From Maribacter dokdonensis DSW-8 (lineage in GTDB: Bacteria; Bacteroidota; Bacteroidia; Flavobacteriales; Flavobacteriaceae), in assembly GCF_001447995.1 (NCBI RefSeq), contig NZ_LDPE01000005.1, forward strand, positions 1 to 64,000: DNA of 64,000 nucleotides. The letters are read 5' to 3'. The translations under genes were made by a program, and so were the position numbers. The notes below the pieces were generated by a model. The model saw only the letters and a list, made by a program, of their open reading frames with translations, was not told where the DNA came from and ran no database searches. Positions 1 through 64,000 of this stretch are shown here, piece by piece (the stretch's first letter is position 1; the number at the start of each line of letters is the position of its first letter).

Positions 1-1113
1 TTTTTAATTGGATGCTCTTCTTCAGAAAGTCAAGTCAAAGAAAGCTCAGCTGAAACTACAGATACCGTTGAAACACCCGAAGAAAATATAGTACAAGAAG
101 AATCCATCAACGGAATTATGCGAGAAATGTCGCCAAAAGAATTTGTGTTGGACATGGGTTCTGGTTGGAATTTAGGCAATACTTTAGATACTGAGGATGT
201 AGACGTAACAGCGTGGGGAAATCCTTTGACCACACAGGCTATGATAGATGAGATCGCTGCAAAAGGATTTAAAACATTACGATTACCGGTTACTTGGAGA
301 TTTCATATCGGTGCAGCACCAGATTATTTGATAGAGCCAGATTGGTTAAATAGCGTAGAAGAAATTGCAAATTTTGCTCTAGGTAATAATATGTACGTCA
401 TCATAAATATTCATCATGATGATGAGTGGATTGTGCCTACCTATGAGAATGCCCCTTCTGTAAAAGATAGGTTGATAAAAATATGGACACAGATAGCTAA
501 TAAATTCAAACCTTATGGAGATTATGTAATTTTTGAAACATTGAATGAGCCCCGTCATGAAGGATCTCCCGAAGAATGGGAAGGTGGTACCGCAGAAGGG
601 CGAGATGTTGTCAACCAATATCATCAGGTAAGTGTAGATGCAATTAGAGCAACTGGAGGTAATAACGCTGTTCGAAAAATTATGGTTTCTACCTATGCAG
701 CTGGAACCGGTGAAAATGTTCTAGAAGATTATGTAATACCCAATGATGATGAAAATATTATTGTATCTATTCATAGCTATTCTCCTTATTTATTCAGTCT
801 TGCAGGAACTGATCCAACATGGGGTACAGATGAAGATAAGACGCAGTTAACCGAAGAATTTAATATAATTCAAGCTAAGTTTGAAAGAGAAGGTAGGGCA
901 GTAGTTATGGGTGAATGGGGATCTACTTTTTCTAATAATGAGAGTGACCGTTTGGCTCATGCCGAATATTATGCAAACCTATGCGCAGAACGCGGTATTT
1001 GTCCCATTTGGTGGGATAATGGTAATGCCAGTGAATTTGGTATCTTCAATAGAAACACATTAGAATGGGTCTATCCGGAAATTGCAGATGCTATTGTTGA
1101 TGCTACGAAGTGA
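1..1113 (+). CDS. GH5 family glucanase lipoprotein, 5' partial
   Basis: Glycoside hydrolase family 5 enzyme, probably an endo-beta-glucanase anchored as a lipoprotein. The frame is open from base 1, so the start lies outside the window. The first codons read FLIGCSSS, the end of a lipoprotein signal with lipobox LIGC, followed by a Ser/Glu/Thr-rich linker to about codon 40 and then the barrel. GWNLGNTLD is a typical opening of GH5 endoglucanases. The acid/base Glu lies in LNEPRHEG (codon 183 counted from base 1) and the nucleophile Glu in MGEWGS (codon 305). The internal ATG at 118 would remove the lipobox and is not a convincing start. The exact substrate (cellulose, xyloglucan or mixed-linkage glucan) cannot be read from the sequence. 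The gene ends 224 bp before the metal operon and shows no functional link to it. Confidence 0.88.
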   Translation, partial: FLIGCSSSESQVKESSAETTDTVETPEENIVQEESINGIMREMSPKEFVLDMGSGWNLGNTLDTEDVDVTAWGNPLTTQAMIDEIAAKGFKTLRLPVTWRFHIGAAPDYLIEPDWLNSVEEIANFALGNNMYVIINIHHDDEWIVPTYENAPSVKDRLIKIWTQIANKFKPYGDYVIFETLNEPRHEGSPEEWEGGTAEGRDVVNQYHQVSVDAIRATGGNNAVRKIMVSTYAAGTGENVLEDYVIPNDDENIIVSIHSYSPYLFSLAGTDPTWGTDEDKTQLTEEFNIIQAKFEREGRAVVMGEWGSTFSNNESDRLAHAEYYANLCAERGICPIWWDNGNASEFGIFNRNTLEWVYPEIADAIVDATK

Positions 1114-1294
1114 CACAAATAGAAAGTAATAGGGAAAATGCCCACAACAACATGCCAGTTTTTCTATAAGTGTGAAAATTATTAAGTATTGCTAAAGCCT
1201 AAGGAAGGGTATTGTTGTGCTTATTGTCCTTATGGAAAGGTTAAATGCCCGTCAATTCAGAAAAAGGAAAATGTCTGCGGATGATTCTTATGTT

Positions 1295-1329
1295 TGCACA
1301 ACAGTTGCATTAATCAATTTGTAGTTTTG
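1295..1329 (+). promoter_or_regulatory. Candidate promoter and Fur-type operator of the metal operon
   Basis: A -7 element TAGTTTTG lies at 1322-1329, nine bases before the ATG at 1338. Upstream, TGCACAACAGTTGCA at 1295-1309 has matching outer arms (TGCA...TGCA) in a 15-bp, 7-1-7-like frame and would overlap the -33 region. A Fur-family regulator is encoded in the same operon at 7415, so it is a plausible binder. The inner positions of the palindrome do not match, so the operator call is tentative. Confidence 0.35.
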
Positions 1330-1337
1330 TAAAAATT

Positions 1338-1733
1338 ATGAAAACACTTTTTTCTATATCTATGTCCTTTTTATTCCTTTTTCAAGGAATTAGCTTAGAT
1401 ATGGACTTTTGTGGACCTATCAAAGAAATTTCAAGCATTATAAATCATTTTCAAGAGCATAAGATATATGGTGACTCATTTATTGAGTATGTAGTGGAAG
1501 ATTATTTGGATAATGATGTGAAAAACGAAACGCATCATAATGATAAAGATAATGATGATATACCAGTGCACTCACATCATCAATGTTGTCATCCGTTAGT
1601 TCTATTTGTTGCAAATGAAAATATAGTTACAACAAATAGGTTAAAGTTTGAAGAAGTAAAACAATTTAGCTTATATAAAGTAAATTTCAATTCAAGATTT
1701 CTGGAATCCCTTTTCCAACCTCCCAGAATTTAA
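1338..1733 (+). CDS. Small exported His/Cys-rich protein of metal operon
   Basis: A 131-residue protein with a hydrophobic N-terminal segment (about residues 4-20) that looks like a signal peptide. The middle is acidic and His-rich, with ETHHND and then HSHHQCCHP around residues 75-85, a cluster suited to binding soft or borderline metal ions. It is the first gene of the operon and lies 93 bp before the CzcA-type pump. Small proteins of this layout are often found just upstream of heavy-metal RND pumps in Bacteroidota. A periplasmic metal-binding or sensing role is inferred. I do not recognise a named family with certainty. Confidence 0.65.
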   Translation: MKTLFSISMSFLFLFQGISLDMDFCGPIKEISSIINHFQEHKIYGDSFIEYVVEDYLDNDVKNETHHNDKDNDDIPVHSHHQCCHPLVLFVANENIVTTNRLKFEEVKQFSLYKVNFNSRFLESLFQPPRI

Positions 1734-1826
1734 TAAAAATCTGCAAATGCAGATAATAATATTTACAGCTGTATAATAAACTAGTATATAGCCACTTCCT
1801 TATTTTAAATTTAACAATACTTTTAT

Positions 1827-4800
1827 ATGCTTAATAAAATTATTAGGTACTCTATAACCCATAAATTGGTTATAGGGCTACTCACATTGGCATTAATAAT
1901 TACAGGAATATATTCCTTAAATCAACTTCCTGTAGATGCTGTGCCAGATATTACCAATAATCAAGTCCAAGTTATTACCAATTCGCCAACCCTTGCCGCA
2001 CAAGAGGTGGAACGCTTAATAACCTTCCCCATTGAAATTACCATGGCAACCATCCCACAGATTGATGAAATTCGTTCGTTTTCTCGGTTCGGTTTGTCGG
2101 TTGTCACTATTGTTTTTGAAGAAGATGTTGATGTGTACTGGGCTCGGCAACAGGTAAGTGAACGTCTTGCAGAAGCACAATCTCAAATACCCGAAGGCAT
2201 AGGCAAACCGGGTATTGCACCTTTAACAACTGGTCTGGGTGAAATATACCAATATGTTGTCACTACAAAACCGGGTTATGAAGATAAATACGATGCCATT
2301 CAATTGCGTACCATCCAAGACTGGGTTATTAAAAGACAACTTTTAGGAACCAAAGGTGTTGCTGATGTAAGTAGTTTTGGTGGCTATTTAAAACAATATG
2401 AAATAGCCATTCGTCCAGAACGTTTGAATGCAATGCAGGTTTCTATTTCCGAAATTTTTTATGCCTTGGAAAATAACAATCAAAATACCGGAGGTGCCTA
2501 CATCGAAAAAAATGATAAAGCGTTATTTATTAGAAGTGAAGGGTTGGTTGGTTCTGTTAACGATATTGAAAATATTCTTATCAAACAAACAGAAAATGGA
2601 ATCCCTATTCTGGTTAATGATGTTGCGAAAGTGCAAATAGGCTCTGCCATTCGGTATGGTGCAACAACTCGTAATGGTGAAGGTGAAGTGGTAAGTGCCA
2701 TTGTGATGATGTTGAAAGGAGCAAATTCTGCACAAGTCATAACTGATGTTAAAGATAAAATTGAAATTATAAGTAAAACTTTACCAGATGGTGTTGTTAT
2801 TGAGCCTTTTTTAGACAGAACGAAATTGGTGAATAGTGCTATTGGAACGGTGACCACAAACCTTGTTGAAGGTGCACTCATTGTAATTTTCATTTTGTTG
2901 TTATTATTGGGGAATTGGCGTGCGGGATTGATAACGGCATCCGTTATACCATTGGCTTTATTATTTGCCTTTAGTATGATGCACCTTTTTGGTGTTTCGG
3001 CAAACCTAATGAGCCTTGGAGCCATAGATTTTGGGTTGATTGTAGATGGCGCTGTTATTATTGTAGAAGCCACTTTATTCCATTTAGGGGCTCTAAAAAT
3101 TTCGAGAAAGCTTACACAGAAAGAAATGGATGAAGAGGTCTACCAATCTGCTAGTAAAATTAGAAATTCGGCAGCTTTTGGAGAAATTATTATTCTTATT
3201 GTGTACTTGCCAATTTTAGCATTGGTTGGCACCGAAGGAAAAATGTTCGGTCCCATGGCGCAAACCGTGGGTTTTGCCATTTTGGGTGCTTTTATATTAT
3301 CCTTGACCTACATTCCTATGGTATCTGCATTGGTGTTAAGTAAAAACACAGTACACAAAAAAAATATTTCTGATAGGATAATGGGTTTCTTATACCGTAT
3401 TTACCAACCTATCCTAAAGGGGGCGATGCAAATTCGAATTATTGTTCTTGGAATTACTATTACACTTTTTGTTATTGCTTTTATGGTATTCAGGAGTTTG
3501 GGTGGTGAGTTTATACCAACCCTCGAAGAAGGCGATTTTGCGGTTGAAACCAGAGTCATGACCGGAAGTTCATTAAACAATACGATAAAGGCAACCACAA
3601 AGGCAGAAAAAATATTATTGGATAATTTTCCTGAAGTTTTACAGGTTGTTTCTAAAATTGGTTCGGGTGAAATTCCAACAGACCCCATGCCTGTTGAAGC
3701 TGCAGATTTAATGATTATTCTCAAAGACAAATCGGAATGGACATCAGCTTCAAACAGAGAAGCGTTGGCCAATAAAATGGCTGAAGCTTTAGAGGTGATT
3801 CCAGGCGTTACTTTCGGTTTTCAGCAACCCATACAAATGCGTTTTAATGAGTTGATGACGGGTGTACGTCAAGATGTAGCTGTTAAAATTTATGGAGAAG
3901 ATTTAGACCAATTATCCTATTATGCCAACCAAATTGGTAAAATAGCTGGTACAGTAGATGGCGCAGTAGATGTTTACATTGAAGAAGTTACAGGCATACC
4001 ACAAATAGTAATTGATTATGACCGAGGGCAACTGGCAAAATATGGTTTGGATATAAAATCTGTGAATAATACCATTCAAGCAGCGTTTGCTGGTGCATCA
4101 TCTGGGTTGGTTTATGAAGGGGAAAAGCAATTTGATTTGGTTGTACGTTTGGAAGGCGACCAAAGAACTTCTCTTTCCAATGTCCAAAATTTATACATCA
4201 ATGGCACTAAGGGACAACAGATACCGTTGCAGCAAGTTGCGAAAGTTTCCATTATAGATGGTCCCTACCAAATACAACGTGATGATACTCGCAGAAGAAT
4301 CATCACAGCATTTAATGTTCGAAATCGCGATGTTGAAAGTGTTGTAGATGAAATCAGTAAAAAAATCGAGAGCCAGATTAATTTTGCACCTGGTTATAGT
4401 GTGAGCTATGGTGGACAATTTGAAAATTTGGTTGAAGCAAGACAACGCTTGTCCATTGCTGTACCAATGGCGTTATTGCTTATTTTCATTTTGTTGTATT
4501 TCACTTTTGGTTCTATTAAGCAAGGTGTTCTTATTTTCACTGCTATTCCATTATCTGCTATTGGAGGTGTTTTTGCACTTTGGCTGCGTGGTTTACCATT
4601 TAGTATTTCGGCAGGAGTAGGGTTTATTGCCTTGTTTGGGGTGGCCGTATTAAACGGAATTGTTTTAATAGCGGAATTTAATCGTCTTAAAAAGGAAGGC
4701 GTTTCAGATATTTTTGAACGTATTTATCAAGGTGCAAAAACACGCTTACGCCCTGTGATAATGACAGCTGCTGTAGCATCTTTAGGGTTTTTGCCCATGG

Positions 4801-6212
4801 CAATTTCCCAGACTTCTGGAGCTGAAGTGCAACGTCCCTTGGCAACAGTAGTAATTGGGGGTTTAATTACGGCCACTTTTTTAACACTTATCGTATTGCC
4901 CATTCTCTATTATTATTCAGAAAAAACAATCAAACTGAAAACTGATAAAACGATGATTTCACTGCTTTTTATCTTTTTTGCAAGTGTGGTTTCTATAAAT
5001 GCGCAAACAACCCAAAATGTGAAAACGTTTGACAATCTTAATGCAGTAATTGAAATGACATTAAAGAACAACCCAAATATTAGAATATCCAAATTGCAAA
5101 CACAGAAAGAGCAAGCCTTGAAAGGAGCGAGTTATGATATTCCAAAAACGGAGTTTGGTGTTGAATATGGTCAAACCAATAGTATAGCAGACAATGATAC
5201 GCGTTTTAATATAAGTCAAACCTTTGCATTTCCAACGTTGTATGGGAATCAGAAAAAATTATCAAAAGCCAAAATAACATCGATTGAGCTTAATGAAGAG
5301 GTCGTGAAAAACGAATTGATAGCTCAAATAAAATCCGTCTATTATCAATTGTGGTACCTAAAAAATAAGCATAGCTTATTACAGCAACAAGATAGTATTT
5401 ATGAAAAATTCCAGTATGCAGCAAATCTGCGTTTTAAAACAGGTGAAAGTAATGCCTTAGAACAAGCAACTGCCAATGCAGAAGTAGCAGATATAAAAAT
5501 TGGTTTAAAAAATAACGTCTCTGAAATCAAAAACTACCAATTACGGTTGCAGAATTTGATGCAATCGGACAGTCTTATCGATATTAATGTTGGAAAATTA
5601 GAGATTGTTTCATCCTTGTTTTCAGAAGCATTAAATGATAGTTTATCTGTATCAAATAATCCTTTGGTCGCATTTTATGAATCAAAAGTGGAAGTTGCAG
5701 AAAGAGAACGTACAGTACAATCGGCAAGAATGCTACCTGATATTACCTTAGGTTATTTTAATCAATCCTTTATTGGAAATGGAGATACGGAAAATGGTAT
5801 GCCAATGGTGTTTGATGCAGCAGACCGTTTTACGGGGGTGCAACTGGGGTTAAGTTTTCCTATATTTTTTAAATCGCACACCTCAAAGATTGAAGCTGCT
5901 AAAATCCAAAAAATGGAAAGCGAAATACAATTGGAAGCGGTTACAAATTATACTAAATCACAGTTAGAAGCAGCCTTGGAAACATTAAAGAAAGATCAAG
6001 GTAATTTAAGTTATTATCAACTTAATGCATTACCTCAAGCTGAGTTGTTATTGAAAAGCTCACAGCGAGGATTCCAAGAAGGAGCCATTGAATATATAGA
6101 ATACATACAAGGAATAAACAGAGCTTTAGCTATACAAAGCAAGTATCTAGATTATATCAATCACTATAATCAAACATTGATAAACATTGAAAAACTGATA
6201 GTTAATAATTAA
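1827..6212 (+). CDS. czcA: CzcA-type heavy-metal RND pump fused to TolC-like outer-membrane factor
   Basis: Proton-driven efflux of divalent metal ions across the envelope. Residues 1 to about 1035 form a complete HME-RND pump. The transmembrane segment 4 motif DFGLIVDGAVIIVE has Asp401 and Asp407, the arrangement of Co/Zn/Cd-type (CzcA) pumps rather than Cu/Ag-type CusA. From Met1043 the sequence MISLLFIFFASVVSINAQ looks like an intact signal peptide, and residues 1062-1461 are a TolC/CzcC-type outer-membrane factor with the usual helical repeats. Separate czcA and czcC genes are the proteobacterial norm; this fused length is common in Bacteroidota. The adaptor gene follows after 5 bp. Whether the product is cleaved at the internal signal, or the second part is started internally, is unknown. 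Confidence 0.93.
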   Translation: MLNKIIRYSITHKLVIGLLTLALIITGIYSLNQLPVDAVPDITNNQVQVITNSPTLAAQEVERLITFPIEITMATIPQIDEIRSFSRFGLSVVTIVFEEDVDVYWARQQVSERLAEAQSQIPEGIGKPGIAPLTTGLGEIYQYVVTTKPGYEDKYDAIQLRTIQDWVIKRQLLGTKGVADVSSFGGYLKQYEIAIRPERLNAMQVSISEIFYALENNNQNTGGAYIEKNDKALFIRSEGLVGSVNDIENILIKQTENGIPILVNDVAKVQIGSAIRYGATTRNGEGEVVSAIVMMLKGANSAQVITDVKDKIEIISKTLPDGVVIEPFLDRTKLVNSAIGTVTTNLVEGALIVIFILLLLLGNWRAGLITASVIPLALLFAFSMMHLFGVSANLMSLGAIDFGLIVDGAVIIVEATLFHLGALKISRKLTQKEMDEEVYQSASKIRNSAAFGEIIILIVYLPILALVGTEGKMFGPMAQTVGFAILGAFILSLTYIPMVSALVLSKNTVHKKNISDRIMGFLYRIYQPILKGAMQIRIIVLGITITLFVIAFMVFRSLGGEFIPTLEEGDFAVETRVMTGSSLNNTIKATTKAEKILLDNFPEVLQVVSKIGSGEIPTDPMPVEAADLMIILKDKSEWTSASNREALANKMAEALEVIPGVTFGFQQPIQMRFNELMTGVRQDVAVKIYGEDLDQLSYYANQIGKIAGTVDGAVDVYIEEVTGIPQIVIDYDRGQLAKYGLDIKSVNNTIQAAFAGASSGLVYEGEKQFDLVVRLEGDQRTSLSNVQNLYINGTKGQQIPLQQVAKVSIIDGPYQIQRDDTRRRIITAFNVRNRDVESVVDEISKKIESQINFAPGYSVSYGGQFENLVEARQRLSIAVPMALLLIFILLYFTFGSIKQGVLIFTAIPLSAIGGVFALWLRGLPFSISAGVGFIALFGVAVLNGIVLIAEFNRLKKEGVSDIFERIYQGAKTRLRPVIMTAAVASLGFLPMAISQTSGAEVQRPLATVVIGGLITATFLTLIVLPILYYYSEKTIKLKTDKTMISLLFIFFASVVSINAQTTQNVKTFDNLNAVIEMTLKNNPNIRISKLQTQKEQALKGASYDIPKTEFGVEYGQTNSIADNDTRFNISQTFAFPTLYGNQKKLSKAKITSIELNEEVVKNELIAQIKSVYYQLWYLKNKHSLLQQQDSIYEKFQYAANLRFKTGESNALEQATANAEVADIKIGLKNNVSEIKNYQLRLQNLMQSDSLIDINVGKLEIVSSLFSEALNDSLSVSNNPLVAFYESKVEVAERERTVQSARMLPDITLGYFNQSFIGNGDTENGMPMVFDAADRFTGVQLGLSFPIFFKSHTSKIEAAKIQKMESEIQLEAVTNYTKSQLEAALETLKKDQGNLSYYQLNALPQAELLLKSSQRGFQEGAIEYIEYIQGINRALAIQSKYLDYINHYNQTLINIEKLIVNN

Positions 6213-6217
6213 AAAAC

Positions 6218-7405
6218 ATGAAAAATATAATATATAAGATAATTCTGTGTAGTTCGCTGATATTCACAATTGGGTGTAAAGAAAAAAAAGGGGTTGTTGA
6301 AAAAACCAATAAAGTTAAAAATGAGAATATCGTTGAGCTCACAGAAGCACAATTAGCACAAACTGAAGTTATAGTTGGTAAAGTTGAAAAACGAAAAATA
6401 GGTCACGAAATTTCAGTTAACGGTATGATAGACGTACCACCACAAGGGAATATTTCTGTAACTGTCCCTTATGGTGGGTTTTTAAAATATACTGAAATGC
6501 TTCCAGGAAGTAGAGTAAAAAAAGGACAAGTAATTGCGACCGTGGAAAACCCTGCATTCATTGATTTTCAAAGAAATTATTTAGAAGCATTAGCAAATGA
6601 TGAATATTTCAAAGCGGATTTTGAACGCCAACAAACATTGAACGATGCCGAGGTGACATCCAACAAAATTTTTCAAAGAGCTAAGAGCAATTACATGACT
6701 AATAAGGCCAATGTTCAAGCTTTAGAAAGTAAGTTACGGTTAATAGGGATAAGCCCATCGAGCGTAAAAGAAGGTAAGATTTCTTCAGTTATCAATGTAT
6801 ATTCTCCAATTAATGGTATTGTTCGAGATGTGTATATCAATACCGGAAAATATTTCAATCCACAAGATGTTTTGATGGATGTTACTGACGCATCTGATTT
6901 GCATGTAGAACTCAAAGTTTATGAAGATGATATACCGCTTATTAGAATTGGACAACGTATTCGGTTTAGATTGGCAAATACACCTAATGAATGGATGGAA
7001 GCCAAAGTGTTTCTAATAGGTAATAATGTACGTGATGATAGATCAATTACAATCCATGGTCATTTACAAGAAGTGAATGAGAACTTATTACCTGGCATGT
7101 TTATCAATGCAAATATTGAAGTGGAAGCTTTAGAGCAAAATACTGTTCCGGAAGAAGCCATTGTCAGGTACAACGGCAATCATTATATTTTTAAATCTTT
7201 AAGTAATCGAAAAGAAGGTGAACAATTAATGAATGATTTTGAGATGATTGAAATTAACAAAGGCAATGAAGAAGACGGTTTTGTAGCCATCACAATTGGG
7301 GATACAACCAAAGACATTTCCAAAATGAACATTGTATTAAATGATGCTTTTACTCTTTTGGCAAAGGCAAAAAATGGAGAAGAAGAAGGTGGGCATGGAC
7401 ACTAA
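6218..7405 (+). CDS. RND efflux periplasmic adaptor lipoprotein (CzcB-like)
   Basis: Membrane fusion protein linking the inner-membrane pump to its outer-membrane factor. The N-terminus ends in the lipobox TIGC (Cys20), so it is a lipoprotein. The barrel-sandwich/biotinyl-lipoyl region is visible around VPYGGFLKYTEMLPGSRVKKGQVIA (split by the hairpin helices at about residues 120-190) and closes with SPINGIVRDVYINTGKYF. A beta-barrel and membrane-proximal domain follow. The C-terminus GGHGH is His-rich and may bind metal. It starts 5 bp after the pump gene and ends 9 bp before the Fur-family gene, so one transcript is likely. Confidence 0.9.
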   Translation: MKNIIYKIILCSSLIFTIGCKEKKGVVEKTNKVKNENIVELTEAQLAQTEVIVGKVEKRKIGHEISVNGMIDVPPQGNISVTVPYGGFLKYTEMLPGSRVKKGQVIATVENPAFIDFQRNYLEALANDEYFKADFERQQTLNDAEVTSNKIFQRAKSNYMTNKANVQALESKLRLIGISPSSVKEGKISSVINVYSPINGIVRDVYINTGKYFNPQDVLMDVTDASDLHVELKVYEDDIPLIRIGQRIRFRLANTPNEWMEAKVFLIGNNVRDDRSITIHGHLQEVNENLLPGMFINANIEVEALEQNTVPEEAIVRYNGNHYIFKSLSNRKEGEQLMNDFEMIEINKGNEEDGFVAITIGDTTKDISKMNIVLNDAFTLLAKAKNGEEEGGHGH

Positions 7406-7414
7406 TTTTTTAAT

Positions 7415-7831
7415 ATGAAAACAATTATAAAACTATTAGAGTCAAAAGATATACGGGTAACGGCAATGCGCATATTAATTTATAAGTTCCTTGTAAATAA
7501 GGATGTTGCTGTAACGTTGAGTGATATGGAGTCTGCTTTTGTTAAGGCAGACCGGACAACTTTATATAGAACTCTAAAAAAATTCGAAGAAAATGGAATT
7601 GTTCATCAAATTGATGATGGTACTGGTATTACTAAATATGCAATTTGTGTAGTAGGCTGTAACTGTGATGTTGAAAAAGATTTACACTTACATTTTCACT
7701 GTAATGTTTGTAATAATACAATTTGTCTAACTGAACATAAAATACCACACATTAATTTACCAAGTGGTTTTAATGCGGAGAATGTAAATTTAGTTGTAAA
7801 AGGAATTTGCGATAAATGTAGTGGACAGTAA
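7415..7831 (+). CDS. Fur-family transcriptional regulator
   Basis: A 138-residue regulator of the Fur/Zur superfamily, expected to bind DNA as a metal-loaded dimer. The N-terminal winged helix (about residues 1-80) contains the signature RTTLYRTLKKFEENGIV. The C-terminal dimerisation domain has the metal-ligand run HLHFHC followed by CNVC, and a terminal CDKC, the paired CxxC motifs of the structural zinc site. Because it lies inside the efflux operon, it most likely represses the operon until the exported metal is in excess. Which metal it senses cannot be told from the sequence. Its possible operator is at 1295-1309. Confidence 0.88.
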   Translation: MKTIIKLLESKDIRVTAMRILIYKFLVNKDVAVTLSDMESAFVKADRTTLYRTLKKFEENGIVHQIDDGTGITKYAICVVGCNCDVEKDLHLHFHCNVCNNTICLTEHKIPHINLPSGFNAENVNLVVKGICDKCSGQ

Positions 7832-7865
7832 TGTAATTTCTGAACATATTTTAATTAATAATATT

Positions 7866-8228
7866 ATGAAATTTAATTATAAGATAACAAGGCATTTAAA
7901 AATAGCTTATGATAAAGAAATTAGTTTATATAAAGAATTTCTAGGTAATAAAGATTATGCAAATGCATGGCATCATTTAGAAAGAAGTCATATAATAGGT
8001 CAATCTTATCCAATAGAACATACCTATTCACATTGGTTAATGCTAAAGTTTGGATTAAAGCAAAGGAACAGTAAGGAAGTATTTGGTCAAATAATTAGAT
8101 TATTTGTTGGTGGTTGGAAATCATTTATTGATCATGTGCCGCTTGGCAATACAGGAGGTGCCAATGTTCCACCATTAAAACGAATGAATATTCCCAAGGA
8201 TATAAACAAGCTATTTCAGACAAAATGA
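7866..8228 (+). CDS. DUF3703 family protein
   Basis: A 120-residue protein with the hallmarks of DUF3703: HHLERSHIIGQ, HTYSHWLMLKFGLK, VFGQIIRL and the C-terminal PLGNTGGANVPPLKRMNIP. The family is found beside heavy-metal resistance genes in many bacteria, but its biochemical role is not known. I chose the ATG at 7866 because the family normally begins just before this point. The longer frame uses a GTG at 7821 inside the end of the fur-like gene and adds 15 residues without family resemblance. The gene lies 34 bp after the Fur-family gene and 13 bp before the P-type ATPase. Confidence 0.8.
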   Translation: MKFNYKITRHLKIAYDKEISLYKEFLGNKDYANAWHHLERSHIIGQSYPIEHTYSHWLMLKFGLKQRNSKEVFGQIIRLFVGGWKSFIDHVPLGNTGGANVPPLKRMNIPKDINKLFQTK

Positions 8229-8241
8229 AAAATAAGGATGC

Positions 8242-10254
8242 ATGAAAAAAATAACTACGGAAACAACAGGGGAACATAATCACGAGAATCCTGATAATCA
8301 TGATCACGAACATGACGGAATTTTAGGAAAGAACACTGAACTTTATTTTGCCATTTTAAGTGGAGTAACTTTAATAACTGGATTTCTAATAGAAAAGTTT
8401 TCTGAGCTTTCGGAGAGTGTTCCATTCGTACTCTATATTTTATCTTACATTTTTGGAGGATATTTTACCTTAAAAGAGGCCATTACTAAAATTGCCAAGG
8501 GCGAATTTGAAATTGATTTCCTTATGCTTGTCGCAGCCGCAGGAGCTGCCTATTTAGGTGAATGGGCAGAAGGTGCCCTGTTGCTGTTCCTTTTTAGTCT
8601 GGGTCACGCTTTGGAAAACTATGCTATGGGAAGGGCAAAAAAATCCATTGCGGCATTGACTAACCTGGCGCCTAAAACAGCATTGTTAAAGAAAGATGGC
8701 GACACTGTTGAAGTGGGTATTGAGGAGCTAAAGGTTGGTGATATTATCGTGGTACGGCCCAATAGCAAAATATCTGCCGATGGTGTTATTGTAAAAGGAA
8801 ATAGTAGTGTAGACCAGTCACCAATTACAGGAGAAAGTGTTCCAGTAGATAAGTTACCCATTGAATATCCAGAGAAGGAGTACACCTCAAAAAGTGATAT
8901 ACCTGATGAAAACCGTGTGTTTTCAGGAACTATTAATGGTAATAATACGCTTGAATTAAAAGTAATTAAAGAAGCTAAAGACTCTACATTAAATCGTTTG
9001 GTTACAATGGTTCAAGAGGCTCAGAATCAAAAATCGCCCACACAATTATTGACTGATAAATTTGAGAGGTATTATGTGCCGGCAGTAATCATACTGGTAA
9101 TAGCGCTCAACTTTGCTTTTTTGCTTATTGACGAAACTTGGAGTGAAAGTCTTTACCGTTCATTAGCAGTATTAGTAGCGGCAAGCCCTTGTGCTCTTGC
9201 AATTTCTACCCCTTCTGCTGTATTAAGTGGAGTAGCCAGAGCCGCGCGTGGCGGAGTTTTGATAAAGGGTGGCAGGCCATTGGAAGATTTAGGAGAACTT
9301 ACCGCTTTAGCCTTTGATAAAACTGGAACCCTAACGGAAGGAAAACCAAAACTTACCGATATTGAAAGTTTTGGAAATATTGGACATAAAGAGTTGTTAG
9401 AAATAGCTGTTGCCGTAGAGGAATTGAGTGATCATCCTTTGGCGAAGGCTGTTGTAAGGGATGGATCGAAAAAGCTTGGTAAAGACATTAAGATACCGGA
9501 TGCAGATGATTTGGAAGCCGTTCAAGGAAAGGGTATAAAAGCTAACTATCAAGGAAATACTATTTACATAGGCAATTTAGAACTTTTTGAAGATATTCAT
9601 AATGGTGTTCCAAGCGAAGTTTCGGAAAAGGTAAGAAGACTTGAGGGGGAAGGAAAGACCACTATGCTAATAAAAAGAGATGATGAATTTATAGGTATGC
9701 TTGGGCTAATGGACACGCCTCGAGAAAAAGCCAAGGAAACCCTTGCTCAGTTAAAGGAAATTGGTATTAAAAAAATGATAATGCTAACCGGTGATAATCA
9801 GAAAGTGGCAGATGCCGTAGCTAGGGAAATTGGGTTAACAGAAGCGCTTGGAAGTCTACTTCCGGAAGAAAAAGTAGAGGCCATCAAAAAACTTGCACAG
9901 CAGGAAAATAAACTCGCAATGATCGGTGACGGCGTTAATGATGCTCCAGCCATGGCTAACAGTACTGTTGGTATTGCCATGGGTGCAGCAGGTAGTGATG
10001 TAGCTTTAGAAACGGCAGATATTGCCTTAATGGCAGATAAGTTAGAAACACTTCCTTTTGCAATAGGTTTGAGTAGAAAAGCAAAGTCGGTTATTAAGCA
10101 AAATTTGTGGGTTAGTTTGGGGGTGGTAGCACTGTTAATCCCTGCAACTATAATAAGTTGGGCTAGTATTGGCATTGCCGTAGCTATTCATGAGGGCTCT
10201 ACGCTAATTGTAGTTATCAATGCGTTAAGGTTATTGGGCTACAAAAATAGATAA
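8242..10254 (+). CDS. P1B-4 type heavy-metal P-type ATPase
   Basis: ATP-driven export of a divalent metal from the cytoplasm. The cytosolic N-terminus is His-rich (about residues 11-26) and lacks a CxxC heavy-metal-associated domain. Visible motifs are TGES in the actuator domain, the membrane motif SPC (residues 315-317), the phosphorylation site DKTGT (Asp359), the nucleotide-domain HP in SDHPLA and GDGVNDAP. The last membrane segment has HEGST (His650). SPC together with HEG(S/G)T is the signature of subgroup P1B-4 (CoaT, CtpD and CzcP-like; Co, Zn or Fe), not of CPC-type copper or ZntA pumps. It is the last gene of the operon and matches the CzcA-type specificity of the RND pump. Confidence 0.9.
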   Translation: MKKITTETTGEHNHENPDNHDHEHDGILGKNTELYFAILSGVTLITGFLIEKFSELSESVPFVLYILSYIFGGYFTLKEAITKIAKGEFEIDFLMLVAAAGAAYLGEWAEGALLLFLFSLGHALENYAMGRAKKSIAALTNLAPKTALLKKDGDTVEVGIEELKVGDIIVVRPNSKISADGVIVKGNSSVDQSPITGESVPVDKLPIEYPEKEYTSKSDIPDENRVFSGTINGNNTLELKVIKEAKDSTLNRLVTMVQEAQNQKSPTQLLTDKFERYYVPAVIILVIALNFAFLLIDETWSESLYRSLAVLVAASPCALAISTPSAVLSGVARAARGGVLIKGGRPLEDLGELTALAFDKTGTLTEGKPKLTDIESFGNIGHKELLEIAVAVEELSDHPLAKAVVRDGSKKLGKDIKIPDADDLEAVQGKGIKANYQGNTIYIGNLELFEDIHNGVPSEVSEKVRRLEGEGKTTMLIKRDDEFIGMLGLMDTPREKAKETLAQLKEIGIKKMIMLTGDNQKVADAVAREIGLTEALGSLLPEEKVEAIKKLAQQENKLAMIGDGVNDAPAMANSTVGIAMGAAGSDVALETADIALMADKLETLPFAIGLSRKAKSVIKQNLWVSLGVVALLIPATIISWASIGIAVAIHEGSTLIVVINALRLLGYKNR

Positions 10255-10602
10255 TATGTTAATCTCTCAGGATACATTTAATTGTCGTCTAATTTTAAAA
10301 GAGACTTTGTTATTTGGCTTTCCTGCTGTACATTCCAATTTCCCTATAGCTTCATATGTGAAATTTTAGGAGTTTTATCAGAATGAGGTATCGTATTTTA
10401 TTATCTCCTTGTGTATAATCCACAATAACTTTTGAGGGTTCATACAAGTTATATTGATCATATTCAATTATATAGCAATGGACAAAAAAGAAAAGCGAGA
10501 AATTGTTAGACTAATATTTATCATATTTTCTTTGAAAATTGAATCTTATTTTGCGCATTAATAGCAGTCTGGACTTTGATGGTTAGTAAAATGGCATAAA
10601 CG
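10255..10602 (+). other. 348-bp gap without a convincing gene
   Basis: Sequence between the P-type ATPase and the cardiolipin synthase. The only short plus-strand frame of note starts at 10478 and codes for 27 residues with no recognisable feature. A weak -7-like element TTATTTTG at 10546-10553 could serve the cls gene. No clear terminator hairpin, palindrome of the local Crp/Fnr type or repeat was seen. Confidence 0.4.
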
Positions 10603-12012
10603 ATGTGGACTTCAATATTTATAGGTATTTACGTAGTTGTGGCATTTACTATTGTGCTGTCAATTTTACTTTACGGGGCAAAACCAACAAAAAGTTTGGC
10701 GTGGCTGCTTGCAATATTTGCTATACCCATTGGTGGAATTTTCCTTTACCTCTTGTTGGGCAGAAACAGAAGAAGAGATAAACTAATTGAACTGGAAAAA
10801 GACCTTTTTAACAAACAACCTAAACCTAGTCATCAGCATGTGAATGAATTCAATGGTAGGTATAAAAAATTGATGGCGCTAAATTATAGGAATTCACATT
10901 TTCCGCCTACTACGGGCAATGACCTAACTATTTTAAAAGACGGTAAAACAACCTTTGAGACTATTTTTCATGCTTTGGAATGCGCCACCAAACGAATTCA
11001 TATTCAATATTACATATTTGAAGAAGGTGATCTAGCATCTAGGTTGTTAGAATTGTTCGAGAAAAAAATAGCTGAAGGTGTTGTAATAAGGTTAATATAT
11101 GATGGCATTGGTAGTTTCTCATTGAGTAAGAAATATCTAAAGGAATTAATTAAAATAGGGGTAGAAGTTTATTCTTTTCTACCTTTTAAGTTCGGTAGAT
11201 ATTTTTATTCCCTAAACTTTAGAAACCACAGAAAAATTATAGTAATCGATGGTGAAATTGCATTTACAGGAGGAATAAATATATCTGATAAATACCTTAA
11301 AGGGCAGGTTGGTTTGGGTAAGTGGCATGATATGCATTTAAAACTTATTGGTGCTGCTGCAACGCAATTGGACCAAGTATTTATGACAGATTGGTATTTG
11401 GTTAGTACTAAACTATTGCAACCCATTCAAATACCGGAAAAGACAAAAGAATTAGTAGTGCAAAATGAAATGGTACAAATAGTTGCAGGCGGACCGGATG
11501 ATGATTTTCCGGCATTGGAGCAAACCTATTTTACCATTGTTAACATGGCAAAAGAATATGTGTATATTACCAACCCTTATATAATACCAGGTCAGGCATT
11601 GATAAGAGCTTTACAGACTGCGGCTTTAAGTGGGGTAGATGTTAGGTTACTGGTATCTGAGAATGCAGACAATAAAGTAGTAAGTTGGTCTGTACATTCT
11701 TATTTTGAACTTTTCTTGAAAGCTGGTATAAAAATCTATCTATTTCCAGATGGTTTTTTACATAGTAAAATAATGGTAAGTGATGATGCGGTTTCATCTA
11801 TTGGAACGGCAAATTTAGATGACCGTAGTTTTGAACAGAATTATGAGGTCAATGCTATTATGTACCACAAACATATGGCCGAACTTTTGAAAGAGGATTT
11901 TTTACAAGATTGTAGTATCAGTAATGAATTGATTTACGAAGAATACTTAAAAAGAAAGTGGACCAAGAAATTACAGGAAGGGATAGGCAGGGTACTTAGT
12001 CCGTTGTTCTAA
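10603..12012 (+). CDS. cls: Cardiolipin synthase
   Basis: Membrane-bound phospholipase-D-type enzyme that joins two phosphatidylglycerol molecules to make cardiolipin. Two N-terminal membrane helices (about residues 5-28 and 35-55) are followed by two catalytic HKD motifs: HRKIIVIDG (His209) and HSKIMVSDD (His387) with the trailing GTANLDDRS. The 469-residue length is normal for ClsA-type enzymes. The gene stands alone on the plus strand and converges with the lipoprotein gene at 12024, with only 11 bp between them. Confidence 0.93.
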   Translation: MWTSIFIGIYVVVAFTIVLSILLYGAKPTKSLAWLLAIFAIPIGGIFLYLLLGRNRRRDKLIELEKDLFNKQPKPSHQHVNEFNGRYKKLMALNYRNSHFPPTTGNDLTILKDGKTTFETIFHALECATKRIHIQYYIFEEGDLASRLLELFEKKIAEGVVIRLIYDGIGSFSLSKKYLKELIKIGVEVYSFLPFKFGRYFYSLNFRNHRKIIVIDGEIAFTGGINISDKYLKGQVGLGKWHDMHLKLIGAAATQLDQVFMTDWYLVSTKLLQPIQIPEKTKELVVQNEMVQIVAGGPDDDFPALEQTYFTIVNMAKEYVYITNPYIIPGQALIRALQTAALSGVDVRLLVSENADNKVVSWSVHSYFELFLKAGIKIYLFPDGFLHSKIMVSDDAVSSIGTANLDDRSFEQNYEVNAIMYHKHMAELLKEDFLQDCSISNELIYEEYLKRKWTKKLQEGIGRVLSPLF

Positions 12013-12023
12013 TATATTAGTAT

Positions 12024-12662
12024 TTATTCTATTTGGGAAGTAAAGACCAAATCCTGGTCTTCCATAGCTATAATAACCATTTTTACATAGTCTTTTATTG
12101 CCTTTTCAATATTATCGGGTTCTGTTATTTCAATAATGCCACGCCAAATCATGGCTCTTTCCTTTCCTTCGCAGATACAATATAAGGTAGTCTCTGCATG
12201 GTAAACAGTAAATTTTTCATAGTAGTTGTCATCGTAATAAATACCTTGGTGTTCTAAGTAATCGTCATTGAACCTAGACTGGTGGTCATCCCATCTGGAA
12301 ATAGATTTTACAAAGCTTTCACGATTTTCAGAGCCTGTGATTTTGGTCAAAAGAATAGCATCAAAATCCTTATCTAGTAAGCTCTGTTCAACATTGTCCA
12401 ATTCGGTTTCGGTTTTACGAGAATCTGTAAGTGATAAGTCGAAAATATCAATACTTCGCCATGCTTCAACCCCTCTTTCAGAAAATTCATGCTGTAGTTT
12501 GGTTTCAAAGCTTTCCCTGTTATTTTTATCTTGTGCCATGCCAACTATAAGTACTTTATTGGCGTTGAAAAGTACAATATCCGGATTTTTCCAATTTTCA
12601 ACTAAACTGATAGATGAGCAGCCCATCAACATTAAAGAGAACAAAACCATAAACTTTTTCAT
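12024..12662 (-). CDS. Hypothetical lipoprotein
   Basis: A 212-residue protein with a lipoprotein signal (MKKFMVLFSLMLMGCSS, lipidation Cys15). The mature part opens with VENWKNPD and continues KVLIVGMAQDKNNRESFETKLQHEF, an alpha/beta layout resembling small periplasmic lipoproteins that bind or assemble in the envelope. An acidic tail follows. No catalytic motif is visible and I assign no function. It follows the usp genes on the same strand after a 314-bp gap containing a likely terminator, so it is probably transcribed separately. Confidence 0.75.
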   Translation of the reverse strand: MKKFMVLFSLMLMGCSSISLVENWKNPDIVLFNANKVLIVGMAQDKNNRESFETKLQHEFSERGVEAWRSIDIFDLSLTDSRKTETELDNVEQSLLDKDFDAILLTKITGSENRESFVKSISRWDDHQSRFNDDYLEHQGIYYDDNYYEKFTVYHAETTLYCICEGKERAMIWRGIIEITEPDNIEKAIKDYVKMVIIAMEDQDLVFTSQIE

Positions 12663-12976
12663 GACACAGTATGTTTTATTTCTGTCGAAGGTACTTTATA
12701 TCCAAGGTTGTAAAAATGACCATTGTCAGTTCTATTTTATAGTACAGCAGCTTATAAGACTGTTTTATAGAAATAGGTTAATACTTTCTTCTAGTTTTGG
12801 AATATGGCAGTTCCATCGTTGGCATTTCTAAATCTTACAACAAATATTTTTGAATAAAAAACCGCCAATGAAAAGAATTCTTTGACGGTTTGGTTTTAGA
12901 CATTAACCAACTAAAAATGTCTAAAATGCTTATATGATTTTCATTTTTTGGTAAATGTAAATACCAAAGAAACGTA
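12663..12976. other. 314-bp gap with a terminator and no gene
   Basis: Region between the hypothetical lipoprotein and the first usp gene. Apart from the terminator hairpin at 12856-12892 I see no gene, and no palindrome of the Crp/Fnr type. It must contain the promoter of the lipoprotein gene, but no clear -7 element was recognised. Confidence 0.4.
12856..12892 (-). terminator. Rho-independent terminator of usp unit
   Basis: Hairpin with arms AAACCGCCAA (12859-12868) and TTGACGGTTT (12882-12891), one mismatch, followed on the minus strand by a run of six T (12856-12861). It lies 85 bp after the stop of the usp gene at 12977. A weaker T-rich tract on the other side could make it bidirectional. 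Confidence 0.6.
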
Positions 12977-13816
12977 TTAATGTAATGCTAAAATGGGTAC
13001 ATCGCTGTCGTAACCAATTTCTTTAATCAATGGTTTAGAAAAGACACTACCAAAAAAGAAATGTTTTCGGTTAATGAAAGACACCATATCACTTTCTCTA
13101 CTTTCAACAAAAAGCTGTATACCCTTGCCCAAATTCTTCTCTTTTAAGGTATGAAATTGATGTTTAGTCTCACTTAAAATAGATGATAATAATTGTTTAT
13201 TGCTTAATTGGGTTTCTGTAAGTTCTTTATTGTTTTCTAAATGCAATACGGCAATTTCGGCATTGTGCATATTAGCCAATTCTATAAGGTATTTAAACTC
13301 TGGTCTTTTATAGACATCTTTAAAATCTGTTGGAAAAACTATCTCTTTAGGCGACATGAACGATACATGTTCTGGTATGGCTAGTACTGGACATTCTCTA
13401 ATTTTCTCCATGGCCATAACGGTATTACTGCCAAATAGGACACCTTTAGAGCCTGTAGCCCCTTTGGTTCCCATTGCGACCAAATCAATATCTTTCTCTT
13501 TTATGTTTTGCTTAATGGCTTCTGACAGAAAGTTCGCTGTAGATTCTGTAAAATAATTGTGTTTAAAGTTCTCTTCATGTAAGCCAAGGGTGTTGATCAG
13601 TTTATCAAATTTCTTTTCTGATTCCTGTTTTGCTAGTAGGTATTCTGCACTTCCTTCTTCAGGTATATTTAGACTATTGGTCGTATATTTTTCAAAACTG
13701 AACACGTTTAGAAAATAAAAGTCACAATTAAGTTTTGCATACAGATCAATGGTGTACCAAATGGCATTAAGGGCATTTTTAGAAAAATCCGTAGGTATTA
13801 AAATACGCTTGTTCAT
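12977..13816 (-). CDS. Tandem-domain universal stress protein
   Basis: A 279-residue protein made of two UspA folds. Domain 1 (about 1-145) has the nucleotide-binding loop MGTKGATGSKGVLFGSN, fitting G-x2-G-x9-G-S. Domain 2 ends KPLIKEIGYDSDVPILAL and lacks that loop. The start is taken as the ATG at 13816 (MNKRILIPTDFS), matching its paralogues. An ATG at 13840 lies upstream of where transcription should begin, since the -7 element is at 13841-13848. It has its own Crp/Fnr-type promoter. Such proteins are typically induced under low oxygen or growth arrest. Confidence 0.88.
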   Translation of the reverse strand: MNKRILIPTDFSKNALNAIWYTIDLYAKLNCDFYFLNVFSFEKYTTNSLNIPEEGSAEYLLAKQESEKKFDKLINTLGLHEENFKHNYFTESTANFLSEAIKQNIKEKDIDLVAMGTKGATGSKGVLFGSNTVMAMEKIRECPVLAIPEHVSFMSPKEIVFPTDFKDVYKRPEFKYLIELANMHNAEIAVLHLENNKELTETQLSNKQLLSSILSETKHQFHTLKEKNLGKGIQLFVESRESDMVSFINRKHFFFGSVFSKPLIKEIGYDSDVPILALH

Positions 13817-13840
13817 TATGGAATGATTTAGATGGTTCAA

Positions 13841-13883
13841 TAAATATATGCGCTAACCATTTGATTCACTATGACATATATCA
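13841..13883 (-). promoter_or_regulatory. Crp/Fnr-type promoter of usp (12977)
   Basis: Palindrome TGACATATATCA at 13872-13883 and a minus-strand -7 element TATATTTA at 13841-13848. Their centres are 33 bp apart, the class II activator arrangement. The palindrome overlaps the stop codon of the preceding usp gene. Confidence 0.65.
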
Positions 13884-14729
13884 GTCCTGTACAGGTAGTA
13901 TTAAAAACGGAACTGTAGCATAGATACTTAAATCCATTATTACAGGTTCATGTAAAAAACGTTGAAAAAACCTTCTACGGTGATAAGACATTGCCAGCAT
14001 ATTTATTTCTCTTTCAACTATAAAATCTTGAATAACATTGGCTTTGTCTGCGTAGTTCCAGATTTCATCATAACTATGTGGTATGTGAAGCAAACATTTA
14101 TCCAGTAATTTCTGATTGGAAATTTGCTTTGAAGACATTATTTCTTCTTCATTGATATGAAGAACCGCTACCGAGGCGTCTGTAATGGCTGCAATGTTCA
14201 ATAACATAGATAGCGTACTTTTGGTACATCCTTTTTTATAATCGGTCACAAAGGCAATTTCTTTTATAGGTTTAAATGAAATTTCTTTGGGTATTGCCAA
14301 GATTGGGCACTGTGTAATGGTATTCGCGATCTGTATGGTATTACTGCCCTTAAACAGTTCCTTGGCTCCTGTTTTTCCTTTATTGCCTAAAACGATAAGG
14401 TCAATTTTGTAATCCACCAATGTTTTTGAAATTAAAGTAGACAGACTTCCTTTGCTTGAAATGGTTTTGAATAAATGCTTGTCGTTAGCTGTGTCCAAAA
14501 CAATTTTATGAACGGTTTTAGTCAGATTTTCATTTGAGTTGGCTTCAAGCTTTTTTAAAACTTTCTCACCTGTAAATAATGCATTTTTGGCACTGACCAC
14601 AATGTCATCATATGCATTGACCAGGTAGAAAGTACATTGGTTTTCGGCAAAAATCTGTGTTGCATAAAAAAGGGCATTATACGCTTCATTGGAGAAATCC
14701 GTTGCAACAAGTATATTTTTAATTTTCAT
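13881..14729 (-). CDS. Tandem-domain universal stress protein
   Basis: A 282-residue, two-domain UspA protein starting MKIKNILVATDFS. The first domain carries the nucleotide loop LGNKGKTGAKELFKGSN. The second ends EPVIMDLSIYATVPFLIL and has no loop of that type. It is the second gene of a two-gene unit: the upstream usp gene ends 5 bp before its start. The substrate or partner of these proteins is not known, and roles in ATP binding and stress survival are inferred from the family. It is clearly diverged from its neighbours, so the array is not a recent duplication. Confidence 0.87.
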   Translation of the reverse strand: MKIKNILVATDFSNEAYNALFYATQIFAENQCTFYLVNAYDDIVVSAKNALFTGEKVLKKLEANSNENLTKTVHKIVLDTANDKHLFKTISSKGSLSTLISKTLVDYKIDLIVLGNKGKTGAKELFKGSNTIQIANTITQCPILAIPKEISFKPIKEIAFVTDYKKGCTKSTLSMLLNIAAITDASVAVLHINEEEIMSSKQISNQKLLDKCLLHIPHSYDEIWNYADKANVIQDFIVEREINMLAMSYHRRRFFQRFLHEPVIMDLSIYATVPFLILPVQD

Positions 14730-14734
14730 AGCTT

Positions 14735-15568
14735 TTATTGTGGAATTACCAAGAATGGAACGGTTACATGAAAGCCTATTTTCTTAATGACAGGCTCAAT
14801 GAACAAACGCTCAAAAAAGGTGTGTTTGTTCTGTATCATTACCAATAAATTTATTTTTTGTTTGATCTGAAATTCATTGATGGCAGCTATAACTTCATTA
14901 CTGGGTACTTCATGAAAAAAGCCACTTTCGGATAACACTTTGGCAAGTTGTTCTTTATTTTTTTCTTGTATCGGATTTAATTCATCGCCGGTGTAAACAT
15001 GCATTACATTTACCAGAGAGATATGAGAATGGGTAATTTTCAAAAGTTGTTCCAAACTTTTCTTGTCTAGCCATACCTCAAAATCATTGGGAAACAGTAT
15101 CTGTTCTGGAGCTTCATATTCAAAGCCTGAAGGAATGACCAAAACTGGACATTTTGCATTTTTAATGACATGTACGGTGTTGGTGCCCAATAATATTTCC
15201 TTTGCCCCAGAAGCACCTTGCGTACCCATGACAATGATATCTATTTGTTCTGCCTCTACGGTTCTAGTGATTTCGCTAGAAAGTACATTCAGAGCAGAAT
15301 GGGTGATAAAAGTGTGAAGGGGATTATTAAATTCCTTTTCTAATGTATTTTTTAGTGCTTCAAGATTATCTTGCGAGTTCTGTTGCACAATATCTCCAAG
15401 ACCAATTTGCGCCGGACTCCCCATTAAATATTCTGTATGATATACCGGCGGCATGTAACTGTTCAATAGAAAAAATGTGCATTTAAGATCTTTGTATAGT
15501 GTTAGGGCATACCGTATAGCGGTCAATGCGTTTTCAGAAAAATCTGTAGGTAGTAAAATACGTGTCAT
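14735..15568 (-). CDS. Tandem-domain universal stress protein
   Basis: A 277-residue, two-domain UspA protein starting MTRILLPTDFSENALTA. The nucleotide loop in domain 1 is MGTQGASGAKEILLGTN. The C-terminal domain has the family-specific ending HTFFERLFIEPVIKKIGFHVTVPFLVI shared, with variations, by the other five proteins of the array. It is the first gene of a unit with the usp gene at 13881 and is driven by the Crp/Fnr-type promoter at 15589-15631. A thioredoxin gene diverges on the other side of that site. Confidence 0.88.
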   Translation of the reverse strand: MTRILLPTDFSENALTAIRYALTLYKDLKCTFFLLNSYMPPVYHTEYLMGSPAQIGLGDIVQQNSQDNLEALKNTLEKEFNNPLHTFITHSALNVLSSEITRTVEAEQIDIIVMGTQGASGAKEILLGTNTVHVIKNAKCPVLVIPSGFEYEAPEQILFPNDFEVWLDKKSLEQLLKITHSHISLVNVMHVYTGDELNPIQEKNKEQLAKVLSESGFFHEVPSNEVIAAINEFQIKQKINLLVMIQNKHTFFERLFIEPVIKKIGFHVTVPFLVIPQ

Positions 15569-15588
15569 AATACTATAATTTAATAGAA

Positions 15589-15631
15589 TAAAGTTACCTT
15601 CATTAGGTAGATTATAGTATGATATTCGTCA
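15589..15631 (-). promoter_or_regulatory. Crp/Fnr-type promoter of usp (14735)
   Basis: Palindrome core TGATATTCGTCA at 15620-15631 with a minus-strand -7 element TAACTTTA at 15589-15596, centres 33 bp apart. The same 12-bp core recurs exactly at 50091. The thioredoxin start on the plus strand is equally distant (about 56 bp), but the plus-strand position expected for a -7 element (15655-15662, TATTATAT) is a poor match. Confidence 0.65.
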
Positions 15632-15681
15632 GTATTGAAAAGTATTTAATTGGTTATTATATAGTATAAAAGTAGTATGTA

Positions 15682-15981
15682 ATGAGAAAACTTTTTAAAA
15701 AGACCATAGCCTCGGAAAATCCCACATTGGTGTACTTTTTTGCATCTTGGTGTGTACCCTGTAAACTTATGAGGCCAACAGTGGAGAAAATAGTAGAAGA
15801 AGGGGCAACAGCGATCAATAGTCTTGAAATAGACGTAGAGCTAGAAAAGGCAATTGTAAAAAAATATAAAATTAAGGGTGTACCTACCTTGGTATTGTTC
15901 AAGAACGGTTTACCCATGTGGAGGCATACAGGTGTTATGCCCATTGAGGATATTAGATTGGCAATAAATGAATATCGTTAA
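15682..15981 (+). CDS. Thioredoxin
   Basis: A 99-residue single-domain thioredoxin without signal peptide, so cytoplasmic. The active site is WCVPCK (Cys24, Cys27), with V-P instead of the usual G-P, and the cis-proline loop is KGVPTLVLF. It would reduce disulfides at the expense of thioredoxin reductase, which is not encoded here. The gene lies divergent to one usp unit and convergent with another, inside the usp array, which suggests a link to the same redox or oxygen response. The atypical V at the active site may shift its redox potential. Confidence 0.9.
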   Translation: MRKLFKKTIASENPTLVYFFASWCVPCKLMRPTVEKIVEEGATAINSLEIDVELEKAIVKKYKIKGVPTLVLFKNGLPMWRHTGVMPIEDIRLAINEYR

Positions 15982-16008
15982 AGTACTTTTGCTATAAAAC
16001 CTTCTTTG

Positions 16009-16848
16009 TTACTCATGTATAACCAGAAATGGTACTTTGGTATGGTAGCTAATTTTTTCAACTGTTGGCCTAAATAGAATTCGTTCTAGAAAATTAAGAT
16101 TTTTTGCCACCATGATTACCATATCAAGATTTCTGCTCTCGGTAAAACATTGTACTGATTCGTCTATGCTTTTTCCTGTGATATTATGATAGGTACAAAC
16201 ATTATCCTTAAAATAATCTAATATGAAATTTTTGACTTTAGTTTGATTTTGGCTCAACGCTTCATTTGCGCCAGAAATATAAAGTAAGCGTAAGGCAGAT
16301 CTTTTTAGAAGAATTATATCTTTTATCGTTTCCAAGACTTTGATATCGTAAGCGATATTTAAATCTGAGGGAAAACCAATTTCCTGAATATTTTCATAAC
16401 ATGCATTTTCAGGTACAGCCATTACATTACAGGGAACTTTGGTAATTACATTACCGGTGTTACTACCTATGGATACTGATTTAAGTCCCGTGGCACCTTT
16501 TGTGCCCATAATTATTAAATCGATTTTGTTATTGATCACCAAAGTCTTTAGTTCATTAATGAGAAAACCATATATAGCCTGAACTTTAAAATTATGTTTT
16601 GCATTTAATGGAAGTTTTTCAATTCTCTTTAATAGATGCTGTAATTTTTCTTTAGGCTCTGCAAGTATGGTTTCTTCTAAAATATCTGGTGAAACATATA
16701 ATGCAGCTTCTCCGCTAGAATTGGTATTTATAGCGTTGATGTGCACAAGATGAAAGGTACATTGCGTTTTTTTGAAGAATGTAATTCCGTATAAAATAGC
16801 GTTCCAGGCATTATCGGAGAAATCGGTAGGGATTAATATGTTTTTCAT
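16009..16848 (-). CDS. Tandem-domain universal stress protein
   Basis: A 279-residue UspA pair starting MKNILIPTDFSDNAWNA. The nucleotide loop in domain 1 is MGTKGATGLKSVSIGSN. Domain 2 ends NFLERILFRPTVEKISYHTKVPFLVI. It is the third and last gene of the unit 17734-16872-16009, with 23 bp to the gene before it. It shares the NAWNAI N-terminal stretch with the 16872 product, so these two are the closest pair in the array. Confidence 0.87.
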   Translation of the reverse strand: MKNILIPTDFSDNAWNAILYGITFFKKTQCTFHLVHINAINTNSSGEAALYVSPDILEETILAEPKEKLQHLLKRIEKLPLNAKHNFKVQAIYGFLINELKTLVINNKIDLIIMGTKGATGLKSVSIGSNTGNVITKVPCNVMAVPENACYENIQEIGFPSDLNIAYDIKVLETIKDIILLKRSALRLLYISGANEALSQNQTKVKNFILDYFKDNVCTYHNITGKSIDESVQCFTESRNLDMVIMVAKNLNFLERILFRPTVEKISYHTKVPFLVIHE

Positions 16849-16871
16849 GGTGACCGTTTAATTTTAACTAA

Positions 16872-17717
16872 TTAGTATTGGGGCAAAAACAAAACCGGAA
16901 TTTTAGAATGAAACGCAATTTTGTTGACAACCGGTTCTCCTATAACTTTCTCCCAAAATGTATGTTGATGTCTAATTAAGCTAAGAATTGCGGCATTATT
17001 GTTACCTACATATTCATCAATACTTGTAGATATGTTTATGACGAACGGTATGTTACTGAATTTATATTTTTGACCGGTGAGTCTTTCTCTAAGTACATCT
17101 TTATGTAATTCTTGATTGTCGTTTAAATTAAACTCCAAAGCAACATGTACAATTTCAATAGAAGCTTTCCATATTTTAGAAAGTTCTAGAATAGGCTCTA
17201 ATACACTTTTCTTATAAGCTGAACTATAATCCGTAGCAAAGATTACTTGGGTCAAGTTTTGAAAATTATGTCCGGTAGGTACCGTAAGTATAGGAATGTT
17301 CTTGATATGCTTTAAGACTTTTACGGTGTTGCTTCCCAAGAAAACCTCTTTGGCACCGGTAGCACCTTGTGTACCCATTATTAAAAAATCTATATCATTT
17401 TTATGGATAACGTTCTCAACCGAGGTTTCTAAGTTTCCCGGTTTTGACAAGGTCGTAAATTGATGTTTTGGATTTTTATGGTTTGTGTTTAAATAGGATA
17501 GTACTTCTTCTAATTCTTGAGCCGAGTATTTTGAAAGTGAATCATATATTGCTCCAAGTCGTTGCTGACTTTTAGCACCCATAAGATTTAAAGGGGTAGG
17601 CTCGTAAGCATGAAGTAAATAGAAGTGGCATTCGACTTCTGCATATATTTTCAACGCGGTAAAAATGGCGTTCCATGCATTATCAGAGAAATCCGTAGTA
17701 ATCAATAAATTTTTCAT
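16872..17717 (-). CDS. Tandem-domain universal stress protein
   Basis: A 281-residue UspA pair starting MKNLLITTDFSDNAWNA. The nucleotide loop is MGTQGATGAKEVFLGSN. The C-terminal domain ends HTFWEKVIGEPVVNKIAFHSKIPVLFL. It is the middle gene of a three-gene unit, 16 bp after the stop of the 17734 gene and 23 bp before the 16009 gene. No separate promoter is visible. Confidence 0.87.
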   Translation of the reverse strand: MKNLLITTDFSDNAWNAIFTALKIYAEVECHFYLLHAYEPTPLNLMGAKSQQRLGAIYDSLSKYSAQELEEVLSYLNTNHKNPKHQFTTLSKPGNLETSVENVIHKNDIDFLIMGTQGATGAKEVFLGSNTVKVLKHIKNIPILTVPTGHNFQNLTQVIFATDYSSAYKKSVLEPILELSKIWKASIEIVHVALEFNLNDNQELHKDVLRERLTGQKYKFSNIPFVINISTSIDEYVGNNNAAILSLIRHQHTFWEKVIGEPVVNKIAFHSKIPVLFLPQY

Positions 17718-17733
17718 GGCTATAGAAGATTAG

Positions 17734-18579
17734 TTATCGAGAAAGGTTTTGCATGACCAAAAACGGAATGGTTGGTGAAAGACCAATTTCATCAATAGTA
17801 GATTTATACAGCATATCTTCCAGAAAGGAGTGTCTTGAATTTACCATGACCAAAAGGTCCATTTTATGATCGGTAATATAAGTTGAGATGGCTTTGGCTC
17901 TATTTTCTACACCTTTGGTCACAAATGATAACCTGGCGTGAGGTAATGATTCTTCCAAGAATTTTTTATTGTCCAACTGCCTGTGGCTTAAATCAACAAA
18001 ATCAGAAATATATAAACTATGAACTTCAGCCTTAAATTCTCCCGCTAAAATATCCAGTAGCTTCAATTCTCTTCGTTTGTACGGTATCATGTAATTACTG
18101 GGGAAAAGTATTTTTTTAGGTTGGCTATAATCATATTGGTCTGGGACTGCCAAAACAGGGCATTTTACATATTTAAAAACTTGTACGGTATTGCTTCCAT
18201 AAGTTATTTTAGAGCTGGCGGTTTTACCTTTGGTACCCATTATGATAAGATCAATATTTTTTAAATCGGCAAAGTTGTTCAAGGCATCTACCAAAGATTC
18301 AAAAGCGGGTACTGCTTCATATTTATGTAAAGGGTTATGCGTTTTAGTTTGGGTTTCGGTAACAAGTTTGTTCAGTTTATCCTCAGAATCATCAACAATA
18401 ATCTTCTTCTGTTTCTCAAATGTTTCTGCATCTACCTTATGATAAGGTCCGTAAACTTCATCGGCATACGCATGTAAAAAGTAAAAATTTGCGCGTTCGC
18501 ATTTAAACACATTCAATGCATACGAGATGGCGTGATCGGCATTGTTAGAGAAGTCAGTGGGTATGAGAATATTTTTCAT
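17734..18579 (-). CDS. Tandem-domain universal stress protein
   Basis: A 281-residue UspA pair starting MKNILIPTDFSNNADHA. The domain 1 loop is MGTKGKTASSKITYGSN, which keeps the G-x2-G-x9-G-S spacing but replaces the usual second TG by TA. Domain 2 ends HSFLEDMLYKSTIDEIGLSPTIPFLVM. First gene of a three-gene unit under the Crp/Fnr-type promoter at 18600-18642. The uracil phosphoribosyltransferase gene diverges from it. Confidence 0.88.
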   Translation of the reverse strand: MKNILIPTDFSNNADHAISYALNVFKCERANFYFLHAYADEVYGPYHKVDAETFEKQKKIIVDDSEDKLNKLVTETQTKTHNPLHKYEAVPAFESLVDALNNFADLKNIDLIIMGTKGKTASSKITYGSNTVQVFKYVKCPVLAVPDQYDYSQPKKILFPSNYMIPYKRRELKLLDILAGEFKAEVHSLYISDFVDLSHRQLDNKKFLEESLPHARLSFVTKGVENRAKAISTYITDHKMDLLVMVNSRHSFLEDMLYKSTIDEIGLSPTIPFLVMQNLSR

Positions 18580-18599
18580 AATTCATCTAATTGATATTT

Positions 18600-18642
18600 T
18601 AAATGTAAAATCAACAAAGAAGAATACCTATGATAAATATCA
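18600..18642 (-). promoter_or_regulatory. Crp/Fnr-type promoter of three-gene usp unit
   Basis: Perfect FNR-like half-sites TGAT-N4-ATCA (TGATAAATATCA, 18631-18642) with a minus-strand -7 element TACATTTA at 18600-18607, centres 33 bp apart. On the plus strand the position expected for a -7 element is not one, so the site serves usp and not upp. Confidence 0.67.
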
Positions 18643-18694
18643 GTAGTACTATGTTTTGTATTGATAATGATATGCCGTTTTTCATCAAAATGGG

Positions 18695-18702
18695 TATTTT
18701 TG
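18695..18702 (+). promoter_or_regulatory. -7 element of upp
   Basis: TATTTTTG fits TAnnTTTG exactly and ends 18 bp before the ATG at 18721. It supports that start over a longer frame beginning at 18661, which would start upstream of the promoter. Confidence 0.5.
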
Positions 18703-18720
18703 ATCGTAAAACCAGTAAAT

Positions 18721-19380
18721 ATGACCATTCATAATTTAGGAGACCAAAATTCAGTTCTCAATCAGTTTATTTCGGAAATACGTGATGTACAGATTCAAAA
18801 AGATCCCATGCGATTTCGTAGAAATATAGAGCGCATAGGAGAGGTGCTAGGTTATGAGTTCAGTAAAGAGTTGCTTTACAGTTCTAAAGATATAGAAACT
18901 CCGCTTGGTAATAAATCTATGCATTTAAGTCAAGATCAAGTCGTTATATGTTCTATTTTAAGAGCAGGTTTACCATTGCATCAAGGGCTTTTAAATTATT
19001 TTGATGCGGCTGAAAATGCGTTTATATCTGCCTACCGTAAACATGAAAACGGCGAAGATGAGTTTGAAGTCGTGGTCGACTATTTCGCAGCACCGTCTCT
19101 AGAAGGTAAGGTATTGGTGTTAACAGACCCTATGTTAGCTACCGGTAGAACTTTGGAAAATGTGTTAAAGGGTTTAAAGGACCATGGCACACCCAAACAA
19201 ATTCATATTGTTTCTGTTATTGGCTCCCAGCAGGGTATTGAGTTTGTACAAAGTGTTTTCCCGGCACAGACGCATTTATGGATTGCGGCAGTAGATCCGG
19301 AATTGAATGCCCGTGGTTATATCATACCTGGTATTGGTGATGCCGGTGATCTGGCTTACGGACCTAAAATAGAGGTATAA
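18721..19380 (+). CDS. upp: Uracil phosphoribosyltransferase
   Basis: Converts uracil and PRPP to UMP in pyrimidine salvage; cytoplasmic. The 219-residue product has the regions expected of Upp: VICSILRAGLPLHQGLL, the PRPP-binding loop VLTDPMLATGRTL and the uracil-binding C-terminus YIIPGIGDAGDLAYG. I use the ATG at 18721 (MTIHNLGDQNS). The 20 extra codons of the longer frame have no family counterpart and span the likely promoter. The gene is monocistronic and converges with the flavoprotein gene at 19405. Confidence 0.92.
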   Translation: MTIHNLGDQNSVLNQFISEIRDVQIQKDPMRFRRNIERIGEVLGYEFSKELLYSSKDIETPLGNKSMHLSQDQVVICSILRAGLPLHQGLLNYFDAAENAFISAYRKHENGEDEFEVVVDYFAAPSLEGKVLVLTDPMLATGRTLENVLKGLKDHGTPKQIHIVSVIGSQQGIEFVQSVFPAQTHLWIAAVDPELNARGYIIPGIGDAGDLAYGPKIEV

Positions 19381-19404
19381 CCGTTATTGGCGTTCGTGTT
19401 AAAA

Positions 19405-19863
19405 TTAGCACCTACTTCTTAACTTTCCGGTCAGTTCGTTAATATTGACACGAAATACGATCGGGGCTTCTTCGGCATCAATTTTTGCAGAAAACTCACT
19501 TATATATTTTGGTTGCTCACCGTAAATGGTTGCTATTACTTTTTTAACGCCATCAGAAAATTCATGTAGCATATGTTTGGCATCAATTCTAGAGAGCTCC
19601 TCAAAGGTACCCTGAACTAAAACGGACTTCCAATTTGCTATGGAAGCTATTTCATCAACTCCCAAGCAAACCTTGGTATTCTTTCGCATTTCTTGAATTT
19701 TGTGTCCCTCGCTAGAGTAGCTGGTAATGGAATGCGTGTCAGGATCGTAGTAAAATGTTATGGGCACAATGAATGGGCATCCTCCTGATAAGTATGAAAG
19801 CCTGCCAATGTAGTTTTGTCCTAATAACGCCTTACATTCTTCTTGATTCATATTTCTTCTCAT
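19405..19863 (-). CDS. Pyridoxamine 5'-phosphate oxidase-like FMN-binding protein
   Basis: A 152-residue split-barrel flavoprotein of the PNPOx-like superfamily (Pyridox_ox_2 type). The sequence opens MRRNMNQEECKALLGQNYIGRLSYLSGGCPFIVPITFYYD and keeps the family's GRLsy and P-I-x-F-x-Y-D pattern; GHKIQEMRKNTKVCLGVDE and the WKSVLVQGTFEEL strand follow. Close relatives bind FMN or F420/heme and act as reductases or stress proteins, so it need not make pyridoxal phosphate. I use the ATG at 19863; a TTG two codons upstream is possible. It has a Crp/Fnr-type promoter, placing it with the usp genes. Confidence 0.82.
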   Translation of the reverse strand: MRRNMNQEECKALLGQNYIGRLSYLSGGCPFIVPITFYYDPDTHSITSYSSEGHKIQEMRKNTKVCLGVDEIASIANWKSVLVQGTFEELSRIDAKHMLHEFSDGVKKVIATIYGEQPKYISEFSAKIDAEEAPIVFRVNINELTGKLRSRC

Positions 19864-19888
19864 GACCAATTGTTGTTTGTTGATACAA

Positions 19889-19931
19889 TAAAAGTATACA
19901 TCATTGATTTAGTGGCACATGATATTGGTCA
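19889..19931 (-). promoter_or_regulatory. Crp/Fnr-type promoter of PNPOx-like gene
   Basis: Palindrome TGATATTGGTCA at 19920-19931 and minus-strand -7 element TACTTTTA at 19889-19896, centres 33 bp apart. The core combines the TGAT arm of the usp sites with the GGTCA arm seen at 52574. Confidence 0.63.
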
Positions 19932-20071
19932 GTTGATCATTAATTTAAAGTGTATTGCAAAAATAGTATTGAATAACGCAAATTAAGCATCAGTTTCGCT
20001 ATGAATATTAAGCTAGATTTGAAATTCATCACGTAAATTTTAATGACCAAACAACAATCAAAATTTTATCA

Positions 20072-22330
20072 ATGACTAAGTCAACATTAACTAAAACATT
20101 ATTTAAAATTGTTTCACTACTGTTAGTAGTGGCTTCTTGCATAGAGAATCCCAAACCAGTTCTAAACCTTGCTACAGCGAATACCATTGAGATAGATGGT
20201 GATGATTCAAAAGATTCCGTTATTTTAAAAGCAGCTCACGTTATACCTTCAAAAAATCAATTGAACGCATTAAAAGATGAGTTTATAGCATTTGTTCATT
20301 TTGGACCAAATACATTTACAAAACTGGAGTGGGGCAATGGTATGGAAAACCCATCTGTCTTCAATCTAGAGAACTTAGATACGGATCAATGGTGTAGTGC
20401 AATGAAAGATGCGGGGATGAAAAAGGTAATCATTACCGCAAAACATCACGATGGTTTTGTATTGTGGCAAAGTAGATATACTGAGCATGGGGTTATGTCT
20501 TCACCTTTTAAAGAAGGGAAAGGTGATGTTCTTAAAGAACTTTCAGTATCATGCAAAAAATATGGTATTAAACTAGGGGTTTACTTATCGCCTGCAGATC
20601 TATATCAAATAGAACATAAAGATGGATTATATGGTAATTTAAGCGAATATACGACACGAACTATTCCTAGACCAGTACAAGGAAGACCGTTTGAGAATAA
20701 GACAACTTTTGAGTTTGAAGTTGATGACTACAATGAATATTTTTTAAATCAACTCTTTGAATTGCTTACTGAATACGGTCCAATTGATGAGGTTTGGTTT
20801 GATGGTGCTCACCCAAAACGTAAAGGCGGTCAACAATATAAGTATAGGGACTGGAAAAAGCTTATCACGGCATTGGCACCAAATGCAGTAATATTCGGTA
20901 AAGAAGGAACACGTTGGTGCGGCAATGAAGCCGGTGCAACCAGAGACACGGAGTGGAATGTAATACCATATACCGAAGACCCAAGAACAATGAATCTATT
21001 TGCAGATATCACCGGAGAAGATGTTGCTAGTGTTGATAAGCTAATGGAAGGTAAGTACTTACATTACCAACCTGCAGAAACAAATACTTCTATTAGAGAG
21101 GGTTGGTTCTATAGGAATGATGATGAACAAAAAGTACGAAATACAGATGATGTCTTTGATATATATGAGAGATCAGTTGGTGGTAATTCAATTTTTTTAT
21201 TGAACATTCCACCAAATAGAGAGGGGAGATTTTCAGATGAAGATGTAAATGTTTTAAAAGAAACGGGTATTCGAATTAAAGAAACTTATGGTATTGATTT
21301 ATTGGAAAATGCCGATGGTCCGGTAGAATTATTAGATGAAGATGAAGACACTTTTTTGGCGCTTGATAATGATAAATTAATGCTAGAATTTACACTTCCA
21401 AAAGGGGTGAAGATCAATAGATTTGCTATTCAAGAAGATATTAAAAGACATGGTGAACGAGTATCTTATCATGCCTTAGATGCATGGGTAGATGGTATGT
21501 GGAAAGAATTGGTCGTTAGCACCAACATAGGCTATAAAAGAATTTTGAGATTTCCGGAAGTAACAACGAATAAATTGCGGTTACGAATATTAGATTTTAG
21601 GGCAATTCCTGTGCTACAAAAAGTGACTGCTCACTATTATAAAAGTAGACCACCAATTTTAGATATGCATCGCTCGGAATTGGGTATGGTTGATATCGCT
21701 CCAAAAATGTCGGATTTTAAATGGAAACCCCACGGTGAAAATGCAAGTGGTAATTTAACCAAAGGAATGAAAATTGTATATACGACCAATGGTGAAGCGC
21801 CAAACGAATCTTCTACTGTGTTTAGTAAACCCTTTGCATTTGCAAATGGTACGGTTAAGGCGGCAGCAATTATGAACGGAGAATTAGGAAGTGTTACTGA
21901 ATTGAGTTTTGGTATGCTTAAAGATAATTGGAAGGTTCTTAATACCGGTAGTTCTAAAAATGACCATAACGCAGAAAAGTTATTTGATGAGGATATAGAA
22001 ACGTACTGGCAGTCTAATGAGAGTGGTGTAAATAACCATTTTGTAGCATTGGATTTAGGCGAAGAAACTGAAATTACCGCTTTTAAGTATACACCGCCTA
22101 CTACTATTTCGACAGGTATGATCGAGAAAGGGATTATGTATATTAGTAAAGACGGTATAAAATGGCAAGAAAAAGAAACTTTTGAATTTGGTAATTTAAT
22201 CAATAATCCAACGCCAAGATTTTTCGAATTTAAAAATTCGTACTCTACCAGGTATGTAAAGTTTAAAGTAGTAGAAATTGCAGGAAGTAATTCTTCAGCA
22301 GCAATAGCTGAACTTGATTTTTATAAGTAA
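20072..22330 (+). CDS. GH29 alpha-L-fucosidase lipoprotein with C-terminal F5/8 type C domain
   Basis: Removes terminal alpha-L-fucose from glycans at the cell surface or in the periplasm. The N-terminus is a lipoprotein signal (VVASCIE). The GH29 barrel spans about residues 65-410, with FVHFGPNTFT, the substrate-binding AKHHDGFVLW and the nucleophile Asp244 in EVWFDGAHP. A beta-sandwich follows. After it come a chitobiase/hexosaminidase-type C-terminal segment (VYTTNGEAPNESSTVFSKPF) and an F5/8 type C carbohydrate-binding domain (FDEDIETYWQS ... FVALDLGEETEI) at about 625-752. No sus or sulfatase genes adjoin it, so it is not in an obvious utilisation locus. A strong terminator follows. Confidence 0.92.
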   Translation: MTKSTLTKTLFKIVSLLLVVASCIENPKPVLNLATANTIEIDGDDSKDSVILKAAHVIPSKNQLNALKDEFIAFVHFGPNTFTKLEWGNGMENPSVFNLENLDTDQWCSAMKDAGMKKVIITAKHHDGFVLWQSRYTEHGVMSSPFKEGKGDVLKELSVSCKKYGIKLGVYLSPADLYQIEHKDGLYGNLSEYTTRTIPRPVQGRPFENKTTFEFEVDDYNEYFLNQLFELLTEYGPIDEVWFDGAHPKRKGGQQYKYRDWKKLITALAPNAVIFGKEGTRWCGNEAGATRDTEWNVIPYTEDPRTMNLFADITGEDVASVDKLMEGKYLHYQPAETNTSIREGWFYRNDDEQKVRNTDDVFDIYERSVGGNSIFLLNIPPNREGRFSDEDVNVLKETGIRIKETYGIDLLENADGPVELLDEDEDTFLALDNDKLMLEFTLPKGVKINRFAIQEDIKRHGERVSYHALDAWVDGMWKELVVSTNIGYKRILRFPEVTTNKLRLRILDFRAIPVLQKVTAHYYKSRPPILDMHRSELGMVDIAPKMSDFKWKPHGENASGNLTKGMKIVYTTNGEAPNESSTVFSKPFAFANGTVKAAAIMNGELGSVTELSFGMLKDNWKVLNTGSSKNDHNAEKLFDEDIETYWQSNESGVNNHFVALDLGEETEITAFKYTPPTTISTGMIEKGIMYISKDGIKWQEKETFEFGNLINNPTPRFFEFKNSYSTRYVKFKVVEIAGSNSSAAIAELDFYK

Positions 22331-22345
22331 ACCAAATTCGTTTTG

Positions 22346-22390
22346 AAAAAAGGATGTTACCTATTATAGTCAAGTAGCATCCTTTTTTTA
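22346..22390 (+). terminator. Rho-independent terminator of fucosidase gene
   Basis: Arms AAAAAAGGATGTTAC (22346-22360) and GTAGCATCCTTTTTT (22374-22388) pair over 15 positions with one G-T wobble, a 13-base loop and a T tract ending at 22389. Confidence 0.85.
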
Positions 22391-22498
22391 TTATTAATTA
22401 AAACAAAGCTATTCTGAATATTTGTTTATCGGAAAAATGTAAAGTACATATTGAGAAAATAGAAAAACCAAAATTTAAAGTTCGTTAAGCCTAATTTT

Positions 22499-22568
22499 AC
22501 GAATTCTAGATAATACCCAACGAATACTAAAAGCCACCCTTTTTAGCGATTGTTCACTGTTAGATTTG
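22499..22568 (+). promoter_or_regulatory. Paired direct-repeat promoter, probable LytTR target (gene 22598)
   Basis: Two direct repeats, ACGAATTCTAGAT at 22499 and ACGAATACTAAAA at 22520, start 21 bp apart (two helical turns). A perfect -7 element TAGATTTG is at 22561-22568, 41 bp from the start of repeat 2. The same layout occurs at 24879. LytTR-domain regulators bind such spaced direct repeats, and one is encoded at 30578. Confidence 0.65.
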
Positions 22569-22597
22569 ACATCAAATAATAATCTAATACAACGATC

Positions 22598-24745
22598 ATG
22601 AAACTACTTTACACCTTTTTACTATGCGCAATCTGCTTTACAGGTTTTTCCCAAGATACTGACAGTCCGTATTTATTGGTCTCTACCAAGAACGCCATTA
22701 TACCTTTAAAATCTTCCATAACAGAAGCATATATAGCGGGTACCATTGCCCATGTTAGGGTTACACAAGTATATCAAAACAAAGGAACGGAGCCTATAGA
22801 AGCCAAGTATGTGTTTCCACTATCTACACAGGCGGCGGTTCATAAAATGCATATGATAGTTGATGACCGACTTGTAGTTGCCAAAATTTTTGAAAAGCAA
22901 GAAGCTAAAAAAGTATACGATGCCGCCATTGAAGAAGGTAAGCGAGCTGCAAAGTTAGAGCAGCATAGACCCAATGTATTTCAAATGAATGTGGGTAATA
23001 TTATGCCTGGCGATAAAATTACGATCGACATTTACTATACCGAAATGTTGGTGCCTGTAAATGGCGAATATCAGTTTGTAGCACCTGCCGTAGTGGGTCC
23101 ACGATTTACTGGGGAAAGTACTGAAGCAGAAGGTAGTTTTACAATGCCATATACGGCAAAAGGTATTGCAGATAGTTTTGATTTCGATATTTCGGTTAGG
23201 CTAAACGCAGGTATGATCATTCAACATGTCAATAGTGCATCACACGAAATTATAGTGGAATATCCTGATGCGAAAACAGCCGAGATTGTACTATCCGAAG
23301 AAAATAAAAATCCGTCGAACAGAGATTTTATCTTAAAATACAATTTAAGGGGCAATCAAATACAAACCGGATTATTGTTGTACGAAGGCGAAGAAGAAAG
23401 CTTCTTTTCTTTTCAAATGGAACCTAACAAGAATGTGGTTTTAGATGATATTCCATCACGTGAATATTTGTTTATCGTTGATGTATCGGGTTCTATGAAC
23501 GGGTATCCTTTAGAAGTATCGCGAACCTTAATGCGTAATCTTTTATGTGGATTACGAATGACGGATACGTTCAATGTTCAGCTATTTGCATCAAGTTCAA
23601 CTATGTTTAGCGCAGTGCCTGTAGAAATAAACGAGCAGAATATAGAGGCGGCAATTCGGTTTTTATCGGAAGGTCAAGGCGGTGGAGGCACACAATTGTT
23701 AAGTGCGCTGCATACAGCATATAAACTGCCTAGAAAAGATATGGGCATAGCAAGGTCTATGGTGGTCATTACCGATGGTTATGTTAGCGTTGAAAAAGAA
23801 GCCTTTGAACTTATACGTAACAATCTAGACCAGGCCAGTGTATTCACTTTTGGTATCGGTTCTAGTGTCAATAGGTATTTAGTTGAAGGTATGGCAAAGG
23901 TTTCTAACAGCGAATCGTTCATAGCCACAACGTCAGAAGAAGCTGCAGAAGTGGCTAAAGACTTTGCAAATTATATAGCAACTCCATTATTGACACGAGT
24001 AAAGATTGAATCCAAAGGGTTTGATATGTACGAACTTGCCCAAAAGAGCATACCAGATGTATTTGCAGCAAGACCGGTTGTGGTTCACGGCAAATATAAG
24101 GGTAAGGCAGAAGGGAAAATAATCGTCACCGGTTACCAAGGTAAAAAACGCTTTAGACAAGTGTATAATGTAACTGACGGGCAATTAAGCAAGCAGAACA
24201 AAGCCTTGGGTTATTTGTGGGCTAGAAAGCGAATAGGGGAATTGGATGATTACAAGAAGCTATTTAATGAAGATGTGAAAGCTGAGGTGGTGGCACTAGG
24301 ACTCAAATATAACTTGTTAACGAATTACACCTCTTTTGTAGCGGTTGATGAAGCCATAGTTAATAAAGACGGTACGTTGACGAAAGTAAAACAGCCGTTG
24401 CCAATGCCAGATAACGTAAACAATTCTGCCGTAGGAGCAGAAGCTGAGGTCAAAGAAACCAGCAAATTCAAACGTACGTTCAATATAATTTTTAAAGACG
24501 AGATCGCAAAGAATGTAAAACGACAGTTAACGATGGAATTTAAAGTGATGTATGCCAAATTAGTTTCGGAATACTTAAAAAAGTATGAAAGTCTGCGTAT
24601 AAAATTCAATGCTCAAGGCAAGGTTATACGTGTAGAAAAATTTGAGAATGGCAGCTGGACAGTTGATGAAAGTATGCTGTTGGATTTTGAAAAAATAAGT
24701 TTAAAATCCGTTAAAAAAGAAATCACATTAACATTGAAAAAATAA
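22598..24745 (+). CDS. Exported VIT/von Willebrand factor A domain protein
   Basis: A 715-residue exported protein (signal peptide about 1-18, ending GFSQ). Residues 25-150 are a VIT (inter-alpha-trypsin) domain with ITEAYIAGTIAHVRVTQVYQN and EAKYVFPLS. A VWA domain follows at about 285-465, with the metal-ion site DVSGSMNG (Asp295) and ITDGYVS. The rest is predicted to be beta-rich with a Lys/Asn-rich C-terminus and no membrane anchor or sorting motif. Such proteins mediate metal-dependent protein contacts in the envelope; the ligand is unknown. Its promoter carries the same paired repeats as the neighbouring operon 24982-31327, so the two are probably co-regulated by the LytTR protein. The gene ends in its own terminator. 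Confidence 0.85.
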   Translation: MKLLYTFLLCAICFTGFSQDTDSPYLLVSTKNAIIPLKSSITEAYIAGTIAHVRVTQVYQNKGTEPIEAKYVFPLSTQAAVHKMHMIVDDRLVVAKIFEKQEAKKVYDAAIEEGKRAAKLEQHRPNVFQMNVGNIMPGDKITIDIYYTEMLVPVNGEYQFVAPAVVGPRFTGESTEAEGSFTMPYTAKGIADSFDFDISVRLNAGMIIQHVNSASHEIIVEYPDAKTAEIVLSEENKNPSNRDFILKYNLRGNQIQTGLLLYEGEEESFFSFQMEPNKNVVLDDIPSREYLFIVDVSGSMNGYPLEVSRTLMRNLLCGLRMTDTFNVQLFASSSTMFSAVPVEINEQNIEAAIRFLSEGQGGGGTQLLSALHTAYKLPRKDMGIARSMVVITDGYVSVEKEAFELIRNNLDQASVFTFGIGSSVNRYLVEGMAKVSNSESFIATTSEEAAEVAKDFANYIATPLLTRVKIESKGFDMYELAQKSIPDVFAARPVVVHGKYKGKAEGKIIVTGYQGKKRFRQVYNVTDGQLSKQNKALGYLWARKRIGELDDYKKLFNEDVKAEVVALGLKYNLLTNYTSFVAVDEAIVNKDGTLTKVKQPLPMPDNVNNSAVGAEAEVKETSKFKRTFNIIFKDEIAKNVKRQLTMEFKVMYAKLVSEYLKKYESLRIKFNAQGKVIRVEKFENGSWTVDESMLLDFEKISLKSVKKEITLTLKK

Positions 24746-24784
24746 GTAGTTAGTTTTGGTTAGTTGGTTCTCCGAAAGGAGAAG

Positions 24785-24825
24785 AAAACCTGTAAGATGT
24801 CTGTCATTTTGCAGGTTTTTCTTTT
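24785..24825 (+). terminator. Rho-independent terminator of VIT/VWA gene
   Basis: Arms AAAACCTGTAA (24785-24795) and TTGCAGGTTTT (24809-24819), one wobble pair, then TTCTTTT. Forty bases after the stop codon at 24745. Confidence 0.78.
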
Positions 24826-24878
24826 GCATTAAATTGAAGAAAATACATGTTGGAACCTGAATAAAAACCAGCTGTTCA

Positions 24879-24948
24879 ACGAATTCTAGATGAATAGCTA
24901 CGAATACTAGAACGCCCATATAAAAGCCCTGACTCCGTAGTAATTTAG
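24879..24948 (+). promoter_or_regulatory. Paired direct-repeat promoter, probable LytTR target (operon 24982-31327)
   Basis: ACGAATTCTAGAT at 24879 and ACGAATACTAGAA at 24900 start 21 bp apart. A -7-like element TAATTTAG at 24941-24948 lies 41 bp from the start of repeat 2, exactly as at 22499-22568. The operon behind it ends with the LytTR regulator gene, implying autoregulation. Confidence 0.65.
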
Positions 24949-24981
24949 TAGTGTAGAAAGAAAACAACTAAAATAATTATC

Positions 24982-25539
24982 ATGAGAAAATTCATCTTTT
25001 TTGCGTTCGTAATTTGTGTTTGTGCCACTAATGCACAAGAGTTTAAACTAACCAATACCTACGATGTTACTAACCAAAGAACCGTTGGGCAAGAGGAAGA
25101 AGACACCTGGGCGGTAGATCTCATTGAAACCAAAAATCCAGAGAAGACTATTGCCACATTGAATATTGCAGATTTTGGTTTGTTAGATGAAATAAGAATC
25201 TCGGTTTTACAAGAACCGGCATTAGAAGGAATCACCGAAATTTTGAAAATAACCCTTGAGTATAATGCATGTTGCTCAAGTACAGAAGAGTTCTATTATT
25301 TGCTTAGTGAAGATGGGGTCATTGCCCTACCAAGCATAAAAAATGAATATGCCTACGAACCTATTTCAGACATACATTACATATTTCCTAACCAGTCTTT
25401 TGGCAAGGAAGGAACTATTCTAAGAGCCGCATTACAATACACGGAAACATATACGATCAAAGACATAAAAGTGCTAAGAAGCATTGCTTGGAACGACGAT
25501 GATTTTGATACAGAAGATGCTATAACAGCAATTAATTAG
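24982..25539 (+). CDS. Exported protein of unknown function
   Basis: A 185-residue protein with an N-terminal signal peptide (MRKFIFFAFVICVCATNAQ). The mature part is acidic and predicted to be beta-rich, with a CC pair in YNACCSSTEEF; no known domain is recognised. It is the first gene of an operon that continues with the SH3-like protein (24 bp), the 26467 gene, the sensor kinase and the LytTR regulator. The promoter has the paired direct repeats. A role as an envelope component monitored by the kinase is only inference from position. Confidence 0.7.
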   Translation: MRKFIFFAFVICVCATNAQEFKLTNTYDVTNQRTVGQEEEDTWAVDLIETKNPEKTIATLNIADFGLLDEIRISVLQEPALEGITEILKITLEYNACCSSTEEFYYLLSEDGVIALPSIKNEYAYEPISDIHYIFPNQSFGKEGTILRAALQYTETYTIKDIKVLRSIAWNDDDFDTEDAITAIN

Positions 25540-25563
25540 TAATAACCCTTAAAATTTAAAATC

Positions 25564-26457
25564 ATGAAAAATGTAAAGAAAAGTGTCCTGTTCATTTGCT
25601 TATTTGTAGTTGCAAATTTATTTGCGCAAAGTGTTGAACAAGTAGAATTTGAAATTATGGATAAAGAAATTCCAGCCGAAGAATTAACCTATGAGTATTT
25701 ATTGGCACACAAGGTATTTCTTCGCGAAAAGCCATCGGTACGCAGTAAAAAAGTAACCTTGTTAAATATTGGTACTAAAATGGTGTTGTGGGAAAAGAGT
25801 CTGTATTCCAAAGAAATAGACGGTATCAAAAGCCATTGGTATAGAGTAACCACAGGAGACCAGACCGGATGGGTTTGGGGCGGAATGATAGCGCAGAAAT
25901 CCTTTGGTAGTATTGCGGACAACCAGGTGAAGTTTGTGTACGGTTATGAAAGCAGTACAACAAACGAAGCAGGTATTACGGAGGTGAAATACCAATTACG
26001 TGCCTTTAAAAACGGTCAGCAATTAGATAAAATGGTGTTAGATAGTTTGTCTGCTATACCGGCTCATATTGAAAACCACGGTAGTCTTGGTTTGTTCAAT
26101 GTAGAAGATGTGATTACAGTAGATTTAGCCGATGCGGATACCGGTTACCAAGTAGGTAAAAGCTATGTGTTTTGGAACAATGGAAGGTTTAAGAAAGTAG
26201 CAAGTTTAATTGACTATGCAGATAGCAATTATTTAAAGACAGAACATTTTGTTTTTCCTTCGGATATGCAAGGAGTTAAGAGTACCATTTTGTTAAAAAC
26301 AACGATTACAAAGAACATAAAATCCTTAGATGATGCTTTGGCTCAAAACAATGTAGAATTCATTACTACGCCGTATATATGGAACGGTTCTAAGCTAATA
26401 AAAAAGCAAGAAAACCGTGAAATAGAAGACAATGCCGTAGTAAGTATAGACTTTTAA
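25564..26457 (+). CDS. Exported bacterial SH3-like domain protein
   Basis: A 297-residue protein with a signal peptide (about 1-21, ending LFAQ). Residues about 45-120 form an SH3b-type domain: HKVFLREKPSVRSKKV, LNIGTKMVLWEKS, HWYRVTTGDQTGWVWGGMI. Such domains bind peptidoglycan or proteins in the envelope. The rest, to residue 297, is predicted to be beta-rich and unassigned. It is co-transcribed with the preceding unknown protein and with the 26467 gene (9 bp gap). Its presence fits a module acting at the cell wall or periplasm. Confidence 0.8.
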   Translation: MKNVKKSVLFICLFVVANLFAQSVEQVEFEIMDKEIPAEELTYEYLLAHKVFLREKPSVRSKKVTLLNIGTKMVLWEKSLYSKEIDGIKSHWYRVTTGDQTGWVWGGMIAQKSFGSIADNQVKFVYGYESSTTNEAGITEVKYQLRAFKNGQQLDKMVLDSLSAIPAHIENHGSLGLFNVEDVITVDLADADTGYQVGKSYVFWNNGRFKKVASLIDYADSNYLKTEHFVFPSDMQGVKSTILLKTTITKNIKSLDDALAQNNVEFITTPYIWNGSKLIKKQENREIEDNAVVSIDF

Positions 26458-26466
26458 AATAAAGAA

Positions 26467-27495
26467 ATGATGAACAAGTGTTTTATTATCGTATTGGTGA
26501 GTGTGCTAATGCTTGGTGGCAAGAAGCCGTTTTCGCAACAGTCGGAAACGGCACTTGCTTTACCGAACATAAGCATTCAAGAATCTATCGTATTTATAGC
26601 TGGTTTTGATGAGAGTGACAATACCTATTACAGCAATGCAAAACAGTATTTTCAAAAACAGGGAATGCCTATTGTAGAGGGTTTGCATACCATCAATGAG
26701 ATAATCGCTTACATCAACAAAGCAGGGGAAAACCAAGTTATCTTTAAAGAAATTCACGTAGTAAGCCATAGCAATGCCTGGTTAGGAATGTCCATGAGAA
26801 TTAAGGAAAATGGCGAACGCATTACCGTAAAGAGTTTAGAACATGCAGTTAAGGAGTATAACATAGAAAGCATTTGCAAAGAATATACGGGCAATACCAA
26901 GATTATTTTTCATTCATGTGGATTGGGCGAAAACAAAGCATTGCTAACAGAATTGAAGGATGTTTTTAAGGCAGACCAAGTAAGTGCATCGCCCTATTTT
27001 AATGTATTTGGGGGTAAATATGCAGAACATTATTTGGCAAAACCTTACTATGGGTATTACCCAACGGCAGAGTCTAAAGGACCAGCATTTCTATCCCAAG
27101 AATTTAGAGAAAACTACCCAAATGTACATATAGATTGGTTAACTGCTTTAACCACTAGACAAGAGTCTTCATTTGGTGAGGCTTATAGTTTTAAATTTAA
27201 TATTCCGGTAGAATGGGAATTTACTTTTGACAACAGCAACGATATGCCTAAATTGGCAGATAAGGAAGCTATCATGGATTGGGTTTCAGAATCCCCAGAA
27301 ATGGCGGAGGTATTGTTTGCCTTGCAAATTCCGATAGAAAAATTTCGTTGGAGAAGTTCGGTAAATGGTAATACGCTAATTATAAAAGGAAAAACTACGG
27401 TACTGTGCGTATTGGCACCTATTTTGCAGTCTAATGGTGCTAATGAGTACCAAAATGTGTCGGTAGAAGACCGTTCGCTTTATCAAATATTATAG
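26467..27495 (+). CDS. Exported protein with a possible caspase-like (clan CD) His/Cys pair
   Basis: A 342-residue exported protein (hydrophobic signal, about 5-17). A central alpha/beta region reads FIAGFDESDNTYYSNAKQYF, then a strand ending in EIHVVSHSNAW (His101 from the first Met), and a later strand TKIIFHSCGLGENKALL (Cys151) followed by DQVSASPY. A strand ending in His and a following strand ending in Cys is the arrangement of clan CD peptidases and of DUF4347/CHAT-like domains. Sequence similarity is weak, so this is a fold-level suggestion. The remaining 130 residues are unassigned. ATG codons at 26467 and 26470 are both possible starts. It sits directly before the sensor kinase. Confidence 0.6.
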   Translation: MMNKCFIIVLVSVLMLGGKKPFSQQSETALALPNISIQESIVFIAGFDESDNTYYSNAKQYFQKQGMPIVEGLHTINEIIAYINKAGENQVIFKEIHVVSHSNAWLGMSMRIKENGERITVKSLEHAVKEYNIESICKEYTGNTKIIFHSCGLGENKALLTELKDVFKADQVSASPYFNVFGGKYAEHYLAKPYYGYYPTAESKGPAFLSQEFRENYPNVHIDWLTALTTRQESSFGEAYSFKFNIPVEWEFTFDNSNDMPKLADKEAIMDWVSESPEMAEVLFALQIPIEKFRWRSSVNGNTLIIKGKTTVLCVLAPILQSNGANEYQNVSVEDRSLYQIL

Positions 27496-27538
27496 TAGCA
27501 TTGGCGTTAGTTTAATACATAAAGGAAATCCGTTTTTT

Positions 27539-30500
27539 TTGAATCTGATTATTAAATACTTTTTGATTGTTTGCTGTTGTTTTGGAACAATACCATTATT
27601 TGCGCAAAACAGTCAGCTACGGTCATATACCATTGCAGATGGTTTACCGCAATCACAGGTATATGATATTGTACAAGATGATATGGGCTACTTGTGGCTA
27701 GGGACTCAAGGTGGCGGACTGGCAAATTTTGACGGAGAAATTTTTGAAGTATGGAATGAAAGTGATGGCTTGCTTTCTAATTATATAGATGCACTTTACA
27801 CCGTTAACGACTCCTTGTTTATTGGAACAAAAAAGGGACTTTCCATAAAGGTAAAAAACAACTTTGTTAATCTAGAAGCTCCGCAAATACTTCAATTTTT
27901 TCCAGTTGATGGTCAGTTGTATTTAGCGACTAAAAATGGACTCTATACCTACAGCAAAAATAAGCTAATAAGCAAGGTTAATTTCAATTCAGAAATTGAT
28001 AATAGTGAAATCAATTCGGTTTTTTTTGATGGAAATTATTACTGGCTTGCGAGCAACAAAGCTTTGTGGAAGTTAAAAGAATTGGGTAACAACGCTACCG
28101 AAATTATAAAAGTTGAGAAGAATAATTTCAAGTCGGTCATAGCACATAACAACCACATCATTGCAGCAACTTTTGATGATGGTGTCTTTATAATCGATAA
28201 GGCTACAACTGATAATCGCTTTTTAATGCCGGAGCCCTCACGTATAAATTCCATGTCAATTCAAAATGAAGATGAGTTGTGGATAACTACAGATAATGAG
28301 GGAGTTACCATTGTAGAGACCACAACATTTTCAGAAATAAAAAGATTGAATACTGCCAGTGGTTTGGCAACACCACACATAAGAAAGGTCATAAATGACG
28401 ATAACGGCAATATTTGGATCGCTACATCAGGTGGCGGATTCTACAAGTATTTTCAGAACAATTTTAAACATTATGATCAAGGAACAGGCTTAAAGGGTAA
28501 TCGCATTTATGCGGTACATAACGCTCCGGACGGAATATGGTTTTCCACTTCGGAAAAAGGCTTGGCGAAAATTGATTCCGAAGGCATTCACCCATTGCCA
28601 AACGAGAGTACCTTTTTTGATGTAAAAATCAAGACCATAACTAGTGATACCAAAGGCAATATTTGGGCAGGGTCAGATAATAGAGGCTTGCTTTTTAGAG
28701 AGACCAAGATGGTTGACAGTTTGGTGTTTTCATCGAGCGAAAATTACTTCATACAAATGGATACCGTTTCGGTAGAGCGCACGGCAAATCATATCATTGA
28801 TGAAAGCAAAGGATTTCCTTCCGATTGGGTTAGAACCGTAATTGCAGACGATGATTACATATGGGCGGCAACCTATGCCCATGGTATCGTGAAATTCAAG
28901 TACTATTCAGATAAAGATAGCATGTTCATTGCCAAAACCTTTTCTAGTAGAGATGGTATTACAGATATGCTCATAAAAAGCATGGTAAAAGCTGCCGATG
29001 GTAAACTTTGGTACGCAACCCAAAAGGGTCATTTAGGGTATATAGAAAATAATAAAGTGACAACTGTAGAAACAGGCTTGGAAGAACAAACTGCAATCGG
29101 TTCCATTTTGTTTCATGATGATACTATTTTCTTGGGAACTTCAGGTAAGGGAATTTGGTATGCCAACAGTTCGAATCCGGTAAATTTTCAGCAGCTAAAG
29201 GGGAGTAAACGCTTATCGTCCAATAACATATATCAGCTTATTTTTGATGATCAAGGCAACCTGTGGGCAGGTTCTGAACGCGGTGTAGATAAAATAGAAC
29301 TTAGTGCAACGAACGAAATTGTAGATATCTATCATTTTGGTAGAAACGACGGATTCTTAGGTATAGAAACCTGCTTAAATGCGGTCGATAAAGATGAGGA
29401 TGGCAATTTGTGGTTTGGTGCTATTTATGGGTTGACCAAACATATCCCCAGTGAAAGTAAAAAAACAGCGGCTGCACCAAAAGTATATTTTACGGGAGTA
29501 GAAGAGCGGTATAAAAGCATTGATTCCTTGATCTTAAAAGATTGGACGAATACGAGCAAGGTATTACAATTAACTCCCGATCAAACCCAGTTGGGTTTTT
29601 CCTTTAGAACGGTAGATGTTGATCACCCAAACGAAGTAGCGTATAGAACTCGGTTAGATGATAATGAGTGGAGCCCTTGGGTAAAGGAGAATAAGCAAAA
29701 TTTTGCAGGTTTGGCGTATGGCGCACATACCTTTTCGGTACAATCCAGAAATTACAGATGGCAAGAAAGTGAACCTATAGCATTCCGTTTTTTTATTGAT
29801 AGTCCGCTTTACCAAAAAGACTGGTTTCAATGGTCGGTTTTGGCATTGGCGGTGGTACTGTTATTAGGCTTTGGTTGGTGGTATATACGTAAGATAAAGG
29901 CAAAAAATAGGGCGGAACAGGAACGCTTGAAAACACAAAACTATTTGTTGACCTTAGAGCAAAAAGCGCTTCAGTTACAAATGAATCCGCATTTCATTTT
30001 TAATGTTTTAAATGGTGTAAAGGCAATGGCAGGCACCAAACCAGATAAGATGGATGCTACCATAAATAGTTTTGCCATACTGTTACGGGAAACACTACAA
30101 AATTCAAGAAAAGAGCATATCGGTCTAGACCAAGAAATAAAAGCATTAAAACACTACATAGAGGTAGAACAGTTAATGGCGCAAAAGCCTTTTGAATACT
30201 CGATAAAAGTTAAAACCACTCCCGATGCCGAAGAAATATTGATACCGCCCATGCTTATTCAGCCATTTGTGGAGAATGCTATACGTCACGGAATATTAAA
30301 AGGAGAAAAGGAAGGGAAATTGGAAATAGGCTTCACGACTTCAAAAACTCATTTACATTGTAGTATTATTGATAACGGATTGGGTATTTTTAAATCGCAG
30401 AACGAAAAGGTAAAAACGGACCATCAATCAATGGCATTGACCGTTACCAAAGAAAGATTGGAATCCATTGCAGGTAAAAACACCTTGCATATCAGTGAAA

Positions 30501-30571
30501 TAAAAAATGAAGATGGTAGCGTTGAAGGTACCAAGATTGCCTTTAAAATACCCTTACTAACAGATTATTAA
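27539..30571 (+). CDS. LytS-type sensor histidine kinase with Reg_prop and Y_Y_Y sensor domains
   Basis: Membrane sensor of a two-component system. After a signal peptide (ending LFAQ, about residue 22), residues 30-650 form periplasmic beta-propellers with Reg_prop repeats such as GYLWLGTQGGGL, NIWIATSGGGF and DGIWFSTSEKGLAKID. A Y_Y_Y domain follows (about 670-755), then one membrane helix (about 765-785), a coiled segment and a His_kinase domain with QMNPHFIFN (His818) and the N-box PPMLIQPFVENAIRHGI. This is the LytS/His_kinase class that partners LytTR regulators. The best start is a TTG at 27539 right after eight T residues; there is no in-frame ATG between the upstream stop and the signal peptide, and an AAAGGA lies 12 bp upstream. 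Confidence 0.9.
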   Translation: MNLIIKYFLIVCCCFGTIPLFAQNSQLRSYTIADGLPQSQVYDIVQDDMGYLWLGTQGGGLANFDGEIFEVWNESDGLLSNYIDALYTVNDSLFIGTKKGLSIKVKNNFVNLEAPQILQFFPVDGQLYLATKNGLYTYSKNKLISKVNFNSEIDNSEINSVFFDGNYYWLASNKALWKLKELGNNATEIIKVEKNNFKSVIAHNNHIIAATFDDGVFIIDKATTDNRFLMPEPSRINSMSIQNEDELWITTDNEGVTIVETTTFSEIKRLNTASGLATPHIRKVINDDNGNIWIATSGGGFYKYFQNNFKHYDQGTGLKGNRIYAVHNAPDGIWFSTSEKGLAKIDSEGIHPLPNESTFFDVKIKTITSDTKGNIWAGSDNRGLLFRETKMVDSLVFSSSENYFIQMDTVSVERTANHIIDESKGFPSDWVRTVIADDDYIWAATYAHGIVKFKYYSDKDSMFIAKTFSSRDGITDMLIKSMVKAADGKLWYATQKGHLGYIENNKVTTVETGLEEQTAIGSILFHDDTIFLGTSGKGIWYANSSNPVNFQQLKGSKRLSSNNIYQLIFDDQGNLWAGSERGVDKIELSATNEIVDIYHFGRNDGFLGIETCLNAVDKDEDGNLWFGAIYGLTKHIPSESKKTAAAPKVYFTGVEERYKSIDSLILKDWTNTSKVLQLTPDQTQLGFSFRTVDVDHPNEVAYRTRLDDNEWSPWVKENKQNFAGLAYGAHTFSVQSRNYRWQESEPIAFRFFIDSPLYQKDWFQWSVLALAVVLLLGFGWWYIRKIKAKNRAEQERLKTQNYLLTLEQKALQLQMNPHFIFNVLNGVKAMAGTKPDKMDATINSFAILLRETLQNSRKEHIGLDQEIKALKHYIEVEQLMAQKPFEYSIKVKTTPDAEEILIPPMLIQPFVENAIRHGILKGEKEGKLEIGFTTSKTHLHCSIIDNGLGIFKSQNEKVKTDHQSMALTVTKERLESIAGKNTLHISEIKNEDGSVEGTKIAFKIPLLTDY

Positions 30572-30577
30572 ACACCT

Positions 30578-31327
30578 ATGCATACAGCGATAATAGTAGA
30601 AGATATGATTGACGCCTTAACCCTTTTAAAAAGGGATATTGAGACGCAGCACCCAGAAATTGAAATTATCGCCACGGCGCAGAGTGTAGTGGAAGCTGCC
30701 AAAGTACTGCGTAAAAATCAGCCCGATATTCTGTTTTTAGATATCATGTTAGGTGACGGTACAGGCTTTGATATTTTAGAGATTTTTCCAGATTTAAAAT
30801 CGAAGATCATATTTGTAACCGCGAGTGATGAGTTTGCTATACGTGCCTTTAAATTTGCCGCAATCGACTATGTATTAAAACCCTATTCCAACGAAGATTT
30901 AAGTTTGGCAATTGCAAGGGCAAAAGAGCAGTTACAGCCTAATAACGAGCGTTTGCAGATTTTAAAGGAAACTATTGAGGCTCCGGAGAAAAAGCCGAAT
31001 AAGATATCGTTACATACACTAGATCAAATTATCATTGTCAGTCTAGACGATATCATTCGGTGTGAATCCGATAGTAATAACACCATTTTCCACCTTCAAG
31101 ATAAACGCAAGATATTCGTAACAAAGACCCTAAAATACTTTGCCGATTTATTAAGCAGTCACGATTTTGTTCGTGTACACCAAAGTCACTTGGTCAACCT
31201 ACAATGCATCAGTGCCTATATCAAAACAGATGGTGGTTATTTAATGTTGAAGAATGGAGAAAACGTACCTGTATCTGTCCGCAAAAAAACCGAGATTATT
31301 GAGATTTTAGATAAGATGCATAGGTAG
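30578..31327 (+). CDS. LytTR-family response regulator
   Basis: A 249-residue response regulator that is the likely partner of the kinase 6 bp upstream. Residues 1-120 are a receiver domain with phosphoacceptor Asp55 (LFLDIMLGDG), acidic pocket Glu8/Asp9 and switch residues TAS and KP. Residues 145-245 are a LytTR DNA-binding domain: RCESDSNNTIFHL, FVRVHQSHLVNL and ENVPVSVRKK. LytTR domains bind pairs of direct repeats. The repeats before 22598 and 24982 are the natural candidates, making this an autoregulated circuit. Confidence 0.92.
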   Translation: MHTAIIVEDMIDALTLLKRDIETQHPEIEIIATAQSVVEAAKVLRKNQPDILFLDIMLGDGTGFDILEIFPDLKSKIIFVTASDEFAIRAFKFAAIDYVLKPYSNEDLSLAIARAKEQLQPNNERLQILKETIEAPEKKPNKISLHTLDQIIIVSLDDIIRCESDSNNTIFHLQDKRKIFVTKTLKYFADLLSSHDFVRVHQSHLVNLQCISAYIKTDGGYLMLKNGENVPVSVRKKTEIIEILDKMHR

Positions 31328-31370
31328 GGGGATTATTTTAATAAATACTATTTCAATTTCAGGAATCACA

Positions 31371-31898
31371 ATGAATTTTTACAATACATTTTATGTTTTC
31401 TTATTCTTTTTAATTTTTCAAAATGTTTATTCACAAGATACATTAGATATGAAAGAGGTTTACATTGAAAATGACTTGGTCTATAAGTATTCAGGCAACG
31501 TTCGGTTTACTGGAGTTGTGCAGTTAAAAAGAAAAAAAGATGAAGTTTATTTTGAAGAAGTGTATAATGATGGAATAATTTTATATGATTATCAATATAT
31601 AAAAGGTTCAAACAGAAGATTGATTTATCAAACCAATTATAACCGATATAAGCCTTGGTCAAAAGAAAAAGAATATTATTATCCAAAATCGGGTAAATGG
31701 ACTCAAATAACAAGCTATGACCAAAACGGGAAAAAGATCTTGGTTGAACAGTTTGAAAAGGAAGAACTAATTTACAGCTGTCAATATTCTGGTAAGAAAA
31801 AAGATGGGCAGGAGGTTTGTTATGATAAACATGGTAATAAATTGATAAATCAGTATGTAAATGGAAAAATCTTAAAGAAAAATGGATACAGAGAATAA
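31371..31898 (+). CDS. Exported MORN-like repeat protein, unknown function
   Basis: A 175-residue protein with a signal peptide (about 1-21, ending VYSQ). The mature part resembles MORN-type or toxin-antitoxin-like repeat variants of Bacteroidota, with units such as GKWTQITSYDQNGKKI and GKKKDGQEVCYDKHGNK. It follows the LytTR gene by 43 bp, so it could be read through from that operon, but it has no paired repeats of its own. No function is assigned. It is more Lys- and Tyr-rich than its neighbours. Confidence 0.65.
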   Translation: MNFYNTFYVFLFFLIFQNVYSQDTLDMKEVYIENDLVYKYSGNVRFTGVVQLKRKKDEVYFEEVYNDGIILYDYQYIKGSNRRLIYQTNYNRYKPWSKEKEYYYPKSGKWTQITSYDQNGKKILVEQFEKEELIYSCQYSGKKKDGQEVCYDKHGNKLINQYVNGKILKKNGYRE

Positions 31899-32219
31899 TT
31901 TTCTACACTTTACTTTTGCATTTAAAAAAGAACACTAATTACCTTTTTAAATATTCTTCCGAAGTACAAAAAATCACCACCCCATTTTTATATAATTCTC
32001 AAAAGCAGCATTAAAAGTTATATTTTATGTTAAGGTTAACATAATTGTATCTAAAGCCTAACTATTTTTAGGGAGCACGAATAATTCAGTTAAAAATATT
32101 TCTAGCTCAATCGCGAGAAGAACTCAATAAGGTAGTTCAATTTTCATATGATTAAGTTAGAAATAGTTGTTTTCTCAAAGAACAACGCTAACAACATTGA
32201 AACACTATAAAACTAACAC
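31899..32219. other. 321-bp gap without a gene
   Basis: An AT-rich inverted repeat (ATTTAAAAAAG ... CTTTTTAAAT, about 31919-31951) may end the upstream transcript. A small hairpin GTTGTT/AACAAC at about 32167-32187 lies in the probable leader of tldD. No coding frame or local regulator palindrome was seen. Confidence 0.4.
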
Positions 32220-33860
32220 ATGAAAAGAAGAGATTTTGTACAGTACGCCGGGTTGGGTGCCGGAGCATTGATGATGCCATCATTATTGCTAGGTAACGAC
32301 ATCCCTACAGAGGCGTTACTGGAACCAGGTATGGATGCCTTGGTGAAAAAACGAATGGCAGATGTTGCCTTAAATACTGCCAAATCATTAGGCGCTACCT
32401 ATGCAGATGCCCGTATTGGCAGGTATTTAAATCAGTATGTATTCACTAGGGAAGACAAAGTTCAAAACGTGGTCAATACAGAATCTTTCGGTATAGGTAT
32501 ACGTGTAATCGCTAACGGTACATGGGGTTTTGCCTCTACCAATAGTGTTACCGAAGATGGTATTAAAAAAGCGACGGAGCAGGCAGTTGCCATAGCAAAA
32601 GCTAACTCTAAAATTCAAAAAGAACCGGTGAAGTTGGCTCCCGTAAACGCATACGGAGAGGTGTCTTGGAAGACACCGATCAAAAAGGATTTTAAGGAAG
32701 TTCCGGTTTCGGAAAAGGTAGATCTTTTGCTAAGTGCAAATGCCGCTGCTTTGGATAACGGAGCAAACTTTGTGAACTCTGCCTTATTTATGGTCAACGA
32801 ACAAAAGTACTTTGCTTCAACGGACGGTTCTTATATTGATCAGGATATTCACCGCTTGTGGCCAACACTCCGAGTAACTGCTGTAGACAAGGCTGCCGGT
32901 ACTTTTAAGACTAGGGAGAATATGAGTGCTCCCGTAGGTATGGGCTATGAGTATTTAGACGGATTGGAATCTGAGAAAATTGATGGTCCTGCTGGATTGC
33001 GTTTATATAGAAACAGCTATGACATGGTAGAAGATGCCACTATCGCAGCAAAACAGGCAAGAGAAAAATTAACGGCAAAATCTGTTGATGCCGGTAAGTA
33101 CGATTTGGTTTTAGAACCGAATCACCTTGGGTTAACAATACATGAGTCTGTGGGTCACCCATTGGAATTGGACCGTGTATTGGGTTATGAAGCTAACTAT
33201 GCAGGTACAAGTTTTGCCTCATTGGATAAATTAAAATCGGGCAACTTTAAATATGGTAGCGACATTGTAAACCTTGTTGCGGATAAGACCCAAGTGGGTT
33301 CTTTAGGCGCTGTAGGTTATGATGATGAAGGTGTGAAAGCAAAAAAGTGGGATTTGGTACGAAACGGCGTATTGACAAATTTCCAAGCCATACGTGACCA
33401 AGCACATATGATCGGGGAAGAGGAATCTCACGGTTGTTGCTATGCACAAAGTTGGGACGATGTTCAGTTTCAGCGTATGCCAAACGTATCATTAGAGCCA
33501 GGTAAAGAAAAGTACTCTATTGCCGAAATGATAAAGGATGTAGAAAAAGGTATTTATATTGCTGGTAGAGGTTCTTACTCAATTGATCAGCAACGTTATA
33601 ATTTCCAGTTTGGTGGTACTGTTTTTTACGAGATTAAAAATGGTGAAATTGTAGGTATGTTAGAAGATGTAGCCTACCAAAGTAACACCCAAGAATTTTG
33701 GAATTCATGTGTTAAGATTTGCGATAAGGATGATTACCGTTTGTTCGGTACGTTCTTCGATGGTAAAGGGCAGCCTTCTCAGGTGAGCGCTGTATCTCAT
33801 GGTAGTTCTACTGCCAGGTTCAATGATGTAAACGTAATTAACACAGGTAGAAACATTTAA
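32220..33860 (+). CDS. tldD: TldD-family metalloprotease with Tat-like signal
   Basis: Catalytic subunit of the TldD/TldE (PmbA) metalloprotease, which degrades unfolded or modified small peptides. The zinc site HESVGH starts at His308 (HExxxH), inside IHESVGHPLELDRVLGYEANYAG, and the C-terminal region has GRGSYSIDQQRYNFQFGG. The product is 546 residues, longer than E. coli TldD (about 480), mainly because of an N-terminal extension. That extension reads MKRRDFVQYAGLGAGALMMP and looks like a twin-arginine signal, which suggests export. The TldE gene follows after 25 bp. Confidence 0.92.
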   Translation: MKRRDFVQYAGLGAGALMMPSLLLGNDIPTEALLEPGMDALVKKRMADVALNTAKSLGATYADARIGRYLNQYVFTREDKVQNVVNTESFGIGIRVIANGTWGFASTNSVTEDGIKKATEQAVAIAKANSKIQKEPVKLAPVNAYGEVSWKTPIKKDFKEVPVSEKVDLLLSANAAALDNGANFVNSALFMVNEQKYFASTDGSYIDQDIHRLWPTLRVTAVDKAAGTFKTRENMSAPVGMGYEYLDGLESEKIDGPAGLRLYRNSYDMVEDATIAAKQAREKLTAKSVDAGKYDLVLEPNHLGLTIHESVGHPLELDRVLGYEANYAGTSFASLDKLKSGNFKYGSDIVNLVADKTQVGSLGAVGYDDEGVKAKKWDLVRNGVLTNFQAIRDQAHMIGEEESHGCCYAQSWDDVQFQRMPNVSLEPGKEKYSIAEMIKDVEKGIYIAGRGSYSIDQQRYNFQFGGTVFYEIKNGEIVGMLEDVAYQSNTQEFWNSCVKICDKDDYRLFGTFFDGKGQPSQVSAVSHGSSTARFNDVNVINTGRNI

Positions 33861-33885
33861 TTGTTTCACTCTAAAAAGAACAACA

Positions 33886-35202
33886 ATGGCAATTTATACA
33901 AAAGAAGAAGCAAGAAAAATATTGGAGAAGGCATTGAGCTTTTCCAAAGCTGATACCTGCGAGATTAATTTAAGCGGGTATAATAGTGGTAATATAAGAT
34001 ATGCAAGAAATACAGTATCTACATCGGGGTACAGTTCTAACCAAAGCTTGGCGGTACAGTCTAGCTTCGGTAAAAAATCAGGTACGGCAACTATTGATGA
34101 GTTCGATGATGCATCATTGGAAAAAGTAGTGAGAAGGGCTGAGGAGTTGGCACAACTTTCTCCTGAGAATCCGGAGTTTATGGAGCCTTTAGGTCCGCAA
34201 GAGTATGATGAATCAATCACATATAGCGAGTCAACAGCAAACATAACGCCGGAGTATAGAGCAGAAGTAGCCAGTAGCAGTATTGTACCTGCAGCTGCAA
34301 AAGATGTTACCGCAGCAGGATTTTTAAATGATTCGGCAGGTTTTAGCGCTATGATCAACTCTAAGGGGTTATTCGCTTACAATCAATCTACAGATTTAGA
34401 GTTTACAGTAACCATGCGTACCAATGACGGTACCGGTTCTGGTTGGGTAACAAGAGATTTTAACGATGTAGATAAGTTCGATGCTGAAGAAGCTGCAAAG
34501 ACCGCAATTGATAAAGCAGTACTTTCAAGAGAGGCGAAAGCAATTGAGCCAGGGAAATATACGGTGATATTAGAGCCAGCAGCTTCGGCAGATTTATTAC
34601 GTAACATGTTTCGTTCTTTAAATGCGCGTTCTGCAGATGAGGGAAGAAGCTTTATGTCCGCTCCTGAAGGTAAAAATAAGATTGGGGAGAAAATAGTGGA
34701 TGAGCGCGTCAATATTTATTCAGACCCATTGCACCCAGAAGTACCTACAGCTACTTGGAACGGAGAGGGGCAACCTATAAAAAAGACAAGTTGGATTGAA
34801 AACGGAGTGGTTAAAAATTTGGCGTATGACCGTTTTTGGGCAAAGGAAAAAGGTGTGGAGCCAGTTCCTTTTCCGTCGAACGCAATTATGGCTGGTGGCG
34901 ATGCCAGTTTAGAGGATTTGATCAAGAGCACTAAAAAAGGAATTTTGGTAACACGTTTATGGTACATCCGTAGCGTAGATCCACAGACCTTGTTATATAC
35001 GGGACTTACCAGAGACGGAACGTTTTACATTGAAAACGGTGAAATTAAATATCCTGTAAAAAACTTCAGGTTTAATGAGAGTCCGATCATCATGCTGAAC
35101 AATTTAGAAACGCTTGGAAAACAAGTACGTATCAACGGTAATTTAATACCCTATATGAAGGTGCGCGACTTTACGTTTACCAGTCTTTCAGATGCGGTTT
35201 AA
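33886..35202 (+). CDS. pmbA: TldE/PmbA-family protein
   Basis: Non-catalytic partner subunit of the TldD protease. The 438-residue product lacks the HExxxH site and has the PmbA layout, with GNIRYARNTVSTSGY near the N-terminus, the central domain KYTVILEPAASADLLRNMF and a C-terminal FTFTSLSDAV. It has no signal peptide, unlike the TldD protein with its Tat-like leader, so the two would need to meet after a hitch-hiker export or the leader is not used. It is in an operon with tldD and lies 25 bp before the DUF4159 gene. Confidence 0.9.
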   Translation: MAIYTKEEARKILEKALSFSKADTCEINLSGYNSGNIRYARNTVSTSGYSSNQSLAVQSSFGKKSGTATIDEFDDASLEKVVRRAEELAQLSPENPEFMEPLGPQEYDESITYSESTANITPEYRAEVASSSIVPAAAKDVTAAGFLNDSAGFSAMINSKGLFAYNQSTDLEFTVTMRTNDGTGSGWVTRDFNDVDKFDAEEAAKTAIDKAVLSREAKAIEPGKYTVILEPAASADLLRNMFRSLNARSADEGRSFMSAPEGKNKIGEKIVDERVNIYSDPLHPEVPTATWNGEGQPIKKTSWIENGVVKNLAYDRFWAKEKGVEPVPFPSNAIMAGGDASLEDLIKSTKKGILVTRLWYIRSVDPQTLLYTGLTRDGTFYIENGEIKYPVKNFRFNESPIIMLNNLETLGKQVRINGNLIPYMKVRDFTFTSLSDAV

Positions 35203-35227
35203 GGCATCATAAAGCACTATAAACTGG

Positions 35228-35917
35228 TTGATTGTGACATTTCACATCAGCCAGTTTTCTTTTTTCAAGCGGAATAAAAACACTAATTATTTGCCCTTGA
35301 GCAACGAATTTTTCTTTACGAGATTACAGTATGAGTCCGGCGACTGGGATGTGGATCAGCGCATGCCATCCAATCTGTTGAACTCATTGGTTGAGTACAC
35401 CACCTTGAAAGTAGATACGCAAGAAAAGATAATCACCTTGGCAAGCGATGATATTTTTAAGAGTCCGTTTTGCTATATCTCAGGTCATAAGTTGGTGGAG
35501 TTCACTAAAAAGGAAAAAGAGAATTTTGAGAAGTATGTGCGCAACGGAGGCTTTGTTTTTGCCGATGACTGCAATCATGATATAGACGGCTTGTTTGCAA
35601 AATCTTTCGAGCGACAAATGGAAGAAATATTTGGTCCGTCCGAATTAAAAAAAATACCCAATGACCATGAAATCTATACCATGTTCTTTGATTTTGAAGA
35701 CGGTCCGCCCACCACATCGCAAGAGCTGAACGGCTGGGGCGATGATTTGGTGCATGATTATTTAAAGGCAATAGTCATCAATGGTAGAATAGGAGTGCTG
35801 TACAGTAATAAGGATTACGGTTGCGAGTGGGATTATGATTTTAGAAACAAACGTTGGTACAAAATAGACAATACACGGTTTGGGGTCAACATTGTCATGT
35901 ATGCCCTAACCTCATAA
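35228..35917 (+). CDS. DUF4159 family protein
   Basis: A protein of about 229 residues with the DUF4159 pattern: FFFTRLQYESGDWDVDQRMPSN, then a GATase-like alpha/beta core with YVRNGGFVFADDCNHD and a Trp/Tyr-rich C-terminus. No ATG is available. The start must be the TTG at 35228 or the GTG at 35234. DUF4159 genes regularly accompany MoxR-DUF58 clusters in Bacteroidota, as here (12 bp before moxR). Function is unknown. There is no signal peptide in this copy. Confidence 0.78.
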   Translation: MIVTFHISQFSFFKRNKNTNYLPLSNEFFFTRLQYESGDWDVDQRMPSNLLNSLVEYTTLKVDTQEKIITLASDDIFKSPFCYISGHKLVEFTKKEKENFEKYVRNGGFVFADDCNHDIDGLFAKSFERQMEEIFGPSELKKIPNDHEIYTMFFDFEDGPPTTSQELNGWGDDLVHDYLKAIVINGRIGVLYSNKDYGCEWDYDFRNKRWYKIDNTRFGVNIVMYALTS

Positions 35918-35929
35918 ACATATTTTTGA

Positions 35930-36934
35930 ATGGATAAAGAATTACAACGCATTGCAGATGAGGTAGAAATGCTTTCCGGTAAATTAAGTGCCTTAAAGCA
36001 AGAAATCGGGAAAGTGATTATTGGGCAAGAAGAAACCGTATCACAATTACTAATCACGTTTTTAGCCGGTGGTCATGCATTGTTAGAAGGGGTTCCCGGT
36101 TTGGCAAAAACACTAATGATCAGGACTTTGGCAAATGCCATCGATTTAAAGTTTAAAAGAATACAGTTTACGCCGGATCTAATGCCTTCGGATATTATTG
36201 GGACAGAGATTTTAGAAGAAGACCATACTACGGGCAAAAAGTTCTTTAAGTTTAATAAGGGTCCTATTTTCTCTAATATTATCCTTGCGGATGAAATTAA
36301 CCGTACACCACCAAAAACACAAGCTGCATTGTTGGAAGCTATGCAGGAGTTTGAGGTAACTTACGGAGATAAAACCTATCCGTTAGATAAGCCATTCTTT
36401 ATTCTGGCTACACAAAACCCAATAGAACAATCAGGAACATTTGTTTTACCCGAAGCACAGCAAGACAGATTCTTGTTGTACATAAAAATAGGATATCCAA
36501 CACAGCAAGATGAAGAAGCTATTTTAAAAGCGACAACGGGTACTTTTAAAAAGAAATTGAACCGAGTAATATCGGGTGATGATATCGTGCGTTTACAGCA
36601 GCTGGTAAGAGAGGTATCGATCAGTGATGCGCTCATCAGTTTTGTGAGTGATATCATCAGGGCAACCCGCCCAGAAACCACGACCGATGCGTATGTAAAA
36701 GACTGGGTAGATTGGGGTGCAGGTCCGCGTGCTGGTCAAGCTATGATTTTAACGGCAAAGGCTAATGCCTTGTTAGAAGGTAGGTTAGCGGTAACATTAG
36801 ATGATATTAAAGCAGTGGCATTGCCCGTACTTAGACATAGGGTTTTAGTGAATTTCAGGGCAGAAGCGGAAGGCATTACGTCTGATAATGTGGCAACCCA
36901 TTTACTGAGTGCCATTCAACTAAGAGGTAAATAA
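35930..36934 (+). CDS. MoxR-family AAA+ ATPase
   Basis: A 334-residue AAA+ ATPase of the MoxR group, thought to act as a chaperone that matures metal- or VWA-containing partners. Walker A is GVPGLAKT (residues 54-61). Walker B is ILADEINR, and sensor 1 is ATQNPIEQSG. The C-terminal lid domain includes WGAGPRAGQAM. It is followed 21 bp later by the DUF58 gene, the usual MoxR partner, and the two probably act together with the BatA-like protein. Confidence 0.95.
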   Translation: MDKELQRIADEVEMLSGKLSALKQEIGKVIIGQEETVSQLLITFLAGGHALLEGVPGLAKTLMIRTLANAIDLKFKRIQFTPDLMPSDIIGTEILEEDHTTGKKFFKFNKGPIFSNIILADEINRTPPKTQAALLEAMQEFEVTYGDKTYPLDKPFFILATQNPIEQSGTFVLPEAQQDRFLLYIKIGYPTQQDEEAILKATTGTFKKKLNRVISGDDIVRLQQLVREVSISDALISFVSDIIRATRPETTTDAYVKDWVDWGAGPRAGQAMILTAKANALLEGRLAVTLDDIKAVALPVLRHRVLVNFRAEAEGITSDNVATHLLSAIQLRGK

Positions 36935-36955
36935 TAACTCTCGATTATCGAGTTT

Positions 36956-37855
36956 ATGGCAAAACAGGACTATCAAGATTTATTAAAACCAGAGGTCATC
37001 AATACAGTTGAGGGACTTTCCTTAATATCGCGCATTGTGGTAGAGGGCTTTACGGCGGGTTTAAATAGAAGTGCCAGTGTGGGTCCTGGAATGGAATTTA
37101 GTCAGTACAGAGGTTATGAGCCCGGTGACGATTTACGGCTGTTGGATTGGAAAATGTTGGCACGATCGGGCAGGTATTACATCAAACAGTCAGAAATTGA
37201 GAGTCAGGTAATCATTAAGTTTATTGTAGATACCAGTGCATCTATGTTGCACAAAGAAACCGAATTGTCAAAGGTGGATTTTGTTCGCGTGTTGGTGGCT
37301 ACCTTAGCGTATTTGGCGCATAAGCAAGGTGATGCCGTGGGCTTATTCGCTTTAAATGAAAAAGATGCAGTTAGCATATATCCTAAAGCGGATAAAAAGC
37401 ATTACAACAGGTTGCTTTTAGAGTTGATTAAACTCTCAAACACTGGAAAGTGGCCGGCAGCCCATATTTCAAACAAACGCATTCCGAACAGAGGAGGGAA
37501 GGAGCTAATTTTTTTCTTGACGGATATGTATGAAACCGGTGAAGAGATTTCAAAATTTATAAAGGGACTAAAATCTGCCAAGAACGAGGTGGTGGTTTTG
37601 CAAATTATGGGTGCTGCGGAAATGGATTTCAATTACGGTGCTAATATCACCTTTGAGGATTGGGAAACTGGGGCAAGAATAAAGGTAGATACGCAGCAGG
37701 CAAAAACCGAATACTTGATTGCTCTTGAAAACAGATTGAAATGTATAAAAGAAGAATTGCTGTCTAACGGAATAGACCATCATGTGTTTAGAATGGATGC
37801 ACCTTTGGGCGAAGCGCTTCAGTTATTTTTAAAACAACGAAAAAGAATCGGTTAG
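36956..37855 (+). CDS. DUF58 domain protein
   Basis: A 299-residue soluble protein of the DUF58 family, with the signature SVGPGMEFSQYRGYEPGDDLR followed by LLDWKMLARSGRYYIKQSE. The C-terminal part is VWA-like, with DTSASM at about residues 92-97 as its metal-ion site. MoxR ATPases are thought to act on such proteins. It lies between moxR and the BatA-like gene (1 bp gap), so the three are one operon. Confidence 0.93.
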   Translation: MAKQDYQDLLKPEVINTVEGLSLISRIVVEGFTAGLNRSASVGPGMEFSQYRGYEPGDDLRLLDWKMLARSGRYYIKQSEIESQVIIKFIVDTSASMLHKETELSKVDFVRVLVATLAYLAHKQGDAVGLFALNEKDAVSIYPKADKKHYNRLLLELIKLSNTGKWPAAHISNKRIPNRGGKELIFFLTDMYETGEEISKFIKGLKSAKNEVVVLQIMGAAEMDFNYGANITFEDWETGARIKVDTQQAKTEYLIALENRLKCIKEELLSNGIDHHVFRMDAPLGEALQLFLKQRKRIG

Positions 37856-37856
37856 T

Positions 37857-39152
37857 ATGTCATTTGCACATCCTTCATATCTATGGGCTTTATTGGGACT
37901 TCTGGTTCCCATAGCCATCCATTTATGGAGTAAAAAGGAAGCAAAAACCATAAAAATTGGTAGCGTACAGTGGTTATCAGAATCAAAATCAAAACAATCT
38001 AGCAGTATTCAATTGAATGAATGGTGGTTGTTGGTATTACGCATAGGCATCATTTCGCTATTGGTATTGTTGATGGCAAAACCACAATGGCATTCAAAAG
38101 TGAGTACTACATCCCTGACCTATATTATTGAACCAGAGCTGGTACAGCATACTGGTTTTATGTCTCGCTTCAATGAAATAAGCGATGATCAAGAAATTAG
38201 ACGGTTGCAAAAAGGCTTACCGTTAAAGGAAAATGAACAAGACATAACTACGCAGCATTTCTTACCTGATTATTGGGCTTTGACATCTGAAATGGATGCC
38301 CTGCATACCGATAGTATTGTTGTCTTTACCAAGGGTTTTGCAAAGGGATTAAAAGGAGCCAGACCAGAAACCAAGCATAAGATGCATTGGGTAGTCATTG
38401 ATTCCGCATTAGCGAAAGAGACACCATTATTAGCCTATAAAAAGAAGAACGGTTTACAATTATTTTCCGGAAAGAGTACTCCGTTTGACACCAAAGTCAG
38501 CAAAAAAAATATCAACTTAGGCGATGAATTTACGCTTAGCAATAATGGGTATAGCTTAGTAATTGCAGGAACGAATCCGTCTAAGAAAATTCCTTTGTAT
38601 GTTCAGAAACCCATTAAAATAGCTCTTCATTATACCGATAGTTTACAGAATGATAAGACATTTATAGAAGCAGCGTTAAAGGCACTTTCCATTTATTCGG
38701 ATAGGGAGATTCAGGTGCAATCTAGCTTAGATACTGAAGTAGTATCGAACAAAGAAGTAGATGCGATGATCTGGCTGAGTGCAAAACCTGCTCCTAAAAC
38801 GACTAAAAAGTTACTAGCTTTTAAAGAGGATGCGCTATCAAAATCAATGATAATTTCCGGTGTAGCCGAGCATATGTTCTATTTGACCAAACGCATAAAC
38901 TCAGAGAATGCGGTAACGGAGCGATTAACGGAGCAATTGTTGCAAATGCTGGATATCAATGGTGAAGTTGAAAAATTTATAGCTGAGGTAGATCATCGTT
39001 CGGTAACTGCGGCAGAATTGGAAACCACAGTTATTGATACTAAGAAATACGAAAAGCAATTGGCAAGTCAGCATGTGAATCCGTACTTATGGTTTATACT
39101 TCTAGTATTGTTATTGGTAGAACGCTTTGTAGCATATAAACGCAAACAGTGA
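37857..39152 (+). CDS. BatA-domain membrane protein
   Basis: A 431-residue membrane protein with the N-terminal BatA (aerotolerance regulator) domain MSFAHPSYLWALLGLLVPIAIHLW, a second helix at about 60-77 and a C-terminal helix at about 411-425. The middle is a large extracytoplasmic domain without the DxSxS metal-ion site of true VWA BatA proteins. It starts 1 bp after DUF58 and overlaps the next gene by one base, which indicates translational coupling. Bat proteins are linked to envelope stress and aerotolerance, but no mechanism is known. Confidence 0.85.
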   Translation: MSFAHPSYLWALLGLLVPIAIHLWSKKEAKTIKIGSVQWLSESKSKQSSSIQLNEWWLLVLRIGIISLLVLLMAKPQWHSKVSTTSLTYIIEPELVQHTGFMSRFNEISDDQEIRRLQKGLPLKENEQDITTQHFLPDYWALTSEMDALHTDSIVVFTKGFAKGLKGARPETKHKMHWVVIDSALAKETPLLAYKKKNGLQLFSGKSTPFDTKVSKKNINLGDEFTLSNNGYSLVIAGTNPSKKIPLYVQKPIKIALHYTDSLQNDKTFIEAALKALSIYSDREIQVQSSLDTEVVSNKEVDAMIWLSAKPAPKTTKKLLAFKEDALSKSMIISGVAEHMFYLTKRINSENAVTERLTEQLLQMLDINGEVEKFIAEVDHRSVTAAELETTVIDTKKYEKQLASQHVNPYLWFILLVLLLVERFVAYKRKQ

Positions 39153-41389
39153 TGGAGCAGGGTAAGTTGCATTTAGTCAAATTTCAAAAGCGATGGCAGT
39201 TATTGTCATACGCCGAGGCTGTTCTGTATGCCTTGGGCATTGCCGTGCTATGCTATTTTATTACTGAAACTGTATGGTTTGGCTTGGCATTATTTATTAT
39301 TAGCTTATTATTTTTTGTCTTCATAAAAAAGCCTTGGAAGCATAATTTGAACGCTACCAGTTCATATATAGATGCTCACGTTTCAGAAGCATCCTTTAGT
39401 ACGGGACTGCTGTTACAAACAGAGGACAATTTATCCAATTTAGCCAAGCTACAGCGCTATAAAGTATCGGAAGTATTGACACAAAAATTAGGTGCTATAA
39501 CTCCGCCGAACGCTTTAAAACAAGCTTTTTTAGTGATGTTCGGCTGTATAGCTCTTGGTTTTATATTTCATAAGTTAAGTGTTTTTAATGGCGTTAATGA
39601 GGTATTGAACAATCCGAAAAATACCGGGCAAATTCAATTTGTGGCAACGGATAGTATACAAGTTAAAAGCAGTATACCGGCAATTGAAAAGCAGGAAATA
39701 CGGGTTATTTATCCATCGTACACAAGATTGGGGAGTAAGACTACAGCAGACCCAAATATAAAGGCTGTTGCCGGAGCTAAAATTCAATGGAGGTTACAAT
39801 TTGATGCCACAGTTGTAGCACCGGTATTAGATGTGATGGGCGAGTTAAAGCCCATGCAAAAATCAGAAACAGGTTATCAAGTGCAATTGCCTTTAACAGC
39901 ATCAGGTTTTTATAGTTTCAAATTTCAAAATGAAGAAGGAACAGAGTTTACATCCGATTTATTTTCTTTGGAGGCTGTAGCGGATAATCCGCCAGAAATA
40001 GAGATTTTAGGATTGGAGCAATACACCTATTTTGATTTTTCCGATAAAAAATTGGTAGAACTGCAAAGTACCATTACAGATGATTTTGGAATTGATGAAA
40101 GCTATATTATTGCAACGGTAAGTAAAGGAACGGGAGAGTCTGTAAAGTTTAGGGAAGAAAAATTGAATTTTAAGGAAGCCATTTCAAAAGGAACCAAATC
40201 TATACGAGCCACCAAAACACTAGATCTGAATGCCTTGAAAATGGAAGGCGGCGATGAGCTTTATTTTTATATAGAAGCCTTTGATGAAAAACAGCCGAAA
40301 CGTAATGTGGTACGTAGCGAAACGTATTTTGCAGTAATCAAAGATACTGTGGGAGAGCAATTTGGTGTAGAAGGAACTTTAGGCGTAGACCAAATGCCCG
40401 ATTATTTTAGAAGTCAGCGACAATTGATTATTGACACTGAGAAATTAATAAAGGATAAACCCAGCATTTCAATTCAAGAATTTAAATCGAGAAGTAATGA
40501 ATTGGGGTTTGACCAAAAAGCGCTGCGTTTAAAGTACGGACAGTTTATGGGCGATGAATCTGAGATGGAAGAAGCACCTGCCGTGATCGAAAGTCATGAA
40601 GAAGGTGAAGACCATGATCATGCTGAAGATCAAGAAAATATACTAAAAGAATTTATGCATGACCATGATGGTGATAACGAGCATAACTTGGTAGAACAGC
40701 ATGGGCACGAACATGAAGAAACAAGCGAAGAACCAGAAGACCCTTTACATGATTACCTTCATAATCATGATGATCCAGAAGAATCTACCTTGTTTGAAGA
40801 ATCGTTAAAAACCAAATTAAGAAAGGCGTTAAGTATCATGTGGGATGCCGAATTACATTTGCGATTGTATGAACCGGAGAAGTCATTACCGTTTCAATAC
40901 GAGGCTTTAAAATATATTCAAGAAATTAAAAACAGTGCCCGTATTTATGTGCATCGCATAGGTTTTGATCCACCACCGATTAAGGAAGATAGCCGACTTA
41001 CCGGTAAAATAAAGGACATTAAAAATTATAGTAAGAACGAAACTACTAGTGCAGATCTACCTTTTGAAGCCATTGAAAACGCAGTTAGCCGTTTGGAACA
41101 GTTGGTGCAAGGCGAACAGGAGTTTAAAGAGGATGATACTATACTCTTTACCGCTGCAGGCAATGAGCTGGCACAATTGGCAATAGACAACCCTGGTAAA
41201 TATTTGCAGGTCTTGCAAGGCTTAAAAAGTATAGAGAACAACACAGGAAGAACCCTTGAAAATTACCGATTAGTTCAAAAAGGATTGTTACTGGCTTTGC
41301 CAAGTACCCCGCAGGTGCCCGGATCTGAAAAAGTGTACAGAGACGAAATCAATTCACTATTTCTAAAACAATTGGAAGTGTATGATTGA
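39152..41389 (+). CDS. Large membrane protein with His/Asp/Glu-rich segment
   Basis: A 745-residue protein of the Bat-type cluster. Two helix pairs are visible (about residues 19-60 and 120-140). Beta-rich extracytoplasmic domains occupy about 150-420. Residues about 470-550 are a low-complexity, acidic and His-rich stretch with repeated HDHA, HDHDGD, HGHEHEE and HNHDD units that could bind divalent metals. A helical C-terminus follows. The start is the ATG at 39152 overlapping the BatA stop (TGATG). A GTG three bases earlier is in the same frame. I recognise no family name; the protein resembles DUF4175-like genes of MoxR clusters in layout. Confidence 0.72.
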   Translation: MEQGKLHLVKFQKRWQLLSYAEAVLYALGIAVLCYFITETVWFGLALFIISLLFFVFIKKPWKHNLNATSSYIDAHVSEASFSTGLLLQTEDNLSNLAKLQRYKVSEVLTQKLGAITPPNALKQAFLVMFGCIALGFIFHKLSVFNGVNEVLNNPKNTGQIQFVATDSIQVKSSIPAIEKQEIRVIYPSYTRLGSKTTADPNIKAVAGAKIQWRLQFDATVVAPVLDVMGELKPMQKSETGYQVQLPLTASGFYSFKFQNEEGTEFTSDLFSLEAVADNPPEIEILGLEQYTYFDFSDKKLVELQSTITDDFGIDESYIIATVSKGTGESVKFREEKLNFKEAISKGTKSIRATKTLDLNALKMEGGDELYFYIEAFDEKQPKRNVVRSETYFAVIKDTVGEQFGVEGTLGVDQMPDYFRSQRQLIIDTEKLIKDKPSISIQEFKSRSNELGFDQKALRLKYGQFMGDESEMEEAPAVIESHEEGEDHDHAEDQENILKEFMHDHDGDNEHNLVEQHGHEHEETSEEPEDPLHDYLHNHDDPEESTLFEESLKTKLRKALSIMWDAELHLRLYEPEKSLPFQYEALKYIQEIKNSARIYVHRIGFDPPPIKEDSRLTGKIKDIKNYSKNETTSADLPFEAIENAVSRLEQLVQGEQEFKEDDTILFTAAGNELAQLAIDNPGKYLQVLQGLKSIENNTGRTLENYRLVQKGLLLALPSTPQVPGSEKVYRDEINSLFLKQLEVYD

Positions 41390-43130
41390 TGGAATTTCGT
41401 TTGTACAGAAAGAATTGCTACTACCTATTATTTCAGGTGGTATATTGTTATTTGCTGCATTTATTTTTAAGGAATGGCAAACTCGAAACAAGGGCAGGTT
41501 TACTTTAAATGCTATAGTTGCATTTATAACGCTGTTCGCCTTAATTTTAATTATTTTAGAACCTAGCAAAGAAGTAGAAGTACAGCACAAGCAAGGACTA
41601 CTTTTAACAGAGGGCTACCAAACGGCACAACAAGATAGTTTAGAGGCTATTTATGAGGGGATTCAAGTATTAGAATATAATCACAAGCAATCGGTTCGTA
41701 GGGCTTTAGATTCGCTCACAAGTCTGCTTGTTATTGGCGATGGAGTAGCACCCTATGATTTTTATAAGTTCGATAGTATTCCAACAAGTTATTTAGCTAA
41801 CGAAATTACGCCAGGAATTACCAAGGTAAAGTTTAATGACCATCTTGTTTTAGGGGATGATTTAAAGCTAAACGGAACTTATGCTAAACCGAAGCCAGGT
41901 TCCATTTTAGTATTGCAAGATTCGCGAGGTAATGGTTTGGATTCTATACTTTTAAAAGACAAGAGTTCGCAAAATTTCTCTTTAAAAACAGTACCAAAAG
42001 TAAGTGGTGATTTTATTTTTCGATTATCCGAAAAAGATAGTGTGGGCAAGGTGTTAGCGTCGAATCCGCTCCCAATTACAATTCGTAAAAAAGAACCTAT
42101 TCGTGTGTTGATCGTAAACACTTTTCCAACATTTGAAACAAAATACCTCAAGAATTTTTTAGCGGATCAGGGGTATGAAGTTACGGTTCGTAGTCAGTTG
42201 ACAAAAGGCAAGTATAAGTTCGAGTATTTTAATACCAAAGCATCGCCAATTTATCAATTTACCGAGGGAAGCTTAAGTAAGTTCAATGTGGTTATTACAG
42301 ATACCGAAACCTATTTCAATTTCGGAAAAACGGTAAAAAATCGCTTTGAACATAGGATACGTGAAAACGGATTAGGCTTGTTTATTCAACCAACCGAACT
42401 GCTGTTTAAACTTGGTATAGCAATGCCTTATTTTAGTTTTAAAAGCGATGGCGTAAATGAGGTGCAATTGCCCAATAGTACCGTTAACATAGAAAAATAT
42501 CCATTTACATTTAATGAAACATTCGCTGTGAATGCTATAGATTCAAATGAACTTGGAAAATTATCGTATTACAAGCAATTGGGCTTGGGTAGAGTTGCAA
42601 CCACAACACTGTTAAATAGTTATCAATTATTGTTGCAGGGAAAGGATCAAGCCTATAAAAGCATTTGGACTCAAATTTTAGATAAAATCGTACAACGAAA
42701 AGAACAGGCGGTAGCATGGCAATCGCAAACGGAATTGCCAAAAGTGGGCGAGCCTTTCTCTTTTGTATTACGTGCCGGTTTGGAAGATTTTCAGATAATA
42801 AATACTGAAGAAAAACGTATTCCATTGCTACAAGATGCAAGCGTATCTTTTAAATATTCGGGTACTACATATCCGAAGAAAGCAGGGTGGAATACTTTGG
42901 AAGTAGTAGGCGACAGTACCACTCAATTTTCCTATTACGTTTATGATGCCGATGATTGGAAATCTTTAAGTGCATCTCATAAAAGAGAAGCGAATACAAA
43001 ACAGTTTGGCAATGCAATAAAAGAAAATAGGACAGTTATGGTGAACCGTCCTATATCGCTACTATTTTTTTATATCCTTTTTTTACTGGGGATTGGATGG
43101 TTGTGGTTATCACCAAAATTATCCGCCTAA
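41382..43130 (+). CDS. Membrane protein with GATase1-like domain, end of MoxR-Bat cluster
   Basis: A 582-residue protein with two N-terminal helices (about 9-27 and 39-58) and one C-terminal helix (about 560-577). The domain between begins IRVLIVNTFPTFETKYLKNFLADQGYEVTVRSQL at about residue 237, which resembles the class I glutamine amidotransferase-like domains found in membrane proteins of Bat clusters, though no catalytic Cys/His pair is evident. It overlaps the preceding gene by 8 bp and is the last gene of the cluster. Function unknown. Confidence 0.72.
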   Translation: MIDGISFVQKELLLPIISGGILLFAAFIFKEWQTRNKGRFTLNAIVAFITLFALILIILEPSKEVEVQHKQGLLLTEGYQTAQQDSLEAIYEGIQVLEYNHKQSVRRALDSLTSLLVIGDGVAPYDFYKFDSIPTSYLANEITPGITKVKFNDHLVLGDDLKLNGTYAKPKPGSILVLQDSRGNGLDSILLKDKSSQNFSLKTVPKVSGDFIFRLSEKDSVGKVLASNPLPITIRKKEPIRVLIVNTFPTFETKYLKNFLADQGYEVTVRSQLTKGKYKFEYFNTKASPIYQFTEGSLSKFNVVITDTETYFNFGKTVKNRFEHRIRENGLGLFIQPTELLFKLGIAMPYFSFKSDGVNEVQLPNSTVNIEKYPFTFNETFAVNAIDSNELGKLSYYKQLGLGRVATTTLLNSYQLLLQGKDQAYKSIWTQILDKIVQRKEQAVAWQSQTELPKVGEPFSFVLRAGLEDFQIINTEEKRIPLLQDASVSFKYSGTTYPKKAGWNTLEVVGDSTTQFSYYVYDADDWKSLSASHKREANTKQFGNAIKENRTVMVNRPISLLFFYILFLLGIGWLWLSPKLSA

Positions 43131-43143
43131 AGTTAAATTAGTT

Positions 43144-43557
43144 TTAATGCGGTAGTTTGTCCTTTAGCAAACCGTAAACGAAAGTACCTAGAATAGCACT
43201 TGCAATTACGATTAAGATAGAAGAGTAACCAGCACCTACCAAAACATACATAGGACCAGGACAAGCACCTGCCAACGCCCATCCTAAACCGAATATGATA
43301 CCACCGATCAAATAATTGGTCACACCTTTTCTTTTGGGATGCAAGTTCATTTCTTTTCCTCCAATGGCTTTGATGTTATTTCTTTTTATAATCTGAACGC
43401 CAACTACCCCTAGAACAAGTGCAGAGCCAATAATGCCATACATATGGAAAGAGCCAAACTGAAACATTTCATAAATACGAAACCACGAAGCAGCTTCAGA
43501 TTTATACATGATGATGCCGAAAAATATACCTATGGTCAAATAACTTAAATACTTCAT
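43144..43557 (-). CDS. YeeE/YedE family transporter subunit (PmpB-like)
   Basis: A 137-residue membrane protein with about four helices and the conserved GWALAGACPGPMYVLVGAG, whose Cys is typical of YeeE/YedE proteins. These move thiosulfate or other sulfur species across the inner membrane. It lies 1 bp after the longer YeeE/YedE gene; the two together resemble PmpA/PmpB pairs that accompany persulfide dioxygenases in sulfur-responsive operons. It is read from the promoter at 44137-44180. Confidence 0.85.
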   Translation of the reverse strand: MKYLSYLTIGIFFGIIMYKSEAASWFRIYEMFQFGSFHMYGIIGSALVLGVVGVQIIKRNNIKAIGGKEMNLHPKRKGVTNYLIGGIIFGLGWALAGACPGPMYVLVGAGYSSILIVIASAILGTFVYGLLKDKLPH

Positions 43558-43558
43558 G

Positions 43559-44125
43559 TTAACTAAAAATTAGTGGGAATAAAAGGTGAATCATAACCAA
43601 GCCGCCAATAAAGAAACCAATCACGGCAATTAAAGAAGGCAACTGTAAATTACTTAGTCCGGATATAGCGTGACCACTGGTACAACCACCCGCATAACGC
43701 GCACCAAAACCAACCATGAATCCGCCTAAAATTAGCACGGCAAGTACAAATGGATCAGTTAAGTTTTCAGAGGCAAAAAGCTCCGTAGGTAAATAAGCTT
43801 CACCCGCGCTTTCAATTCCGTAATCCGTTGAAAGTTGTTGTGCAACTTCAGGATTTATTTTTACCGTATTGTTGGACATAAATTGAGAAGCGATAAATCC
43901 GCCAATAACAGCACCAAGAACAACAATTAGATTCCATCGTTGCGCTTTCCAATCGAACTTAAAGAAATCGGAATATTTTGCCGCTCCACCAATTGAACAC
44001 ATGGTTCTAAGGTTAGAAGACATGCCAAATTGTTTGCCTATGTACAGCAGTACAAACATGGTTAAGGCAATTAAAGGTCCGGCCACATACCATGGCCAAG
44101 GATCGTAAATCAAATTCATAGTCAT
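43559..44125 (-). CDS. YeeE/YedE family transporter subunit (PmpA-like)
   Basis: A 188-residue membrane protein of the YeeE/YedE family with the signature GARYAGGCTSGHAISGLSNLQLPS and a second Cys in RTMCSIGGAAKY. Family members take up thiosulfate or related sulfane compounds. The first helix is at about residues 10-28. It heads a two-gene unit with the PmpB-like gene and is preceded by a GTAAC-N4-GTTAC site, shared in type with the persulfide dioxygenase and TsdA-like genes. Confidence 0.87.
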   Translation of the reverse strand: MTMNLIYDPWPWYVAGPLIALTMFVLLYIGKQFGMSSNLRTMCSIGGAAKYSDFFKFDWKAQRWNLIVVLGAVIGGFIASQFMSNNTVKINPEVAQQLSTDYGIESAGEAYLPTELFASENLTDPFVLAVLILGGFMVGFGARYAGGCTSGHAISGLSNLQLPSLIAVIGFFIGGLVMIHLLFPLIFS

Positions 44126-44136
44126 ATTTTGAAACG

Positions 44137-44180
44137 CAAAGAAATAGAATTTAAAACACTTGCTTGGTAACCAATGTTAC
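44137..44180 (-). promoter_or_regulatory. Crp/Fnr-type promoter of yeeE pair
   Basis: Perfect 5-bp arms GTAAC-N4-GTTAC (GTAACCAATGTTAC, 44167-44180). The sequence TTTCTTTG at 44137-44144, read on the minus strand, matches the -7 element at five of six positions, centres 33 bp apart. The site lies in the 60-bp gap after cydB. Confidence 0.62.
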
Positions 44181-44185
44181 ACAAG

Positions 44186-45205
44186 TTAGCGCTCTAAGAG
44201 TTTGATCAATTTAAAAGATTTGAGTAAATGGAAAAGCCCCGGAATAATTAAGACACCGCCTACAAGTAAAGAAATGCCCAAAACGTTCATAACACTATCA
44301 GGAACAGGTTGATCATAAATGCTGATGCTACCTGTGGTAGTGAAAAGTATTTTTGGAAAATGAGTAATAGTAGCCGCAAATAGAATAAAGAATATTTGAA
44401 TGCCTGCCAATGCCCTAGAAATGATTCTTCTACCGGATTTAATACTTTTCCATAGCGGAAACAATAAAATGCCGGAAACTATAATGGCAGAGATAGACCA
44501 GATGTTACTAATGAAATCTACAACAAAAGCGATACCTGACAAATACCCATATGCCAATGTTATAAAACCCAAAGAAACTACTACTATAGTTGCTATAGAG
44601 GCTTTTCTCATGTACATGGATTTACTGGTGTCATCTACCTCGCCAATTAGAAATACCGATGCCAAGAAAGCACAAAGGGCTGCATAAAAGAATCCCGTTA
44701 AAATGGAAAAAATATTGAACCAAGAGTGTACATAAACTTCCAAAAAACTATGGTTTTCCATTTGTGATGGATTAATAATGTCTCCACTGACCACGCCGCC
44801 CATGGTAAGGCCTAAGAATATTGGGGTAACTAGACTAGAGGTTTTAAACATCCAATCATATAAAATTTGAGAACTGTCTTTATAGGCATCATAATATCGA
44901 AATACAAAGGCAACACCTCTAAGGGTTATACCCAATAACACCAGGGTCAATGGAATATGTAGTGCGAGCACTAAAATGTTGTAGTAATGGGGGAAGGCAA
45001 TCCATAGAATCACGATTAAAATAATAATCCAAATATGGTTGGCCTCCCAAACCGGACCCATTACTTGGTAGACGGTCTTCTTATTGATAGCTTGGTTTTC
45101 TTTAGAGGAGAACAACTCAATGATTCCCGCGCCAAAATCTGCTCCTGCCAGTAAAACGTAGAGCAATAAAGAAATGGCAAGAAAGGCTAGTACAACGTAG
45201 ATCAT
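44186..45205 (-). CDS. cydB: Cytochrome bd ubiquinol oxidase subunit II
   Basis: A 339-residue integral membrane protein, subunit II of the high-affinity quinol oxidase. It begins MIYVVLAFLAISLLLYVLLAGADFGAG, the typical CydB N-terminus with the DFG motif, and continues with AFPHYYNILVLALHIPL and FLGLTMGGVVSG. It overlaps cydA by 4 bp (ATGA), so the two are translationally coupled. It is part of the low-oxygen regulon through the promoter at 46541-46584. Confidence 0.94.
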   Translation of the reverse strand: MIYVVLAFLAISLLLYVLLAGADFGAGIIELFSSKENQAINKKTVYQVMGPVWEANHIWIIILIVILWIAFPHYYNILVLALHIPLTLVLLGITLRGVAFVFRYYDAYKDSSQILYDWMFKTSSLVTPIFLGLTMGGVVSGDIINPSQMENHSFLEVYVHSWFNIFSILTGFFYAALCAFLASVFLIGEVDDTSKSMYMRKASIATIVVVSLGFITLAYGYLSGIAFVVDFISNIWSISAIIVSGILLFPLWKSIKSGRRIISRALAGIQIFFILFAATITHFPKILFTTTGSISIYDQPVPDSVMNVLGISLLVGGVLIIPGLFHLLKSFKLIKLLER

Positions 45206-46515
45206 GCTTCATTGGTTTTAACACTGTTCAAGAATTTAATTTGCCTTGCCATTAACCATGTTACCGCAATGGTCAATATGGTATATACAGCTATATAAGT
45301 GTACAAACTAAATACAATACCTGGCATTGGGGTAACGGCATCTTTGGTTTTCATAATGTTGTGTATGATCCAAGGTTGCCTACCAACTTCGGTAACGATC
45401 CAACCAGCTTCAAGGGCAACAAAGCCCAATGGAGCTAAAAGAGCAAACAACAACCAGAATTTTGGCATATTGAACCAAGATTTCTTTTTGTACTTGGCTA
45501 CAAAAAATAGCATTCCCGCTATCATTAAAAGTGTGCCTAGTCCCACCATGGTCTGAAAAGCGTAATGGACCATGGCAACATTAGGTTGCTCATCTTTAGG
45601 GAAATCATTTAATCCTTTTACTTCGGCATTAAAATCACCAAAAGCAAGAAAGGATAGGGCATTGGGAATTTCCAGCTTGTACTTGACCTCTTGAGTTTCG
45701 TTATTCACAATTCCGCCAATATAGAGCGGAGCTCCTTTTTTGGTTTCGTAATGCGCTTCCATAGCAGCCAACTTAACGGGCTGCCTTTCTGCAATATCCT
45801 TGGCAGAAAGATCTCCGCTTAAGGGCTGTAGAATAGCAGCTATGGCGGCAAATGTTATGGCTATTTTAAATGCTTTCTTATGAAGCTCAACATTACGTTT
45901 TTTATAAACTTGGTAAGCATGAATACCTGCTACGGCAAAGCCTGTAGCCGTGAAAGCGGCTAAGGTCATATGCAAAGCTTGGGTAAACCATGCAGGATTA
46001 AATAGTGCTTTTACCGGATTTATATTTAAGAATTCGCCATTAATGTAATCAAAACCGGAAGGTGCATTCATCCAACCATTGGCGGAAACTACTAAAATAC
46101 CGGACATTACTCCAGATATACCTACGATGATACCGGTGAACCAGTGAAAAGTTTCAGGAATTTTTTTCCATCCGTAAAGGTAAAATCCTAAAGCAACGGC
46201 CTCCACAAAAAATGCTGCACCCTCTAATGAAAATGGCATGCCAATAATAGGACCTGCATGTTTCATGAATTCAGGCCACAAGAGACCTAGTTCAAAGGAA
46301 AGTGCAGTACCGGATACGGCACCTGTAACAAAGAAAATGGCAACACCTTTTTGCCATGATTTTGTGAGTGTAAGGTAAATGGGATTGCGTGTATTCAACC
46401 ATTTTTTGTGGGATACCACCATAAAAAATGGCATAACCATACCAATGCAGGCGAACACAATATGGAAAATAAGGGTAAACGCCATTTGTAGTCTTGCAGC
46501 ATCTATATTTTCCAT
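45202..46515 (-). CDS. cydA: Cytochrome bd ubiquinol oxidase subunit I
   Basis: A 437-residue subunit I holding the hemes of cytochrome bd; it oxidises quinol and reduces oxygen at low tension without proton pumping. Visible markers are the N-terminal heme-ligand region with His18 (FHIVFACIGMVMP), the SLEGAAFFVEA helix and EVGRQPWIIH near the C-terminus. The quinol-loop is of the short type. The gene has a Crp/Fnr-type promoter. The bd oxidase complements the cbb3 oxidase encoded at the right end of the window. Confidence 0.95.
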   Translation of the reverse strand: MENIDAARLQMAFTLIFHIVFACIGMVMPFFMVVSHKKWLNTRNPIYLTLTKSWQKGVAIFFVTGAVSGTALSFELGLLWPEFMKHAGPIIGMPFSLEGAAFFVEAVALGFYLYGWKKIPETFHWFTGIIVGISGVMSGILVVSANGWMNAPSGFDYINGEFLNINPVKALFNPAWFTQALHMTLAAFTATGFAVAGIHAYQVYKKRNVELHKKAFKIAITFAAIAAILQPLSGDLSAKDIAERQPVKLAAMEAHYETKKGAPLYIGGIVNNETQEVKYKLEIPNALSFLAFGDFNAEVKGLNDFPKDEQPNVAMVHYAFQTMVGLGTLLMIAGMLFFVAKYKKKSWFNMPKFWLLFALLAPLGFVALEAGWIVTEVGRQPWIIHNIMKTKDAVTPMPGIVFSLYTYIAVYTILTIAVTWLMARQIKFLNSVKTNEA

Positions 46516-46540
46516 AATCCACCTGTTTTAAATATGGATA

Positions 46541-46584
46541 TAAAGATACGAAACGGTGTGTTTTTCTTACGTTACAAAGGTTAC
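46541..46584 (-). promoter_or_regulatory. Crp/Fnr-type promoter of cydAB
   Basis: GTTACAAAGGTTAC at 46571-46584, one mismatch from the GTAAC-N4-GTTAC palindrome, with minus-strand -7 element TATCTTTA at 46541-46548, centres 33 bp apart. Confidence 0.62.
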
Positions 46585-46627
46585 CTAAATCAAAAGAAAA
46601 GTGTTAAAAATCCATATGATTCGCTGG

Positions 46628-47155
46628 TTATGGCATTAAGATATAACCATCTAATTGATAATTGGCCAGCACCATCATTGCAGAAAGACCAAGTTGTGTA
46701 TTTGGGTTAAGATCTTCGGCTCCAATACCTCTAGAAGCTGTTGCTTGAGCGCAAACATAGAATTGTACTCCGTAGTCCTTTAAAAGCTGTATAACCTCTG
46801 CATTAGGGTTTTCTTTCTCATATTTCGCTTTATATTTTTCGTCGTTCAAAGCCGTGAATGTTGCACCACCATGTATGGCAGCAACAATATTTATATTGTC
46901 AGCGGAAACACCGCCCGAGCCTAACATGTTTATTAAACGGGCAATTTTAAAATAACCAATATTGGTACCATGCATTTCACGGTCATCCTTAAGGTCAAAA
47001 ACGATGTTATATTTTTTAGAAGCATCGGGTTGAACTGCTACGTCCTTGAATTCTTTAATTTTTCCGTAACCGTTTATGATCGGGGTCGTCCATTCCTGAG
47101 CGGTAGTAAGTTGTATTGCCATAATTGTTATTAATAAAAGAAGCGCTTTTTTCAT
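46628..47155 (-). CDS. Exported DsrE-family protein
   Basis: A 175-residue periplasmic protein (signal MKKALLLLITIMAIQLTTAQ) with the DsrE fold: YNIVFDLKDD, NIVAAIHGGATF and VQFYVCAQATASRGI, in which the single Cys is at the position used by DsrE-type sulfurtransferases to carry a persulfide. Family members bind or pass sulfane sulfur. It lies between cydA and the divergent tsdA-like gene. The Crp/Fnr-type site at 47260 is 111 bp upstream, with a poor match at the expected -7 position, so control of this gene is less certain. Confidence 0.82.
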   Translation of the reverse strand: MKKALLLLITIMAIQLTTAQEWTTPIINGYGKIKEFKDVAVQPDASKKYNIVFDLKDDREMHGTNIGYFKIARLINMLGSGGVSADNINIVAAIHGGATFTALNDEKYKAKYEKENPNAEVIQLLKDYGVQFYVCAQATASRGIGAEDLNPNTQLGLSAMMVLANYQLDGYILMP

Positions 47156-47259
47156 GTGTTTCGGTATTTATAATGATTGTAAACTGGTTTGAATCTAGAA
47201 GTACTAATTTCTACATTTTTGTATAGTAATGAAAGTAAGTTAATGTATTTAACGCAAGT

Positions 47260-47303
47260 GTAACTAGGGTTACTGTCATAATGGTGCAATAATTATAGAT
47301 TCG
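47260..47303 (+). promoter_or_regulatory. Crp/Fnr-type promoter of tsdA-like gene
   Basis: Perfect arms in GTAACTAGGGTTAC (47260-47273) and -7 element TAGATTCG at 47296-47303 (five of six matches), centres 33 bp apart. Confidence 0.6.
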
Positions 47304-47333
47304 TTATTTAAATTAGCGTTAGATTACATTTAT

Positions 47334-48368
47334 ATGGGTGATTTACGAATTTTGGCGAAACAACTTTTTAGGTTGTTTACAATTGTGTTTGTATTAATAG
47401 GTCTAATTTTTATTTGGCTTTTTACCTATGAACCCAATACTTCCGCTGGAGTTTCAAATGAAGGTGGAAAGGAAGAAGAAGTTGTTTGGCAACCTAAAAA
47501 TCCCATTTCTGAAATAGAAAACATGCCTTTTGAAGTCAAAAAGGGATATTACCTAATATCGGAGACTTCAAGGTTTATGGGTCCTGGGGCAGCAAAAACC
47601 GAAGATAGGTATAGCGGTAACAACTTGGCATGTTCCAATTGCCACTTACAAAAAGGAGCCCAGGCAGGTTCAGGTTCTTGGGTGGGAATTTTAGAACGTT
47701 TTCCCCAATTTGGTGGTAGGGGCAATAAAATTGGAACTATAGAAGACCGTATTAATGGTTGTATGGAACGCAGTATGAACGGTAGAATGCTTCCGCCGGA
47801 TTCAGATAAACTTGTGGCCATTGTTGCCTATATGAATTGGTTGAGCGAAGGCTTACCTGAAGATAGAAAGGCCGAGTTTAAAGGGTATCCAAAAATTAAG
47901 ATTCCAAATGAAAAGGTAGATTTAGCAAAAGGTAAGCAAGTGTATACCAAAGAGTGTGTTATTTGCCATGGTGAAAATGGAGCAGGGGTTTTAAGTCTAG
48001 AGGATAACAATAGTTATACGTACCCACCATTGTGGGGAGAAGATAGTTTTAATGATGGAGCGGGTATGCACAGGGTAATTACGTCGGCGGAATTTATAAA
48101 GAGTAACATGCCCTATGTACAAGCCACTTGGGATAATCCTAAGCTAACCGATGAAGAAGCATACCATGTGGCGGGCTATATTAACAGCTTTAGCAGACCA
48201 CATAAACTAAATACCGAAAACGATTATCCCGATAAAAAGCTAAAACCGGTATCTACACCCTACGGTCCTTGGGTAGATGATTTTACGCCCGAGCAGCATA
48301 AATATGGACCGTTTCCACCTATAATGGACTTCTACAAGGAGAAATACGGAATTACTAAAACAAAGTAG
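47334..48368 (+). CDS. Diheme cytochrome c, TsdA-like thiosulfate dehydrogenase
   Basis: A 344-residue diheme cytochrome c anchored by an N-terminal helix (about 14-32). Heme sites are CSNCH (Cys100-His104) and CVICH (Cys208-His212). The stretch LACSNCHLQKG ... RFPQF ... DRINGCMERSMNGRMLP matches thiosulfate dehydrogenases (TsdA). In TsdA the Cys of RINGC is the distal ligand of heme 1; here it is Cys143. TsdA interconverts thiosulfate and tetrathionate. The homology strongly suggests this activity, but the direction cannot be inferred. A porin gene follows 4 bp later. Confidence 0.82.
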   Translation: MGDLRILAKQLFRLFTIVFVLIGLIFIWLFTYEPNTSAGVSNEGGKEEEVVWQPKNPISEIENMPFEVKKGYYLISETSRFMGPGAAKTEDRYSGNNLACSNCHLQKGAQAGSGSWVGILERFPQFGGRGNKIGTIEDRINGCMERSMNGRMLPPDSDKLVAIVAYMNWLSEGLPEDRKAEFKGYPKIKIPNEKVDLAKGKQVYTKECVICHGENGAGVLSLEDNNSYTYPPLWGEDSFNDGAGMHRVITSAEFIKSNMPYVQATWDNPKLTDEEAYHVAGYINSFSRPHKLNTENDYPDKKLKPVSTPYGPWVDDFTPEQHKYGPFPPIMDFYKEKYGITKTK

Positions 48369-48372
48369 CCCC

Positions 48373-49710
48373 ATGCGATTTGTATATCTGTTCATTATTT
48401 GTTTGCCTATATTTTCTATTGCTCAGGATTCTGTAGCAGTAAAGAAAATAGGAACCCTTTCAGGGCAATGGCGTACGTATTATATGATGACATCAAATAA
48501 GGGAGAGTTAAAAGACTTTAATGCTTTGGCAACCGGAGGTAAACTAAAGTATCAGTATAATTTATTGGAAAATTTAGAAATAGGCGCGGCATTGTATAAT
48601 TCTACGAATTTAGGGTTACAAGATTTAACCATACCAGATCCCGCTACTGGCAGAATCAGTAGGTACGAAGAAGGGTTGTTCGATAGATTAGATTTGAATA
48701 ACGATGCTGTTTTCTTACTAGGGGAATTATATGGGAAATATACATGGAACCATCATTCATTTGCATTGGGGCGAATGAAAATCAATACTCCTTTGATCAA
48801 CCCCGAAGATGGCAGAATGATACCTACTTTGGCACAAGGTTTTTGGTATCGGTTTTATGCGGAAAAGGCAAAGTTTCAATTGGGCGTTTTAAATAAAATA
48901 GCACCGCGGTCAACCGGAGAGTTTTTTGATATAGGGGAAAGTATTGGTACCTATCCCGTAGGTAGAAATATTTATGGTAATACATCGGGGTATGGTGGTA
49001 ATACTGAATCTGACTATGTATTAATGGCAAATGCTGAATTTAAGCTGTCAAAAGAATTTAGTGTAAATGTTTGGAACCAATATGTGGATAACGTCTTTAA
49101 TGCTGTCTATATAAAACCTAAATTTAAAGTATCTAAAACTATTAGTTTAGAAGGGGAGTGGCTGCATCAAAATAAGGTAGGTGATGGTGGTAATACTATA
49201 GATTCTCTCAGGTATTACAATCAAAATTCATCGGACATATTAGGGTTAAAAATTGGGTATAAAAGTAAAGTAGGTTTACTATCATTAGGTTACGATAGAA
49301 TATTGCCGGACGGTCAATTTTTATCACCTAGAGAGTGGGGTAGGGAAGACTTGCTCAGTTTTCAGAAAAGAGAACGTAGCGAAGGCTCAGCTGATAATCA
49401 TGCACTAGTGTTCAACTATGTAAATACTTCTAATGTAATTGATGAAGAATTAAATCTAAAAACTATTTTAAGCATAGGAAAACATTGGAAGGGTAGCGTA
49501 ACCGATGCTACTTTGAACAAATACGCATTACCAGATTACACCCATATTAATTTAGATGTTTTCTTTACGATTAAAAAGTTAAAACATTTACAACCAGAAC
49601 TATTGATTACTTCTAAAATTGCAAATGGGAATATTCCGAACAACCCTAACCTATATTTCAATAAGGTTGATATGTTTCATTTAGATATAATTTTCAATTA
49701 CAATTTTTAA
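48373..49710 (+). CDS. Outer-membrane porin, OprD-like
   Basis: A 445-residue outer-membrane beta-barrel with a signal peptide (about 1-17, ending SIAQ). It opens GTLSGQWRTYYMMTSNKGELKDFNALATGGKLKYQYN, and the features LNNDAVFLLGELYGKYTWN and FALGRMKINTPL are like those of OprD-type porins. The C-terminus ends in an aromatic strand (IIFNYNF). It is 4 bp downstream of the tsdA-like gene and co-transcribed, so it may admit thiosulfate, tetrathionate or a related anion. That substrate is inferred from position only. Confidence 0.8.
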   Translation: MRFVYLFIICLPIFSIAQDSVAVKKIGTLSGQWRTYYMMTSNKGELKDFNALATGGKLKYQYNLLENLEIGAALYNSTNLGLQDLTIPDPATGRISRYEEGLFDRLDLNNDAVFLLGELYGKYTWNHHSFALGRMKINTPLINPEDGRMIPTLAQGFWYRFYAEKAKFQLGVLNKIAPRSTGEFFDIGESIGTYPVGRNIYGNTSGYGGNTESDYVLMANAEFKLSKEFSVNVWNQYVDNVFNAVYIKPKFKVSKTISLEGEWLHQNKVGDGGNTIDSLRYYNQNSSDILGLKIGYKSKVGLLSLGYDRILPDGQFLSPREWGREDLLSFQKRERSEGSADNHALVFNYVNTSNVIDEELNLKTILSIGKHWKGSVTDATLNKYALPDYTHINLDVFFTIKKLKHLQPELLITSKIANGNIPNNPNLYFNKVDMFHLDIIFNYNF

Positions 49711-49752
49711 ACTATTCAACGGTATGGTAGTTAATGGTAAATATAATTAGCC

Positions 49753-49959
49753 CTACTTTCTCATTTTACAAGTATTTATCCCTAACAATGAATATAGCGG
49801 GCAAAAGCTTATAAAAGTAGTTAAGATTAAAACACCGGCCACTGCTGCCATTATATAGCCTAAAGTACCGGTAACAGTATCAGTATAGAACGTAGTCAAC
49901 AATGCTACTGCGATAAAAAGTCTGATGAAACGGTCTGTGCTTCCCATATTTTTTTTCAT
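49753..49959 (-). CDS. DUF2892 family membrane protein
   Basis: A 68-residue protein with two membrane helices: MKKNMGSTDRFIRLFIAVALL, GTLGYIMAAVAGVLILTTF and ISFCPLYSLLGINTC. The CP-x4-LG pattern is typical of DUF2892/YgaP-type proteins, which in other genomes are linked to rhodaneses and sulfur transfer. The family often appears with sulfur or redox genes. A Crp/Fnr-type site at 50091-50102 lies 137 bp upstream, which would leave an unusually long leader. Confidence 0.82.
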   Translation of the reverse strand: MKKNMGSTDRFIRLFIAVALLTTFYTDTVTGTLGYIMAAVAGVLILTTFISFCPLYSLLGINTCKMRK

Positions 49960-50059
49960 AATATTAGTTTTAATGGTTTTTGATGTATTGTTATATGTAA
50001 TGTTGTCCTAAGTTTTTAGACCTATATCAAAGGCAATGGTTATTCTAAATAACTACTAG

Positions 50060-50102
50060 CCAAAGTAGTATTAATTGAGCACCTTTGGTATGATATTCGT
50101 CA
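50060..50102 (-). promoter_or_regulatory. Possible Crp/Fnr-type promoter of DUF2892 gene
   Basis: Palindrome core TGATATTCGTCA at 50091-50102, the same 12 bases as at 15620, with TACTTTGG on the minus strand at 50060-50067 (five of six matches), centres 33 bp apart. The leader to the ATG at 49959 would be about 97 bases. Confidence 0.45.
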
Positions 50103-50136
50103 TGTTCAAAATTGACCAAAAACAAGGAATTGTATT

Positions 50137-50180
50137 GTAACTTTGGTTACAGCACCATTAATATGAATAAGGTATTTTTG
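50137..50180 (+). promoter_or_regulatory. Crp/Fnr-type promoter of fatty acid hydroxylase gene
   Basis: Perfect arms in GTAACTTTGGTTAC (50137-50150) and a perfect -7 element TATTTTTG (50173-50180), centres 33 bp apart. A second palindrome lies 47 bp upstream at 50091. Confidence 0.68.
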
Positions 50181-50197
50181 CAAAAAGTTAGAGGACA

Positions 50198-51094
50198 ATG
50201 GAAGCATATGTAGAGGCCTTTTTAAATGCGATTACCGGAACGTTAAGTTGGACATGGAAATCTATCATTTTCAACGTTCCATGGTATCTAAACTATTTTT
50301 GGGGATTGATTTTGATTTCACTTATCGTCTGGATATTGGAAATTGTTTTTCCATGGAGAAAAAATCAAGGTGTTTTTAGAAAGGATTTTTGGTTAGATGG
50401 CTTTTATATGTTTTTCAACTTCTTTTTGTTTGCCATTGCCATAAGTGGAATTTACAAGATACTGGGGGTTTTCTTTGAAGATATAGGTATTAAAGCCAAT
50501 AGTTTAGCACTTATAGATATCTCTAATTGGCCTATGTGGGGGCAATTATTACTGTTTTTTATCGTATTGGATTTTGTACAATGGTTTACCCATGTTTTGC
50601 TTCATAAATATGCATTTCTATGGAATTTTCACCAAGTGCACCATAGTGTAAAGGAAATGGGCTTTGCGGCTCATTTGCGCTATCATTGGATGGAGAATAT
50701 ATTCTATAAACCTTTAAAAACATTTGGGGTTATGATTCTTGGCGGTTTTGAACCGGAACAAGCTTATATTGTTCATTTTGCCGCTATAGCCATAGGTCAT
50801 TTTAATCACTCTAATATTAAGATTACTTGGGGACCTTTAAAATATGTTTTAAACAATCCGGTAATGCATTTATACCATCATGCTTATGAACTTCCTCCAG
50901 GAACATATGGTGTAAATTTTGGAATTAGTTTAAGCCTTTGGGATTATATATTTAAAACCAATTACATACCCGAAGATAGTGGGAATGTAAGACTAGGTTA
51001 TCCGGGAGATGACGATTTGCCCAAGAGCTTTTTTGGGCAACTGGTACACGGTTTTGCACCCAAAAAGAAAAGTCGGCCTACTAAGACCGACTAA
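50198..51094 (+). CDS. Sterol desaturase/fatty acid hydroxylase family protein
   Basis: A 298-residue di-iron membrane enzyme that uses oxygen to hydroxylate or desaturate a lipid. The His boxes are HVLLHKYAFLWNFHQVHHS, HFNHSN and HLYHHAYE, spanning the four-helix membrane core. The lipid substrate is unknown; family members act on fatty acids, sterols, carotenoids or sphingolipids. The gene has a strong Crp/Fnr-type promoter, odd for an oxygen-consuming enzyme unless it serves as an oxygen-limited lipid adjustment. It ends in a bidirectional terminator. Confidence 0.85.
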   Translation: MEAYVEAFLNAITGTLSWTWKSIIFNVPWYLNYFWGLILISLIVWILEIVFPWRKNQGVFRKDFWLDGFYMFFNFFLFAIAISGIYKILGVFFEDIGIKANSLALIDISNWPMWGQLLLFFIVLDFVQWFTHVLLHKYAFLWNFHQVHHSVKEMGFAAHLRYHWMENIFYKPLKTFGVMILGGFEPEQAYIVHFAAIAIGHFNHSNIKITWGPLKYVLNNPVMHLYHHAYELPPGTYGVNFGISLSLWDYIFKTNYIPEDSGNVRLGYPGDDDLPKSFFGQLVHGFAPKKKSRPTKTD

Positions 51095-51100
51095 CTTTTT
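51069..51100. terminator. Bidirectional terminator overlapping the hydroxylase stop
   Basis: Arms AGTCGG (51071-51076) and CCGACT (51087-51092) with T-rich tracts on both strands (plus: 51096-51100; minus: 51062-51070). It overlaps the end of the + gene (stop 51092-51094) and serves the convergent gene at 51108. Confidence 0.65.
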
Positions 51101-51107
51101 ACTCAAA

Positions 51108-52517
51108 TTATAATGTAGTCGGGCAAACAAATTCCGTTACGGGAACACCAGCTTCTTTTATTGCCGCAAATCCACCTTTGACATCAATGAAGTTATGTAT
51201 ACCTCTACTTTTTAAGATAGACGATGCTATCATACTTCTATAGCCACCTGCACAATGTAGGTAGAACAATTTATTGTCTGGAAACTTAGCTAAATGGTCA
51301 TTAATGTAATCTAGCGGCGTATTAACAGCATCTATGATGTGTTCAGATAAAAATTCAGATTCTTTTCTTACATCAAAAACTGGAGGTTTCTCGGTCTCAA
51401 TTGCTTTTTTAAGTCCGTCTGCATTAACCTGACTTACGGTGTCATACTCCATTGATGCATTTTTCCAAGCATCAAAACCTCCATCTAGGTATCCTAAGGT
51501 ACCATCAAAGCCAACTCTAGATAATCTGGTGACCGCTTCTTTTTCCATACCTATAGGAGCAACTAATAAAATGGGTTGTTCTACATCGGCAATCAGGGCG
51601 CCCACCCAAGGTGCAAAACTTCCGTTCAATCCAATGAATATGGATCGTGGAACATGTCCTTTGGCAAAATCATCTTGATGGCGTACATCTAAAACAATGG
51701 CACCGGTTTCATTTGCTGCCGCCTCAAAAGCAGCTGGTGATAAAGCTCTTGTACCACGTTCCAAAACTTTTTTAACGTCCTCATAACCTTCTTTGTTCAT
51801 TTTAACGTTCAATGGAAAATATTGCGGTGGAGGTAACAATCCGTCGATTACCTCATCAATAAACTCTTCTTTGGTCATATCCGCGCGCAAAGCATAGTTC
51901 ATCTTTTTCTGGTTGCCTAGCGTGTCTACCGTTTCTTTCATCATGTTTTTTCCGCACGCAGAACCGGCTCCATGGGCAGGATATACAATTACGTCATCTG
52001 CCAGTGGCATTATTTTTTCTCTTAAACTGTCATACAAAAAACCTGCAAGATCACGCTCTGTAATTTCTCCCATTTTCTGTGCTAAATCTGGTCTGCCTAC
52101 ATCACCCAAAAACAAGGTGTCACCACTAAAAATGGCATGGTCTTTACCTTGTTCATCTTTTAGTAAATATGTTGTACTTTCCATTGTATGCCCAGGTGTG
52201 TGTAGTGCAATAATGGTAACATTGCCTAATGTGAACGATTCATTATCCTTAGCTATATAGGCATCAAACGACGGATTGGCCTGCGGACCATATATAATTT
52301 TTGCGCCGGTTTCTTTAGCTAACGTTACATGACCACTCACAAAATCTGCATGAAAATGCGTCTCAAAAATATATTTGATCTTGGCATTATTGGAATTTGC
52401 CTTTTTAATGTAAGGTTGTACCTCCCGTAACGGGTCAATTATAGCCACTTCACCATTACTTTCAATGTAATAGGCGCCTTGTGCGAGACAGCCTGTATAT
52501 ATTTGTTCTACTTTCAT
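51108..52517 (-). CDS. Persulfide dioxygenase-rhodanese fusion (CstB-like)
   Basis: A 469-residue enzyme for removing sulfane sulfur. The N-terminal metallo-beta-lactamase domain (1-245) has HFHAD (His54, His56, Asp58), His63 and GDTLFLGDVGRPDL, typical of ETHE1-type persulfide dioxygenases. Two rhodanese domains follow. The first has Ala-Pro where the active-site Cys should be (LVAPIGMEKE). The second keeps the loop HCAGGYRS with its catalytic Cys. This order is that of CstB, which oxidises persulfides and makes thiosulfate. The start is the ATG at 52517; the longer frame from 52544 lies within the -7 element. Confidence 0.9.
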   Translation of the reverse strand: MKVEQIYTGCLAQGAYYIESNGEVAIIDPLREVQPYIKKANSNNAKIKYIFETHFHADFVSGHVTLAKETGAKIIYGPQANPSFDAYIAKDNESFTLGNVTIIALHTPGHTMESTTYLLKDEQGKDHAIFSGDTLFLGDVGRPDLAQKMGEITERDLAGFLYDSLREKIMPLADDVIVYPAHGAGSACGKNMMKETVDTLGNQKKMNYALRADMTKEEFIDEVIDGLLPPPQYFPLNVKMNKEGYEDVKKVLERGTRALSPAAFEAAANETGAIVLDVRHQDDFAKGHVPRSIFIGLNGSFAPWVGALIADVEQPILLVAPIGMEKEAVTRLSRVGFDGTLGYLDGGFDAWKNASMEYDTVSQVNADGLKKAIETEKPPVFDVRKESEFLSEHIIDAVNTPLDYINDHLAKFPDNKLFYLHCAGGYRSMIASSILKSRGIHNFIDVKGGFAAIKEAGVPVTEFVCPTTL

Positions 52518-52543
52518 TGTACTATATATTTTGATTAATACCA

Positions 52544-52587
52544 CAAAATTATCTTATGTAATGCAGGTGTACAGTGACATTGGTCAC
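52544..52587 (-). promoter_or_regulatory. Crp/Fnr-type promoter of persulfide dioxygenase gene
   Basis: Palindrome GTGACATTGGTCAC (52574-52587) and perfect minus-strand -7 element TAATTTTG (52544-52551), centres 33 bp apart. The arms are intermediate between the TGA-type and GTAAC-type sites. Confidence 0.66.
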
Positions 52588-52599
52588 ATAAGAAAAATT

Positions 52600-53400
52600 T
52601 TACCTAAAGAATTCCATGTAGAATATAAAAGCGGCCATTATTAATATGAAATAGCCAAAACCTTTCTTTAGTTTGTTACCGTCAATGAAATTGCTGAGGT
52701 AACTACCTATGAAAATGCCTATCAATGAAAGAAAGGTGAAAAGCGCTAAAAATTGCCAATCGATAGGCATAGTCATTGCATCACCTAATAAGAAACCCAA
52801 CAAAGATTTTATAGCGATGATGATCAAAGAAGTGCCAACGGCAACCTTCATTTCAACGTTTGCTAAAATGACCAATGCCGGTATAATTAAAAATCCGCCT
52901 CCTGCGCCAATAAGTCCCGTAATACTGCCCACCAATAGACCTTCCAACAAAATTAGAGGGTAGTTATAGGTAACCGTTCCGGTATTCTCAATACAATTTT
53001 CTTTTTTTAGCATTGAGTAAGCTGCTGGGATCATTAAAATAGCAAATAGCCCAAACATGGCCATTCTACGTGTAAATTGAAAACTATCTATTTCGAATAA
53101 AATGTTAGGTAATGCCGGTACAACATAATGTCTTACCAAGGTTACACCTATAATGGCCGGAATACCAAAAACGATAGCGGTACGCCAATCTACGTAACCT
53201 TTTAAATGTTGTTTATAACCACCTACCAGTGCGCTTGCACCAACTATAAAGAGAGAATACGCAGTTGCAGCTTTTTCATTAATTGAAAAAAGATAGGCTA
53301 AAACGGGCACGGCAAGAATGGAGCCTCCCCCGCCAATAAGACCTAAAGATATACCAATAATTAGGGCGCTGATGTATCCTAGAATATGCAATACTTCCAT
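52600..53400 (-). CDS. TSUP family sulfur-compound transporter (TauE/SafE)
   Basis: A 266-residue membrane protein with about seven helices and the two TSUP signatures IGISLGLIGGGGSILAVPVL and GLLVGSITGLIGAGGGFLIIPAL. Family members export sulfite or other sulfur oxyanions, and one commonly sits beside CstB-type enzymes to remove the sulfite formed. It is separated from the persulfide dioxygenase by its own Crp/Fnr-type promoter and the dioxygenase by another, so the two are probably separate but co-regulated. Confidence 0.9.
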   Translation of the reverse strand: MEVLHILGYISALIIGISLGLIGGGGSILAVPVLAYLFSINEKAATAYSLFIVGASALVGGYKQHLKGYVDWRTAIVFGIPAIIGVTLVRHYVVPALPNILFEIDSFQFTRRMAMFGLFAILMIPAAYSMLKKENCIENTGTVTYNYPLILLEGLLVGSITGLIGAGGGFLIIPALVILANVEMKVAVGTSLIIIAIKSLLGFLLGDAMTMPIDWQFLALFTFLSLIGIFIGSYLSNFIDGNKLKKGFGYFILIMAAFIFYMEFFR

Positions 53401-53418
53401 GTAATTTATTTAGTAGCA

Positions 53419-53462
53419 CAAAAGTAGAGCGGTGTGGAAACCTGTGCAGTAACAAAGGTTAC
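53419..53462 (-). promoter_or_regulatory. Crp/Fnr-type promoter of TSUP gene
   Basis: Perfect arms in GTAACAAAGGTTAC (53449-53462) and perfect minus-strand -7 element TACTTTTG (53419-53426), centres 33 bp apart. Confidence 0.68.
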
Positions 53463-53469
53463 AGAGGTA

Positions 53470-54102
53470 TTATAAATCTAAAATTTTTAAATAGTTACGG
53501 TGTAGTTTTATTTTTCCCATTTCTTCCAACTTTTTTAAAAGTCTAGAAATTACGACCCTTGAACTATGTAGGTCATATGCAATTTCTTGATGGGTACTAT
53601 GAATAATATCATCTTTTGTTACTCTGGCTTTTTCCTTTAAATAACCAATTAAACGTTCGTCCATTTTTTGGAACGCAATATTATCCAAGGTATTTAAAAG
53701 CTCATTTAATCTCTCATGGTAACTATTGAATACAAAATTTCGCCAAGACTTATATTTGGTAGTCCATTCTTCCATTTTTTGAATAGGCACCACGATCAGT
53801 TTGGTATCCGTTTCGGCTATGGCCCTAATTTCACTTTTATTATCTCCCATGCAGCAAGCCATGGTCATGGAACAGGTATCACCTTTTTCCAGATAGTATA
53901 GCAGTAGTTCATCGCCATCTTCATCTTCTCTTAAAATCTTAATAACACCAGAAATTAGTAAAGGCATACCCCTTACAAAGTCGCCGATCTCCATGAGTTT
54001 GAAACCTTCCGGCACTTCTTTGAACGTACCTACTTGAACTATTTCATTAATAAGCTCATTTTCGAATGTTTTACCATATGCTGCGGTCAAGTCTTGGATC
54101 AT
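53470..54102 (-). CDS. Crp/Fnr-family transcriptional regulator
   Basis: A 210-residue regulator with an N-terminal cyclic-nucleotide-binding-type beta-roll (about 1-120), a dimerisation helix and a C-terminal winged helix (150-210). It lacks the N-terminal Cys cluster of Fnr, so it is not an obvious iron-sulfur oxygen sensor, but has Cys77, Cys83 and Cys84 in GDTCSMTMACCMGD. The recognition helix SSRVVISRLLKKLE has Arg182 and Arg187 where E. coli Crp has Arg180 and Arg185, but Val183 where Crp has Glu181. It lies 7 bp after the DUF983 gene, whose promoter carries one of the local palindromes, so it is likely to regulate itself and the surrounding genes. Confidence 0.93.
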   Translation of the reverse strand: MIQDLTAAYGKTFENELINEIVQVGTFKEVPEGFKLMEIGDFVRGMPLLISGVIKILREDEDGDELLLYYLEKGDTCSMTMACCMGDNKSEIRAIAETDTKLIVVPIQKMEEWTTKYKSWRNFVFNSYHERLNELLNTLDNIAFQKMDERLIGYLKEKARVTKDDIIHSTHQEIAYDLHSSRVVISRLLKKLEEMGKIKLHRNYLKILDL

Positions 54103-54109
54103 GTTCGTG

Positions 54110-54499
54110 TTAATTGATATTCTTAGCTATTTTCTTATCATAGGTAAAAAACATGTTTGCCCATATGGATTTTGAAACCGCCGCGATCCATGGCATTGTC
54201 AGTACTAGGACAACCACAATACTTATGAATAGGCTTACCAATGAAAGTTGTAAATTAAAAATCAAGGACAAAACATATGTTGCAACGGCAACGGCAATAC
54301 CAACGGCATACGAAACATACATAGATCCGGTATAGAAACTGGGTTCTATGCTGTATTTTAACTTACACTTAGGGCAATGGTCTTTTACCTTGTTGAAATT
54401 ACTTAATTTATAGGGATTAGCTTCAAAGAATTCCCCTTTATGGCATCTAGGGCATTTTAAAAAGAGGATACTGTACAATTTAGAGCCTTTTAAAAACAT
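54110..54499 (-). CDS. DUF983 family membrane protein
   Basis: A 129-residue protein with an N-terminal zinc-ribbon-like part (CPRCHKGEFF and CPKCKLKYS, two CxxC pairs) and two membrane helices (about 65-85 and 90-110). DUF983 genes are common in alpha-proteobacteria and Bacteroidota near respiratory genes; the function is unknown. It is the first gene of a two-gene unit with the Crp/Fnr regulator and carries that unit's promoter. Confidence 0.85.
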   Translation of the reverse strand: MFLKGSKLYSILFLKCPRCHKGEFFEANPYKLSNFNKVKDHCPKCKLKYSIEPSFYTGSMYVSYAVGIAVAVATYVLSLIFNLQLSLVSLFISIVVVLVLTMPWIAAVSKSIWANMFFTYDKKIAKNIN

Positions 54500-54516
54500 A
54501 GAAGTACTTTATATAT

Positions 54517-54560
54517 CAAAACTATGATAACTGAATATGCTATACGGTAACATTGGTTAC
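54517..54560 (-). promoter_or_regulatory. Crp/Fnr-type promoter of DUF983-crp unit
   Basis: Perfect arms in GTAACATTGGTTAC (54547-54560) and perfect minus-strand -7 element TAGTTTTG (54517-54524), centres 33 bp apart. It implies autoregulation of the regulator gene at 53470. Confidence 0.7.
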
Positions 54561-54623
54561 ATAGCATGTTTTAAACTGTTTTAATGTTCATGAAAAGTTA
54601 GGGGTATTACTTTTCTATTGAAC

Positions 54624-54666
54624 TGATATAAATCATATTTTTTGGTTTTTATGACGTGTATGTTTG
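54624..54666 (+). promoter_or_regulatory. Crp/Fnr-type promoter of hemN
   Basis: FNR-like TGAT-N4-ATCA (TGATATAAATCA, 54624-54635) and perfect -7 element TATGTTTG (54659-54666), centres 33 bp apart. The ATG at 54685 is 18 bp downstream of the element. Confidence 0.7.
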
Positions 54667-54684
54667 TTATTAAATAAGATAAAT

Positions 54685-56046
54685 ATGTGCTCGCTTGTTC
54701 AAAAGTATAATATACCAGGACCCAGATATACAAGTTACCCTACCGTACCTTTTTGGGATGTAAATACCTTCTCAGGTAAGAAATGGGAAGAAACGGTGAA
54801 AAAAAGTTTTCATGCCAGTAATTCTTTGACCGGTATCAGTCTCTATATTCATTTACCGTTTTGCGAAAACATGTGCACGTTCTGCGGATGTCATAAGCGA
54901 ATTACCAAAAGGCATGATGTAGAATTACCTTATATAAAATCGATCTTAAAAGAATGGAGTTTGTATAGGGCAATGTTCGATGAAAAACCAGTTATAAAAG
55001 AATTGCATTTGGGTGGTGGTACACCTACTTTTTTTAGTCCAGAACATTTAGTGTTTTTAATTGAGGGTATTTTAAGACACGCCGATAAAGCCTCTGATGC
55101 CGAATTTAGTTTTGAGGGGCACCCTAACAACACCACTAAAGAACATTTACAGGCATTATATGATGTAGGATTTAGAAGAGTAAGTTTTGGAGTACAGGAT
55201 TACAATGAAACGGTTCAAAAAGCAATACACAGAATTCAACCTTTTGATAATGTAAAAAATGTTACTGAATGGGCTAGGGAAATAGGATATACATCAATAA
55301 GTCATGATATCATTTTTGGGTTACCGCATCAAAAACTTGAACATGTGATAAATACTATTGAAAAGACCAAGGAGCTTAAACCGGACCGTATTGCTTTTTA
55401 TAGTTATGCACATGTTCCCTGGTTGGCAGGTAATGGGCAAAGAGGCTATAATGAAGAAGATTTACCGACTGGTGATGAAAAGCGAAAACAATATGAACTT
55501 GGCAAAGAACTCTTGTTAAAATTTGGCTATCACGAAATTGGAATGGACCATTTTGCGCTTGAGACCGATAGTTTATATCAAGCGATGGAGAAGGGAAGTC
55601 TACATAGAAATTTTATGGGCTATACAAGTTTTAATACCCATTTAATGGTAGGCTTAGGAGCTTCTAGTATAAGTGATAGCTGGTTTGGTTTTGCACAGAA
55701 CGTGAAAAATGTAGAGGAATATCAAAATCTGGTGGAAAATGATATTATACCGTTATATAGAGGACATATTTTAACGGATGAAGATCAAATAATTAGAAGG
55801 CATATCTTAAATTTAATGTGCCAGTTTAAAACAACTTGGACAGCCTTTAAACTATATCTACCGCAAATGGATGACATTCTAGATCGACTTAAAGAATTGG
55901 AGGAAGATGGAATTGTAACCGTTAAGGAAAATAGTTTAACCATAACAGAGAAGGGTAGACCATTTGTGCGAAATGTGTGTATGGCATTTGATTTGCCTTT
56001 ACAAAAGAAAAAGCCAAATACTCGGTTGTTTTCAATGACCGTTTAA
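54685..56046 (+). CDS. hemN: Oxygen-independent coproporphyrinogen III oxidase
   Basis: Radical SAM enzyme that oxidatively decarboxylates coproporphyrinogen III to protoporphyrinogen IX without oxygen, in heme synthesis. The 453-residue product has the FeS/SAM motif CENMCTFCGC (Cys60, 64, 67 plus Cys69) and the HemN sequences GGGTPT and GVQDYNETVQ. The start is the ATG at 54685; a TTG at 54664 would lie inside the -7 element. It supplies heme for the bd and cbb3 oxidases at low oxygen and is read with the usp gene at 56084 (37 bp gap). Confidence 0.95.
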   Translation: MCSLVQKYNIPGPRYTSYPTVPFWDVNTFSGKKWEETVKKSFHASNSLTGISLYIHLPFCENMCTFCGCHKRITKRHDVELPYIKSILKEWSLYRAMFDEKPVIKELHLGGGTPTFFSPEHLVFLIEGILRHADKASDAEFSFEGHPNNTTKEHLQALYDVGFRRVSFGVQDYNETVQKAIHRIQPFDNVKNVTEWAREIGYTSISHDIIFGLPHQKLEHVINTIEKTKELKPDRIAFYSYAHVPWLAGNGQRGYNEEDLPTGDEKRKQYELGKELLLKFGYHEIGMDHFALETDSLYQAMEKGSLHRNFMGYTSFNTHLMVGLGASSISDSWFGFAQNVKNVEEYQNLVENDIIPLYRGHILTDEDQIIRRHILNLMCQFKTTWTAFKLYLPQMDDILDRLKELEEDGIVTVKENSLTITEKGRPFVRNVCMAFDLPLQKKKPNTRLFSMTV

Positions 56047-56083
56047 ATATATCGCCGTCAGTTTAATTACTAAATACAAAATC

Positions 56084-56905
56084 ATGAAAAAAATTATAGT
56101 ACTTACAGATTTTTCAGAACCTTCGGAAAACGCCTTAAAAGCTGCTGCGGATCTGGCTAAAAAGCATGATGTGGAACTTTTTGTGGTGCATATGTTAGAG
56201 CTTAACCAAGCCATATTGACCTCACCGGATGGTATGTATATAGAACAGACCGTCTTTTTAGTAAAACTGGCAGAGAAAAACTTGGAAGAGTTTCTACAAA
56301 AACCATATTTAGACGGTATAAAAGTGACACCGGTCATTAAACATTATAAAGTTTACAGTGAGTTAGACGCTATTGCAGAAGAACACAATGCAGATTTAAT
56401 AGTAATGGGCTCTAATGGTTCTAGCGGATTTGAAGAAATATTCATTGGTTCAAATGCCGAAAAGGTAGTTAGAAATGCTACTGTTCCGGTATTGGTCATA
56501 AAAGGTGAAGTAAATGGCCTAAGCATTGATAGATTTGTATTTGCCTGTGATTTCAATGACGATAACTTACCGGCTTTTCAAAAAGCCAGAGAGTTTGCAG
56601 ACATGATCAATGCTAAAATGGAAGTAGTGTTCATAAATACGCCTAATGATGCCTTTATGAGCAATAGGGATGCATATCAAAAAATAAATAAGTTTCTTAC
56701 GAAAGCGAATGCCGCCGTTCAGGTTGAAATCTACAATGACTATAGTGTAGAGCAAGGAATCTTAAATTATGGTAATACCATTTTAGCAGATGCCATTGCA
56801 ATGCCTACCCATGGTAGAAAAGGAATTTCACATCTGTTTAATGGCAGTATAGGGGAAGATGTTGTCAACCATGCAAGAATACCCGTGATTACCTTTAAAA
56901 TATAG
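56084..56905 (+). CDS. Tandem-domain universal stress protein
   Basis: A 273-residue UspA pair, MKKIIVLTDFSEPSENALKAA at the start. It differs from the six proteins of the array at 12.9-18.6 kb: domain 1 has MGSNGSSGFEEIFIGSN, and domain 2 also keeps a near-complete loop MPTHGRKGISHLFNGSIGE. It sits in a unit with hemN and its Crp/Fnr-type promoter. A strong terminator follows. Confidence 0.9.
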   Translation: MKKIIVLTDFSEPSENALKAAADLAKKHDVELFVVHMLELNQAILTSPDGMYIEQTVFLVKLAEKNLEEFLQKPYLDGIKVTPVIKHYKVYSELDAIAEEHNADLIVMGSNGSSGFEEIFIGSNAEKVVRNATVPVLVIKGEVNGLSIDRFVFACDFNDDNLPAFQKAREFADMINAKMEVVFINTPNDAFMSNRDAYQKINKFLTKANAAVQVEIYNDYSVEQGILNYGNTILADAIAMPTHGRKGISHLFNGSIGEDVVNHARIPVITFKI

Positions 56906-56929
56906 CAGCTAACCAAAGCCTATAAGCAA

Positions 56930-56967
56930 AATCAACCCCAAGGAAATTTATCTCCTTGGGGTTGATT
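56930..56967. terminator. Bidirectional rho-independent terminator
   Basis: AATCAACCCCAAGGA (56930-56944) pairs perfectly with TCCTTGGGGTTGATT (56953-56967) across an 8-base loop. It lies between the convergent usp gene and the haloperoxidase-like gene and can serve both. Confidence 0.85.
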
Positions 56968-56990
56968 ATTTATATACGATAGATGATGGT

Positions 56991-58445
56991 TTAGTTTCCT
57001 AAGTGCTCATTGTAAAATTTCCAAGCTTGCTGTGCAACATCTCTCCCTAATTTTAACCCTGCAACATTATCCGCTTGTATATGATAACCGCCCATTACCC
57101 TAGATATGCCCGCCATATTTGCAGCCTCGGTAAATGTAGGAAAGGTAATGGTCACGGGTTTTCCATAATGCGCCGTATCTATTTCGGTTAAGCTACCGGG
57201 AATTTTTTCCACAGACTCTCCAAAGTAATCGTTACCGGTAAATAAACGTAACACTTCTGCGCAACCACCGCTAATGGTGCTATGACCGGAAGTATAACTT
57301 GGAAATGGTGGACAAAGAAAAATATCTGGGGAATAAGGCCTCCATTCCTGTCCGTTCATTTCAATTATTCCTTTACCTGGTCCGCCCCAAGCTTTTATTT
57401 TTTTATCCTTATAGTACTCATGTACTAGGGCATAAGGTCTTGCGTAATCATAGAACATTTTTGAATCCCAAGAAGCAATAAAAGCATCCATCGCCGTAAT
57501 TTCCGTTAAGAAATACATTTTTACATCTTGGTCTAATGTATGATTGTCGCGACGAGAAACGTCTTGTGCAAATTTAAGCCAGTGTCCTGCCTGTTGCACA
57601 GATTGGGGACCGTCTCGCATAAATTCCACCAGAGCTTTGTCCTCATCAGAAAGGTTGGCTTGTAAGTCGACCACTTCTTTTACTTCTTCTTTTAATTGCT
57701 CTGAACCAACCATTGGTGGTGGTCCCGGTCTAAATTGATCAGCAGATGACATAGTGATTGGTTTAACCTTTTGCCAATATGGTGTAAGGCATCCTGGGGC
57801 ATATTGACCACCGTTACCATCGGAGAAATATTTTGGTTGCCAACGGTTGATATCGGTACTTTCATCTGCGGTATTTACTGGGCTATAATGGGTATAGTCA
57901 AAATAAGCTTCTCCGTTAGAGCCTTCCACTTCACCATATTGGTTGCTGCCATCATTTTTTCTTGCATCTATTACAGCTTTGGCAGATAAATTACCAATAC
58001 CCTCAGGCGTTGTTGGGTCTGTAGAGGTATTGTCAGGATCTAAACCTAATTGAACCATGAATTCTCTGAACATTTTGGTATCGGAATAGTAGTATTCTTT
58101 CATAGCACCAAAAGCAGCGTAGCTTATTGCTATTTCTTTGTTTTTAAGGGTCTGTTCGGTTAAAGGCCTTCTATCAATATTGGTCAAGTAAACAGGAATG
58201 GCATTTTCATCATATCTAGACCAGGCATCAAAGATAGAAGTAAAGATCAAACCCAAGTAGCGAGATGTAATGGTAGGCCTGGGTTTAAATTTCTCTGTGT
58301 CCGATGCGGTGGCATCCAAAGCCATTTTTCCCCATTTATAGGCTATATTGTCAACACCCTTTGGTTCTTCAGGTTTTTCTTGTGCGAAATTGATGGTAGC
58401 GGATATCACGATAAATGCTACCGATAAGAGTAACTTACAATTCAT
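56991..58445 (-). CDS. Vanadium-dependent haloperoxidase-like PAP2-family protein
   Basis: A 484-residue exported protein (signal about 1-21, ending NFAQ) of the PAP2/vanadium haloperoxidase superfamily. All three vanadate/phosphate-binding motifs are present: KMFYDYARP (K-x6-RP), PSYTSGH and SRVMGGYHIQAD. In marine Bacteroidota, such enzymes include vanadium iodo- or bromoperoxidases (for example in Zobellia), while others are phosphatases. The motifs do not separate these. No transport or halogen genes adjoin it, and no promoter of the local Crp/Fnr type was seen. Confidence 0.88.
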   Translation of the reverse strand: MNCKLLLSVAFIVISATINFAQEKPEEPKGVDNIAYKWGKMALDATASDTEKFKPRPTITSRYLGLIFTSIFDAWSRYDENAIPVYLTNIDRRPLTEQTLKNKEIAISYAAFGAMKEYYYSDTKMFREFMVQLGLDPDNTSTDPTTPEGIGNLSAKAVIDARKNDGSNQYGEVEGSNGEAYFDYTHYSPVNTADESTDINRWQPKYFSDGNGGQYAPGCLTPYWQKVKPITMSSADQFRPGPPPMVGSEQLKEEVKEVVDLQANLSDEDKALVEFMRDGPQSVQQAGHWLKFAQDVSRRDNHTLDQDVKMYFLTEITAMDAFIASWDSKMFYDYARPYALVHEYYKDKKIKAWGGPGKGIIEMNGQEWRPYSPDIFLCPPFPSYTSGHSTISGGCAEVLRLFTGNDYFGESVEKIPGSLTEIDTAHYGKPVTITFPTFTEAANMAGISRVMGGYHIQADNVAGLKLGRDVAQQAWKFYNEHLGN

Positions 58446-58510
58446 TCTTGTAGTGGTTGGTTGTTTTTTTGGTGTTTTAAATATAATAATGAGTTTTCAA
58501 CCATTAAAAT

Positions 58511-59011
58511 TTAAGCTGTAAGAACATTCTGCATATAATCAAATAATTGCTGCATTTGAGGTTGTCCTTTCTTTTTACCGCGTCTACCTGCAAAATAGAG
58601 AACAAACCACAGCGCAATAAGTACTATCATGATGATGATTTGAATATGATATTCTTTATATAAAGATGCACTGGAATATGCCCATATTGCTACAATGATA
58701 AACAGGGTTGCAATGACAAAGTGAACAAACATAAAGAAGGTCCATAGGGTTGGGTTAGGTCCAAAAATGCCATATAATTTACAACTGCCATCATCCTTAT
58801 CCTCAAATTCTAAGTGTAGTTGTGGCGACCAAAAATGATTTTCCCTTTCATTGAGTTTGATAAAAATATGTTCGCCCAATCTCTTGACAAGAAAAGGAGG
58901 TTTGGCGGCATGTTCAAATTTAGATATTATAAATTCCTTAGGTTTGGTCACTTGCATTTGAAACCTTGGGCGAAGCACTATTTCGTTCGGTAGCGGTTTC
59001 ATAAGATTCAA
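58511..59011 (-). CDS. Two-helix membrane protein at end of cco cluster
   Basis: A 166-residue protein with a soluble N-terminal part (about 90 residues) that includes LVKRLGEHIFIKLN and LHLEFEDKDDGSCKLYGIFGPN. Two membrane helices follow (about 88-110 and 120-142), then a basic loop (GRRGKKKGQP). I recognise no named family. It is 18 bp after the DsbD_2-type gene and probably belongs to the same transcript. A Met at 59002 is an alternative start. A role in cytochrome oxidase assembly is inferred from position only. Confidence 0.7.
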   Translation of the reverse strand: MNLMKPLPNEIVLRPRFQMQVTKPKEFIISKFEHAAKPPFLVKRLGEHIFIKLNERENHFWSPQLHLEFEDKDDGSCKLYGIFGPNPTLWTFFMFVHFVIATLFIIVAIWAYSSASLYKEYHIQIIIMIVLIALWFVLYFAGRRGKKKGQPQMQQLFDYMQNVLTA

Positions 59012-59029
59012 TTTATTTGGTTATCGTCA

Positions 59030-59734
59030 TTAGTTATGACATTCTATAGCACTAGATACCAATTGGGTAACTGGAGCAGGGGATACATAAGGAATACCCA
59101 AGCCAAGACCTCTAAGAATAAAAAGCGCACCAATAATAATTACAAATACGGGAATGGCTTTTTGCACTTTTTGTCTAATGCCTCCTTTTAATAAGTTGCT
59201 AAAATAAATGGCAGCCGTCATTAGCGGTAAAGTACCAACGCCAAAAAGCATCATATATAAACTGCCCTGCAAAGCATCACCCATGGCAATAGAACCAAAA
59301 AGAGCCATATATACTAGACCACATGGTAAAAAACCATTTAGAAAACCAATGGTTAAAAATGTATCGGGCGATTTCTTTTTAAGCTCTTTGCCCAATTGAT
59401 TTTTAACTTTTGATATGACTTTGTAAATAGGTTTGGACAAGTTGTACTTGTTGAAAGTTTGATACGGAATCAAAACGATCAGGATCATTATAATACCAAT
59501 AGCAATAGAAAGTTTCTGTTGTATACCAAAGATGGAAAGCCCTTTACCTAATAGTCCAAATACAAGACCTATGATGCCGTAAGCCAATAGACGACCAAAA
59601 TGATAGATAAATATTTGTCCGAATTTTTTATAATTATTTGTTCTATCTACAGGAAGCATAAAGGCAATGGGTCCACACATACCTACGCAGTGCAAACTTC
59701 CCATAAGACCTAGTATAAGGGCAGATAATAACAT
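59030..59734 (-). CDS. DsbD_2/SafE-type membrane protein of cbb3 cluster
   Basis: A 234-residue protein with about six helices in the DsbD-like transmembrane family often labelled sulfite exporter TauE/SafE. The Cys motifs LHCVGMCGPI and NGFLPCGLVYMAL face each other in the membrane core, as in DsbD-type electron or copper carriers. The position 3 bp after the fixH gene shows that its job is in cbb3 oxidase assembly, probably heme or copper delivery, rather than sulfite export. Confidence 0.82.
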   Translation of the reverse strand: MLLSALILGLMGSLHCVGMCGPIAFMLPVDRTNNYKKFGQIFIYHFGRLLAYGIIGLVFGLLGKGLSIFGIQQKLSIAIGIIMILIVLIPYQTFNKYNLSKPIYKVISKVKNQLGKELKKKSPDTFLTIGFLNGFLPCGLVYMALFGSIAMGDALQGSLYMMLFGVGTLPLMTAAIYFSNLLKGGIRQKVQKAIPVFVIIIGALFILRGLGLGIPYVSPAPVTQLVSSAIECHN

Positions 59735-59737
59735 GGT

Positions 59738-60184
59738 TTATAAGGTTATACTTTCTTTATGTAAAAATTCTTTACCGGCATATTCCCAGAAAATTTTTAT
59801 ATCCCAACGACCTTCCAACAATTGATTGTCCGGTATGAGCAATTGTGAATTGGATAAACTAATGGGCAAATTAAAATCCAAATTCTTGTTGGAAGGTCTA
59901 TAAAGGGATACGATACCATTGATATTGGTATCATTAAATCCATCGGGAAAAATAACGAGTAAACCCTCTGGAGATTTTTTGAGTCTTATTTGTGACGACG
60001 CTGCACGTGCGTTGGTCTCCGCATCTATTTCTTTTTGATAGCCAAGCTCTGCTTTATAATATTCTTCTGTCACCAGATCATGGTTGGCATCATGACTTGT
60101 GGTCATTTTAACCACAAAAAACATAATAAAACTAATGAAAGCTATAATAGCTATTACAATACCGGTACCCCAATTTATTTTCAT
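59738..60184 (-). CDS. ccoH: FixH family protein
   Basis: A 148-residue protein with a single N-terminal membrane helix (about 6-26) and a periplasmic domain. KMTTSHDANHDLVTEEYYKAELGYQKEID is the FixH/CcoH signature. CcoH is needed for assembly of the cbb3 oxidase. It lies between ccoG and the DsbD_2-type gene in the usual Bacteroidota order. The 108-bp gap to ccoG contains a 13-bp palindrome GGGTATAATACCC at 60214-60226 of unknown meaning. Confidence 0.88.
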   Translation of the reverse strand: MKINWGTGIVIAIIAFISFIMFFVVKMTTSHDANHDLVTEEYYKAELGYQKEIDAETNARAASSQIRLKKSPEGLLVIFPDGFNDTNINGIVSLYRPSNKNLDFNLPISLSNSQLLIPDNQLLEGRWDIKIFWEYAGKEFLHKESITL

Positions 60185-60292
60185 GATGCTATATTTTTAT
60201 TGGCACCGCTAAAGGGTATAATACCCCGAAGCTTGCCTCGAATTTAAAAGTTTGTATCTTTTGAATGCCTCATGAACTTGCCCTGAGGTGTT

Positions 60293-61711
60293 TTACTTAT
60301 AACTACGTGGTGCTAAAAAACGAGCCGTAGTAGTCTCAATTAACTTATCGTTACTATATACCCCAATTTTAAGGTTGTTCTTATCGCCGCTAAGCGCAGA
60401 TGCATTAATTTCTATGAACAAAGTACCTTCAGCAAGGGCTTCTGGTTCAACATCAAAATTCTCATGTCTAACCAGTTTAATTTCTCCTTTGGGAGAGATG
60501 AGTTCAAAATGAACATTTTCAACCGCCTTTGTGGTTTTGTTCAACAATTTATAGGTGTAAACATTGCTAATGATGTTTCCTTCCTTATGTTCATATAGCT
60601 GCCCAGGTAACCTTAGAATATTTGCTTCAAGGTCATTTCTTAAAAACATCATACCAATAAGAACACCTGTTAAAATCACCAAAACAGCGGTATATCCTTT
60701 TAAGCGAGGCGTAAATTTGAACTTTTCCTTTTTGGTAATCTCATCTTCACTGGCATAACGTATTAATCCCTTGGGCAGGTTTACCTTTTCCATGATCGTA
60801 TCGCACTCATCTATACAAGCAGTACAGTTAACACACTCTAGTTGTGTTCCGTTTCTAATATCTATACCAGTTGGGCAAACGTTTACACATTGAAAACAGT
60901 CAATACAATCCCCATGGCCCAAAGCTGTTCTATCTTCATTTTTACGCCATTTTTTTCTACCGTTTTCAGCTTCACCACGTTTATGGTCATAGGCAACGAC
61001 AATAGATTTATTATCTAATAAAACTCCTTGCATACGACCGTATGGACAGGCAATGATACAAACCTGTTCTCTAAACCATGCGAATACAAAATAGAATACC
61101 GCGGTGAAAATCAATAATGATACCATGGTACTAATGTGCTGTGCAGGTCCGTCGGTAATGTATTGAATCAAGCGATCACTACCTATTAGGTAAGCAAGAA
61201 ATACATTGGCTATAATGAACGATATAATAAAAAAGATGAACCATTTTAAAACGCGTTTACGAATTTTCTCGGCATTCCATTCTTGTCGGTCTAATCGCAT
61301 TTGAGCACCACGATCACCATCTATCCAATATTCAATTCTACGGAAAACCATTTCCATGAATATGGTCTGTGGGCACATCCATCCGCAGAATATGCGTCCA
61401 AAAGCAACGGTAAATAGAGCTATGAAAACTACACCAATAATCATGGAGATAACAAAAAGGTGAAAGTCTTGCGGATAAAACGGAAATCCAAAGATGTTGA
61501 ATCGTCTTTCCAGCACATTGAACATTAAAAATTGGTTGCCGTTTATTTTGATAAAAGGAGACGCGATCAAAAAGGTAAGTAAAACGTAGCTTACATACTT
61601 TCTATACTTATACAGTTTGCCACTGGGTTTTTTTGGAAATACCCAAGCCCGTTTTCCATCTTCCTTTATGGTTCCTATAGAATCCCTGAAGTGATCTTGA
61701 TCTTGTGACAT
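60293..61711 (-). CDS. ccoG: Cytochrome c oxidase accessory protein CcoG
   Basis: A 472-residue membrane protein with several helices and two [4Fe-4S]-type Cys clusters: CIDCFQCVNVCPTG and CVNCTACIDECD. The first CxxxCP motif (CPYGRMQG) matches the Cu(II) reductase CcoG/RdxA, which helps load the CuB site of cbb3. A C-terminal Ig-like domain (FixG_C) is present. It starts 47 bp after the ccoP stop and precedes ccoH. Confidence 0.95.
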   Translation of the reverse strand: MSQDQDHFRDSIGTIKEDGKRAWVFPKKPSGKLYKYRKYVSYVLLTFLIASPFIKINGNQFLMFNVLERRFNIFGFPFYPQDFHLFVISMIIGVVFIALFTVAFGRIFCGWMCPQTIFMEMVFRRIEYWIDGDRGAQMRLDRQEWNAEKIRKRVLKWFIFFIISFIIANVFLAYLIGSDRLIQYITDGPAQHISTMVSLLIFTAVFYFVFAWFREQVCIIACPYGRMQGVLLDNKSIVVAYDHKRGEAENGRKKWRKNEDRTALGHGDCIDCFQCVNVCPTGIDIRNGTQLECVNCTACIDECDTIMEKVNLPKGLIRYASEDEITKKEKFKFTPRLKGYTAVLVILTGVLIGMMFLRNDLEANILRLPGQLYEHKEGNIISNVYTYKLLNKTTKAVENVHFELISPKGEIKLVRHENFDVEPEALAEGTLFIEINASALSGDKNNLKIGVYSNDKLIETTTARFLAPRSYK

Positions 61712-61758
61712 TTTATCTTTTTAACAGCATGTACAAGGCATTTCCCTTGCACTAAAAT

Positions 61759-62715
61759 TTAGTTCATAGTTACCGCAGCCGAGTCGATTGCAACTTCTGG
61801 AGCAACAACTTCTTCTGTACTATTTTCAACGGGGGCGTTAGGGTCTTCCCAAATATCACCTTCGGGTGCCTTGGGGTTTGCCGGTGTGGTACCTTGAAAA
61901 CTTAATACATAACTAGCTACTTGCGCAATTTCAGCAGGTTTCAGGTTTTGTTTCCAAGCGATCATACCCTTACCATCACGACCACCTTCAGATATGGTAT
62001 TGAACACATTTTTAATGCCACCGCCAAGAATCCAATGGTTGTCGGTTAAATTTGGACCAATACCACCGCCACCATCAGCCATATGACACGCAACACAGTT
62101 ACTTTCAAAGATGCCTTTACCTGCATTTAGGTCTGCCGCATCGGTCAATAGTTCAACAGTACTGGCATCAACAAGATCTTTAGCGGTTTTTTTGTACGCT
62201 TCAATTTCTAATTGGGCGGCAGCCACTTCTTGCTCGTATTCAAGGTCTTGGTCATAATCGTTAAAGACATGAAAGCGAGCCAAGTAAACTACCCCAAAAA
62301 CAATAGAGGCGTAGAAAAGATATACCCACCAAGGGGGTAAATTGTTATCTAATTCACGAATACCATCATAGTTATGGTCAAGAATAATTTCTTCTTCTGA
62401 CTCTATTGGCTTGCTGCCCAACATTTTGGCATACATTTTTTTACCCCAGGTCCATTCCCACTTTTTTTCCTTCTCTGCCAAGTATCTTACTTTAGCTTCA
62501 TCATCTAAAGTATTATAAAGCACATTTTCAATAGCTTGAACAATGAAGGCAATCGCAATTAATAGCAATAAGATAAGTGTCATAAAACCGAACATTAAAG
62601 TAGGGTAGGCTATAAAAGCCGGCTTATCGCCACTATCAATATAAATTTCCAAAAGTACGATGACCAAGAAAAAGGCCACGGTTATTCTCAACCACCAAGC
62701 TGTAGTATTTTTCAT
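61759..62715 (-). CDS. ccoP: Cbb3-type cytochrome c oxidase subunit III
   Basis: A 318-residue electron-entry subunit of the cbb3 oxidase. It has two N-terminal helices and a third (about 130-150), the CcoP sequence HNYDGIRELDNNLPPWW and one c-type heme site, CVACH in NCVACHMADGGGGIGPNL. Proteobacterial CcoP has two hemes; here only one CxxCH is visible. The C-terminal tail is Pro/Glu-rich. The gene overlaps the ccoQ-like gene by 4 bp. Confidence 0.92.
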   Translation of the reverse strand: MKNTTAWWLRITVAFFLVIVLLEIYIDSGDKPAFIAYPTLMFGFMTLILLLLIAIAFIVQAIENVLYNTLDDEAKVRYLAEKEKKWEWTWGKKMYAKMLGSKPIESEEEIILDHNYDGIRELDNNLPPWWVYLFYASIVFGVVYLARFHVFNDYDQDLEYEQEVAAAQLEIEAYKKTAKDLVDASTVELLTDAADLNAGKGIFESNCVACHMADGGGGIGPNLTDNHWILGGGIKNVFNTISEGGRDGKGMIAWKQNLKPAEIAQVASYVLSFQGTTPANPKAPEGDIWEDPNAPVENSTEEVVAPEVAIDSAAVTMN

Positions 62716-62903
62716 ATTTCGTTATTTAGTTGGTTATCTTCTTCTAAAGGCAATTCGCTAACTTCTTTTATGTATGATTTTGATGCGGTTATGACCCACC
62801 AGAATAACAATGTGAAGAACACAAAGAAGATCAGTAATGATATCATGGGGTAGGTAGCTACACCATCAATAGTTTCCATGTAACCTTTTACAAATTTGAA
62901 CAT
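62712..62903 (-). CDS. ccoQ: Cbb3-type oxidase subunit CcoQ-like
   Basis: A 63-residue protein with one membrane helix (about 20-41) and an acidic C-terminus (SELPLEEDNQLNNEI). Its position between ccoNO and ccoP (5 bp from the former, 4-bp overlap with the latter) makes it the CcoQ-type small subunit that stabilises the oxidase. Confidence 0.8.
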   Translation of the reverse strand: MFKFVKGYMETIDGVATYPMISLLIFFVFFTLLFWWVITASKSYIKEVSELPLEEDNQLNNEI

Positions 62904-62908
62904 GACTT

Positions 62909-64000
62909 TTAGTTTTTGTTATCAGATAATAATTCTCCAGTTTCCTTCACTTTTATATCCGTACCCAAACGTTGTAGGTAAGCAATTAGGGAAACAATTT
63001 CACGATCTCTCATTTCTATAAAATCCTCTCCATTTTCTGCAGCATATTTTTTATCGGCTTCATAAGTCTTTGCAAAATCAGGATCGCTGTACAGGTTTTT
63101 TTCAATTTGTGTTGCTTGCGCATCCATTGAAGCTTCTGCACTTGCAATGTCTTCATCTGTATAAGGAACACCTAAACTGACCATAGCTTCCATTTTTGCT
63201 TGTATATCGCTTCTGTCATGCTCATTTCTAACCAGCCAAGCATATGCGGGCATTATAGAACCAGATGAGGTGCTTTGTGGATCGTACATATGGTTTAGGT
63301 GCCAGTTGTCCGAGTATTTGCCACCAACCCTTAATAGATCCGGTCCTGTACGTTTACTACCCCAAAGGAACGGGTGGTCATAAACAAACTCCCCAGCTTT
63401 GGCATACTCACCATAGCGTTCCACTTCACTTCTAAATGGACGTACCATTTGAGAGTGACAGCTAACACAGCCTTCACGAATGTATAAGTCACGACCTTCC
63501 AATTCTAAAGGTGTATATGGTTTTACACTTGTAATGGTAGGTATGTTGGACTTTACCAAAATGGTAGGTACAATTTGAATAATACCTCCAATTAATATGG
63601 CAATAGTAGCCAGAATGGTCAATTGAATTGGCTTACGCTCTAACCAAGTATGGAAGGTTTCGCCAGCGGTTCTTCTTTTAGATACACGTGTAAGTGCAGC
63701 AGCTTCGGCTAGTTCATCTTCAATAACGCTACCAGCTTTAATAGTGCGTACTACGTTGTATATCATTACAATTGCACCAACAATATAAAGGCTACCACCA
63801 ATGGCACGCATCCAATACATAGGCATGATTTCGTTTACGGTTTCTAGAAAGTTACCGTAGACCAAAGTACCATCAGGATTAAAATCTTTCCACATTAGGG
63901 CCTGTGTAAATCCGGCAACGTACATTGGTAAGGCATACAGTATAATACCAAGTGTACCGATCCAGAAGTGGAAGTTGGCCAATGGGGTAGAGAATAATTT
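62909..64000 (-). CDS. ccoN: Cbb3-type oxidase fused subunits I/II (CcoNO), 5' partial
   Basis: C-terminal part of a fused CcoN-CcoO. The frame is open to base 64000 (KLFSTPLANFHFWIGTLGI), so the start is outside the window. The helices at the start are the end of CcoN. The linker around residues 100-115 is followed by ERKPIQLTILATIAILIGGIIQ, the N-terminal helix of CcoO, and by the heme c site CVSCHSQMVRPF. The C-terminus is polar (AYLQRLGTDIKV). Fusion of the two subunits is common in Bacteroidota. An internal TTG at 63982 is not a start. Confidence 0.94.
   Translation of the reverse strand, partial: KLFSTPLANFHFWIGTLGIILYALPMYVAGFTQALMWKDFNPDGTLVYGNFLETVNEIMPMYWMRAIGGSLYIVGAIVMIYNVVRTIKAGSVIEDELAEAAALTRVSKRRTAGETFHTWLERKPIQLTILATIAILIGGIIQIVPTILVKSNIPTITSVKPYTPLELEGRDLYIREGCVSCHSQMVRPFRSEVERYGEYAKAGEFVYDHPFLWGSKRTGPDLLRVGGKYSDNWHLNHMYDPQSTSSGSIMPAYAWLVRNEHDRSDIQAKMEAMVSLGVPYTDEDIASAEASMDAQATQIEKNLYSDPDFAKTYEADKKYAAENGEDFIEMRDREIVSLIAYLQRLGTDIKVKETGELLSDNKN

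Follow-up and report, generated by a model that had tools for sequence, protein, structure and literature searches.

The window, the whole 64,000-nucleotide stretch of Maribacter dokdonensis DSW-8 DNA that was analysed, carries two classes of palindrome in the gaps between its genes: type A, GTAAC-N4-GTTAC, and type B, TGAY-N4-RTCA. Gene models are longest-ORF calls made in this analysis and cover 93% of the window; Rfam and ARAGORN gave no matches on it, and Pfam and NCBIfam searches assigned no family to 12024-12662 or 15657-15944. A TAnnTTTG box was accepted when it matched at least five of six bases on the strand of the target, with its centre 33 bp from that of the palindrome; box scores are given as matches out of six.

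The type A sites lie in one cluster around a gene for a Crp-family regulator of 210 aa (the window Crp; 53473..54102, minus strand; Pfam cNMP_binding and HTH_Crp_2, and alignments), which is the proposed type A regulator. This gene follows a DUF983 gene (54110..54499, minus; PF06170), and the DUF983-crp pair has a type A site at 54547..54560 (minus; box 54517-54524, 6/6) that is conserved in the six aligned Maribacter relatives, one of which is shortened by its gene model. The TauE/SafE sulfite exporter family gene (52600..53400, minus; PF01925) has its site at 53449..53462 (minus; box 53419-53426, 6/6). A hybrid site, GTGAC-N4-GTCAC, which fits both codes, lies at 52574..52587 (minus; box 52544-52551, 6/6) ahead of a gene for a persulfide dioxygenase-like metallo-beta-lactamase with two rhodanese domains (51108..52517, minus; PF00753, PF00581). 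The best solved match of this protein is 3tp9, with ETHE1 also matched, and the ATG start was taken for the gene, as coding sequence from the longer GTG start would run into the box. On the plus strand, a fatty acid hydroxylase family gene (50198..51094; PF04116) has a site at 50137..50150 (box 50173-50180, 6/6), conserved in all six aligned Maribacter relatives, and a SoxA/TsdA-like cytochrome c gene (47334..48368; PF21342, PF00034), with an OprD-like porin gene after it (48373-49710; PF03573), has one at 47260..47273 (box 47296-47303, 5/6); towards DsrE on the other strand the latter site reaches 4/6 only. Both remaining sites are on the minus strand, one with a single mismatch at 46571..46584 (box 46541-46548, 5/6) for cydAB, encoding cytochrome bd oxidase (44186..46515, minus; PF01654, PF02322), and one at 44167..44180 (box 44137-44144, 5/6) for a pair of YeeE/DUF6691 sulfur-transport genes (43144..44125, minus; PF04143, PF20398).

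Among the type B sites, that of hemN, the oxygen-independent coproporphyrinogen III oxidase gene (54685..56046, plus; ATG at 54685; TIGR00538, 424 bits, cut-off 325), lies at 54624..54635 (plus; box 54659-54666, 6/6) and is conserved in 6/6 aligned Maribacter relatives; it also has a 5/6 box on the minus strand that was absent from the preliminary description of this DNA. The others are on the minus strand, with 5/6 boxes: 19920..19931 (box 19889-19896) for a PNPOx-like gene (19405-19869), 18631..18642 (box 18600-18607) for the usp genes from 17734-18579 on, 15620..15631 (box 15589-15596) for the usp genes 14735-15568 and 13881-14729, 13872..13883 (box 13841-13848) for the usp gene 12977-13816, and 50091..50102 (box 50060-50067). 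A fourteenth site, TGACCATTGTCA at 12717..12728 (minus; box 12686-12693, 5/6), is an addition to the thirteen previously described, and lies upstream of 12024-12662, for which there is no Pfam family.

Promoter geometry in the window

All thirteen palindromes first described are present and lie in gaps between genes, twelve of them with a box of at least 5/6 at exactly 33 bp towards the named target, and the target families were borne out by Pfam or NCBIfam. Five of these twelve boxes are 6/6. At random intergenic positions of this window that have a target gene, such a box stands at 33 bp in 77 of 4937 cases (1.6%), and by our own arithmetic twelve of twelve would arise by chance with a probability of the order of 1e-16 or less, even with both directions and about 60 spacings allowed. 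The thirteenth palindrome, at 50091, had been said to fit with a long leader. It does have a 5/6 box at 33 bp on the minus strand, towards a small gene unnamed in that account, which encodes a 68-aa protein with a YgaP-like transmembrane domain (49753..49959, minus; PF11127, 76.2 bits), and the leader of about 96 nt to this 68-codon gene is presumably the one meant; towards the fatty acid hydroxylase gene it does not fit, with 2/6 at 33 bp and a 6/6 box at 45 bp instead. The palindrome is conserved in 6/6 aligned Maribacter relatives, its box less so.

The description of Crp/Fnr-type sites with a constant, informative geometry is supported. Class II promoters dependent on E. coli CRP and FNR have a two-fold site at -41.5, at a fixed distance from the -10/-7 element, and the window's promoters resemble them in the two-fold site and its fixed distance; the fixed 33-bp spacing is ordinary class II geometry, in itself nothing new. 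They differ in that the E. coli element is TATAAT, whereas here the Bacteroidota TAnnTTTG appears with what seem to be two regulators of different half-site codes side by side. Start mapping in the flavobacterium F. psychrophilum assigns the -7 box to positions -12 to -5 (start-mapping data of PMC9723704), and with the box so placed the dyads would centre at -41.5, in agreement with the class II position first proposed.

Two motif classes in host and related genomes

Across the whole genome, the site with its 33-bp spacing is concentrated upstream of genes and not in coding sequence. Of the ten places with perfect GTAACN4GTTAC, the five in the window are all intergenic with a box at 33; the five elsewhere all fall within coding sequence, and neither strand has a box at that distance from any of them. 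For TGAYATNNRTCA there are 57 distinct places (19 intergenic, 38 coding), and the box at 33 accompanies 12/19 intergenic copies, towards the downstream gene, versus 1/38 coding copies, on either strand. Type A, with yeeE, cydAB, the TsdA-like cytochrome, the persulfide dioxygenase, TauE and DUF983-crp as its targets, is nearly confined to the window's cluster. Type B, with the usp genes, hemN and PNPOx, is Fnr-like and occurs throughout the genome, including upstream of an fnr-like gene. The relaxed pattern GTRACN4GTYAC gave 22 places versus 24 for its control: six in the window cluster, the five known coding places, one at a ferritin-like gene, and ten copies of one 14-mer, probably a single repeated element. 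At least eight of these ten copies are no further than about 1 kb from the end of a contig. Both codes fit the site at 52574 and that of the ferritin-like (dps-like) gene (C1:736276), so cross-talk is possible.

The composite type B search, with two mismatches allowed, gave 45 matches in the host genome versus 30 for the reversed pattern and was treated as noisy; 24 matches lay at most 300 bp upstream of a gene, 3 in other gaps and 18 in coding sequence, and among those with no or one mismatch 8/9 were upstream of genes. Whole-genome counts of TGATATNNRTCA (809 versus 388 for the control in the 29 genomes that lack the type A Crp) were set aside, as their excess could come from coding composition.

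Type A was followed into 80 related loci, which are not independent of one another and include six from Maribacter at about 90% identity. Perfect type A palindromes there were intergenic in 223 of 230 cases and coding in 7, with intergenic DNA making up 11%. A box of at least 5/6 stood at 33 bp in 207/264 site-target pairs, the next-best spacing having 9, and 6/6 boxes numbered 111 at spacing 33, with no more than one at each of the other spacings between 12 and 69; relative to the polymerase box, the helical phase of the type A sites is thereby constant. Type B had a box at 33 in 38/70 pairs of the related loci. The search pattern itself imposed the five half-site bases on the 207 aligned type A promoters; on the promoter side the flank does not follow the symmetry of the dyad but tends to T-G at -34/-33 (T 61%, G 60%). 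Among loci possessing the gene, sites served PDO in 58/69, TauE in 34/41, DUF983 in 16/19, YeeE in 16/27, Prx in 14/14 and SQR in 11/14; taken across genera, the targets form a set for sulfide/persulfide oxidation. A search of the host genome with one relative's SQR as the only query, and with no positive control, found no SQR.

Homologues of the window Crp were present in 120 of 149 sampled genomes of the family. The extended palindrome TGTAACN4GTTACA occurred 154 times in these 120 versus 40 for the reversed control, and showed no excess in the 29 others (6 versus 11). Among 20 loci with distant homologues, 12 combined a box at 33 with a site of no more than one mismatch, and 19 adjoined yeeE, TauE or PDO.

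Recognition helices and cysteines of the candidate regulators

The window Crp has the recognition helix SSRVVISR (R180-V181-S184-R185), and is the only one of five above-cut-off Crp-family proteins of the host genome with SRVV. Among the closest known systems is the FNR-like HcpR2 branch, in which, according to the HcpR2 account in PMC1274295, loss of Glu181 goes with the motif GTAACnnnnGTTAC; the consensus is identical and Glu181 is also lost here, and the window Crp helix would be expected to read GTAAC on that ground. HcpR2 differs at CRP position 181, which is Pro (or Ser/Gln) there and Val in the window Crp, and in its hcp targets, where those of the window Crp are sulfur-oxidation genes. 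Membership of HcpR was rejected because the host genome has no hcp (no PF03063, which a control search found in 5/14 named genomes).

Three cysteines of the sensor domain, C77, C83 and C84, are invariant in 54 alignment rows, and TC-x5-CC is present in 80/80 related loci; SRVV is present in 78/80 by pattern (the exceptions being one SREV and one ARVV), but the scan patterns already contained C77 and SRVV, so that conservation is free of bias only for C83/C84. In the distant homologues C77 is found in 20/20 and the C83/C84 pair in 15/20, and one of the five that lack the pair sits in a full sulfur cluster. The family thus shares with persulfide-responsive regulators the possession of conserved sensor cysteines. 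In the predicted structure the cysteine loop (80-85) falls below pLDDT 50. The best solved match to the family is an uncharacterised Crp/Fnr regulator, PDB 3dv8 (2e-20), which has cysteines aligned with C77 and C83 but Arg-Glu at helix positions 180/181 and no C84.

Candidate type B regulators are an Fnr-like protein encoded outside the window (C5:68200-68889) and a receiver-Crp on contig C7, both with the helix ATESLIR. The former has the FNR-type recognition residues, Glu at 181 and Arg at 185, and a type B-like site in its own promoter. Type B and E. coli-type FNR are alike in the TGA...TCA core, the E181/R185-type helix and the cytochrome oxidase and hemN neighbours; the C5 protein differs in scoring below the curated FNR model (best match PRK11161, 110.5 bits against a cut-off of 228) and in a cysteine set that looks incomplete by eye, with an N-terminal CxxC, one further cysteine and no evident fourth. 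By eye, the further cysteine matches FNR C122. The Fnr-like protein was matched at 1e-40 in 92/149 family genomes, but in a genome of the same genus (G075) it had no match at this threshold, so that assigning type B to Fnr becomes less secure.

Proposed regulons and competing readings

The most probable reading, at about 0.78, is that two Crp/Fnr activators share one class II geometry, with the site centred at -41.5 and the TAnnTTTG box at -12 to -5, but differ in their half-site codes, type A serving sulfide/persulfide and type B being Fnr-type. Type B would be a low-oxygen/stress regulon, with the C5 protein as the best candidate regulator and the receiver-Crp as the second. Type A would be the small, nearly local regulon of the window Crp, autoregulated through DUF983-crp. 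We infer that this protein binds type A sites and activates, turning on the oxidation and export of sulfide, persulfide and thiosulfate; its targets would be YeeE, the TsdA-like cytochrome, the persulfide dioxygenase-rhodanese, TauE and a sulfide-tolerant cytochrome bd, and in relatives additionally SQR, SulP, sulfite oxidase and peroxiredoxin. The signal may be sulfide or persulfide, read through C77/C83/C84. In Acinetobacter the same gene set, CydAB included, responds to sulfide/persulfide (gene-response data of PMC7315123). Low oxygen fits type B; for type A the indications are of sulfide or persulfide.

That the window Crp reads type A in response to low oxygen, NO or general redox has a low but not negligible probability. 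Cysteines can serve in iron-sulfur or heme ligation or in disulfide chemistry, and cydAB is among the targets. HcpR, which shares GTAACnnnnGTTAC, is nitrogen-oxide-related (HcpR sections of PMC1274295). However, the genes served across genera encode sulfur enzymes and transporters and are not respiratory or nitrosative ones, nearly all distant homologues adjoin sulfur genes, as given above, and the host lacks hcp.

Persulfide regulators can be repressors, as is CstR. SqrR and BigR likewise repress (regulator overview in PMC9774590), and a window Crp that leaves DNA when persulfidated, its dyad at -41.5 having blocked polymerase, might be envisaged; this is improbable, as a repressor would not need a box at exactly 33 and hardly ever elsewhere, and the T-G flank at -34/-33 looks as if part of a -33 element had been kept. 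The single regulon of the preliminary description, in which both palindromes would be read by one Crp/Fnr protein responsive to low oxygen, is highly improbable and was rejected in favour of two, since for all the shared 33-bp geometry, the two sites that match both codes and the classical oxygen regulation of cydAB and hemN, the motif classes differ in distribution (perfect functional type A sites in the cluster only, type B scattered) and likely partner proteins (clearly different recognition helices), the type A palindrome is in excess only in genomes with the window Crp, and the related loci hold 223 exact type A versus 47 intergenic exact type B copies, as expected of a distinct, preferred word.

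Among known persulfide-responsive regulators, CstR is cysteine-based and controls sulfur genes of this kind, but belongs to the CsoR family and not to Crp/Fnr. FisR and SqrR/BigR control PDO, SQR, TauE and YeeE, and by response CydAB, as is proposed for the window Crp, and are cysteine-based, but have sigma-54 Fis-type and ArsR folds where the window regulator is Crp/Fnr (regulator descriptions in PMC7315123, PMC9774590 and PMC12423496). No description of a Bacteroidota sulfide or persulfide regulator of the Crp kind was found in the open-licence papers searched. We put at even odds the more specific proposal that Flavobacteriaceae govern their sulfide and persulfide oxidation through a dedicated Crp/Fnr persulfide sensor, with a C77/C83/C84 thiol triad in the loop corresponding to the cyclic-AMP loop of CRP, which would act from GTAAC-N4-GTTAC sites as an activator of class II. 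If true, a further protein family, besides ArsR, CsoR and sigma-54 Fis-type, would have been recruited to the same sulfur module, and a regulator, an operator, a promoter rule and a regulon would be named for sulfide handling in many marine and soil bacteria. The rule of a Crp/Fnr dyad, 33 bp and TAnnTTTG offers a simple tool for other Crp/Fnr regulons of Bacteroidota.

Geometry and motif classes of the sites

The Maribacter dokdonensis DSW-8 genome comprises 4.43 Mb in 16 contigs, the window being positions 1-64000 of contig C5. All 13 palindromes proposed as intergenic are present, each between genes, and 93% of the window is coding by our gene list. A constant 33 bp between palindrome centre and the centre of a -7 box (TAnnTTTG) had also been proposed, and 12 of the 13 sites have a box with at least five of six matches at exactly this distance, oriented toward the named target (6/6 in five of the twelve); by chance, a 5/6 box is found at 33 bp from 77 of 4937 random intergenic positions. 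The exception is 50091, which has no fit toward the fatty acid hydroxylase; its 5/6 box is on the minus strand, toward a 68-codon gene (49753-49959) with a YgaP-like transmembrane domain (PF11127). The box of this gene, at 50060-50067, is TACTTTGG, and in one relative it resembles TAnnTTGY, the SM5 variant of Flavobacterium psychrophilum (PMC9723704). A fourteenth site, at 12717, is absent from the preliminary description. Site 47260 has only a 4/6 box on the minus strand, toward a DsrE gene (46628-47155), and may be bidirectional.

The class II position of E. coli CRP and FNR is -41.5. In F. psychrophilum, TAnnTTTG is reported at -12 to -5 relative to mapped starts (PMC9723704), so that the box centre is at -8.5 and a dyad 33 bp upstream is centred at -41.5; applied here, this placement would bear out the class II position that had been suggested. 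The spacing is strong and independent evidence of function, decisive as evidence, and is ordinary in kind: textbook class II geometry transferred to a Bacteroidota box.

The idea of one regulon holds in so far as these are Crp/Fnr-type sites with a shared geometry, but they fall into two motif classes, of which type A is largely cluster-bound and type B scattered. Type A (GTAAC-N4-GTTAC) comprises 44167, 46571 (one mismatch), 47260, 50137, 53449 and 54547, and type B (TGAY-N4-RTCA) comprises 12717, 13872, 15620, 18631, 19920, 50091 and 54624; the hybrid at 52574 (GTGAC-N4-GTCAC) fits both. Five of the ten perfect type A palindromes in the genome are in the cluster, all intergenic with a box at 33 bp, and the other five are all coding, none with such a box. 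TGAYATNNRTCA is dispersed over 57 places, with a box toward a gene in 12 of 19 intergenic versus 1 of 38 coding positions. The only type A-like promoter seen outside the cluster (C1:736276-736319; site GTAACATTTGTCAC, fitting both codes, with a 5/6 box at 33 bp) lies upstream of a ferritin-like gene, Dps-like by eye. Ten copies of GTAACAAAGGTCAC, mostly close to contig ends and including those near position 277 of C3, C7, C9 and C14, are probably one repeated element.

Recognition helices and candidate type B regulators

Five Crp-family proteins exceed the HTH_Crp_2 cut-off in the genome; a sixth match, below it, resembles in our judgement an Lrp-type protein. The recognition helix is SSRVVISR in the window Crp (53473..54102, minus strand), ATESLIR in both an Fnr-like protein (C5:68200-68889) and a receiver-Crp protein on contig C7, TTEEQVIR in the protein on C2 and TSRQTVNN in that on C4. 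In CRP, Arg180 reads the outer G of each half-site. In dyad register, GTAAC retains this G and has A in place of the G read by Glu181/Arg185. The window Crp, having Arg180 but Val181, is the one predicted from the helix code to be the type A partner, and the Fnr-like and receiver-Crp proteins, with Glu present and Arg180 absent, would fit type B. Rodionov et al. link GTAACnnnnGTTAC to Glu181 loss in the HcpR2 branch of FNR-like regulators (PMC1274295). The type A motif agrees with the HcpR2 motif; membership of the window Crp in HcpR2 was rejected, as neither Pro181 in the protein nor hcp in the genome was found.

The Fnr-like gene itself has a type B-like promoter, as do OsmC, hemN, a pyridine nucleotide-disulphide oxidoreductase gene and usp genes, and weaker ones precede ferritin-like, DnaJ-domain, L-PSP-family and cation ATPase genes. 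Genes fixO, fixP, fixG and fixH are found at the right end of the window, and the Fnr-like gene is outside it, about 4 kb further on; a vanadium-haloperoxidase/PAP2-like protein (VCPO_2nd, DUF6851; 56991-58445) is encoded between a usp gene and the fix genes. The Fnr-like protein has an FNR-type recognition helix and does not reach the cut-off of the curated FNR family model. No Fnr-like match at 1e-40 was found in a same-genus genome (G075), and type B may thus be attributable to either the Fnr-like or the receiver-Crp protein. The latter (C7 114000-125000 stretch, local 5572-6624, minus strand) fuses a response-regulator receiver domain to a Crp domain, and a usp gene that carries a type B-like site lies directly downstream; a phosphorelay input to the type B regulon is possible.

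Conservation of type A promoters

The window Crp shares up to 95% identity with proteins from named Maribacter and 99-100% with other database entries, and 120 of 149 family genomes have a homologue at 1e-40. TGTAACN4GTTACA occurs 154 times in these 120 genomes versus 40 for the reversed control, and 6 versus 11 times in the 29 genomes without a homologue. Among 80 loci of 29 named genera (counted from titles; not independent, six being Maribacter at ~90%), perfect type A palindromes number 223 intergenic and 7 coding by our gene calls, intergenic sequence making up 164,747 of 1,504,249 bases. Five of the seven coding palindromes also have a box at 33 bp, so some may be gene-model errors. A box of at least 5/6 lies at 33 bp in 207 of 264 site-target pairs, drawn from 72 of the 80 loci (9 pairs at the next-best spacing), and 6/6 boxes number 111 at 33 bp and never exceed one at any of the other spacings between 12 and 69. 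The promoter-side flank of these 207 promoters is asymmetric relative to the dyad, toward T-G at -34/-33, which may be read as a remnant of a -33 element. For type B, the same loci gave 47 intergenic and 15 coding sites, with a box at 33 bp in 38 of 70 pairs. In 20 distant homologues (45-52% identity, a selection from the 51 matches not exceeding 52%), a type A site with at most one mismatch and a box at 33 bp was present at 12 loci, a palindrome without a box at four and no palindrome at four.

Predicted type A targets, likely signal and cysteines of the proposed regulator

Target fractions (number of loci where the gene has a site and box, out of all loci carrying the gene; families named from one representative each) are lower bounds, since operon-internal genes need no site of their own: persulfide dioxygenase (PDO)-rhodanese 58/69, TauE 34/41, Crp itself 17/79, DUF983 16/19, YeeE 16/27, 1-Cys peroxiredoxin 14/14, YgaP-like 11/15, SQR-like 11/14, SulP 10/25, fatty acid hydroxylase 9/24, cydA 6/12, Tll0287-like cytochrome 6/32, sulfite oxidase-type molybdopterin oxidoreductase 6/11, outer-membrane efflux protein 6/6, TsdA-like 3/5, DsrE 1/2 and HemN 1/6. 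The SQR-like representative matches human SQOR at 1e-96; one query found no SQR in the DSW-8 genome. Either yeeE, TauE or PDO adjoins 19 of the 20 distant Crp homologues. In Acinetobacter, according to PMC7315123, the same gene set responds to sulfide under the control of an ArsR-type repressor and a sigma-54 activator, and the sulfide-refractory CydAB is likewise raised. From this target set and its response in Acinetobacter, the likeliest type A signal would be sulfide or a persulfide; the window Crp would resemble persulfide regulators only in the way it works.

C77, C83 and C84 of the window Crp are invariant across 54 aligned rows and present at all 80 loci (two rows by eye); C77 lies inside the word used for the locus search, so only the conservation of C83/C84, outside it, is free of that bias. 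Among the 20 distant homologues, C77 is present in all and C83/C84 in 15. Four of the five without C83/C84 have yeeE genes as sole neighbours in the stretch covered, and the link is loose, because the fifth lies in a full cluster and one homologue with C83/C84 also has only yeeE neighbours. The closest solved relative, 3dv8, has cysteines aligned with C77 and C83; the predicted fold of the window Crp has a mean pLDDT of 80.9, falling below 50 at residues 80-85.

A search of open-licence journal papers found none on the type A regulator, a silence that hints weakly at novelty. The original observation is confirmed, with its single regulon split into two, and the part that merits follow-up is the type A regulon, together with its thiol-bearing Crp.
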